Shown here in pieces: positions 1 through 64,000 of a DNA stretch of 64,000 nucleotides (its first letter is position 1; each line of letters starts with the position of its first letter). Position numbers and translations under genes: made by a program. The DNA comes from Lepisosteus oculatus (Eukaryota; Chordata; Actinopteri; Semionotiformes; Lepisosteidae). The stretch spans positions 13,965,532 through 14,029,531 of the forward strand of contig NC_090718.1 of the NCBI RefSeq assembly GCF_040954835.1. Direction: 5' to 3'. Below the pieces are notes generated by a model. That model was given only the letters and a program-made list of their open reading frames with translations. It did not search any database and was not told the DNA's origin.

Positions 1-344
1 AACTGACTCTGGAGAGCCCCAGTCCTGTGGGTGTCATGGGTCAACCTTTAAATCATACATTTCTGAACACTTCCAATCAATTTCATTTTGACAATGCTGG
101 TAGATGATGTGTTCAGTCATGTAGTTCAGATATCATTTGTCTTTTATCTTTTATTGGATTATTTAAAACAAACAGAATTTATTGGCAAGCTACATCCCCA
201 CCTGACACTGAATAAAGTAAACTTTAACTTAGCTAAATAAGTTGAAATAAACTTAAAATTTAAACCAAATTTTTTCACACAAATTTGACTCTGCTGACAA
301 TTAATAAAAACACTGTCTCGTTTGCCCGATTCATGTTCCTTTTT

Positions 345-650
345 CGCAGTGGTTAGCATTGCTGCCTTTCAGCGCTGGGGCCCTGGGTTCAATACCAGGG
401 CTACACTGTCTGTGTGGAGTTTGTACGTTCTCCCTGCGTTTGTGTGCGTTTCCTCTGGGTGCTGCGGTTTCCTCCTACAGTCCAAAAACATGCTGGTAGG
501 TTACTTGGCTTCTGGGAAGATTGGCCCTGGTGTGTCTTGGGATGGACTGCTGTCCTGTCCAGGGTGTCCCCTGCCTTGCGCCCTGCATTGCTGGGATAGA
601 CTCTGGCTCCCCCACAACAATGAATTGGAATAGGTATTGAGGAGATGGAT
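345..650 (+). repeat. tRNA-derived SINE
   Basis: Begins with a tRNA-like promoter head (GTGGTTAGCATTGCTGCC, then GGGTTCAATACCAGGG). It continues with the tail common in fish SINEs (CATGCTGGTAGGTTACTTGGCTTCTGGGA) and ends at GAGATGGATGGA. A minus-strand relative lies at 61.1 kb. Confidence 0.75.
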
Positions 651-765
651 GGAAGTTCCTTCTAAACCTCCGTGCCCAGCAAAATCAATGTGCTTAAGTG
701 CGACCGACACGTGAGCGCTCCCTGTTGAGTCCGGCCATGTGGCGAGGCCACTGCTAGAGCCTCAC

Positions 766-965
766 CTGCGGGACAGTGGTACCCAGAGGGGCAGGGCAAG
801 CAGGCCAGCTGGGAGGCCACACTGGGGCGGTACGTCCCGGCCTCGCACGGCCTGCAGCTCTTGTCCCGCGAGTCTCTGGGACCGCTGACGTTGACCGGCA
901 TGAATCCGCCATCGCAGGACAGCGGTGCAGAGCTGTTTGCAGGGCAGTAGTAAGGAAATAAGCAC
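766..965 (-). CDS. Exon 83: last repeat exon in the window
   Basis: Encodes [35 protein letters not shown] and [10 protein letters not shown]. It ends in phase 1 at GCAG|GTGAGG, so at least one more exon lies to the left of base 1. Confidence 0.92.
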
Positions 966-3900
966 CTGCAGGATGGGAGAGAGGTCAGAAAGGGCTCTCT
1001 GCGCTGTGTCACGAGACATACATACATACAGTGGGCTTGTTACCGAATTCTTCATGCAGACAAATTCACACTAATTCCATTGAACACTGGCTATGTAACA
1101 GTGCAGAACACAGACAATTAGAAAATTGTGATCGCTATTTAATTTAGAGCACTTTACAAGTGCATTTTATGGCTATAGTATAGCGTTTCATTTTCTCAAC
1201 CTTTTCGATGGTTCCACTGAGATATCTTTAATTCTTCAAAATGGTTTGTATAAACTTCGGGGCTCTTTAAAATAGCCAGAAGAATAACGATTGAGAAAAT
1301 TAAAACACCCTTATAAAAGACGAACACATTATCTAATGTCTTGTCATTCTGACTCGGCAGAAAGTGCCGTGTGGCAGGTCTTGGACTAATCGTTCTGGGT
1401 TGTAGTCAACAATTTAAAACCAATTCTTTTTTAAAGAAATCTTCGGGTCCAGTTCATCTGAACGGATATCGTGAACGCTCTGCTTTGGCGAAACGCAGAG
1501 TGCCGGAGGCGAGAGTCAGGGAGGACTGGTCTGGACTGGTACAGCCTGTGGATAAAACCGACGTACTGCTGCTGTGGTGTGTCGTACGTCTCTGATCCCT
1601 CGGCACAGAAGTAGCCCCCTGGGCAGCTGGCAGGAAGTCCCGTCTGGGGTCTGCAGTATGACCCCGCCCTGCATGGAGTCTCCATCATGGAGCCTAGACA
1701 GCAAGAGCATGGACTGACTCTGATGACACACAAGTGAACTCCTCAGTTCTCACTGCTCAGCATTACAACACTTTAGTTCAGCCATGAGGTCTCTAACTGG
1801 GCTGCTGACTCAGTGTTTGACCAGGGTGAGATTCTGCCTGGACACTTTGCTCTCGGAAATCCAGCTTATCTGAAACGTGTCAAGTTCCGCTCAACTGTTT
1901 GGCGGTGTTGATGTTGCATTTTTTACAGTGTATCCTGTAATATTTTTTTAACTTTCTGTTTGAAGCCCTTATGCTTGGAATCCTTTGATATTAGCATGCC
2001 AAACCTCTTAACTGCACAGCGTTCATGTATTTTGTGTTTGCTGAAAGTAAAGGCATTCTTTGTATTTCATCTTTCATGCAACTTTCCTTGTCATCTTGAA
2101 CTCCTCTGGACTTGCTTCTTCATGAGAACCTCAAACCAATAAAAAAGTAAAGTTGATAAAGATGTTGTGGCTACTTTTAAACAGAACACTAATCTAAGAC
2201 GGAAGAGTTATCTTAAAACAAATGGGTAAGTGAGATTTAAAATAGCCATTTTTCACAATTTGTCAAAAAATGAATTTGAGTGTCAAGATCAGTGCCATTC
2301 AAGGTCACGAACAGCCCAACTGGTGGTCATGATCATTATTTTTGAAGGACATGATCAGTTTTATCAGAGGTCACAATCGATGTCTTTGAAGGTCATCAGC
2401 ATCACTAAAGGAAGGAGTGAGATGCCTGTGGAGGGAGTGTACCTGGTGGACACTGGTAGGCAGGGCGGCAGGGTGTGCCATAGATATTGGGCCGTCCTGT
2501 CTGGCCGGGGTCAGGGCAGTAAGTACCAGCCCGGCAGGGTTCACACTGGCTGGGAGAGGCTCCGCCGGGCTGAGGTCTCATGGTGCCAGCAGGGCAAGGA
2601 ACAGGAGAGCCCGTCCCACTGCACCAGAACCCTGGGGGGCAAGGACGTCCCGCGTAGTCTGTCAGACCTGGGGGAAAGGAGACACTTCAGCTGTCGTAGT
2701 TCAGGTGGTGTCACGGATGTCAGAAGGGACGAACCGTGGAGAGGCAGGAGAGCGTAAAAGACCCTCTGCTTAGCAGCGAGACAGGGGTTAGCCCAGGCTC
2801 AGCTGTTCAGGAAATGCCGTATAGAAACCTATCCCCTCAGGCAGGAGACGTGGGGCCACCTGGTACTAGACGGGTTTCAGGACATCCGAACATCAATGCT
2901 GAGCCAAGGCAAATGAAAATCCCAGAAATATATAACCCCACAGAGAGGGAGAGAGACACCGGAAGGACAGCAAAGCACCGGAAACAAGAGACAGGACAGA
3001 GAAGGAGCGCCCTCTGGCTGCAGAGGGTGTGACAGGTGGGTAGCTGCGTCAGGATGTGTAGGCTGCAAAGGAACAAGTAAAGATTAATTCCACGCTAATA
3101 AGAGAAGAAAAGAAACATTTCGGCTGTGGAGCCTTCTTCAGGTGTGGAACTCCCAGAGTAATTCCAGGAGATCCAGGTGCGGCACCCGAAAAAGGCTCCA
3201 CGGACAAAACCTTGTGTTTCTTTTCTTCTCTTTTCAGCGTGGAATAAACCTTTACTTGTTCCTCTACAGCCGTCGAGAGCAAAGCAATGCACGAGAAAGA
3301 ACACTGCTGCGTAACCCAGGCATAAGGCACTGAAAATGCATGCGACTGACATTGCATTAAACTGGACCTGCCTTGGATTTGTGTACTCCACTGTCTCCAC
3401 AACTTCATCTTATTAAAATAAATTCTTTCCATTTTAAGATCATTTCTGTGTAAGATGCTGCGGAATGGTGGTGATGACACTGGACTGGAGAGATCGCACA
3501 TGTACAGTACAGAATGCACATGAAGCCCTCCAGGATGCCTGCAGGCCTGACCTGTGGAGTCGCAGTGGTAGCCTGCAGGACAGGTCTGGCACTCCCCCCT
3601 GCTGCCCGCTCCAGGGGCAGCTCTGTAGGTGTGGAGAGGACACTCTCTGGGTCCTGCTGCTCCCTCAGTGCTGTTGCCGGTCAGCTCATCACAGTAGTGA
3701 CCAGGAGGACACAGGTAGTGGGTTGGGTCCCCTACAGAGCCAGAAAGAAACACCCCTGTGTCTCACACGAGGTGGGATTGGTCACGCGATTAACCCTAGC
3801 GGGATCTATAACTCTGTCAAATGCTCTGGTAAAGGGGCTCTCAAAAGCTGAAAAAATAACTTACAAAGAAGTCATGATTCCTGCATGTTTTGTTTATTTA

Positions 3901-6900
3901 AAAAAAAAAACAGCAAATCATGTGAGGCAATGGTCCCCCAATGACGGTTTGCTTTGTGAAACATTGGCTTTGAGAGCTGTCTTAGTTTTCGGAGCACTAA
4001 GACTCAGACCTGTGAAGCGGGAGGAGAGGGAGGGTGTGAGCGCTGTACCTTCTTTGCACCAGTGTTTTGCTGGGCAGGGCACGCAGTCCTCTCTCCTGCT
4101 GGCCCCTGGGGAGGCTCTGATAGTGTGGGAGGGACAGGCCTTGGGCTGCTCGGAGCCCTCTGGACAATAGAACCCTATAGAAAACAGTAACACTTGGCTT
4201 TTACTGTAGCTCAGAATTTTGTATTAGAAAACAGTATAAAACAGTGATCTCCAGCCCTCATTCTGGAGGGCAGGTACATCTACAGGTTTTCAGTAAATGT
4301 GGGCTCCTAACATGAATCAGCTCATTACTGTCTTAATGTGGACCTAGTGAACAGCTCCTCAGGTGCTGGTGCTTTAAAGAGACACTGCAGACACACTGGG
4401 CTTCCAGGATCAGGACTGGGAGCCCCTGATATAAGATGCAATGTGAATAAATGGGTACTCCTGAATGAGTGATGGGCTCTTCCCACAGACGGTTGGGATC
4501 TTGTTGGTAACGAGCAGAAATGCTTCATTAAGGTCAAGGCGGTGATGGGATGTACCTTCAGGAAGACACCTTGAGGCGCAAAAGTCGGGAAAGACCATAC
4601 GAAACCAAAGAAGTTGTCCCTTTTAAGCAGCTGATGCAAAGAAAGAGCTCAGCCTCCTTCTTCTGCTAAAGTGAGTTACCTGCCGGGCAAGGGCTGGCAC
4701 AGCTCTCTCCCCCCTCGCACCCGCTCCAGTCCTGCAGCACCGGGCCCTGCGGAGTGAACTCGGAGCTGCCCGACACACACAGGAACCCCGCTGCGCAGCG
4801 CCCCTGGATCCTGCCTCCCCTGGGCAGCCAGCGAACAACAGCAGCTTCAGGGGAACTTCATCGTCAACACTAACTCTCAGGTCGCTCCACTCATCCTCAT
4901 TCATTCCAGGAGGCTGCATGCAACAGCCAGACAAAGCTGCGATCATGGCAAATACAGTCACACCACTGACTTTCTCCATTCAGCAATCACTTTGTGCATT
5001 ACTGGCTATCTTGGAATGGAGGAGAGGACAGGGATATGAGGATACGGAGCACAAAGGAAAGATAACGTGAAGACGGGCAAGAGAAGTTAAGAATTGGGTT
5101 TTCGAAGAAATGGGAATCTAGGTAATTGAATTTACAGGAATTGCGTGTGTAACGACTACGCCCCTGCGTATAACAGGGATCTCAGCCGCCTGGGCTGATG
5201 GAGGTCTCCTTTAGCTCAGCCGGCAAGTTCCCTGTTGCGTGACGCCGGAGACCTGGGTTCTCGAACAGGCAGTGAGGGAAGAACTGACAGGGCAGGAGCA
5301 GCAAGGGTGGAAACCCCAAGAACCGTTACAACGGTGGCCCTAACGGGGATGGCCCTTCGCCGAGGACGGCGAATTAAGCAGGGGGAGAATATAACGAATA
5401 CGCCCCTGCATATAACAGGGATCTCAGCCACCCGAGCTGAGGGAGGTCTCCTTAAGCTCAGCCGGCAAGTTCCCTGTTGTGTGATGCCAGAGACCCACGC
5501 AGTGAGGGGCAAACTGGCAGGACAGGAGCAGCAAGGGCAGAAACCCCAAGAACCGTTACACGTGGAAGGCAGAAATCGATCATGATTCATTCATCTATGA
5601 ACGGAAAGATTTAGGGACAAATGAGTTGGTCATCGGGCTGGACAGATCCCACAGATATGCAGTTATAGAATCAATCTGTTTTTTGGCCACAATGCCCATT
5701 TCCTGCAGTAACAGGATGCAGTTTCTTACTGATCCAGTTGTTACACAGACCTCTGGGACCTCACGAAATGAGGTGAGGGGTACCTGCAGAACCTCCCTGG
5801 GGGGCAGGGCAGGCACTCCTGCTCCTCCTGCAGCCCCCCCTGCTCTGGGGGGGTGAATGTCCCACGGGGGCAGAGCTGAGGAACCTGGGTGGCTGCAAGC
5901 ACAAGCACAAGGCACTCGAGTACATAAAGATAGCAGAGCTACGAAACCAACCTGCGACACAGCTGTTGTACTGTATCCACAGTATGTGTGTGCATGTTCT
6001 ACCATTTTTGTAATATTCTAATCCTGTCTTTTTACGGTTTTAAAGTAAAGTAAAAGAAAAGCGGAACTAGGGGAATGCTGTAGAGCTGAATTCCCGATAT
6101 ACATCGAAAGAAAGGAGCGAACTGTAAAGAAAATGGCACTTTTAAAAGCTATGATCGTCTCCAAACTCAACTGAGATGAAATGAGTGAGTGGCGGAGATG
6201 CCTGCTGCAGAGGTATGAGTAAGTCTACACTGTACCAGCGGGACAGTACGAGTGTGGCGGGCAGGAATGGGGGTCTCCAGTGACAGCCTCTTCACAGTAG
6301 AAGCCAGGCCGGCAGGGTACACAGTAGTCTGAGCCAGGGTTAGGCTGGTACTCTCCTGTGGGGCAGGGGACTGCGTGAGCTGAGCCGGGGGGGCAGTAGT
6401 GACCCTGAGGAAACAGATGTTCAACAGTGATCGTCGATGTCAGGATTATAACCTAATTGAAAAAAGTGCCTAATTCAGGTCCTAGAGGAACACCACACAG
6501 CAGGATTTCCAGGTGTCTTTCAATAACATCCTTTCTGCAAACTTGGGAAAAAAAACAAGCAGACAATTACTTGGGTAATTTCTGAGTCTAATGCAAAGAA
6601 AAGCAGAAGACGTAAGCAGCGTCATTCTGTGCAATCACTATATACTGAATAGTTAAGAATATAAAGTAAACCCATGTCCAGTGACAGCATATTTGTGTTC
6701 CATTGCAATCCATATTACTGTAACTTAAGTTGTGAATCTGGGAGGTTCATCGACTCAGCGGGCTTGTTAATTGGATTAACTTGTTTCAGCATACACAGCG
6801 CAATTAACCTCAAGTCGCTCTCACACCAACACCGCTCTGAGCTCTACAGTTAATGACTTGGCATTCTGAAGGTACTGCACGCGACTTGCAGGAGCCCTCT

Positions 6901-9900
6901 GTGCAAGAACGAAGAGAATGAAGGCTCAGCTCAGTAGTCAGCGAGAATCAGCCCGCAGAGGGAAAGGAAAAGCCTGTGCAGTTGAGATCCTTTTGTTACC
7001 ATGGGCTGACCTTGGGGCACAGGAAGGCATGGGGGCTGATTGATGTGGAGGTGGAAGGGCAGTAGAACCCAGCAGCACAAGTGCCACTGGGGGAGGCCTG
7101 GCCTTCTCTGGCACAGTAGTGACCCGCAGGGCAGGGCAGGCAGCTCTCCATGGAGGACCCCCCTACGAGGAAGACAGCATCGTGAGAATCTGTCGCCCTC
7201 AGACTGTTCACTTCTCTATGGTCACATTTATTACTTTTTCCTTTTTTCTCCCAACCTAAATTATCGTACCGTATCACTTACTGCATCCTGTTGGAGTCGG
7301 CTTTTTGAGGTTGATCACCAAGGAAAGCCAAAAACAATCATATTAAGGAATCAATAATGTGTTCTTTGGTCAACGGTGGGGAGGCATAAAATGCAGAGGA
7401 TTTAAGTTAAGACCGATCCTATGGAGCAATACTCCCGTGGAAACCGTGACGTCAGCAGACGCCTCAGTGTGAAGTCACTGCTCCTTCCAGCCAGATACCA
7501 TGAGCCCACCTGTGGAGTTCCTGATGGTGCCCACTGGACAAGGCAGGGGGGACGGTGCTCCAGCAGGGCAGTAGTGACCCTCCGGACAGGGGCCATTCCT
7601 GGGAAACTTGGCAGAACCCTGAGGCACAGCGTATGTGGCCCCACCTTGACAATAATAACCCGCAAGGCATTCACCTGGATCAGGAGACGGGGAGAGAAAC
7701 ATAGCAAATGTATTATCTTGGCTGAACCTGGAAATCAAATTCATTTGTAATGGGGGGGGCAACCTTCAGACGTTGTTTCTGTGTTTAAGGTTATATAATA
7801 AGTGGCTGAAACACAACCCTGCTTGTCTCTTTCCAAGTGCAGTGCAGGTTAAAAAATTAATTTTGCTTCCTTGCTGACAGTGTTAGTGCAGCTTTGGAGA
7901 ACATTTGTGTCTTTCACTGTGAAATTTGTAATTCTGATCCATGTATAGCCTGGTCCCAGTCATTGATCACAGCCATTGGTCCTTTCAGACAAGTGGGCAT
8001 GAGAAGTGGGTGTGGACTTGCCATGAGGCTCATGGGCTCCCTCCGTGCTGCAGTAGAGTCCAGCTGGACAGGGCACGCAGGCTGAGGAGGACTGGGCACC
8101 AGGAAGGCTGTTCAAGGTCCCCACTGGACAGGGCAGGGGCGTGGCTGTCTTCGGGGGACAGAAGTGTCCTGAGCATGGGGCAGAAACAAGAGGATACTGA
8201 ATAGTGCAGCTGTAAATAATCTTTTTCACATCACATGTGCCCGTCTCTGGTGCATAGATTAAATCCGGCTATGTTGCTCTTCTCATATGTCAGCGAAACC
8301 ATCCACATTTCCACATCACTAGAATTACTGCTAAGTCTCTGTACGATTGCTGTGGGTCTAGTTACTTAAAATTGGCATGTACTGTACCTAATGTCCCTAC
8401 GTGAGTTTCCTGCTGGCCGTCACCTGATATTATGCATTGTCTCCACACCGTATAATTAAAAATAGTTTGGTCAGAACCTTGAGATTTGCCTGGGGGTGCT
8501 CACACCCCCAATGCAGGCTGAAAATTCCTGGCAAACGCGCAGTTGGAGAAACAGTACCTGCTGGGCAGACTGCAGGCTGCTCTGCGCTGGTGGAATTGCA
8601 CATGGTGCCAGGAGGGCAGGGTAGGCATGCTGCAGCTCCTGGCATGGGACCGTAGGTGCCAGGCTCACAGGGGAGGGCCGCACCTGTCCCCATGGGGCAG
8701 TGAAACCCACTGGCGCACAGGTAACCATGGAGGCCATCAGTAGGGCGGGCACTGACACTGCCCCCAAGACACACATACCTGCAGAAAAACCCCACAACAT
8801 AGTGCGTCTGGAACCTGGAAGTATTAATGCATCCTATGATAGACATATCTATACCGAGCTGAATTTTTATAACTTTAGCAGAAAATGGAGTTTATAACAA
8901 AAGTTCGGGAGGGATGACATCAACCAAGTTCAATCAGACTCAGCAATCCTGATGTCACTTCCTCACCTAAACACTATCCATACTACGCACAATCCCCTTC
9001 TCTCCCTCACATACATCTTTTGCATCCCACCTCCACCCCAGCTCCTCCTCTGCAGCTGCCCCTTGGTCACTCCTCACTCTGCAGGGGGGTCCCAGTGTCC
9101 TCGTCCTCTGGCCAGGAGGTCAGCCCTCAGCCTCAGCGGGTTCAGCCAAATTTTCACTAAATACTCCATAACCTTTTCAGAACACTTGATCCTCGAGTGT
9201 TGTTATTTCTAGTGAAAGTTTTCAAATGTCAAATATTACATTGTCAAAGTCCAGCAAAGCAGATTCAGAACAGTAAACTGTATAGCAGTAGTTATCAAAG
9301 TCATGGAATCTCTTTATAAATGTCAGCTCTATTTACAGTATTTTCAGACAACCTTGTTTTTGGAAGAACCACAGGTGTTGTTTTCTGGAATAGGTAAATA
9401 TCTTTTTCGAATACTGAGAATAACCGCATTAAAGCAGATAAGATTGTGGCTTAAACCGCCTCAAACCAGTAAGTGAAGTGAAGCCATTAGAGAAGTTTGT
9501 GAAATGGAATGGATAACGCATAGTATATAGAATCAGAATCAGCTTTTTTGAAGATGGATGGAAAAATTGAGAAAGATCAATATTATGTGAAGTGATGTTA
9601 TGTGAAATAATGAAGGATATAAGTACTGTTTGTTTAATTTAATGATTCATTTATTAATATAAAGTTAACTAAATTTGATAATGTAAATATAAAGGATACT
9701 TCCACTCCAAGAAATATCAATACAAAAAAATATATACATATTACATTTCAGATATATTATGTATTTTATATCTATCCTGCTTTTTTGAGGGGTAGGTGAT
9801 AGGGGGGAATTGTGGGGTTTTTAATATATATATATATCTTTGTGTAAGTCTTTTGTTTTATAGGTTTTATTCATATGATAATTATGGAAGATATCTGATG

Positions 9901-12900
9901 GCAATGAGAAACAAATATAACAGAAAAGTAGTACAAGCAAAGAGCTCAAGAGCAGAACGGTCCATCCGCAGCCGGAGGTCAAGCACTGGGGTGCAAGAGG
10001 AACGTAACCAGTTACCCCGAGTCGCAGGGCGGCGCCTCCTCCGGGTGTGTCAGGGCAGGCCGGTCACAGAAGCGTCCCGGGGGGCAGGGCTGGCACTGCT
10101 CCGCCCGGCTCAGTCCCAGGAAGCTGGAGTAGGAGCCCGGGGGGCAAGGCAGGGGGTAGCCCGTGCCAGCCGGGCAGAAATGACCCGCAGGACACAGGTT
10201 CTTTCTGGCCGAGGCGCCGTCCGCCTTCACCTGGAGACATGCAGTACAACAGACAAGGCCTGAGAAGCAGCGGAGGGGCTGCTGGTGCAGCTTTGTCCAG
10301 ATCACGGTCTCTTTCACCGGGCCAGGAGAACAAGAGTTAGGAAGAACAGGAGGAGGGGAACAAGGACAACAGAATCAAACAAAACACACCGGGTCGGAAG
10401 GAACAAGAAGCAGAAAGGTTACAGGAAGGTACAGTACAGTGTGAGCTTCGGAGGCAGAACTACTGCATGTGGAATAATAGAATTTCAGCCCACAGTGTGC
10501 AGATACTGTACCATATACTCCGTGGAGTTGGGGCTGCTGGATCCCGGGGGGCAGTAGTAACCAGCCTGGCAGGGCCCTGTTGCCTGGAAGAGGCCATGGA
10601 AAGCGCAGTACATGCCTGTGCAGAGTCAACGACAGCATAAGCAGGAGGAGAGAGCGTCGCAAGACACTCAGAGACAAGAGACCTTCCACGCTGAATCAAA
10701 CCATCTGGTCTAGCCGTGTTTCCCTGAGGCTTTTCACGCAACAGCTGCCGCAGAAGCTTACCCGGAACCCTACTGGCACCTGACCTGCTTTTTAGTGTTT
10801 TACCAGTTAGCTCTATAACTGTTTCTTCTACAGCTTTCGCAAACCCCGTTTGAGTTTTGACAGTTTTCTCCATCTCTGAAGGCTGTATGATTGCACAGGG
10901 CTGTGATACAAGGAGGGTCACTCCGGTGCACAATTTTACCAAAGTCCTCTTTTCTGAAGCCCCATGAGCCCCTGCACCTGTTCAGGCTGATAAGCCAACC
11001 CATAACTGCTGAGAACGAGCAATAACTGATGAAGTCTTAAAATGACAAATTGTGCGGCCTGAGGTTTAAAGATTTCACCTGCCGGGCAGAGCTGGCAATC
11101 CAACACAGAGGTGGCTCCACTCTGAGGTCCGATGGTGCCCCGGGGGCAGGGGTATTCAGTGCCCACTCCTGTCCCAGGGGGGCAGTAATACCCTCGAGGA
11201 CAGATGGCTGGCTGCACCACCCCACCTTCTGCACAACAAGGAAATACACAAGACTGAGAGTCATTGTTAGCACCGCCTTCTCCTGTAGCTGCATGTTGCA
11301 CAAACTAACTAATGGCACAGTAAATGTCAGTTCCTGGTATCAGTAATGTGATCACAAATGAAAGCGTTATGATTTGAACAAATAATATGCATGTACTGCC
11401 AACATCTATATCACCCTGCAATGTATAATTGGCAACCCACTAAAGCTCAGCAGGTATGACCCTGGTCCGTACCTGGATGGGAGACTCCTGGGGAAGCTGA
11501 GGTTGCTGCCAGAAGAGGTTTTAGTGGGACCAGTAGGGGGCGCTCACCCTGTGGTCAGTCTGGGTTCTAAAGACCCAGTATAGTGTAAAAAAGGTGCTGT
11601 GTCTCCCTATGAAATGTAAAACTGAGCTCCTAACTCTCTGTGAGTGTTAAAAATCCCAGAGCATTTCTTGAAAAGAGTAGGAATGTTACCATGATGTCTC
11701 TGCCAAATTTCTCCCTGACCTTTACCAATCATGGCCTCCTAATAATCCCCATCTCTAAATCGGCTTCATCACTCTGCTCTCCTCCCCACTGAGAGCTGGT
11801 GTGTGGGAAGAGTACTGGTGCATCATCCATGTGGATGCTGCACACTGGTGGTGGTGGAGGGAAGTCCCCATTACTTGTAAAGTGCTTTAAGTGGAGTGTC
11901 CAGAAAAGCACTATACAAGTGTAAGAGTAAAAAAAAAATATATATAGAAAGTTATGCATCTGCCTCTGTGTTTCTGCACATCGAATTTACCTTCCAGTGA
12001 GTGGCAGTAGAATCCAGCAGGGCAGAGGTCACAGGACTCCCCTTGTTGCTGAGCTTGGAAGGATCCTATGTCACAGGGCTGGGGTGCTGGAGACCCCGGG
12101 GGGCAGGAGTGCCCAGAAGGGCAGCGGAAAGCAGCGGGAGTGGGGGAGGTCTGACCAGGAGGGCAGTAAAACCCCACAGAGCACAGGCCGTCCGGAGCAG
12201 CGCTGGCTGAGCCTGAGGGCAGATGGACAAGGCAGAACTGCAGCAGCAGCACCACAAGAGATTCCCCGGGCAGTGCTGTACACACCTGCAGGCAAACCCC
12301 CAAGACCAGACTACAGGCACACGTCGCAACAGAATCGGTTTGCAGCGTGCCGAGAAATGAGCTCCTTTGTATGAAGCAACAGCAGAACAATAAAAATATA
12401 TTACACTGTATATATGATACTGTATATAAGGTTGCTGCTGGAAGAGGTGTTAGTGGGGCCAGCAGGGGGGCTCACCCTGCGGTCCACGTGGGTCCTAATG
12501 CTAATGCCCCAGTATAGTGACGGGGACACTATACTGTAAAAAGACTATCCTTCGGATAAGACGTAAAAACGAGGTCCTGACTCTCTGTGGTCATATTTTC
12601 CCATTGACCCTTACTAATCATGGCCTCCTAATAATCCCTATCTTTAAAAAAATTGGCTTCATCACTCTGCTCTCCTCCCCACTGAGAGCTGGTGTGTGGT
12701 GAGCGTTCTGCTGCACTATGGCTGCTGTCACATCATCCAGGTGGGGCTGCACACTGCTGGTGGTGGAGGGGATCCCCATTACCTGTAAAGCGCTTTGAGT
12801 GGAGTGTCTAGAAAAGTGCTATATAAGTGTAAGCAATTATTATTATTATAATATTAGATTTTTGATCATATATGTGTCATGTTTCCCCCCGCAATGCTAG

Positions 12901-15900
12901 CTTACTCCCCAACACATCAATAGGGAAAACTAAACAATGTGGAAAATATATTTCTATTACTCTGCTGTTATATCTTCCCATGTAATATATACAGTATATG
13001 CCATATATTATACTATTATACACTGTACCAACTTAATTTTTAAAGGAACAGCAATACTGATCGATTGTCTCACCCTGGCAATACTGCCCAGCGGGACACA
13101 GTGTGCAGTCTGAGCGCTGGCTGTTCCCAGTCACAGGGCTGAAAGTCCCAGCAGCACAGGGGATGGCGGTCTGTGTCCCTCTGGGGCAGTAAAACCCAGC
13201 AGGACAGGGTCGCTGTTCCGGGCTGCTGGAGCCCCAGTCACAGAGGAACCCAGCCGAGCAGCTGCCTGTGGAAACACAGCGGCTCTTCACCGACACGTTT
13301 CAGTCCTGATCTTCCCCTGCGGGTGACCGACCAGTGACGCTGCTCAAGAAGACAGGGCTTGTGTTATAAAAAGAACACTCCAAAAATCCTGCTGTTTTTT
13401 TTTGGCACCTCGGCTGCAGATTGTTTTAGGTTGTGGTCTGATGGGAAGCGTGCACTTAATCTGAGGCACAGTCCTACCTGACACAAGCCCGTGCTGGCAG
13501 TAGTGCCCTCGGGGACAGGCCATGCCCGTGACGTTGTCTCTGGGGTTGGGCAGCCGGGCCCCAGCAATGCAGAGAAACCCGGGCGAGCAGGTTCCGGTGG
13601 GCTCCGCAAGGCCTTGCGATCCACAGAACCGCCCCTCCGGACACTGAGAGCACTGAGCTGCAGCCCCAACAGCACGAGTCACAAGAGAGCCACAGATACA
13701 GTGCTACTCTCTGCTCTGCCAAACGTACTAGCATTCTGGAGGCCTGGAAGTGTTTTTTTACTAGAAATAACCTCTAAAAGAAGATAAGATCACTTTATTA
13801 GCCATATACAATTTCTAGCATTAGGAATTTGTCTTTTCGCATACCCCAGCTTGCTCTCCATGAGACACACAGACAGGGAGAGAAGCTTGTGGTCAGAGCG
13901 CAGGGTCACCCATCTATACAGCGCCCCTGGAGCAGTTGGGGTTAAGGGCCTTGCTCAGGGGCCCAATGGAGTAGGATTCCTCTGCCGGCCATGGGATATG
14001 AACCGGTAACCTTCCAGCCACAGGCGCAGATCCTTAGCCACAGAGCCACCGCTCCACCCCAACGTGTGAAAAGCAAGCAAAGGGAGTCCCTCTTTCTCAA
14101 CTGCCAATATATTTGGAGCTTGCTGATCCAAGAAGCTCTTCCAGCCCATCACTGAAAGATCTCGACAACGTGACACATCAGGAAACAAACTCTAATCATC
14201 TGCCTCGCTCTTCTGTTTCCTGGCTGCTTGTACTCCACGCCTGTCTTAGCTAATACCAGCACGAGCCATCAGCAGCTGGAAGATGAGACAAGCTGGCACG
14301 AGGGATTCAGTTGTAAGGGCTTACCTGAAGAGGTCAGGCCCAGGATCCTGCTGTATGTGCCCTCTGGGCAGGGGTTCCTGGTGCCAAATGGCGTCCCTCT
14401 GGGGCAAAAGTGCCCAGAAGGGCAGGGCAGGGGGACAACCGCGCCCCGAGGCTCCAGGACAGCAGGGCTGCAGTAGAATCCGGGAGGACAGGATTCACAT
14501 TCCGGCTGGCCGCTCAGAGCCTGGTACCAGCCTGGCATCCAAACACAGGAGAGCGTCAACAGCCGCCAGCGAGATGAAAGAGTGACCGAGTCTAAGCGCT
14601 GTTGTAAAAGGACGCAAGAAATACTCCTCATTCTCTCAGCACCTGCGGGGCAGGGAGTGCAGTCAGCCCTGGCTCTCCCCCCACCCTCTCGGCGATGTGT
14701 GCCCTCCGGACAGGGGGAGGGGACGCCACTGCCCCCCTCACAGAAGTGCCCAGGGCTGCAGATGCCCCCAAATGCTTCCGAGGTAGGAGCAGAACTTGGA
14801 GACCCTTCGAGGCAGTAGAAACCTGGAACAAGTGTTCAGGAAGAATGAAAGCACACTGTTCGGGAGAGATGTGATATCCACTTAACAGTGCAATCTTTAA
14901 CAACAAGCACAATAATAATAAATTGAATTAACACTTATATAGTGCTTTTCTGGAAACCTCTCTCAAAGAGTTTAACAGGTAATTGGCCAGCACACCAGGG
15001 TACCATCCCCACTCTTTTTGAGAAACGCCCTGGGGTTTTCAATGACCACAGAGAGTCTGAACCTCTTTTTTTACATCTCATCTGAAGGACAGTGCCTTTT
15101 TTACAGTATAGTGCCCCCGTTACTATACTGGGACATTAAGACCCACACAGCCTGTAGGGTGAGCGCCCCCTACTGGCCCCACAAACACCTCTTCCAACAG
15201 CAAGAGCACTATAAAAAAATATAAATTCTAGATGTATATTTTAGATCGATTAAAAGAAAAACATAAAAATGTTTTACAAATGAGTTTTCCCCAATGTCTC
15301 AGACATGCAATGTCATTTATAGTAAAGAGGCACACAAGGAAAACAAACAGCAACTTGTTTCCAGATCCAGTTCCAGCCAGCTGCTCCGCTCCAGGCTTGG
15401 CTGAGCAGGGAGTCTCCATGGTTACCTGGCAGGCAGGGGCCCGTCACTGCTGTCTGGCCCGGCTCGGAGCAGAAGTACCCCGGCTTGCAGACCTGGCACT
15501 GCGACGGGTCCGTCAGCCCAGACTTCTCGCTGTAGCAGCAAAGGAGAACCGCAGTGAGCGCGGAAACAGCGCCGCTCCCTGGCGCACAGGACGGGAGACA
15601 GACGCTGAGGAATTAACCTCTCGTCTCTCAAGCAAAAGCAAAACTCTTTGACGTGCGGATTGAAACGGACGTTCTCTGCTTTGCTCAACGTTCTGTTGAA
15701 AACGCCAGTCCAGATACGGACTGGCAAATAGAGAGTTAACAGATGCAGAAATCATCACTGCTCTGACCGTGTGGTTTGGTAGACAGAAATGATGCTTTGG
15801 AGTTTTTTATAGCTCCCTGAAATCGACCCCCCTACAAACAGCACAAACGATGAAACCCACCTCATTCGTTAGTGCTACAGTACGTTCTTGCAGTTCATAA

Positions 15901-18900
15901 ATAGCGCTTGTGCTGTTGTGGTCCCCAAGATAAAGCGCCTTGGTTTCCAGGTGATCATGTCCGCAGAGTTCAAGCGCTCTGTTACTGGTGCGAGAGTAAC
16001 AGTTCTGCAATTGTGTTTCTCTGTTTGCCCGGGCGGGGCGCAGTGGTTGATTTTGCATTTAATACCACTATCTTCTGTGCATTTGTGTGAACAGGAAAAT
16101 TAAATGTGTCACCAAGGTCACACCCTAATCGGAAGAGCTGCAGATGTAGCCTTAAAAAGCGAACATTAGCAAGCAAGTGCATGCTCTTACAAAGAGGCTT
16201 TAAACAGCACCTCTCAATACTTCGTAGCTGTGTCCATTTTCATAACCCAACTGCAAAACATTGGAAACTGTACCATCTCACACATGCAGACACGGAAATA
16301 TTGGAAAGTATTTTTATTTTCAGATAAAATAACTGAACATACTGCATATTGTTATGTCCCAGTGTGTGGTCTATGAAACAATGAGAAACTGATTACTTCT
16401 TCAGATTTTAAAAAAAGGACACAGCTACAGCTAAGCATTGAGAGGTGCTAGTTAAAGCCTCTTTGTAAGAGCATGCAGTTGCTTGCTAACGTGATCTTTT
16501 TAAGGCTATATCCACAACTCTTCTGATTAGGGTATGGCATTGGTGACATATTCAATTTTCCTGTTCACACAAATGCACAGAAGATAGTGGTATTAAATGC
16601 AAAATCAACTGCCGCTCCCCCACCCAGGCAAACAGAGAAACACAATTGCAGAACTGTTACTCTCGCACCAGTAACAGAGCGCTTGAACTCGGCAGACAGG
16701 GTCACTGCAGGTCAAAGTCGCCGTGCATGGTCACGTGATCAGCTGGAAATCAAGGTGCTACAGTATCTCTCTGGAATGGCAAAAGTACAAGCGCTACTTT
16801 CAACGGCACAAACATAGCATGAAAGAATGAGGTGGGATTCATCGTTTGTGCTGTTTGGAAGGGGGGGCAAATTCACGGAGCTGTTTTTTTTTTTCCAGGC
16901 AGCTTCAGTACCTGAACGTGCCCCTGGGACAGGGCTGTGGCATGCCCGTGCCTGCAGGACAGTAGGAGCCTGGTGGACACCGGCCCCCGGTCACTCCGTC
17001 AGAAGGGGTAGGCAGGGAGGACCCCCCGGGGCAGTAGAAGCCAGCGCTGCACAGGCCTGTGGGCCCGCTGTTCCCTTGGACACAAACACACACAGCGGCG
17101 AGAGATGCAGGCTTTCTTATTGCCTGATTAAAAAAAAACACAGGCGTCTTCTTTTTGCAGAAAGTGTCATTGTTTTTCAACTTTGTAATTAATGAAGGAG
17201 CCCTTCCAAGAAAGAGTGCTTCTACCATTTACTGTGAAGTATCGCTAAGGATACCAGTCATCCTGGTTTCTCATTTTTCTCCCCTCTGGTAAGCGTTATA
17301 GAGCATAAAGGCACATACGCCCAGGTTCAGAGACAGTTTCTTCCCACAAGCTGTCAGATTACTGAACTCTACCCCTACCACTGGCTGACACTGATGGCTT
17401 TTTTTTTTTTAAGATGTATGTTATTTAACTTGGTGTTGCTGCTACTGTTCTGTGTTTCTGTTTTCGGTGTTTCCTTAATGCCTTTGTATTGGAGCATACT
17501 TGCCAAGACGCATTTCATTACACTTGTGCATATGACAAATAAACCGAACTGATTTACTGTAGGTGCACCAACAATGAAAGTGCCTCAGTATATTTGACAA
17601 GGATTGTACTTCTGTCTCTGCAGCTCTGAGAGGTGTCAGAATGGTGTAGTTACTGATCAGCCGTTCCTCTACCTGTCCCTTTACAGTACATCCCCGCCTC
17701 ACAGGGCCTGCACTGCCCAGCCTCGGCCAATCCAGAGCGGTTTCCATAGCTACCCGGAGAGCAGGGATGCTGATTGGCTGCCGTCGCTCCAGCGAGACAA
17801 TAGAAGCCCACTGGGCAAGGTGTTGGCTGGATCACTCCTGAAAGAAGAAGAAGAAGACGATGTAGGCGTCTGCTTTGTAAACAAACAAAAAATACCAGTC
17901 AACTGACTACAACGTCTGTAATCAAAGGCAGGCAGGAAGACTCTGCCGAGGCTGAGTTCATCCAGGACGCCGCTGGACCAGGTTTCAAAGCCAGGAGGAA
18001 ATAGCCGAGAGGTGAAATGTTGTGAAAGACTGAGTCACACTCACGAAGAGAAAAATCCCCTATAAGCGGAGGCTGGTATACGCATCATCCATGCCGATCT
18101 AAATGCAGGGCAAGGAACCGCAGAAATGCAAAATAGATGGCAGTTTTAGAAAAAAGGCAGAGGGAAAGGATCTCCTACCCACATGGCTGGCGCAGAGATA
18201 CCCACCCTCGCTCGGGCAGTAGAAGCCAGCGGGGCAGACTTTACACTCCTGCTGAGCCTGGCTGGGCTCGTAGGTGCCTGGAGCACAGCTCCTCTCGCCG
18301 GGGCTGCCCTGAGAAGGACGCGTCCAGCCCCCCGGCCCGTCAAGGAGAAAAACACGAAGACAGGACAGTGAGAAACCTTTAAAAACCCCTTCCTGAATTC
18401 GGAGCGTGCATCGGGAGATCCGGACCCCACTGACCTCCGGGCAGAAGTGACCAGGTGTGCAGGTGTGTGTCACCGGCCTGGCAGTGACTTGCCCACCTGG
18501 ACAGTAGTACCCAGGGGCACATGGGCCGCTTGGGAATGCCAGTCCACTCTGCCCACAGTAATGCCCAGCTGGGCAGGGGTGGCAGTCTGCTGGTGTAGCT
18601 CCACCAGAAACAGCTGTAGGAAAATTTTTACATCCCGTCTCATCACTCAAGACATTACAAATGCCAGCCTTGTGCCAGTACTGGGGAAATAATGAAATAT
18701 CAAAATTTAGAAATATTATCTATAGAATTCATATGCCACTTCATTGTTAAGCATCTACAAACAAACACACCTAGTGCATATAGATCCACACCTCTTCCTG
18801 CTTTGCAGGAATTACAAGATGCATTCAAAAAATGAGACAAACAAAGTGCCCTGTGAACTGCTGGTGCTGAGAAATGAACGACTACCCGGTTCGGTCAGCG

Positions 18901-21900
18901 TGACTCACGTCTCAGTGTCCCGGGCTGGCAGGACAAGGGGTTTGGGGCGCCCTGGGGGCAGTAATGTCCTGGGGGGCAGGAAGTGGGATGGGGCACTGAC
19001 GCTCCTCTGGGGCAGTAGAATCCCGCTGAGCAAGGCCCAGCTGGAGCAGAGAGGCCGCTCCGATCACAGAACCAGCCCAGGTCGCAGGGCACGGGGGTGG
19101 GGGAGCCCTCTGGACAGTAGAAACCTGCAAGTCCATTGACACAGCCATCGTGAATCGTGAATTTCAGGTGAGGAGTAAGACGAAAGTGTTTCTCTCCACA
19201 AGTTAAAGAACTGGCTATACACTAAAATATACTGGAATGGGTTGCATGAAGTTGGACTGCAATAAACAGAAAAAAGTGAAACGGTAAAGATTTGTACAAA
19301 AGTGTAACAAAGTCACAGTGGACGGGAAATTCACAGATCAGTTAAAGTTCCGCATTAAAATCCAAATATTTACCTTTGGGACAGATGTCTCCCGTGAAAT
19401 TAGTGCAGTGCTTAGTTGTGTTCTGCGGTGTTCTCAAAGTGTTAGGCATGGTCTGGCCTGAGGTATTGACCTGGAAACTGTTTTTCAACCAGTCAGGTGA
19501 ACCCCCATCCCTGATCTTGTCTGCGCAGGGACCGTCTGTTTAAAGACAAGAACGTTCACTTCGCTTCCACTCTCAGCCGAACTGGAGTTCCTCAGGAATA
19601 CCGCGTCAGGGATCCAGCGGCAAACACACTCTCACCTGGCAGCTCAGAGGAAATGGTGCACTTGCAGACAGTGCTGCAGAAGACCAGCTCAGCAAAGGTA
19701 GCTTTGAACATGACATCCATGGAACACATGAGCTCAGTGGGACCCCTTTGTGGGGCAGGAGTGGCAGTGCCCCCTGTACAGTAATGACCAGGGGAGCAGA
19801 CACCTTTAGAAAACACAGCAGGCAGAAAGATTACAGTGAACTGGAAGGTAATTTATACTTCATACAATATCTATTAGTATTAAACAGTAAAACAGTCGGA
19901 ATACTCCAATCTGTAACCATAATGCAGTCCATATTTAACTACCCTTATGAGTCAGTAAGTAAACAAGTAAATAGCAAGTATTTGTTTGGAGAATTTTTAC
20001 ACATCTGTGCTTCATTAGGAAAAAGAGAGCAAAATATATTAATTTATTATTACTGATATAAATTAATAATTGTATAAAAACATTTGATATAATCAATAAA
20101 TGATATAAAAACATTTAACTCAGGTCAGCAAGCCTCTGTCCAGCAATATATATCTCTAGTACAGTTATATAATTTCAGCTCATTTCAGTCAGACACCGAA
20201 CAGCCAGGTGACCTGGAGAAATTGTGCAGCACAGTACCAGAGATCTGACTGGAGCCCTGTGAGTCACAGTATCTCCCGGGGGGGCAGGGCAGACAGTGCC
20301 TGTGTGCCCTGGCGCCAGTGTCAGGCTGGTAAGTACCCGCTGGGCAGGGCAGAGGATAGCTGCTACTCTCTGGACAGTAATGCCCCTGGGGGCAAATGTC
20401 TCCAAACTCCTTCAGCACAGGGGCAGGCTCCTCTGCTCCCAGAGAGCAGTAGTGACCTGGCAGAAGACCCAAGGCACAGACACGCGAGAAGTCATTAGCA
20501 CAGCCTCTCTCCCTGTTGTAACAGAATTCGAGATCCAGGACTATTCATTCTTGATCTGGTCATGAAAAATGCCTCATTGTTAAAAAAAGCATTAGAATAA
20601 ACAAGGTTTCCAATGAAAGGAGGCCACTAAGCCCATCTGGTGGATAATCGATCTGAGGATCGATAATGTGAAATATATAGTAATGTGCAAATAGATCAAG
20701 ATGTTCTGCATTCATTGCCCATTGAAAGATAGTGTCCTGGTGAACATTTTTACATCTTTCATCATCAATTCATGATTATTACACTGGATTTAGATATGGG
20801 GGAATTTCAAAGAAAAGGAATCCTATCAGAATGTTACATCTCTGATTGGTAGCCAAATGTTAATTTCCCTAATTCATCATAGACTGAAAAGAACAGACTG
20901 TTACGGGCACAGTCCATATCCTGAAACAAGTCTAAGCTTTGGGTCACAGTACCTGAAACACAGGGCCCGGTGGGCCGAGTCAGTGCGCTGGTGCTGCAGT
21001 AGAAGCCAGGGGGACACAGGGAACAGTCCTGTGCCGATCGCAGACCCCCTGTCTCGCCCAGCCTCCCCAGAGGGCACGGGGCAGGAGAGGAGGAACTCTC
21101 CGGGCAATAAAAACCTGGTGATGGAAAAATCAGAAGAATGTCACGTATTTACTAGAACTGTAACAAATATTTCATTTGCACATGCAGAGATGGTTCCCGT
21201 TAGGAAGGACCCTCAGCCATAGTTATAAAATAGTTGTCTGAATACAACACCTCACAAACATTGCAACTAAAGGATACACAATGCAAGTTAAATTAGTTGC
21301 ATAAATCTTTCAGGAGGGTTTTTGGTGACCCTGTAGCAATCTCGAACACTAGGATGGATGGGCGTTTGCCCGTTATGCCTTCTGGCACTTAGGGCCAGCA
21401 ACGTCCTCTTGCTGTTCCCGTAACACTTGGTTTTTTATGGGACAGGGTTGTTAGCCTTGTGCCCAACCTGACGGGAAGAGTTCTTTCCGGACCCTATGCA
21501 GACGACACAATCCAGGGTGGAGTGAGAAAACACAAGGAAAAAAGGCATGCAGGAGATGGGGATGAAAACAGGGGGGGCGTGTCCATGGAGCGCCGGTGGT
21601 CGGGGGAGGTGTGGCCGAGGCAAACGATCCAGGGAGGAGTCAAACCGGAAATCCAAAACAGAGCAAAAGTCCAAGGCCAGGAGATCCATCCGAGACAGAC
21701 GATTAAAAGAAACAGAACCGGGTCGGGACCGGCAGGGGAAACGGGAACAAGAAACAGAAACTTAAACCATAACGGAGCCAGGCGCATCCAGGTCCCGGGA
21801 TCGCATGATGCAGGAACCAATGGAGAGCCTGGAATAGCGTCAGCGTCTGGCTTTTAAGGGGGAACTGAAAAGGTGGCTGGAACAGGGAGCAGGTACAGGG

Positions 21901-24900
21901 GATGAGGCAAACAAGGAAGGGCTGGAGCGCCCTTAAGAGGAGGGGTTTGCGATCGTGACAACCTCCAACATGGAGGACCTGGCGCCCAACATGGGACACG
22001 AACCCACTACCCTGAGATTGAGTCTCATGCTCTACCAACAGAGCTAGCCGGGGCGCCCGAACACTAAGATAGAACACTTTCTCGAAGGAGACGTTGAGCA
22101 GATGAGGCATGATGACCACAAGAGCCAGATAGTTTGTAGAGGTGTTACCTGAGGGACAGGGTTCACAGGCAGAGTGGCCTGGTAGGGGCTGGTAGGTGCC
22201 TGATGGACAGGCCACGGGCTCAGCACTTCCAGGTTGGCACATATGACCAGGTGGGCACTGATGACCTGCCACAAAGAATTTTTTCAGCTCTTGCAACATG
22301 AGAGGAGCCCCAACAGACTAAGGTTACTAAATTAATAGAGAAGTTAATGGACAATTATTTGCAGTTATTTGTTTTGGCTAGTCAGCCTACGGAACTCAGG
22401 GTCACTTAACACTTGAGTTGAGACAGTGTAGCACCGCTCACCTGCCTGCTGTCCAGACACCGACCCCTCTGGGCAGAACCAGCCTGCAGAACAGAGGCTA
22501 CTGGGTGACCTCTGACCCCAATCAGGGCAGTGGTAGCCGGCATAGCAGGGCTGGCATTCTACCTCTGACTTGGCACCATTCTTCTCCAAAAAGGTGCCTA
22601 TAATAATAATAATAAAATAATAATAATAGGCATTTTACATTTAAAAAAGTAGGAAACTAAACTAAAAAAGATCCTTCTATAAACAGTAATATTCACAATC
22701 CACAATTGCAGATAAATCACTAAAACCTACACACAGTGTAAAATGGACAGTATGTATCTTGACATGGTCTCTTTAGAAATATAATGGATTTGGGTGCAAG
22801 TTTTACCATAGTCTCTTACCATAGTCTACTTATACTGTAAACTGGCTTAAATTATGATGTTACAGTGCCGCTTTTTAATCACAAGTGCTTCCAGCTGAGC
22901 TCTGTGGATGGCACAGTTAATAGGCAGTGGCAGTGTGGCGTACCTGGGGGACAGGGAGTTGGCAGAGAGCTCCCAGAGGGGCAGAAGTGCCCCGCAGGAC
23001 AAACCCCACCAGTGGTCTGATAGGAGCTGAGCAGAGATGTTGCAGCGTGCCCTGGGAAGGAGAGCAAAGCACTGTTGATGTGTAATATTTAAACAAATAC
23101 CCAGCAGAAGACACTGTCTTCTAAAGGCAGACTGTCACGCATAAGAAAGCCTTTCCAAAACAGCACAAAATGCTGTTAAATCAACAAAGCACTGACAAAT
23201 ACCAACCCCCCCCCCCAAAAAAAAAAATTAATCCACATGCCAAGCCTATAAAATCCCAATCCTGACACTTGACTGTGATCTCTGCATAAGCCAGGACGGG
23301 TAACCCCCAAACCGCCCCACAGCACGCCGGAGCACCTGTGGCGTTGTGCTGAGGGGTGGGGGACATGGCCCCCAGCGTGCAGTAGTGCCCGGCCCTGCAG
23401 GGTCCGGACGGAGCATCCAGGCCGGGGCTCTGACAGTACTGCCCTGGAGGGCAAGGGAGGCAGGCTGCTGCAGAAGCGCCACCTGCAGGCCAGAGGCAAA
23501 AGACAAGGATCAGAAGCTCACCTCCGCTGTCTGGGGCAGAACAAGCTGAGATTGTTATAGCAGGAAGAGATCTACAAGCCTTAGAAAGCAATAATAAAGG
23601 AGTAAGTTGCATAACAGCACAGAATTGTTTTGCCTTATCTTTATTTCCTAATGCCCTTGGTGTCTCACATCACAAGACCCGACCAGCAGGAAGCCTCTCC
23701 CACTTTCCACAAGAGGGCTGACTAGTTTTTCCGCTCACTCCTTACTTTTGCACTCTCTTACATTTTAAAACTGCCCCACTAGCGAGTTCTCGTACCCTCT
23801 GACTCACTGAACGTTCCTGCAGGACAGGGCACCGTGTGAGCTGTGCCCAGCAGGCAGTAGGACCCCGGAGGGCACTTTCCCCCGCCGGCACCCCCAGTGG
23901 GCTGTGCGGAGAGCGAGCCCTGAGAGCAGAGGAACCTGAGCAAACAGACACAGCATGTCACAGACTCCAGCTGGAAGTACTCAAGGTAGATTGCATCAGA
24001 GGGAGAGCATTTCTTAAACAAACACAATATAGCTGCATAGGTATACCGATAAAAAAAACTGCAGTTTCAAGTCATGAACATGTTTGATACTTTGACAGCA
24101 CGGCAATTGAAGTGTCCAGAGCGTACAGAACCATAATGCACTGGGCCACGCCAGTGTGAATTGTACTGCTGCTGAAAGGGAAAACCAGTTCTCTTACCCA
24201 GGCATACAGTCTCCCGTAGGTGCAGTCAGACCAGCTGAACTGCAGTATTTCCCCCGTGGGCAGGGCACGCACTCGCTGGCACGGGCGAGGCCGGCCTGGC
24301 CACTGAAAGTGCCGGCTGGGCAGGGGAACTCCACACCAGCTGCCACACCTTTCAGGAAAAAGCACAGAACCCGTGACCCCATGAATATCAAGGATCTGTT
24401 TCTGGGGTTCAACATGAGGGGGGAAAAAAAGAATAAAATGTTGTAAGGAATCCTGGAGCGAAAGAAAGTGGCTTGCCTCATCTTGACCATGACCATGCAG
24501 GTGATGAGAAATTGTGGAAATGTATTTCTAGTGTGACGTTGTCCTACCTGCTGGACAGTAGTGTCCTTTGGGGCAGGGAACTGGAGACAGCACCCCACTG
24601 AGGACCCCAGTCTCGGGGTGCAGGGCGCCCGCGCAGTAAAAGCCGGCAGGACAGAGATTGCACATTGCCTGGCAAAGCAAATGATGAAAGAGAAGAGAGC
24701 TTGAGTAACATCCTCCATTACAAGCATCTCCCTGTCAGGTTAATGACTTCTGTACTGTAGATCGTGAACAGAACTGGTGTGTAATCGAAATCCTGAAGAC
24801 GCAAGACTCGCGGGAGATCTGACACCTGGGGCCAGGAAGATCAAAGCTGCCTCTGTGTCCTCACCTGCCCAGGATGGTCCTGGTAGGTTCCTGGGGGACA

Positions 24901-27900
24901 GGGAGTCTGGGAGGCACTGCCCTGGGGGCACATGTGTCCAGCCGAGCATGTGAAGGAGACGGGGCTGCTGGACAGCTGTCCAGGGGGACAGTAATAACCT
25001 TCCCTGCAGGGCTGAGACGGGGCAGACAGTCCTGAGGCCTCACAGGAGAATCCTAGAGATGCAAACACAAACAAGGAATCCAGGACGTGCTTTGGGACTA
25101 ATCCCAGAAGACATGGAAAGACAGATCCGTGTGCCTTTCAGTGGGAATGCCTCCACCCACTGCTCCTGTTCTTGCTGTAGCTGCTGGCTGTGAAAGCAGA
25201 GGGAGGATAATTTCCACCTGTGAAGGATGAGGACGACATTCTCACAACGCCTAAACACAGGGCTCATCTCGAAGCAGGGGACAAATGATCGGTCACTGGG
25301 CTCTACTGACACAGTCTCTCAACCAGTAAACACGAGGATTTAGGAATTTCAAGAACTTAATTGGAAACTCCATGTCAGGGAACCAATTGGTAGAATAGGA
25401 GGATCCTTATGCATAACCGTGAATCTCACAGGATGTGGAGTAGCACAGGGACAAACCAAAATACATAACCCAGGGGCTTGGTCCAAAAGGGAGGCAAAGA
25501 GTCTAGTAACAAGGGAAATCCAAAAGGCAAGAGCAAAGTTAAGTACTAGGCAATAGGTCTGGAAATGCACACAAGAGAGTTCTACTAGAGGCTTCTCAAT
25601 AGTGAGCAAGGGTAGGTGTGTTAGGGAAGTTTAAATACTGAAAGGAAAGGGCTGTGGTTGGATAATTGGTTTGGGAGTGAGAATTTGTGGAATCTGGTGC
25701 ATGTGAGAATGTGATGGGTTCAATTAGGAGTGAGATTGTGAAACAGTGGGTTTGGGAATGCAACGCCGTTTGCGAGGGAGAGTGTGGGGCGTGACACTTC
25801 ATTCAAAAACTGCCATAAACATTTACTGTAACTTTTTACTGCAACCGAAACAATTTTGTGTAAATTGCCAAAATGAGCCTGAATTTAACTCACTCTCCTC
25901 TTAAATCCAAATCCTCTTTCCTTGTTAGACCCACTTTCCTTTTAAATTTAGTGGTTTAATATGTGAGCGCGGCAGAGGGCAGAAACACAGACCTGCAGGG
26001 CACAGCAGGCAGAGAGAGAGAGCTGCGTTCCTGGTGGTGTTGCTGTAGTGACCAGCTGGACAAGCCTGTGGGACCCCAGACCCCTGGGGGCAGTAGTGAC
26101 CTCTGGGGCAGATATCACCTGTCAGGCCATCCTGAGGAAAGGGGGTCACTGCCCCAGCCTGGCAGTAGTGCCCTGCGGCACACGGGCCACTGGCCTCTCT
26201 CAGGCCTGAGGAGGCACAGAATAAACCTGTGAAGACATGAAGACATGACAGGAATAAAACGAGCAAGAAGTGAATTTCCTGTACTTCTAGAAACCAGTCT
26301 CTAAGGCTCAAAGGTGTATTGAAGTATGTTATTAAAAAAACAAATACTTTGCTTCAGGAAAGAAGATAAAACTCCAGTGAAGTCTACAGGTGCAGTTTTG
26401 TCCTTTCTAGAGTATTAAAATGCTGCTAATTTCACTATTTGTGGAACGCGTGTGGCAGATTTGGAGTCTCAATATACAGCAACAAATGCCAAATGAATAT
26501 GTCTGTAAACATGAATTCTAAAGATGCAAAGTGGCACAGTTTTTACAGAATTTTTCAGCTGGGACTGTCACTTGGGATTCAGGCTCTTGACAAGAGTTAA
26601 CGTGGTTCCCTGGACTCACCTGGTGGGCAGGGCAGACAGTCCTGCAGACTGCGTCTCTGGGTCAGCAGGTTGTGTGTGCCAGGTGGACAGGGGTACTGGT
26701 TCTGGGAGCTGGTTCCTGCCGGGCAGTAGTGCCCTGGAGCACATTCATGACCGGCGTAGGAGGACGTGTTGCCAGGGCAGAAGAACCTGTGCAGAGACGC
26801 AGTCGGTAGTGTCAGGCACAAGGAGAAAAGCAGGATAAATCACAGAACAGCACTGCTGATACCATGAGTCCAGGCAGACTTATTTCACAGGTGGGGTGTA
26901 ATACAGCACATATTTTCATATTTTAAAAGCCTCATATCCCCTGTCGCATGTTCTCTGTCAAGCCATTTTGTGTATGAATGGAAAACTGTCGGGCCCTGTT
27001 TTTGTTTACACTGGGATTTCAGCAGTTATCACTAGGCTTCTGGTCTGACGGTGGCGCTCAGTGGAGTGGGTCAGTTCGGCAGGGACAGAAAGAACAGGTA
27101 CTGTAGCCTGTGGAAACGGGACTGGATCTCACCCTTCAGCACAGGGGCTGCAGCTGGCCTGGCCTTCCAGTGTGCTGCTGGTCCCCTCGGGACAAGGCTG
27201 AGGAGCAGCACTGCCTCTGGGGCAAAAATACCCTGCAGCCAGGAAGGCCACAATGAACAAGTTAACAACAGAAAATATGCCGGTGCTTCAGTACAGAACA
27301 ATAACACAACATCTTTTTTACAGCATTCTTTATAACTGAATCGCCACTCGGGCTGCAGAAACACCAGGCGACGGTTACCTGGTGGACAGGGCCCGCCCTT
27401 CTCGTCTCTGATTGGATTGTTGGGGAGCACCGCCCCCTGGTAACAGTAGAATCCTTCCCAGCATTCCCCCGTTGGCGAGGTGAGACCAGGAGCACCGCAG
27501 TAATGACCAGGAGGGCACAGCATACAGTTCTCCTGGACAGGACAGCATCACCACAGTTAACCCAGGACCAGACAGTCAACAAGTACATGTCTGCTGCACA
27601 CCACTGATACAGAAAATGTCATTTTCAATGAGGCGCACATCCAGTGGTGCCATATTCCAACTCTCACGTCCCATATTTTCCAGTAAAATTCATTTATACA
27701 CAAAAATAATAACCGATTTCATGTAAAAGCTGATGAAAAAAAGTATGCTTATGATTAAAAAAAGTATGCTTATGAATAAAACCAAGACAAAGTGTAGTGC
27801 ACATGACTATCGACTGTATTTCAATACTGTTTGTAGAGCTGCAGCACCACATAAGTGGACAGACAGTCTCCAGTGTAAACAAGGCAACAACTGCAGTGGC

Positions 27901-30900
27901 CTCTCCTTCTTACCTGTGAGATTTGTCTGGTCATTTGACTGAAGGTGCCAGCGGGGCATGGCTGGGGCTCTGCTGTACCTCGGGGACAGTAGTGACCAGC
28001 TGGACACGGTCCACCTTCTCCTAGAGGCCAGGGTCAAACACCAGCACATCTTCTCACACAGCATTCAGCACCACACCCCAGCACCTCTGCATATACTGGG
28101 AGACCTGCATTATGTTTGAGCAATCTAGATTTTTACCCTTTGTACACTACAAATCTCAGTTATGCCATGCTTGTTTTTCATTGACCTCGATGATGAAGTC
28201 GGGTAACTTTGATATTAATAACTAGAAAGCTCATCAAGTATCACATTGCAGTGTGAGAATATGAGCTGGCATTACTGAAGAACAGCTTTGAACACATCGC
28301 TGGTTTTACAAGGAGTGGGAGAAACTGAAACAAGTTGAAAACGAATGCAGGGAACAGCACAGACATCTGAATGCTCAAGGCCTCTCAATACTCAAATGAA
28401 TTATAAAGAAATAGAAAAATACAGCTTTCATCTGGGCCCCCTTGAATTTCTTTCCCGTAAATGTGTAAAGAAAAGCAACAGAAGGCATCCTCCTGGGGTC
28501 CGGCGATTGTTGTACTGTACCCATGGCAAGGCCGTGTGGCTGAGGGGAGACGTTGCCGTGGAGACAGTAATACCCTTCCCAGCAGTCTCCAGTGACAACG
28601 GTGGCGTTGCTCAAAGCGCAGTATTTTCCCCCGTCGCACTCCCTGCATTGGGACACCTGCGCCAGGCCTGCATCTGGGCTGTATGTCCCCACTGGGCAGG
28701 GCCGCCAGTTATGCCCACTTCTCTCTGGACAGTAAAACCCTGCGAGATCACAAGTGTGAGAATGCAAGCCATTGCTCAACAAAGAACCCGGATCTTTTAA
28801 CGATGAGCTGTTAATAAGAGAACAGGCATTATTTTCACTGTCAATGTTTCTGCAACATTGACAGGGGATTGGAGGCGTTTAACTTTGTTTGTTTCTCTGG
28901 GCAGCATCCTTCTGGATGTGTGTTTGAAGTGAAACAGGAAAAATTTGTCAACATTTTGGTAGTTTGTAGCCAGTCTCTTACATCATTTCCAATTTCGATA
29001 CTTTAGTTAGATCCTAACGAATGCTATAGAGGGACAAAATGTGCAGAGTATGTGGCATGACACTCATAGCCTACAGTAGCTGTGAGAAAAGCCTGTCCGG
29101 AAAACCCGAGGGGAGATCAGTGTGCAAGACTTATATATGTAGGTGAGTGAAAATGTGCAAGATTAGTGTCCAACCTACCCGGACCTCTTTTATAACCTCC
29201 TTGGAATGGGATAAATCTTGGGAGAAAAGCACATGACATCGGGAGGATATCGTCCTGCTTACCTGGAGGACACATAAGCGGTTCTCCGCCTGTCATGCAG
29301 TAGCTGCCAGAAGGACACGGCCAGCACTTAGTCGCCTGTGTCGCTGTCATGTAGGTCCCCTGCTGACACGGCACGGGCTCAGCCGAGCCCTTGGGACAGT
29401 AGTGCTTCTCTGGGCAGAGTCCCCCAGTGGTGCCATCCGTAGGGGAGGGCAGAGTGGCTCCCTGAGCACAGTAAAACCTGCAACCGGGACAGCAGCAACA
29501 TCGGCACACAGGCTGACAGAAGCAACGTTCAGTTTTTCCAACTGTAGGGGTGTAGGTTTTACCCTGCTCGATCTGTCATTGATACAATCAGCAGTGAAGA
29601 GCAATAGGCTCGGATAATGATGTGAGCATTAGAGCTTTGGCGGGAGTCCGATTATGGAAATGCTGACAGACAAGTTATCCGCCATGACCCATTACAAGTT
29701 TTCAAAAAGTCCAGAAGTAACTCAAGTCAGATTGCAAAAATTGTCTGGGAATGATTCTAATCTGTATGAATTGTTTGGTCTGCGTGATACGTACCCTGCA
29801 GAGCATGGTGCAGTGGGGGCAGTGAGCCCAGCTGAGGCACAGTAGGAGCCTCCTGGGCAGCCCTGACATTCCTCCCGGCTTTTAAGACCAGTGCTGTTAG
29901 ACCAGGAGCCAAGCGGACAGGGGACAGGAGACGGCGCTCCTACAAGACGCAGAGGAGAAGCAGCAAAGTGAAAAAAGAGCTACAGTTGAATAATCCATCC
30001 AGAAACTGGAGGGCTGCATTACCTGCGGGACAGTAATGTCCAGGAGGACAAGGCATGCCCGACTGGCCATCGATGGGGACGGCTGTCTGGGCCCCTGCTT
30101 TGCACCAGAACCCCGCGTGGCAGTCTCCTGCACAGAACACAAAGCAGGACACACACCCTGCTTGTGGACGGTCATGTCTTTCACAGGCACTGTCACATCA
30201 TTTCGCAGCAAAGAGTCTTCAAATGTCTTCTTGTAATTAGAATCAAGCAGTCTGCATCCACCAGATAAATCCCCGTGCTTCCCTAGGTTAGCTCCCTGAC
30301 CTGAACTGTGACCTCTTGGATCAACAGTTTTCCGGCAAGCTTATGTTTTGTTATCCCTTAGAGCACCAACATTTCACATGTCAATGTTTTTTTTTAAAGA
30401 TGGTGGAGACAGCGATGCTAGGTTCTTCAGGCCTACCTGAGGGCGCTGACAGTCCTGTAAATGAGCAGAACTTTCCAGGCTTACACTTGAGACACCCGCG
30501 CACATCCTCCAGGAGCTCTCTGGGGTTGAACGTGCCCACTGGACAGGCGTACTGGGTGGAGGAGCGTGTTCCCTGGGGACAGTAGTGTCCCTTTGGGCAG
30601 GGGGAGGGATTGGAGGCATTCAAGAGGGCATCTCTCCCATCACAGTAATAACCTACAGCAAGCAGGTTGAGCTGGTAAGCTGTCGAAACATACTTTGACT
30701 TCCAGATGCTGCCTGCACTAATTTTGACAATTATGGAACCAAGAGGTTCCCTCTTGATAACACAACCCAATCCTGCTAGTTGTTCTGTTACATGACTTTC
30801 AATATTAGCTACTTGTTAAGCTCCTTTGAGTACTGACCTCAGTAAATACAGGAATAGTGCAAAACATTGTGTACAATTTTACAGTGGCCAGGTTTGCAAA

Positions 30901-33900
30901 AAGAGCTTACAGTAGTTCTCATGGCAACAATAAACGACAACAGTGAAATTTGTGGTCTTTGGGTGTTTACTGTCTGGATCAACAGAAGTCTTATTTCCCT
31001 GCTGGCCTGGTCACATGACTCACCTGGTTCACAGGGTTCACATGTGGCCTGCTTCTCCAGGGGCTGGTAGTGACCAGAGGGGCAGACAACAGGAGCAGGA
31101 CTGCCCTCTGGACAGTAATGGCCTGTGGGACAGGGCAGAGCTGTCCTCGCTGTTTGTCCAGGGGGACACCAGTACCCTGAGACATACAAGCAGGTATGGG
31201 AAATAACTGTTAATTCAGCAGAGCTGGTATAAACTGCAGGACTTGGACACAGCAGAGAAAAAACCATGTCAATGTTTTTGAGAAGATTTGAATAACTTGG
31301 GTTAGAGAGACAAGCTTGAAATGATACAAATGATACAAAATCACCTAGAGGTACATTTGGTAAATTCAGGAATATTGCTAGCATTTGTGGAAACCGAGAG
31401 ATTCGAGCCTGAAGTGTCCATTCGTCAAGCCAAGCTTTATTGTATGCATACAAGGAGCAACACATTTCAGGCTTATTGTTGTATTGCTCAGAGGGGATAT
31501 GGCTCTACACCCTCCCCCTCCTGTCTTTGAGGTAGCTTTCTCAAGAAACTCCAGGACTCAGAAAGCACTTAAAACATTCCTTCCTTATCAGGAGTTTAGT
31601 ATAAACATCCCGTCCCCATCAGTAGTTTAGTACAGGTGGGAGTTCAGTACAGGGAGGGAGAAGTATCTGTGCTAAAGCAAGCGTGAAGGTAAAGAGTTAA
31701 GCATGTGACTTCAGCAGGAATTCACAGCTCCCACCACTAAATGGGTACAGAGTAACATACAGATTCTGCTAGCAGACTCCATCACATTTTAGAGGGTCAA
31801 GTGTTCATGTGAGGGTTTTGACCAGGGGTTAGGGTGATGGTCAAGGTTGGTGATTGGGCTATGTTGGACTGAACTGGAGTGAAAGTGTCAAAGAAAGACA
31901 GTGGCATCCTTGTGCTTGTGAATGGTAATTGATAGCATTTCCTGTATGTGCAGTAAGATAAAAGTATCCCCAAACACTAATATCAGTGTCTGGGGTTAGA
32001 CAGTGATGGACCTTTCCACACATATCCCAGCTTGCTCTCCATGAGACACACAGGCAGGGAGAGAGAAGCTTGGGCTCAGAGCATAGAGTCAGCCCTTTAT
32101 ACAGTGCCCCAGGGGTTAAGGGCCTTGCTCAGGGGCCCAACAGAGTAGGATTCCTCTGCCAGACACAGGATTTGAACTGGCAACTTTCCAGCCCCAGGAG
32201 CAGATCCTTAGCCACAGAGCCACCACTCCCAAGTAATAAGGCAGGGAATCCCAATCCTGGACATACTGTAGATGTTATTCCAGCCCAGTTTATCTAATCA
32301 CAGCCTGAATTGAGCTACTCGTGTGGCTTGATGGGAATATTTGCATTGGGATTTTAGCTTCTCAAATGCAGTAGTTCAAAGGTAACGTCAACCCAATTTA
32401 AGAGCAGAAAGCAGTCCAACAGTTCTATTGTTACAGTAAGTCAATTAATACTTCAGTTGTGTAACTGAGAGGTGGGTGGAACCAAACTGAGCAGGTGTGT
32501 GGACGTCTGGGACCAGGATTGAGAACCCCCGTATGAAGGGCTGCTGCACATTAAAACGTAATTGTTTAATGGGATGCCCAGACACACTGGCCACTGCAGG
32601 TGTCCACTCCAGGAACAGCTCAAAGGGAAGATCGTTGTGCGAGCCTGATCAGACTCACCTTCAGTGCAAGGGCCACTAGGAGCCTCCAGGCCTGCGTCCT
32701 CGCAGTAGAAGCCCTCTTGGCACAGCTGGCAGTTCCTCTCCCCGGGCAGGCCGGCCACGCTGGAGAAAGTTCCTGGAGGGCACAGCGCAGGCTCCCCCGC
32801 GCCAACGCCTGAACAGGAGCCACAGAGAACAACACTGCAGCCTTGGTGGTTAGTCCATATTTCAGCAGAACAGAAAGTGGCCTGTTGATGGGTCACCATC
32901 TCTGCCTAGTTTCTCCAGATCTCCTACACAGACAGCGTGATGGTCTGCTCAAGGAACGAATGACAGACAGACTATACCGGATTTACATAACTATGTTAAA
33001 TATACTTCAGAGTGGACACGGTCATGGGATGTGCTCTCCACAAAGTGGCAGAAGCACTTCAGCTCTTTGGTTTACAGGTAGACGAGAGTGGTGTCAGTGG
33101 TGAGTGGTACACGTCAAGGAGAAGGAAATTACCACAGTACGTTCCAGGTGGGCAGATGTTGCCTGTGAGTCCATCTGTCGGTTTGGGATGAGTGGCTCCT
33201 CCAGTGCAGTAGTAGCCAGGAAAGCACAGCCCCGTGGGCTCAGACAGCCCTGCAGGGAGCACATACAGCACAGCTGCACTGGTACTGGCCCACGGTCTCT
33301 TTTACCAAGCCACAGTCATCACACACACACACACACACACGTTACTCACACATAACACAAATGTTACTCATGCGTTTACTCATGTGATACCCACACATTA
33401 CTCACACATTAGCTGTGTTACTCATGTGTTACTCATATGTTACTCAAATGTTACTCACGTGTTACTCACATGTTACTCATACATTACTCACACCTTATTC
33501 AACATCACGTTACACATATGTTACACAGATGGAAATAACAATGCATCCAAAAACCTCCTGAAACTGAGACACTGCTGTTAAAATACCGCTGTGGATCCTG
33601 AACAGCATGCTGTAGGTTTCTCCTCAGTTCAAAGATTAAATGTGTTTACAGTTGAAGGTGTGCTGGCACTTGGTTTCCATTGGCTGCATCACTTTAAAAG
33701 AGGACATCTTGCTTGGATGACTTCATTATTTACAACAAATTTAAGAACAGAAATGGGATGGAGTCCAAGAACTTTGGGTGGAAACTGCACAGAGGAAGGA
33801 ATAAGAAAGTTCCCTTTGAAAGCAGGTGAAGCAGAAGTGAGAGATACTTTATCCTACTACTTTATTCTAAGATGGTTGCTTGGCTAGCAATCTTGTGGAA

Positions 33901-36900
33901 TAACACTCTTTATTTTATACAATGCCTCTCATGACACAAAATCTCAAGGACCTTGAAAAAGCAAAGGCACTTGAAAGCAAAAACAATGGAGAAACAATGG
34001 AGAAATACAGTACATTTAACAGCACTAAAGAAAGAAACTTGAAGAAAAAGAGAGTGTGACTAATTTTATCACAAAGGAAATAGCTCCTGCTTGCAATAAG
34101 GTGGTCTTATAGAAATGCTAAGAAGGGCTGCCTCTTCTGCATTGGGTGACAGATCCACCTTAAAAAGAACAACAGAGAGGACAGCTGGGGAGCTACAGTA
34201 TGAGGTCAGGAAACGGAGCACTGCACCTGACGTGTTGCAGAAGGAGCCAGGAGGGCAGAGCAGGGGTTCAGAGCTCCCCTCGGGACAGTAGTACCCTTCC
34301 TGGCACTTTCCTCCCGTGGAGGTGGCTGGGCACAGGCAGTTGGCATTAGTGTAGTTGTCCAAGTCGAAGGGCTGGGAGTTCCAAGCAGCAGACACACAGA
34401 ACCAACCTGACGTGAGAGAGGGGGAGCGCAGGAGTTTATAGCAGTGTTTGATGATTCTGACTCTGGACACTTGTGTGTCCAGCGAGCACTGAGTACTGGC
34501 TAATTCACCCAGTTAATCGTCACACAAATGGTCAGCACTTTGCAACACTAGAGGATGAAAAATATTATTTCCCTTTACTGGAAAAGGGGATCAAATCTAT
34601 GTGTAGTAAAACTGGCCTTTTGAACGGTGAAGGAAATCATTAAATTTCCCAGCACTGCTGCAGTGTAAAGGCACAGAGCACAATAATAGCACAGAGGCTT
34701 CCTGCACATGCTCACCATGATTTGAATTAGCCTGAGGCAAGAATACACAGAGGTCAGTTTGTTGGTATCAAAGCAGATGTTCCTACACCCTGCAGACAAA
34801 TGCCATCTCTTACACACAGAAGATGGTGAGTCACCGTGGAGGAAGGGGATGTGAGCCGTCTGCAACAGCTGTCTTCGTGCCCATGGGATACAGCACTCCA
34901 GACAGGCTAAAATAAGCTTTTTCCATCTCGTTTGAATAACAGGAAGAACTGGCAACTCTGTCCTTTGAAGGGTTGAGCATCTCAATTAACATATTCAAAC
35001 ATCATTGAATAGGCCATATGTCAATTGCATGGGAGTAAATACAAATCTTCCACTAACCAGCTTTGCATTTTCCTGACACAGCAGTGAGCCTCTCCTTCTC
35101 ACAGTAATGGCCAGGAGGGCAGGGCAGGCAGCTGTCCACGCTCTGGGTCATGGGCTCTGGGTTGTAGTAGCCCCTGGGGCAGGGAAACTCAGTGGCATAC
35201 CTGGTGCCTAGATTCAGAACAGCATTGTAAGTATTATCTCTCAGGCTGAAATCGTTCTTCTCCCGCGCTTACAGGGAGAGGTTACAGTGTGAATTTGACC
35301 AAACGTCAGGCAAAGAGTTCACTCCATAAACAACAATAAACCTGTTTTTTCTCAAACTGTTGCTTTGTATGGTTATTAGGATCTGTGCTCAGTCTATGGT
35401 AATTGAATTGGAAAGACAGCTCGTTAAAAAAACTCTGAATTTGCCTTCTGTACATTTAACTCCAACGTCATGTAGAAAGATAGAACATTTATGTGGTATA
35501 AAAATAACCATACAAGGAAATACATGTTCGGAAGTGAATTCTTATTATTAATCACTGGATCGAATGTCCTGGAATGGTGTACTAGGTTCGTTTCTTTGAG
35601 CACTATCTGGAGCACTTGGAGCAGGCGAGTGTGTTACCATCGGGGCAGTAGAAGCCGGGGGGGCAGGGGAAGGAGCTGTACGTGCTGGTCCTCTCTGGGC
35701 AGAAGTACCCCGCCCTGCAGCGGGAACACCGGGCCCGGCCGGTCAGGTTGGCGTAGGTGCCCGCCGAGCAGGGCAGGGGCTGGGCACTGCCTGCGGGGCA
35801 GTAGTGGGCAGCGGGGCAAGGCCGGCCTCCTCCTCCAGATCCTGCAGAGACGGAAGAGGGAGATTCGGTCGTCATCCCCACTGCACACCCTCCGTACCTA
35901 CAGTATCTGTCCACCAGCCTGTTGTGGATCTACCGCACCTGTCTTTATTTCTCCCTGTGCGAGAGACAGCCAAAGACAGGGAGCCAATGGATTGCAACCC
36001 AGAAAAATGTATTCAAAAGAATTGTTACCGATGGGTGAGATAGCCCCTCTGGGGCAGTAGAAGCCCTCTCTACACAGTCCTGAAGGCTGGACCAGCCCCT
36101 CCACGTCACAGAACTGCCCTGGGGGGCAGGGACTGCAGCCCGACTGCGCAGACACATGGAGGCTGTCCCAGGAACAGAGGGAGACAGAGAGAGAGAGGGG
36201 GGAGGGGGCCACATTATCACTCCTCCCAAACGAAAGCACCAGTAGGCTTGTATTCTCATTTCTGGACATGCAGAGCTCATTTCCGTGCGTGCAAAACACC
36301 GATCTGATCGCAGAAAGGAGGCGTTCCAGTTCCAAAAAACATCTGCTCGTGCGCAGGTGGGTCATGGGAGAGTGCACACCGCCGGAGCGCCTCCTCACTG
36401 CGGCTGGGCCCCCCCGTCAGCCTGACCTGTCAGAGAAGGACCCCAGCGGACAGGGCAGGGGCAGGCTGGTGCCAGCAGGGCAGAAGTGCCCTCGAGGACA
36501 GGGCCCCCCCACGCCCGTGCTGATGTTCCCATCGGGGTTCCTGAAGTTGATTCCTGTTCAGAGCAAGCAAAAACTCTCAGCTTCACTACGCCGACACGGA
36601 TGTTAATGAGCAACAGTCGGACAGTAATCTCACACTCTCTTATTCAATGAGCTATACCGTACAAACCAGTTCTTTATCAGCACCATAAGCAGCACGTGCA
36701 AGTAATATAAAAACCTGCATCAAGCAGCAGGGGTGGCCGTTCCTGCAGTTTAGCATGTGGTCTGAAAACCTGTTCAGCATATCAGCAAACAAGGTTCTTT
36801 ATTAAGGAATAGGATCTTATGGCTAGCCACTCATTCACCGGGAATAGGCATGTAGAAAAGACAGACCAGCTACCCGCTAAACAGAAGTATCCAGCCTGAC

Positions 36901-39900
36901 ACGGGCCTGTGGGATGTGCCAGGCCCCACTCCTCACAGTACATCCCTTTGAAAAGAGAGGAGAACACAACAGGTTAGTTTGACGTCAGGAGGTAACTAAG
37001 AGAAGGGACATTCACTGTGCCTTCAAAAGCGTGCAAGTATCATAATAATCCTTTATTAAGCCAGATAAGCCACTCAAAAATACATTCCTATTGACAATGA
37101 AGGCCTGGCTAAGAAGCTCAGACCGTTGTGACACAGAAGGTGAAGCAATGAAGGGAAGCAAAGTACTGGCAATTAAACGGCAATAACTCAACAGGAGGTG
37201 GCGCTGGCAGGGCATGTGACTGCTTGCTCTTGGTTCAGTGTGACAAAAGATGTTTTGATATTTACAGTATAAACTGTGACTTGCTCTTACTTAAAAAAAG
37301 TGATTTAGTAAAAAAAAAGTGATTTTGTTATAAAGGGGGAGTTCAAAAGTTCAAATTATTCTATTGAATTGCAGAAATTTAGTATTGCCAAGAATTTAGC
37401 AGGGGCATGAAAAGATAAACTAGCACAACAGGAGGGAAACTTTTTCAGCTGGATTCATTGTCTGCTTTAAATAGTCATTAACATGGAATGGAAAATCATG
37501 ATCTAAGCGAGGCTAAAATAGTCCTAGAAATTAAAATTCGTCACAATGACAACATGACTCTAGGCTAGTCATCACGTATTTATATTTTTCACAACTGCAC
37601 TGGCTCTAACACTGCACTGGGGAATCCCAGGAGCCTACACAGAAGTCAGACATACAGCATGCTAGGTTTTTACCAGCAGGGCAGAGTAGGCATTGCTCCA
37701 GCTGACTGTGCCCGGGCGCTGCGCTGTATGTGCCAGGCGGGCAGGGTAGCACATCCATTCCCGTGCCCCCAGGGCAGTAATGCCCCTCCGGGCACATCTG
37801 AACCCCCTGATCTAGCAGGCAGTAAAACCCTGGAGGGCATTCCAGGCACTCTGCAGAGCCTGCAAAATCAAAACCACCAGCCAGTGTGCACAATTACTGT
37901 CCCGCACAACTCCTGTGGGAATATTTTGTCACTACTTGTCATATCTACACCACTAGGGATGTAAAAGGTCCAGGTTAGCCGTCACAAAAACTATGATAAC
38001 AATCGTGGAGAGATGTTATGTTTCTATTGCACAGCCAGCACACTTGAAAGGTCTACAATAATTGTTCAATTGTGATCAACAAAGAACCAAACCTCGTGAG
38101 TCTTGAGCAGAGACTATTATGAAGGTATTCAAATCTACAAAGGCATTGACGAAGCCAACCCCAGCGGATTTCTTCAGAATGACCACTAAATCTCGATCCA
38201 GAGCACACAAGAGGAAGCTATGAGGAAGTGCATTTAAAGCTGAGAACAGGAAGCATTTCTTCACACAAATGGCTCTGGGAGACTAGAATAAGTTACTCAG
38301 CCAAGTTGTCAAAGCTGATGGCTCTCAACATCAGTTAGCTACTGACACCGCCAGCAAGCCAGCTGAGCCGAACGAGATCTGCCTGTCTGCAGCGTTTCTT
38401 ACAGTCATAACGAGAGCGCACCTGTACTGTTGGAGAAAGTCCCATCCTGGCAGGGCTGCGGCACAGCTGTGCCTTGGGGACAGTGGTACCCTGGGGGGCA
38501 CTTGTCACCCGTGACACCGTTCAGGGGCATTGGCGACGTTGCACCCCGCAGGCAATAAAACCCTGTAGCACCAAAGAGAAACACAACAGGAGGATGTGCA
38601 CCATTTCCATGGTGGTGTCAGCTGGGAACATGCTATAGGATGGTGTCCCGGATGGGACGGTTGTGCAGGAGCAGGCAGGTCGTACCTGGGGCACACAGCC
38701 CTGTGGCCTGCCTGAGGCCTGTGCCATTGCAGAAGAACCCCGCAGGGCACAGCCAGCAGGAGCTCTCATTGTGCGCTCCCACCGCGTTGCTCCATGTGCC
38801 AGGAGGACAGGGGTGTGCCCGGGGGTGCCTGGAGCCCAAGGGGCAGTAATACCCAGCAGGACACACGTCTCCAGAGGACACGCCCACCTGCACAAAGGAG
38901 CATTCCTATATTAGAGCAAAGCAGAGAAATCACACATGTGCTCCTCCTGGTGCACAACACGCTGCATTTGAGCAGGAAAGAGCTTGGACTTGTTCACACA
39001 AATCAAATAAGAGGCTGCAGGGCCAAGAGGTTCAGTACAAAAATTATACAGTGGGCTACGACAGAGCTGGGAAAGCCTGGAGACTATGTGCCTTTCTGAT
39101 GCCACTGACATTTGCCGACATGGGCGCCCTCTCCAGAACCTGTGACTACAAGCACCCATGGAAAGATTGCTGGTCAAGTCTTTGCTAGGCTTGACTTTCT
39201 CCTTTGTGTCCCACAGACAACATTATCCTGCACTGTAGGACGTCGAATACCTCATGGATTTGCAGACATTATTGATTTTCACAGCACAAGTGTGACGGTG
39301 TGGAAGAAGGACCCTAAGCAGAATCCAAAAGTTTATCCAAAAACATGGGTCAGGAGGTCAGGCCAAAAACCAGTACATCCTCAGAGATGTAAGTCGAGAT
39401 CCAGAAGGCAGGTGGAAGAAGGTGTGTCTGATTAGTTCATTGGAAACTGCACTGGAATGTGAAGGAGTTGATTAAGGGCGGTGAATTCTCCGGGGGCGTG
39501 ATGTAACACAAGAGTGTGTAGAGGGCATGGTTTGTGTTATTAGTGTTACCGGGGTGGCTGTGGTGGCCCCGCCAGCACAGTAGAAGCCGGGGGCACAAAC
39601 CCCCTGTGGAGCAGACAGCCCAGAGGAGCCGCAGAACATCCCTGGGTCACATGGGCTGCAGTGTCCAACATCCTCAGCCCCACCCTGGGCAGAATAGGAC
39701 CCCTGTCACAGACAGCCCAGTGTTACAGTAGCCGAGGCACAAAATGTGATTCAAACTATACTCAGACTAACACAAAAAACAATGTTCGAAAGATGAGTAC
39801 AGGTCACTTGACTTGCAGTTAACTAACATCTGCACACTTACTGTATCTGAGACAAAACAGCCCCTAATCTTTAAGGAGCTGAAAATATGATACTGATAAG

Positions 39901-42900
39901 ACATTTATTGAAGCTGAACCTTTGCTGCTCACATAGATAAACTCTGAATCATCCGCATTTGAGAGGGTATTTTAAAATTATTTCGCAATGGTTGTGAGTT
40001 GCATTCATAACCTGACAGCGTTTTATTTCTGCCACTTAAAACAGACTCCTGCATGGGCAGTGAGGAGTTACTGGTAGGGAAAACAAATGGCGACGATAAG
40101 GAAGGGATATCTCACCACTGGACAGGAGGAGGGCAGGACAGCCCCAGGAGGGCAGTAGTGTCCTGGGGGACACTGCGTCGGCTGGACTGCGCCAGTCTGA
40201 TTACAGAAGTGTCCTCGCAAGCAAGGCAGACAGGTGGACTGCGCCCTGTCCTGAGAAGACACAAAGTCTCAAGAAGACCAATAGCGTAAAGAAAGGATGA
40301 ACACAGGAGGAAGCATAAAGAGATTAGTACTTACTGGCTGGAAGGTGCCCAGAGGGCAGGGCTCAGCTCTGACGGCCCCCAACAGTGTGTAGTGCCCCTC
40401 CTGTGCCTCGTGCTGGTAAGAAGAGGAGGACCCACCCGTGCAGAAGTACCCAGGTGCACAGGGGCCAGCAGGGGAGGTGTTATTGGACCCAGAGCAGTGC
40501 GTGCTGGGAATAATAGCACTACTTTAGCCTCATAGGGCTTTAGAGACATAAGACACTTCTCTGACAGTCACAGGCAGCCGATGTTTCCAAAAAACTATCA
40601 CATCCACAGCGAATTCCTGTCTTCTTTAATTTCTCTTTTTCTCCTGTCGTAGCTAAGACTCTAACGTTCCCACCCCCCAAAAAAGGAAATCGCCCCATGT
40701 CTCCTTCACCCCAAAAGACAACGTCCTATTTCCGAACCTTGACAACCACTCATTTCTGAAAGGACGCTGACGTCCGTTTCTCTGCTGCAGAATCTGTTTC
40801 TCCCCGGTGAAAGTTGACATCATGAAAAGGCAGAGTAAGAAGATAGATAGATAAGATAAGACTTTATTAATCCCGTAGGGAAATTGATGTGTAACAGCAG
40901 TCCAGCCCAAGACAAGCAAAAACAGCCGACAGAATAGTTATAAAACAAAAGACAACAAAATAAATAAAAATAAATAAATAAAAAATAAAAAATAAATACA
41001 TAGGTGTGTGCAAAATGTGGTGATCATAGTCAGACGCGTGAGAACTTGGAGTGGGTGTGAGACCTGGGCTGTATTTCAGTGGTGACTATGGGCATGGCGG
41101 TCGGCCCAGGGTGCACCTACCCGGGAGGGCAGACTGCACACTGCCCGGGGCTTTGCAGGCCTGTGCTGTTGCTGAAGGTGCCAGTAGGGCACGGAGAGGG
41201 GGCAGCCGATCCAGCAGGGCAGAAACTGCCCACCGGGCACAGTCCTCCTGTCTGCCCATCGGCAGGAGTCTGTGGAGGAGAAAAACAGCTCTAGGCCTTG
41301 TGGCTTTGCTGGTAGGTACTGTATCAGCCACAAGTCAGCCATAGCCCTGGACAGCCCTCGTTCAAGAAGATCGGTTTCACTCAGGCCTGTTCAGTCAGCT
41401 CATAGTAACTTCTTGGTGAGATATTTTCAAACTTTTAATTTTACTCAATACTTGCTTTTGAAATGACACAGCTGTAGATGTTTTGTTGCCAAGAAACTAC
41501 GAAGAATTGTGTGTTTTGAGGCTGGGATGTCATGAAGATGTTTAGTCCGGAGCTCAAAAAGGAGCTTAGGCCTTGTTTTGTAGTGGTGTATCTCTTCCTT
41601 TATCTGTACTATAAATAAAAGAGCACTGTTTTTTTTTAACCTTACAGCTGTGTGTGTATATATATCTGTTGTCCTGAACCCGCCTATGTTAAAGATCCTG
41701 TCACAACACGCCTAACAGACTGTCAGAGGCAGGAGGTCGGAAACACAGCAATCAATACAGTTTTGAGACTTATTCATCAACTAGTGATTAATGATTATTT
41801 TAAAAAAGAGGTCCTAATCAATGTTCTATCAATGTAATCGAATTAAAGAGCTTAATGGACCTGAGCAGGTAAATTGTTCAGCTGTTATTCACTAAAAGAC
41901 ACAGGAATACTTCAGGAACAGGACTGAAATGCACCAGTATAAAGCAGCTATTGCACAGGTAGAAAAGTGATAAATATATTTTAATTTAGAAATGTATTAA
42001 AAACACAAAATGCCAACATCACAACATCCAGTTTCTAAAACCGGCTTTGTTCTGAATTGCCTGTGGACAGTATTCCTTGCTGTAACTTACTGCAGATCGG
42101 GCTCTTTCCTTACAGTAGAATCCCTCTTTGCACAGACCTGTGGGTTCAGTCTGAGCCACGCCAGTGCAGTACCTGCCTCCACCACAGGGGGTGCACTCTG
42201 AGCCCTGGCGCAGGGCCAGTCTGGGGCTGTAAGTGCCCTCCTCACAGGGCTCTGGGGTACTGCTGCCCTCAATACAGAAGAAACCCTGGCGAAGTAACAG
42301 TTTAATAATTGACAAAGTTAAGTACTTATTTGTGACAGATACAAGATCAGCACAGATACACTCACAAGTCTTCTAATGGATTCTGGAAAATAAAATTGTC
42401 CAAGACCTGCAAGGCATGAAATATTCTTTTTTAAAAACAGAGAATAAACGTATGACCTATACGAGGAATTCATGGTGAATTTCCTGTGTCATAATCCTGT
42501 ACACAGACCGCACGGTTCTCTTCTCACAACAAAATGTTTGATAGCTCCGCAACATGATGTCTGTTTCATAGTTTTTCACTGGAGAAATGCTCAGCTGCTA
42601 AGAATGGAATTTTGTGGAAATAAAAATGTCTGGCTGGGTGTGTTGTGTTGAAGAAACACAAGAATCCTTTGTATCTCTGTTGCTTGGCAGAAGCCTGTTA
42701 ATTAATAAATGGTAGGAATGATGAAAGATGGTACCTTAGGGCAGACTGCGGGAGCATGCGTGGCAGCGTGGGCACAGTAGTGCCCCGGAGCACAGGGCAC
42801 ACAGTCTCCTCCCCCGTGTCCATGTGATGAATTCCGGTACAGCCCAGGGGGGCAGGGGAATGAATAGGGGTACCCAGTGCCCACTGGGCAGTAATAGCCA

Positions 42901-45900
42901 TCAGGACATTGCCCTGTCTAAAACACAGAAATGGGTAAAGTTTCACCCTGATAGCTACCGCAGCCAATAGTAGTAATCTACAGAAACCAGACCATTCGTG
43001 CAGAGCAGAGTAAAAGCCTTCAAGTGCCTATTATTCAGTGACCTTGTTAATACACAGTTAAATGAAAGCAGGACACAAATTGTTTCCACTGAAGCTGGAC
43101 AGGCAGATTTTTTATTGAGGGACTTTTCTGAAATGTCTCTAGCTTCCTTGATTACAGGAAAGTAAGACTCTCTGACTAATGGCACTGAAAGCTTAAGTTG
43201 TGCTGGAACTGTTTTTAAAAACTGTGCAGAAGGGGGGGGGGTTGGTGACGTTTTTGTAATGCGATTATTTGGTTTTTACCTAAACCCTGTGTACTGCGCG
43301 TCTGTCTTGCCTTGTTAGGCTGAAATGTATTCAATGGAACTGCTGATCAGTGAAGATGTCTCTCCCTACTTAGAGAGGGAGCTGATCTGACAACATTGAG
43401 AGACTACAGTATCTGTCCCTAAAGTTTCTTATTCTCCTGCAGTGTGAGAACACCAATGACTATACCTTAAGTTTTTATTCTTCTGCAGACAATGCAAGAG
43501 TACATAACAATCCCCAAAGTTCCTTATTCTCCTGCAGAGACTAAAGGAGCTCTTTCTGTGTTCAGAGTGCTTACAGGCTGGGAGAGGCCATGAATGTGAG
43601 GCTGCTGATCCGAGTAGCAGTATTTTCCCTCTGGACATGGGGAGCAGTCTGAGAGGTCACGCAGTCCTGGCTGGTCACTGTAAGTCCCATTCGGACAGGG
43701 CCTTGGATTGGGATCCTTGGGAACAAAAACATAACATGTTGGTTCCAAAGGCGAAGTTCTACCATTTTCTTTTTCTTGACAAGTATATTAATGAGTAGAT
43801 TTGCAATATCTGTTTTAAGACTTGTTCCGTCTGGGAGGTTTTACAGCTGATGAAGTTCGAGCAGGTTGCTGAGTCAGCATGTGTAGGCTGCAAAGGAACA
43901 GGTAAAGGTTTATTCCATGCTGAAAGGGGAAGAAAAGAGAAACAATGTTTCAGCTGTAGAGCCTTCTTCAGGTGTTCAACGTTAATTGATGTTTTCCCAT
44001 CATGGAAGATCATCATATTCTGTATGTGCATCACAAGGGTATCATGAAGCCTGGCTGAAAGTGGGCTCAAAAACTGATCAAGCTGCCGATTAATTAGATA
44101 AAATGGCTAAAATGGGATAGCCCCAAAATCCCAGTGCTGGAAAACCCAGATGTTGACAAGTGCTGTTTTAGAACGCCCTGCCCTGGAAGGCATACGGCCC
44201 TTAGAGACTGAGGGACAGGTTACACCAGGACTCAGCAGTGTCTCTTGGGGATGGTCCCAACTGTTAATATTGGGGAAAGTACAGTAAATTCTAATAAAGA
44301 TGGTGCACAAATGTGATCTGAATACTTTGGCAGGGATCTGGGATTTTCTGTTTATGTCGCATACCTTGTTTGTAAATCTTGTAACTTGTCTGTTGTAGGT
44401 TTGTGTTGTGTCTTGCTTACTGTGTGAATTGTATTATTAATAAATGTTTGTTTAAAAAAAAAGATGAAATGGCTGGAGTGCTATGACTTTCTGAGCTCCA
44501 GATCTGGATATACTGTCCCAGAGCGACTCCAGAGTTTGTCAGAGCGAGAGCCAGAGTTTGCTCAGGAACTAAACAAGGATGAGTGATCTGCAAATTCCCC
44601 TGAAGCGGCACAGTGTGTGCAAAGGCAGAGCAGGGTCAGGGACAGGTCAAGAGGAGCTGTGCTGTGCTCACAATGCTGCCCCCAGGACAGTAAAACCCTT
44701 TGGGACAGAGGATGGCGGCGCGTTGGGGTTCCCTGTCCAAACCCGCTGAGCAGATCAGCCCAGCTGGACACACCATCGTGCTGAGCATCGCTTCCCGGCT
44801 GGTCGTCTCGTGACTGCAGTAGTGTCCCGGGAGACAGGGCGAACACGCAGCTGAGCCCTGATCCTTAAGAGCAGGAACACAAAAGAACGAGAATAAGAGC
44901 ATGCACTCACGAAACCCCTCCCCACAGCCATTGTGCAGAGAGTCCTACTTCACAATCACCGCGCCGATATCGGAAGTGTTTGCCCTGTGCTCGTCCTTTC
45001 TCTTGTGTTCCCTTGCTTTGTGCACAGGAGGCTGGGAGGCCCTTACTGAATAGCTGCCAGCCCCGCAGCTGTGGGGCTGGACGGTGGCCAGGTGAGGACA
45101 GGAGTAGCCGGCAGGACACAGGCTGCATTCCTCAGCTTGCTTCCCTCCCTTCTGCCTGCGGAAGGTCGACCTAGAAGCGTGGAGAGAGGACAGTGGCCCT
45201 GAGCACCACACAAAAATAATAATTCCTTAGACTTGAGCGCTTTTCTGGACTCTCCACTCAAAGCGCTTTACAGGTCATGGGGATCCCCTCCACCACCACC
45301 ACCAGTGTGCAGCCCCACCTGGATGATGCACCAGTACTCTCACCACACACCAGCTCTCAGTGGGGAGGAGAGCAGAGTGATGAAGCCAGTTCAGAGATGG
45401 GGATTATTAGGAGGCCATGATTGGTAAAAGCCAATGGGAAATTTGGCCAGGACACTGGGGTAACTCCCCTACTCTTTTCGAGAAACTCCCAGGGATTTTT
45501 AATGACCATGGAGAGTCAGGACCTCGGTTTTACATCTCATCCGAAGGACGGCACCTTTTTTACAGTATAGTGTCCCCATTACTATACTGGTGCATTAGGA
45601 CCCACACAGACCGCAGGGTGAGCGCCCCCTACTGGTCCCACGAAGACCTCTAGCAGCAACCTTAGCTTTCCCAGGAGTCTCCCATCCAGGTACTGACCAG
45701 GCTCACACCTGCTGAGCTTCAGGGGATTGTCAGTGGTGAATTGCAGGGTGATATGACTGCTGGAAGAACACACAGCTCTGCTTCTCTGAGTTGAGCCGTC
45801 CTGAGACAGGAAGTCCAGACGCAGAACAGGGCAGAGGCACAGAGACAGCAGCGTCACACACCTTTGCCTCTGGCAGCATGCACGGCCCGATGAAGACGAT

Positions 45901-48900
45901 GTCCCGGGACTCAGTAGGTGTGGCAGGAGACGAACCATCAGAACAGAGGTCTCGCACACTCAGGGCATGCAGCTGAGGTCACACAAGCTCAGGAAAGGAG
46001 CACTTGTCAAGCGATCTCTGGGACAGGTTACGCAACCTCTAATACAGGTTGCAACAGAGGTCACAGGACCTATGGGGATGCTGTAGAGGCGATGTGGCCT
46101 CTGGGACACAATGCAGGTCATGTGACTTTCAATACGTGTGAAGGCAGAGGTCACTTGACCTTTAGTACACGGCATAGCAGAGATCACGTGATCACACTCT
46201 CTTCGTAGCAGCAGCGGTCATGTAAGCTCTGGGATGCAACCTTTTAATATAAGTTGGCAACAGAGGTTACACGACCTTTAGTGAACTGCTAACGGTTCGG
46301 TAACCTGATTTGGGATGCAGGTTGGAGGTGCTCATGCGAACGGGACACAGCTTCCTCGGAGCGAGGAAGAGAACGAGAGAAGTGGGAAACAGACGCAGGC
46401 CAAGGCAGTGCTGCTGCTCACGCTGGGCATGGGCTGGGCTTGGCAGAGCCCTCCCGGCAGAACGACCCCTCAGGACAGGGACTGCAGTCCTCCGGCCGGC
46501 CACTGCCCATCCTGGTGCTGTACGTGCCAGCGGGGCAGGGGAACTGCGAGGCGAACTGGGTGCCTTCCGAAGGTGTGCGGCAGAAAGAGAGACACCAGAT
46601 TAGACACCGACTCCGTCCCAAGTGCAGCCATCTCCCACAAACTCAGGACGTTGATGGCGGTTCTTTGACTGCAGGAGGGCTCTTTACCCAGGGTAACTCA
46701 ACAGGAAGTACCGAGTCTGTATACTGGGGCTGGCCAGCCAGCAGGTGAAACTGTGGAACTGTGAAATCGTTCTGAATTCATACCTTCTGCCTAATGGAGT
46801 TTGCAGCAGTTTGGGAGGGACGTCAACAATAATTACAATCAGACTGGGCCGTAAATAATTCACAATCACTCCTGATTTCATTTCCTCTCCTAAAACACTA
46901 CAGATACTGTGTGTGATCCCCTTCTCTCATTCAAGCCAGGCAAGTCAGCCCTCAGACAAGCGGATTAAGCCCAATTATCACTAAACATGATAATAATCCT
47001 ATTGCCTGTTGTTTTTCCTAGTGAACCTGGACAAGGCATTGGCATTTGTATGGATGACCAACGTAGAGAGCAAATTCAATCCAGTCAGTGGGTAATACTG
47101 TTCTCACGTAGCAGGTGACCACTTTTTTACTTCGGAAAACAGAAGAAAACAGTCAACTGACACATTAACAAAAATAAATGGGTTTCCAAGAGCTCGGGCG
47201 CCGCTGGAAGTGCCCCAGCATGTCCTCTCCCGGGCCCGCGACCCAGGACTTACCCTCAGGGCAGTAATGCCCAGAGCTGCACCGGCCCGTCGGCGTGCCC
47301 GCACCTGGCAGGCAGTACCAGCCGCGGGGGCAGGGCCGGCACTCCCTCTCCGACAGCAGGCCGGGCCGCTCGCTCCACGTCCCCGCGGGGCACTTGTGCT
47401 GGGTGGGAAACATGGTGCCCGGGGGGCAGTAATGTCCAGCCAAGCAGGAAACCGGGGGTCTCTGGACACCTCCTGTACCTGCGCAACAGAGTGAGGAGCG
47501 AGAAAAAAGCCTTACCCAGCTCCACCGCTTGTGATGTAACAAGAAATTTGCATTTACATGGGAGACAGACGTGTAATTCTGAGCGGCTTATGGGAACTGC
47601 TTTGCATTTTCAACAGAGAAACAAGAGCTTCCAAGCTAGAGCACCGTCAGTACACAAACGGGCTGCCAGCCATTGACTCAGCGCAAACAGGATGGGGTTA
47701 TTCTGTCCGGTAAGCAAACAGCGTGACGCCAACAGGCGGCCTCCAGCCGTTGGCCAGAGCAAAACGACAATGAGAGGCAGTGGGGTGCAGCTCCGTCGGA
47801 GACGGGGGGGCTGCCGCTCACCCCGGAGGCAGGCGTGGCGCGCGGGACAGGGCTGGCACCGGGCCTTGTCCGCCAGGTCGGTGCGGTTGCTGTACGTGCC
47901 CGCGGGACAGGCGTTCTCGGGGGCGTTGGGTCTGGAGGAGCCGGGAGGGCACGTGAACCTGGCGAGGCCGGCAGCCGGAGAGGGCGAGAGAGAGGCAGAC
48001 GGTGAGCCCTGCCTGTGGGAGGGAAGGTGCCAGAACCTCTGGAGGCAAACCCCAAACAGTTTCATTTTTGTCCGAAGGATTGTGAGTGTGGAAGCACTCC
48101 AGCCTGAAAAGACAAGCCAATGGGACTCTCCAAAAACCTTGGTGTTCTTTAAAAACACGTTCCCTGCCTGGCATGACCATCATAATGTTCAGTAAATGGC
48201 TTTTTTTTCTCTATTAACTCTGCGTGTTCTTTGTGAACACTGGCCAAGAGTGCTGATTTGCCTGTCAATCATCATGAAAATACCCTTAGGGTTGTTTTCT
48301 TACCATCTCACTCATCATGACAATAATTCAGAGAAACACATAAGGGCACCTAGGGGGAACCTGTTCCTTTTCCTGTGAAATGAGTTGTAGGTGTTTATTT
48401 TGGCACATTGCTTCCATCTTCCAGGCAGTGTTGGGAAGTCATAAAAAAGGCAAACGATGATAGGCTAATCAGTTAAATGTAATCAAGGGGTGTTAACTTT
48501 AAAATAATGCATTACGTAGGGGTCTTTTAGCATACTGTATACAATTTTTGCCACCATGTTACCAAAAAGATATTGCTACTCTGTAAGTAAGATAACCAAA
48601 TAAGAGCAACCAAATGGATTCTGGGACATATAGGAAGGTCCTACATGGACGGGCTGAAAGAACGGGACATTTTAGTGCTGAAAGGAGAAGACCACAGGGA
48701 GGCCTGACATAAGGATTCAGACATCTCAAGTCAACCCAGAGGACCTCTTCAGAAAGTCGACACAATATGAAACTGCATTTAAAAGTGAGAAGAGGCACTT
48801 TTTTACACAAAGGGTGGTGGGAATATGGAACAACCTAGTCATAATCTGAAGTTGATACTTTAGTTTCCGTCAAGATGGCTCGGTGGCATCCTTGGATCAA

Positions 48901-51900
48901 TTACCTTCTGCCTACTGTAACAAACAGGCCCAACGGCCACCTCTAGTTCGTAACCTTTCTTACATTCTTGTGCCTCACCCAGTTCCTGAACTGCGAAGCC
49001 CAGCTGTTCCTGCGAGCTGACGCACTCACCCCTGCATGCAGTCCACATCTGGCAGGCGCAGGGCAGCCTGGGTGCAGGCCTTGCCGGGGTAACAAGCTCT
49101 GCAGTCGAGGGCTTCGTCCTGCCCCTCCAAAGGGTTAAACCAACCTGGCTGGCAGGGCACAGGGTCACTGGTGCCCTCGGGGCAGTAAAATCCTGCAGGG
49201 CACTTCACACACTCTTCCACACCTGCGCAGGATAAGAACATCAGCCCATATCAGACTGGACCTGCCAGTGCCACTACCTCTACCTCTGGGAGGGCTATAA
49301 TACAGTGTACTAGTATCAGTATAGGTGCATGCGTAATATATGTGGGTGCATGTAAAAAATGAGTAAGTGTGTACAAAAATGGGTGAATGGAATATTTATT
49401 TCAAACCCCTTTCAAACACACAAAGGTGTGTTGTTTTACTAGCAGACAATGGTCCCCAGGCCGAGACAAAATCAATCAGAGCTGCATTTTCTACAGTACT
49501 TTCCAATCCAGTTAACAATCCACTGCTATTTAAAATATTCAGCTGTGAAATCAAATTACACTTTTGGGAGGACAGTGGGTTCAGGTAAGTAGTGGATCTC
49601 ATCTGAACTACATTTCCCAGGATTCTGTGGGGAATCACCTGACACACCTTTGTCACCTGTCCAGTTGGAAGATGACGATCGGACAGGTGACAGTTTAAAA
49701 ACCAGGAAGCTGAGGCTTCTGCTTATGGAGGGGTGTAAAGAAACCAACTGATTGATGTCCATTGTGAGTTTAGACTACGTTTGTTCAGATTTGATGCAGG
49801 TTAAGCACCTTAGCTGCCTGTGTCAGAAAGTGATAAATTTTGTTTTTCCTGCTGTATAAATGATTTCACCTTATGGTTGTCTCCTTTGTGTCAGTTGTCT
49901 GAGTTCCTCCTTCCTAACACCCTTCTACACAATAGTGTTAAACCTCTTGAGGTGATAATGGATTAAAAGCAAGTGTGGTGATGTTCTTCAGCGAGCATGA
50001 TCACCAGAGCACTTCCTTAGAGAAAAACCGCTGCTAGCCCAGTCAAGCAGTTTCAGGTTTTGCTGAGCTGAAAGTTAGTGCATGAGCATTGTTGCTTTTG
50101 ACATAACCGGGGCAACAATTGAAGCTTTCTGCTCCAGTGTCATTCAATGCCTATGCTCTCTAGCTCCAGCTTACTTTCCAAAAATAACCTTAACCAACGA
50201 AGGAAAGTGGTCTTTTTATCCATGCTCATCCAACAATTGCAACCTGTGACCTTTCTGTTTGGGAGAAAGAGGAGTAAGTCGTGCTGGAGATGCCTTTAAA
50301 CTCTGAAAACCGGATCTACAGAACAAGCTTTGAAATGCCCTCCTGATCCTTCCAGGGCCCAGGGTGGTGGTGCACTGCTGTGGGTCACTTACTTGCAGCC
50401 CCTTGATGGAGAGTGAAGGTGCCCTTTGGACAGTTCACTTCCTTGGCAGTGCCAGCCGGACAGAACTTTCCCCTGGCACAGGCGACCCCAGACTCAGCTG
50501 ATCCTGAGGTGATAACAGACACCCCTTAAAACGAAATGCTGTGCAACAGACTTCGAAACCTTTTTGATCCATAACAATCTCCCTCTCTCTTGCAGGAATT
50601 AAATAATGAAACAGCCCTCAGACCCATTTCCTGCACCGTGAGACATCTGTTGGAGGCACCGTTTCTAAAGACAGGCAGTTCAAAACAATTAAGATAAATA
50701 AGTGTTTGCCGAAGAAGAGATGCTACAGTTTCATAAAACCAGTTTGAAACTGTGTGCAGTTAACAGCGCCTTCCAAAGCCTACGAGACTCATGTACAGTA
50801 TATATTTCATAGCAGATTAGTTACATTCATTGATAGTTCTCCCTCTGGAGAAAGTTGTCCAAGTTGGAATTATATTGTGGATCAAAATCAAAGGTAAATG
50901 CTGTTCCTTTCTCACCCTCGTCTCACAATGTGCCATCCAGTTCAGTTCTCCCTCCAGCTTGATTTTGCACATCGAAGAGACAATGTTTTGTTTCATCTAA
51001 CATTAACAGGCTGCAATGTGTTTTAAAAGATCTAGTAAAGATCTAGCTGTTGTCGTGATCTTGTGGACAACATGCACAGTGTTTGCAACGCCAGACTCCT
51101 CGCTGCACTTTGCCTCTGCGGTCCGTACCTTCGGGACAGAACCGGCCCTCCGCACACCTCTTGCAGGCTGCAAGGCTGGTCTGACCCAGGTGGCCTCCGA
51201 AGGTCCCGGCCGGACAGGGGCTGCCGTGGGGCGCCGCCGTTCGCTCCTCGCAGTAATAACCCCGTGGGCAAATGAACTGTGACCCGGGACGCTGAGCTGT
51301 GCCCTCCAGACAGTAAAAGCCTGCTGGCGCAGAAATCAGATTGGTGAATTTCCTTTCTGTTCAGAATACGTCTCCTGCTTCACAAACGTACAGCAAATTT
51401 TACAAAGCAATTGTAGCGATTCTTTTTAAAAAGGGATTTGTAAAATTGCATGGAGCTTTAAACACTCTTTGTACACTTTAAATGAAAATGCCTGTCACTG
51501 CTTTTAAAAGCTGCCTGTCTGTGATGGGGGGGTTGTTGCTGGTTGTCTTCCTTTTTAAGATTTAATGGCATTTTTTCGCCTTGAAACAGTAGGAGTTGTT
51601 TCCATACTTTTTTTTTATAGTTACAGAAAACAAGGACACTTAGAAATTTGCTTATCAGTGTGAATCTTTTCCATGACATACTTTAAATCTCTTGGGTCAG
51701 GACCATCCAATCCAGTTTGAAACTTGACCAAGTATTACATAACTGACCAAGTATTACATCATTTAAAATAGATGTACTATGCATTTAAACTTTGCAAGTG
51801 CAGCTAGAGTGAATTCACCTCCCTTCAGTGAAATCGATGTATAGTAGGGTTACAGTACCTGCAGGACAGGGGGAGCAGTCTTTTTGCCTCTGAAGGCCCT

Positions 51901-54900
51901 CCTTGGCTCCATATGTCCCTGCTGGACAGGGGGCAGCCAGACCCCCAGCACAGTAATAGCCTGTGAAATATCAGACAGTATGAAGTCACTCACTGTAACT
52001 TCAGCATGACCATAAATGGGGCTGCAGAATTTCTTCCAGATATGTATTTGCAACAGTAAATGAATAAAACTGAAATAAGAGATTCTCTTGCAGAATTTGT
52101 TGATGATTGGATGCTTTAAAGGGTTTATAAAGTGTTGCATGCACTTGTTTTAATAGTGAGTGGAGGATGGAAATGATCGTTTCGGTATTTGATTCTGGGG
52201 AAGTGGCGGGGGGTCGAAGCAGGTCCGAGGGAAAATGGGTCGTCAGTGATCCCAGGCGGATCTGAGTCCTGATCGAAGGAGCCCTAAACGTCTCATTAGT
52301 CCTCACCCAGAGGGCAGAGCAAGCACGCTGGGCCCTCTCCGTCGTTCCTGTACAACCCAGGGAGGCAGGACTCGGGCGCCCAGGATTTCGAGAGGCGTGG
52401 GTTGCGGCTTTCTGCCCGGGCACCTCCACAGGACATCCCGTTGCAGGGCTGGCACTCTGTCTGCCCTGGGGCAGTTACGTGCAGCCCAGGGGGGCAAGGC
52501 AGGGGCCCTGGGGTGCCCTTGTGGGGGCAGTAAAATCCTGTGGGAATGAAGAGGTTTTCAGACCCTGTTACAAAGAGAAGACTAGGGGAAAACAAAAGCT
52601 CTAAGAGGAAACCAGGTGTTCTAATTGCAGCTGTTTATCTTTGTGGCTCTTTGCTTTTTTTAATGAGTGTGGCTAAATGTAAATTTTTGTTATGTTCAAA
52701 TAATCAACTCTTAATATAAGGGATATGCTAATTTTTGAAGGGAGCTTACTTAAATACAAAATGTCTCGCGTATTACAAAATAATTAACCAGCGCTTTTTA
52801 AAGGTAGTCCAAAATCATAGAAATGCTGAAACCACCACCACTGTAAGAAGTTCAGGTCCTCAGTTTACAAAACACTCCTGCATTAATCATGAGGTGCCCT
52901 TTACTTATTTATGTACAGAGCTCATTCAGCAAACTGTGTCCTTTGGTATGAATTGCAAGCACCAGGAGCTACAGTAATCCAACCCCCAGAAGCCGAATCC
53001 TTTGTGAAGCAGGATGTGTAAAAGCCGCGCAGGGGGAAATCACTTATTCCAGTTTTCCTGGAAGCCTGACATATATATGACATATGTTAAGCAAATACTG
53101 GAACTCTGCCTCAAATTTCCCCCCCCATTCCCATATGACATTTGTTTTAAAATAAAAAAGAACGATGCATCAATTGTTTTTGCAGAACGTGAAATTAATA
53201 GCTTAGTGTCGTGATTGAAGGGCTTTAAACTCGTAGTAGTTTTTCTTAAAAATGATTTTCTTCAAGCTGCCATTTCTAAACAAAATGGTGGACATGGACA
53301 GACTATTCAAGGGTTTCAGAACATTATAATAATTCAAGTTTAAAAGTCATGACCTGCATAAATACTTCGAGGCCCATGCAACGCAGGAAGCCTGACATAG
53401 ACATGTTTCATTACATCTACTCATCCACATAATTGTGAATGGAAACCCATCGTTAAAATTCTTCTTGGTTTATTTAGTACCAGCTTGTGTCTACAATGAT
53501 CTTTACTCTCTGTCACATGTTGCTGATGGAGTAGCACAGCAGTGGCAGTAGCAAGCTTGTATTATCAGTTTTCCATGGTTTTAATCAAGTGGCTGTATTT
53601 TTGTCATGCTTCACCTCCTTTATCCAGCATAACGTTCTAGACATGCGCAGATCACGAGCTGTAACTGTGCCAGTTCAAACAGAAGCAGATGCTTCCCAGA
53701 CCTTTTTAAAAGGAAAGGTGCTGCAGACCTGCTTCACACTGGATTGTGCTTCTTTTGTGATGTGTGAAACAAGCTTATGAAAGCAGAGAAAAAGCTAGGA
53801 CAAGTCAGAAAAAACAGAATTATAGATCTTAAAAATGGTCCTACCTTTTTTTTTAAAAAGGTGCCATCAAAAACTATTTTTAAGAAGACAAGAATGATTA
53901 ATGGACTGCATTGTTTAAGGTACAATACTGTTTTGCTAGGCTGTGTGTAGGAAAGCCGGTATTTGTTTTGGCAGTGATAAAAACTATTGTGGCTTCAATC
54001 CCACAGATAAAAACATATTCCTTTGCCTACAGAAGATCCTGTTAGATTTTTCAATGTGTGACCAAAGTTAAAGGCTCGTCTTCATCAAATAGATTATAAG
54101 AAATAAGGCATAAGGAATGTGATATTTAGGTTTCATCTCATGGAAATTAGTCTATGAGGACTGCTCTATGTACAATTTCTCATGTCAAACTTGGTTCCAC
54201 TTTCATAAATTACTCTCCATGTCCACGTGGAATGAGTTAACAGATGAACCATCATCAAAGACCTCTGTGTTCTTCCGAAATTCAGTGTCTCTGCTGTAGC
54301 TACAGCATTGTCTTCCCCTGACAGTGGGGACAGTGTGAAACCATGTATTGTTTCTCATTGTTTTAAAGACAAGGGACAGTGCGTTGAGTGGGCTGCTTGC
54401 CTGCCGGACACTGCAGACAGAGGCCGCGGGTCACAGTGGAGTAGAAACCCTCAGGACAGTCAATGCAGCTGGTCTGGGAGGGGTCTGGCTCCTGCCCGGG
54501 TCCACAGCTCTAGAACCAGACAACAGGATTAGCACCCGCAACACAAGCCACCCAGTGTGCATCTCCCATGATCCAATTACTGTACGAGTGTGCATCTTGT
54601 ACAGTTATGTCAAGAGCCCTATGCTCAACAAGGGATGGTACATTGCACAGTGCCTTTGTCCATGAAACAGTACAGAAAGAAAGTACAAAACAATGGCTCT
54701 ATTAAAACTGTACGTTTAGGGTAATTCTGAGTCAAAGTGTGTGTTCCAGTGTGCTATATGAAGGTACAGGCTGGTGAGGTACCTTCATGGTGAGAAACGC
54801 TAATAACACACACTGGGGTGGAGCGGTGGCTCTGTGGCTAAGGATCTTCCTGTGGCTGGAAGGTTGCTTGTTCAAATCCTGTAGCCGGCAGAGGAATCCT

Positions 54901-57900
54901 ACTCTGTTGGGCCCCTAAGCAAGGCCCTTAACCCCAGCGGCTCCAGGGGCGCTGTACAATCTCTGACCCCAGCCTCTCTCCCTGTCTGTGTGTCTCATGG
55001 AGAGCAAGCTGGGGTCTGTGAAAAGATAATTCCTAATGCAAGAATTTGTATAGGGTTAATAAAGTGATGTTATTATGATTATCAAGGCATTTATTTCCTT
55101 TACAACTGCTGACATTTTCTTCCCTAGAATAGTTGCACAGCTGTGAATAATTTCTTGGCATTTGACCATAGCCAGAGAATTAAAATTGTTTTCAAGTAAA
55201 CAGATGTCAGGATTGAACTGGCAGGAAAAAACAAAAACAGCCCCAAAAGCGAAGATTTCAGTTTCCAGTTCAGCACGTTACTTTACAGCAAACAAGCCAC
55301 ATTCTCGGTCATGGCCAGTCAAAACCATTTAGCCTGACCAGCCCTCACTGCCCGGAGATTCAATTTCAGTGTTCTCTGTTTCTCCAGTAGGATTTTAACC
55401 TAGAATGCAGCTAACAGTAGAGAATTTCTCGAGCACAAGACTATTTAAAAATGAATCTGCTGCACAGGAAGCATGTTTCACGTGTGACAGTTTGAAGATG
55501 GAAAGTTTTCAGTTGAAAGGTTGCCAATATTTATCTTAAGGCTTGCAGGGGGTGTGGGAAGTTACTCTTTTGCAAGCACTGTTTTGCATTGGAGACACAT
55601 TTTCTGTAGAGATATTACGTAGGAAAATTCGTTTGAAAAGTTTCCTTGGTGTAGCGTCTGATGATGTGCTAGGATCAATGGCATTGTTTTTTTTTTAATT
55701 AACCGAAGAAAACGACAAATGGGTTTGGACTAGATGAAACGTCTGTATATTTTAATATTGAATCATGAAGAGGCTGAGGTTTAAAAATGCCTTAAAGTTG
55801 AGGGAACTGGTAAGAGATTGACTTGAGTTAAATGTTATTTTCCATTGTATTACAACAATCTAAAATATATGAAACTGTTATGTTGTTTCTGTCTTGCTGT
55901 ATGTTTCAATGTCAGGTCCAGCTATCAAACATATTCATACCAGTCTGTGGTTTTTCCCGTGAGTAATATATACAGTAACTGGTAAGAAAGGACGTTTTTT
56001 TTACAGGTCAGGATGGAAATTAATAATCACAGATGAGCCTTGACTTGTTCAACAACAATTTCCTCTCTGGATTAATGCAAGTTCTCCGCATTGTCGTGCG
56101 ATGTGCTAAGAATTTCATCTCTTAACTGTCTGTGCATTATGCCTCATTTGTCTTCTGCTGTGACTCTGGTTTTCCATAGTCTGCCTTTTCAAAAAGGCCA
56201 CTCTATGAAACAAACAGTCACAGCGACTCAAGTTCTACCAATAGCCCTGTTCACATTGTGCCACACATAAATTGTTTCCCTAGGATTGTAGCCTTGCAAT
56301 ATGTTTTATAGGAGGAAGCAATAATATAATCCAGGAGCTCATGTCATTTTTTTCCATCAGGGACATCAAGAAGCAACACAGATTGGACACTAAGCATCAG
56401 ACGCATAATTAGTGAAAGTGAAATCTGTAATGTTTGCAAAACAGGCTTATATTGCAGGGTGATTACTTATGCTTAGGTAAGACAATTTCTCTCTTCATTA
56501 TTCATTTATTGAGTGCTGCAGTTGTAGCTGACAGTCTCACAAGAACAAAAAAACGAGAGTCTGTTTCAGCTCAACCTCCTGCATCAGACAAAAGAGTCAA
56601 TAATAACTTCCTGTTTACAGATTGGATTCAAAAAGCGATTTCTGGCATCTCGCTAACTATAAAAGGCATTGGTTTTGTAGCTGTGTGGTTTCAGCTTTGA
56701 TAAAGAGAGACAGTACTTGTATTTTGTAAATATAAGTATTTTTGAAAGTGATTTGGGCCCGCTTTCAGCTGTTTCGAAGAAATAGTCTGTCTGGTCAGTC
56801 TGCCAGTTCAATCCTGGAGAGCAGAGAGCAGAGTCACAGTCCAGCAGGGTTTATACTGTAGGTCATCCTTAAGTAATTATCTTTTAAGTGATTTTGTTCA
56901 ATTAAGCAGTTCTTTTAAGTGCCTCAGCAGGTGAATCGTTCAATAAAGCAGTTCAAGGATTCATTGGAAATGAAAATCCCCTCAAACTCGAGCTCTCTCG
57001 TCTGGCCCTGCGTGACGTTACTGAAACAATTCAGTTACTAAATTTGATCAAAACATGTTCTGCATCTCTACAGAACCGAAGCTCTCAGGATGACTAATAA
57101 GCCCTGCTGGGCTGTGGCTCTCCAGCACCAGAGCCTGGATAGCCCAGGCGTGAGTATGTGTGCAATAGTATTTCCATGTTTTATATTTGTGCGGATGGAT
57201 GTGTCCTGTACCTCCTGGAGGTGTCCGTCGGGACAGACGAAGCCCTCGGGACAGGCCAGGCAGTGCAGGGTCCCCTCTGGAGAGTGCTGGCCGGGGGCGC
57301 AGGGCGTCTGCTGGCCAGTGTCCGGGTCGCAGGAAGCGCCGGCGGGGCAGGGTCTGCAGACGGCTCCCAGCTCAGTGCTCACAGAGCCGGGGGGACAAGG
57401 CTGCGCAAACACAGAAGAGCCAGCCTGCGTGAGGTTCTGGGGAACAGCTGCCTTTCCATAACGCGTCCGGGGTTCCTGCGCTCCGCCTCTTCTGTTCATA
57501 CCTAGACTCTTTTAAAGAAGGTTCTGGGTTTTCAGTTTTCAAGTTCAGAAGACATTGGACTCGTGCAAACCACAATGTGTACTCGATGCAAATAATATGA
57601 ATCAATAATATTAATTGATGCATATTTAATACACGAAGGTCAATGAATCATATACTTTAATATTAATTTTAAAAATAAATAATAAATGTGTATTTAATAG
57701 ACACCATTATTTTCAGTCAAAAATCTTAAATAATTTATGATTAAATAAAAATCTTTAAAAAATAATCTTAGATGGCACAGTAGGAATAAACAAGAGTGAA
57801 TGTTAATCACAATAAATTAGGTGGAGTGTAAACCCCTGCTTGAAGAAAAAAACTTTGTAAAGGTTTTGTAGATCTTATTACTGGATTTGTATTCAGTAGG

Positions 57901-60526: not shown

Positions 60527-61084
60527 TCCAGATCTTGCACTGTCTTCCCACTTCATGACGACCTTGCAGTAGCGCGGCGTTCTCAGTAACGGTTCGACAA
60601 GCACCTGCCCGGCTCAGGGTCTGATTGACGGTCAGGTTAGGAGGAAAGGGAAAGAGGGGATGGAAGAGCCAGAGAAACTGACACCCCAATCATTGAAAGT
60701 GACATTTAAGCTCCCCTGCAACATGATAGCGCTGGTGACAGCGGAGCCAGCGGAGGCTTCCAGGTGTGATCTTCCAGGAGTAGCATAGCTGGGGATTTCA
60801 GGTGTTGTGTTTGGCTTTGTAAGTCAAGTAGAGAGCCCACATCAGCTCAGCGGCTTTTTTTGTTCTCCTTTTCCATTCCTGTGGTCAAAATAATTCTGGG
60901 AGAAATGGGGGAACTTCTTGTACAGTCTGGAAAGCCCTTCCTCCAGCTCACCACCCCTCTGAAAATTCAAGACATTTCTTCTCCGGTTGTCCTCTTCCTG
61001 AAAGATATCGAAAATGTATTGAGCAGTCACCTGAGGAATGGGAAGATGGCGATGAGGAGGAGAAAGGGTCACGGGGGAGCAGGA

Positions 61085-61312
61085 GGAAGGGGCACAGGGC
61101 AGGCCAGCCTGGACGGGACGCCAGTCCATCACAGAGCAGACAGACACACTCACACCTGGGCGAACTTTCCCAGAAGCCTACCTGTATGTGTCTGGGCTGT
61201 GGGATAAAAAAACGGGAAAAAATGAACATGAAAAGAACATGCAAACTCCATGCAGACAGCACCCCAGGTTTTTAGCACTGGGGGGCAGCAATGCACACTA
61301 CTGCGCTGCCTG
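61085..61312 (-). repeat. tRNA-derived SINE, minus orientation
   Basis: The reverse complement runs GCAGCGCAGTAGTGTGCATT, then TGCATGGAGTTTGCATGTTC, ATGGACTGGCGTCCCGTCCA. This is the same family as the copy near base 345. Confidence 0.75.
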
Positions 61313-61414
61313 ATAAAATGAGCATAAATATGACAAAAATAAAAAAATGACAGAAAATAAATACATTAGTGCTTGTTATAAAAGAGAATATTATTAAAGT
61401 TATATATTGTATAC

Positions 61415-61640
61415 GTTGCAAAGGAACAAGTAATAGGTTTATTCCATGCTGAAAAAAAGAAGAAAGAGAACACAACGTTTCGGCCGTGGAGCCTTCTTCA
61501 GGTGTGAGAGGTTCTTCACACCTGAAGAAGGCTCCACGGCCGAAACGTTGTGTTCTCTTTCTTCTTTTTTTCAGCATGGAATAAACCTATTACTTGTTCC
61601 TTTGCAGCCTACGCATGCTGACGCAGCTACCCACCTGAAC
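61415..61640. repeat. Near-perfect foldback palindrome
   Basis: The left arm from GTTGCAAAGGAACAAGTAAT to GTGGAGCCTTCTTCAGGTGT is followed, after about 10 bp, by its reverse complement (CACCTGAAGAAGGCTCCACG ... TTACTTGTTCCTTTGCAGCC). Each arm is about 95 bp and almost identical, so the palindrome is young or maintained. Confidence 0.8.
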
Positions 61641-62666
61641 TATTGTATACGTTTTTTTGTACAAATAGTGAGCGCAGATGTCTGCAGGAAGATATTGATA
61701 AAGTGGGAGAGATACAATGGGCAGCATACAGGAAAACACACGCTTGAATCTTCAGTTAAAATTCAGAGAAAGTTCTGGAAGCTGCCAGAACACCTCTCAG
61801 GCGAGCCTGTCCTGACACCACTAAAGCTACTTCAGTATCTCTTCATGCTCATTTTCTTTCTCAGTTTACCTAGGATCAGAGGCAAAGTCATGTGAAATGG
61901 GAAAAAAAAACTTCAGAAGAAAAAGCACAGTGCTCAGGTTCTCTTGACAACATCACTGCACATTATCACCACAAGGTTTTAGAAACACAAAAACTGGGGA
62001 CTGATGAACTTGCTTTGTTTCTGGTATTTTAACATGCAGTAGACTGCCATAGAGGTGTGTTTTAAGGTGTAATTTTCGAGATGAGGAAATTTGTCTCAAA
62101 CAGAAAATGGCCATTTTCTAGTATTACAGGCCTAGCAGGTCACAGAGGCCCAGACATGTTTTGTGTGGTAGAAGTCTAGGTGGAAGTCTTGACGTGTTGG
62201 CGTGTTGAGACATGCCAGCGAGATTAAAAGCCAATCTCAAATTGAAATATGAGAAACTGCAGATCTTATTTTTCTCTCCGTGAAGAAGCAAGCAGTGCTC
62301 TGAAAAAAGGAATGTCTGGATGGTGCAGTCTGTTGCAAGCTTTTGCTGCTGTTGGAAATTTGTCATATTTGTCAATTTTACAGCTGAGTGTTTTTTTTTT
62401 TTTAAAGAAGCAGCTTCTCATAACCCATGGAAATGAGTAAATGGAAATGTATGAAAACAAGAGATCTTGCCAAAGCCTTAAAAGCGGTCAAGTGACTGAC
62501 AGTGATCTCAGCTGAAAAGAATTCATTTATGTTTACAAGGAATTTGACGAAACTGTAACATACGGCGCTCCTGAAATGTGGAACTAAATCCTATCTGATT
62601 GTCCAGTGTTTTTGACACTAATTGCATTGACGGCACCCAACATTTTCTTCTAGCACAGAGAAGAAC
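61641..62666. other. Intergenic sequence upstream of both genes
   Basis: No CpG-rich block, clear TATA box or coding signal can be picked out by eye. A (T)12 run lies near 62390. The promoters of the two divergent genes should lie between 60.5 and 62.7 kb. Confidence 0.5.
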
Positions 62667-62724
62667 ATGATTTGTCTCCTCCTGAGAGTGTTGCTGGTGT
62701 GGCTTTGTCTTCTTTCAGTCAGAG
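62667..62724 (+). CDS. Putative first coding exon (signal peptide) of a divergent gene
   Basis: ATG followed by MICLLLRVLLVWLCLLSVRG, a classic signal peptide, ending at a strong donor (AGAG|GTGAGT) in phase 1. A pyrimidine tract ending in TTCTTCTAG about 14 bases upstream could be an acceptor for an upstream 5'UTR exon. No following exon is recognisable before base 64000, so the product is unknown. It would be transcribed away from the giant gene, with about 2.1 kb between the two start codons. Confidence 0.6.
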
Positions 62725-63577
62725 GTGAGTAACTGCAGTCAGAGCACAGCTTCTGCTGACAACTGGCAGCGCGAAAATAACTAAGGCACTGGGCTATTAT
62801 AAGAGACGCGTATGTTAATTTCTAATTGAGTACTTGGGTGGTCTTTAAAGAATTTGAACCCTGAGGAGCAGATGAAAAGGACATGATATGAGTGCGAAAA
62901 TCAGCAAATGAAATTGCATGTGTTGGTTAGTGATTTTATTTCATAGAGCTGTCTCAGTACAGTGTTCTTTCAGACCGAGTGTAAGAGATCCCACTGCCTG
63001 TATTAAAATCCCTTCATCTTGTCACTTCCTACAGTATGTCATATCCATACAGTGTTGTGTTTCTTTTCTCATTTGTGGTTTTGTATCTGTTAAAGTAAAA
63101 CAGGGTATTTCAGAAGGCGTCAACAAGTGGTTCTATGGGGTTTTGAGACTCCTTGGTGAAAAACTCCATCTCACTGTACAGCTCCCTCACCTTCCTGTCT
63201 TCGCAAAAGTTATTTAGCTGGAGGGAAAAAAACAGATCCCTGACACATTAAAATGAGCACCATAAATAATGGATTGGTCAGCCTCAGCACTTTTTTTCCT
63301 GCCTGCATCTTTTTTGTCCCCACACCACGAACAAGAGCGAGTCAAGTCAGATTCTGCCGTGTTTGTGAGTGCTCTGTTTGGTGTCTAGCATTGTCATGCA
63401 ATGCTCTTGTACCTCATTGTAAAATGTCTTGGCTGTGACACAGACAATACAGCAGGAGCACACAGCTAACAGAAGTAAAAAGGGCATTAGTGGGATTTCA
63501 CCCCCTTTTATAAATGTAAAGTTCTAATAGATGAGTTGTATCTTATTAATATGTATTGTATGTAATATGTATGATAT
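62725..63577. other. Putative first intron of the plus-strand gene
   Basis: Begins with the donor of the signal-peptide exon. No second exon can be supported before the SINE at 63.6 kb. Confidence 0.45.
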
Positions 63578-64000
63578 GGCCAGCATCTATATCATGCTAT
63601 AGCTCAAAACTGGCAGCCCACTGAAGCTAAGCAGGTGTGAGCCTGGCCACTACCTGGAAGTGTTAGTGGGACCAACAGGGGGTTCTCACACAGCGGTCTG
63701 TGTGGGCCATGATGCCCCAGTATAGTGAGGGGGACCCTATGCTGTTACAATACTACCATCCTTCAGATGAGATGTAAAATCCAACTGACTCTCCAGGAGA
63801 ATCCTGACTCTCCATGGTCATTACAAATCCCAGGGAGTTTCTTAAACAAAAGTAGGAGTGCTACCCAGGTGTCTTGGCTAAATTGTCCCCTGGCTTGGAT
63901 TCCTAATCTATGAACTGGCTTCATCACTCTGTTCTCCCCCCCACTGAGAGCTGGTATGTGTGAGAGTACTGGTGCATCATCCAGGTGGGGCTGCACACTG
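63578..64000 (+). repeat. 5S-derived SINE cut by the window end
   Basis: The head GAAGCTAAGCAGGTGTGAGC and then the shared body through CATCATCCAGGTGGGGCTGC are present; the tail lies past base 64000. The box C part looks shortened compared with the 11.4-kb copy. Confidence 0.78.

Follow-up and report, generated by a model that had tools for sequence, protein, structure and literature searches.

SCUBE and SVEP1 carry the Ephrin_rec_like module (Pfam PF07699), and the domains of SCUBE, SVEP1 and ELAPOR proteins include CUB, EGF, Sushi, VWA, pentraxin or ELAPOR-specific ones. Eph receptors have a ligand-binding domain, FN3, a kinase and SAM (PMC6993872). The Cysteine Repeat Modular Proteins (CRMPs) of Apicomplexa are described as surface-membrane proteins with cysteine-rich and ephrin-receptor-like modules, nine transmembrane domains, two EGF-like domains and, in one protein, also a Kringle; in Toxoplasma, both rhoptry secretion and invasion depend on a pair of them (PMC9815656). 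The mastigoneme-like protein MST1 of Chlamydomonas is a filament subunit with a predicted signal peptide, nine Ig-like domains and a polyproline helix. Its cysteine-rich domain (residues 1,176-1,853) spans 26 nm, holds 26 disulfides, dimerises, and builds the filament by antiparallel pairing; other algae may be able to do without the Ig domains (PMC11015965).

The window, that is, the whole stretch of 64,000 nucleotides analyzed here (C26:13,965,532-14,029,531), is best explained as containing at least the 5' three quarters of a single protein-coding gene on the minus strand, hereafter gene A. A search for the motif CPxGx[YFH]C gave 60 matches on the minus strand of the window and none on the plus strand, against a mean of 0.0 over 20 first-order Markov resamples. 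The exon chain was computed with a dynamic programme over splice sites and codons and a module HMM trained on the programme's own first pass, followed by hand corrections: the first pass gave 63 exons and the module HMM with retrained splice weights gave 84, after which four low-scoring exons (61196-61031, 19457-19374, 11505-11473, and 3062-2960) were removed, two boundaries were corrected, and exon 1 was added. The resulting chain has 81 exons, from 60556 to 766, in a single stop-free frame of 4,390 residues. The first-pass annotation had given 83 exons and about 4,365 residues in one open frame; the single giant frame stands, whereas the counts have shifted and a few weak exons are uncertain. 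Its description of CPxGxYC-type modules in almost every exon agrees with the in-frame module match of at least 10 bits found in 80 of the 81 exons, exon 1 being the exception.

The splice sites consist of 78 GT and 3 GC donors and of acceptors that are AG in all 80 cases, and the 80 introns measure 83-2,702 bases (median 496). Fifteen introns are in phase 0, 52 in phase 1, and 13 in phase 2. A glycine codon is split by 47 of the 52 phase-1 introns, as well as by 6 of the 13 in phase 2, and 27 of those 47 lie in a C..G context, which we read as the mark of an array assembled from exon units; this recount ruled out the idea that glycine codons are split by all of the phase-1 introns.

Exon 1 (60436..60556, minus strand) contains an ATG and a signal-peptide-like stretch that is finished by exon 2, and it ends in a GT donor in phase 1; an in-frame ATG at 60526 is an equally possible start. 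The stretch is only moderately hydrophobic (1.88 over 13 residues and 1.24 over 19) and falls outside the six top windows of the protein; the signal peptide is a putative one. Exon 2 (59164..59281, minus strand) holds the start of the mature ectodomain and the first cysteine module, and the module array, as delimited by the module HMM and the exon chain, occupies exons 2-81 (766..59281, minus strand). A symmetric 1-1 exon at 25993..26226 (minus strand) is representative, with a complete eight-cysteine module. The weakest exon of the chain is at 19636..19803 (minus strand), where the start of the module is sound and the second half, unlike a module, may be intron read-through. The final exon in the window, exon 81 (766..965, minus strand), has a strong GT donor (CAG|GTGAGG) at its 3' end, and an intron leaves the window 3' of it (1..765, minus strand). 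The gene had been placed within 766..60526, but this donor at 766 implies that it extends beyond the window on the low-coordinate side. One gene model included a further exon at 582-505, which was taken as false.

The array and one module beyond the window form 66 HMM envelopes with a median of 72 residues, which cover 95% of 4,510 residues, a figure that is partly circular because the module HMM was built from these same sequences. Cysteine occupies the eight module columns in 46/46, 42/47, 63/65, 65/66, 63/63, 60/60, 59/59, and 56/56 cases, or 454 of 462, a count that the alignment to the HMM favors by placing cysteines in those columns. The same 4,510 residues include 469 cysteines and 30 N-glycosylation sequons. 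In an alignment of 50 exons (A1), the 842 pairs sharing at least 35 columns have a mean identity of 38% and a maximum of 62%, and the mean is 23% once aligned pairs with both residues Cys or Gly are dropped. These identities, together with the kept cysteine frame, suggest that the module duplications are old, and the cysteine retention supports the earlier proposal that selection maintains the protein.

Ephrin_rec_like exceeded its curated cut-off of 23.1 in all five pieces into which the protein was divided (720-1,030 residues; 29-47 bits), with 2-4 stretches per piece passing E 0.1 alone. No other Pfam family rose above its cut-off in the 4,390 residues, which bears out the earlier view that Ephrin_rec_like modules dominate the protein without another named domain. 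A genome-wide PF07699 search (1.20 Gb, 813 contigs) placed none of its listed matches, at least 16, inside the window. From these low Pfam scores and the genome-wide result, the module of gene A appears to be a divergent Ephrin_rec_like variant, and its PF07699 scores are weaker than those of the repeats in the archaeal and other loci found with the consensus module (see below).

A profile search of the module against the PDB returned MST1 (8tx1) first, with an E of 1.5e-12 and 4 stretches passing E 1, followed by ELAPOR1 (0.048) and EphB2 (0.21); a single-sequence search with 289 array residues gave nothing at E 0.1. As in MST1 (1,987 residues in the PDB table), gene A has tandem cysteine-rich repeats in an extracellular part, and the two cysteine-rich domains are related by profile. 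Unlike MST1, gene A has about 66 modules and a hydrophobic segment. There is no Ig match in its array or modelled tail, and the longest proline run is 2 in the parts examined. With ELAPOR1/2, Eph receptors, SCUBE, and SVEP1, gene A shares the PF07699 module. Pfam models of the Eph ligand-binding domain, FN3, tyrosine kinase, and SAM had no match in the array or modelled tail, nor had those of CUB, EGF, Sushi, VWA, and pentraxin. Among ELAPOR-specific models, TNFR_ELAPOR1_6th reached a sub-threshold 14.9 bits against 33.2 in the array, and none matched in the tail. Gene A differs from the CRMPs in having one strong hydrophobic segment and no EGF-like or Kringle Pfam match. As the other defining domains of Eph, SCUBE, SVEP1, ELAPOR, MST1, and CRMP proteins were not found, we do not place gene A with any of them.

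A search of bacterial and archaeal assemblies with the consensus module, in which 82 stretches matched a pattern, led to three loci. The first, L001 (pond 1), is on a contig (G001:C260) from a pond metagenome, filed under a Verrucomicrobiaceae metagenome-assembled genome. It encodes a giant array and a hydrophobic segment, together with a cytoplasmic part of 490 residues in which no Pfam family matched. Since its modules lie in several frames along one strand, we infer that L001 is a eukaryotic contaminant, whose source could be either a protist or some small animal. A second giant homolog (pond 2, L039) lies on the opposite strand of this contig, and module HMM matches in the DNA of the two pond genes number 61 and 50, some of them overlapping or by chance. 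Rfam gave no match on pieces of this contig. Further apparently eukaryotic contigs with long Ephrin_rec_like arrays (C18, C77, C212, and C389) were seen in the same assembly when 150 of 461 candidates were scored, and eukaryotic contigs in an assembly so filed are likely to be bin contamination. The remaining two loci, an archaeal protein and a 3.4-kb contig, both have canonical Ephrin_rec_like repeats. The former (L002:6954-10295, plus strand), whose contig is filed under a Poseidoniales archaeon, is 1,114 residues long; 20 Ephrin_rec_like stretches (269 bits) were counted in it, and its C-terminal end is hydrophobic.

The flanks of the window were then considered over 40 kb on the 3' side of gene A and 20 kb on the 5' side, with negative coordinates counted from the window start. 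The C-terminal protein of L001, used in tblastn against the 3' region of gene A, gave five collinear matches on the same strand (E 2e-11 to 0.029): the last module (2e-11), the CTCLGLNRAFQQSDG exon (5e-7), the DHLFSSNPSWDFGAF exon (3e-5), the GRYVFLDNA exon (0.029), and the ELEDFNVKTLYDKLEDQT exon (3e-7). The 3' part of the gene was modelled without and then with bonuses from these matches, which preceded the bonus model. On the strand of gene A, the last module lies at about -138 to -350 (-155 to -313 when first located), the CTCLGLNRAFQQSDG exon at -833 (tblastn with L001), the transmembrane exon at about -5079 to -5241, and cytoplasmic exons continue to about -13,577 (both from the gene model). 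As modelled to date, the conceptual protein is 5,239 residues long, with some boundaries set by hand and a partial 3' model, and contains one outstanding hydrophobic window, VLGFLALVVVVLTTSALVL, with a hydropathy of 2.73 at residue 4,718 (next best, 1.44).

This extension into a last module, a membrane-proximal domain, a transmembrane segment, and a tail points to a membrane protein. Gene A thus probably encodes a membrane protein of predicted type I topology, with a minimum length of about 5,200 residues, and not the purely extracellular protein of the first-pass annotation, for the gene runs into a conserved non-repeat domain followed by the single transmembrane segment and a cytoplasmic tail. 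The modelled tail had no significant Pfam match (the best being SlyX, E 0.81). Against the PDB, the membrane-proximal part found nothing at E 0.1 (best 0.18), the distal tail had no match, and a three-sequence profile (A2) also found nothing at E 0.1 (best 0.55). None of the three A2 members matched NCBIfam, which is made for prokaryotes.

The C-terminal region of gene A aligned with L001 in blastp at 7e-22 (28% over 249) and 2e-17 (31% over 141), and its Smith-Waterman score of 227 compares with a maximum of 50 in 200 shuffles. The distal tail did no better against L001 than shuffles (48 vs a maximum of 70). A case for collinearity of module order between gene A and L001 was considered and dropped: overlapping windows gave a chain of 121 against a permuted maximum of 81 (100 permutations) and a Spearman coefficient of 0.30, but with non-overlapping units (49 in the fish, 19 in the pond gene) the chain was 14.0 against a mean of 13.5, a value reached by 102 of 300 permutations, and we regard the former as an artefact. 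Nor do we claim N-terminal orthology. The first modules are alike (C..xCPxGxYFxSx..NCxxCPVG) and the first anchors were reciprocal best with overlapping windows, but other L001 modules score equally well or better, and the best partner of the first unit is not the first.

A cytoplasmic query from L001 matched the same chromosome at C26:5.069 Mb (E 2.3e-8, 46%). This is the locus of gene B (C26:5.062-5.079 Mb), which has the same membrane-proximal domain as gene A along with a hydrophobic segment, and also DPxTG..VPI repeats and a distal region; the 52 kb before the membrane domain contain one clear module match. In blastp, genes A and B align at 2e-17, 2e-11, and 1e-8. Used in tblastn against the raw 3' region of gene A, gene B matched, in order, the last module (1e-7), the CTCLGLNR exon (0.07), the DHLFSS exon (6e-4), the GRYVFLDNA exon (3e-7), the LE.F exon (0.25), and the distal tail (3e-6), and also gave a repeat-derived match and one match out of order (E 0.55). 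Gene B is the one relative that supports the distal tail of gene A, its distal LLLLHCLAHIASG region matching ILLHSMAFIASG. A modelled gene B exon at 5077459-5077554 belongs to a dispersed repeat, its peptide recurring in reading frames of the window, and it is to be dropped. A genome-wide search with a membrane-proximal query recovered gene A (2.5e-42 and 6e-23) and, weakly, gene B (E 0.71); a further match on C10 (E 3.2) was taken as noise.

The best reading of these sequences groups gene A with gene B and the two pond genes in what would be an old family of giant cysteine-rich surface proteins, and we are confident of both the architecture of gene A and its place in this family. The first-pass annotation could name no ortholog; these three genes are now identified as relatives. 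The four-way alignment, in which the sequences of A and B are conceptual, has 49 invariant columns of 619. Identity to gene A is 32% for pond 1, 28.5% for pond 2, and 27% for gene B, and 49.5% between the two pond genes; the Smith-Waterman scores of A against pond 1, pond 2, and B are 309, 236, and 189, against shuffle maxima of 53, 56, and 58 (200 shuffles each). As A is about as distant from B as from the pond genes, the split of the family may be old. All four members have a membrane-proximal domain with the pattern CxPCG / SDGxCxC / D.G.F / G.Y / L.PD followed by one transmembrane segment, and a juxtamembrane LE.F motif, in its fuller form LE.F...(Y)D.L. A long cysteine-module array N-terminal to the membrane-proximal domain is found in gene A (66 envelopes) and in both pond genes.

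Cytoplasmic DPxTG..VPI repeats occur in gene B, pond 1, and pond 2, and are left outside the definition of the family. They had no convincing match in the approximately 40 kb 3' of the window (the L001 tail giving E of at least 2.9, and gene B the out-of-order match above). Gene A therefore differs from gene B, which has these repeats and one clear module, in its long array and in that the repeats were not detected; the pond genes share the giant array with gene A and differ from it in the repeats. The DPxTG part of gene B had no match in the PDB. Three scans of viral contigs, with the module consensus, a membrane-proximal peptide, and the pattern LYDKL[EQ]DQT, found no relative, and phage records gave no match. 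In UniProt, proteins of this kind bear a generic name, ephrin type A/B receptor-like, and an automatically named, unreviewed entry for gene A may well exist. No description of such a protein was recognized in open-licence papers searched with partly narrow word combinations.

Taken as a whole, the explanation that we favor, and consider rather probable, is that gene A encodes a giant type I membrane protein in which a rod of cysteine modules serves adhesion or sensing and is coupled to the cytoplasm. The mechanism itself, a stiff rod for adhesion or sensing, is proposed by analogy with MST1 and the CRMPs, and we would put it at somewhat less than an even chance. The disulfide-rich array would form a long stiff rod projecting from the cell, with a length of about 169-170 nm if extrapolated from the rise per residue of the MST1 cysteine-rich domain. 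It could act in adhesion or in contact or mechanical sensing, with the rods either associating laterally with one another, in the manner of the MST1 cysteine-rich domains, or binding a partner; the juxtamembrane motif and tail might pass tension or clustering to the cytoplasm.

The array could instead end or be cleaved near the membrane, so that gene A would make a secreted extracellular-matrix or filament protein that polymerizes outside cells like MST1. The array is by far the largest part of the protein, a filament subunit is its best PDB profile match, and splicing or shedding could release it. We nevertheless consider this unlikely, given the collinear continuation into a conserved transmembrane region common to the three other genes and the strong hydrophobic segment. 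Less probable again is that the model fused two or more adjacent genes, a secreted one made only of repeats and a separate membrane one. A computed chain of more than 80 exons can fuse genes, and gene B has just one clear module match before the same membrane domain; yet frame and phase fit across the 81 exons, no intron in the window exceeds 2,702 bases, and in each pond gene a single open frame (1,355 and 1,030 residues) spans the end of the long array as well as the membrane domain. That gene A is a decaying pseudogene with exons still open by chance would account for the few exons that need weak splice sites or GC donors, but is highly improbable, as 4,390 codons are stop-free (in a model that forbids stops) where the two shifted frames hold 47 and 89 stops, the GC3 of the coding sequence is 0.66 against an intron GC of 0.43, and the cysteines are kept.

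If the membrane-anchored rod is the right explanation, there is in a vertebrate genome a gene for a very large membrane protein whose family has not been described. No model in the domain library searched matches its membrane-proximal or its cytoplasmic part, yet the former is shared by a vertebrate and a pond eukaryote. To trace the family across eukaryotes and to ask which animals lost it, one would then use the conserved C-terminal domain as the handle and leave aside the noisy repeats. One could also ask whether giant cysteine-repeat rods work in the same way when cells adhere, in ciliary hairs, and where parasites sense contact. Slightly less likely than the rod mechanism is a family of giant single-pass cysteine-rod surface receptors that is older than animals, has persisted in lineages from microbial eukaryotes to a vertebrate, and is absent from current domain catalogues. 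The number and order of modules vary in it, the membrane-proximal domain and LE.F are constant, and this would fit a conserved force- or contact-sensing device.

Several other features lie in and around the window. The sole Rfam match in the window is 5S rRNA-like (45648-45764, minus strand, 44.4 bits), and no tRNA was found there. The match sits in a dispersed repeat, a 5S-headed SINE-like element, with related copies near 11392-11834, 15069-15203, and 63580-63977. A fold-back at 61412-61611 has two 96-nt arms that are 98% complementary and 8 nt apart, with related repeats at 3033-3271 and 43854-43980. Intron 1 contains an open frame (59767-60162, minus strand) that we take to resemble the end of a non-LTR retrotransposon reverse transcriptase. 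Some 39 kb beyond the window, on the 3' side of gene A, an exon matches the vertebrate sodium channel subunit beta-3 (PDB, E 9.3e-16), an indication of a vertebrate source, and the repeat families have a fish-like character. On the 5' side of gene A, an immunoglobulin open frame on the plus strand (L016:7769-8161) matches C1-set at E 3.9e-10, and a second open frame (L016:108-539) has sub-threshold Ig matches.
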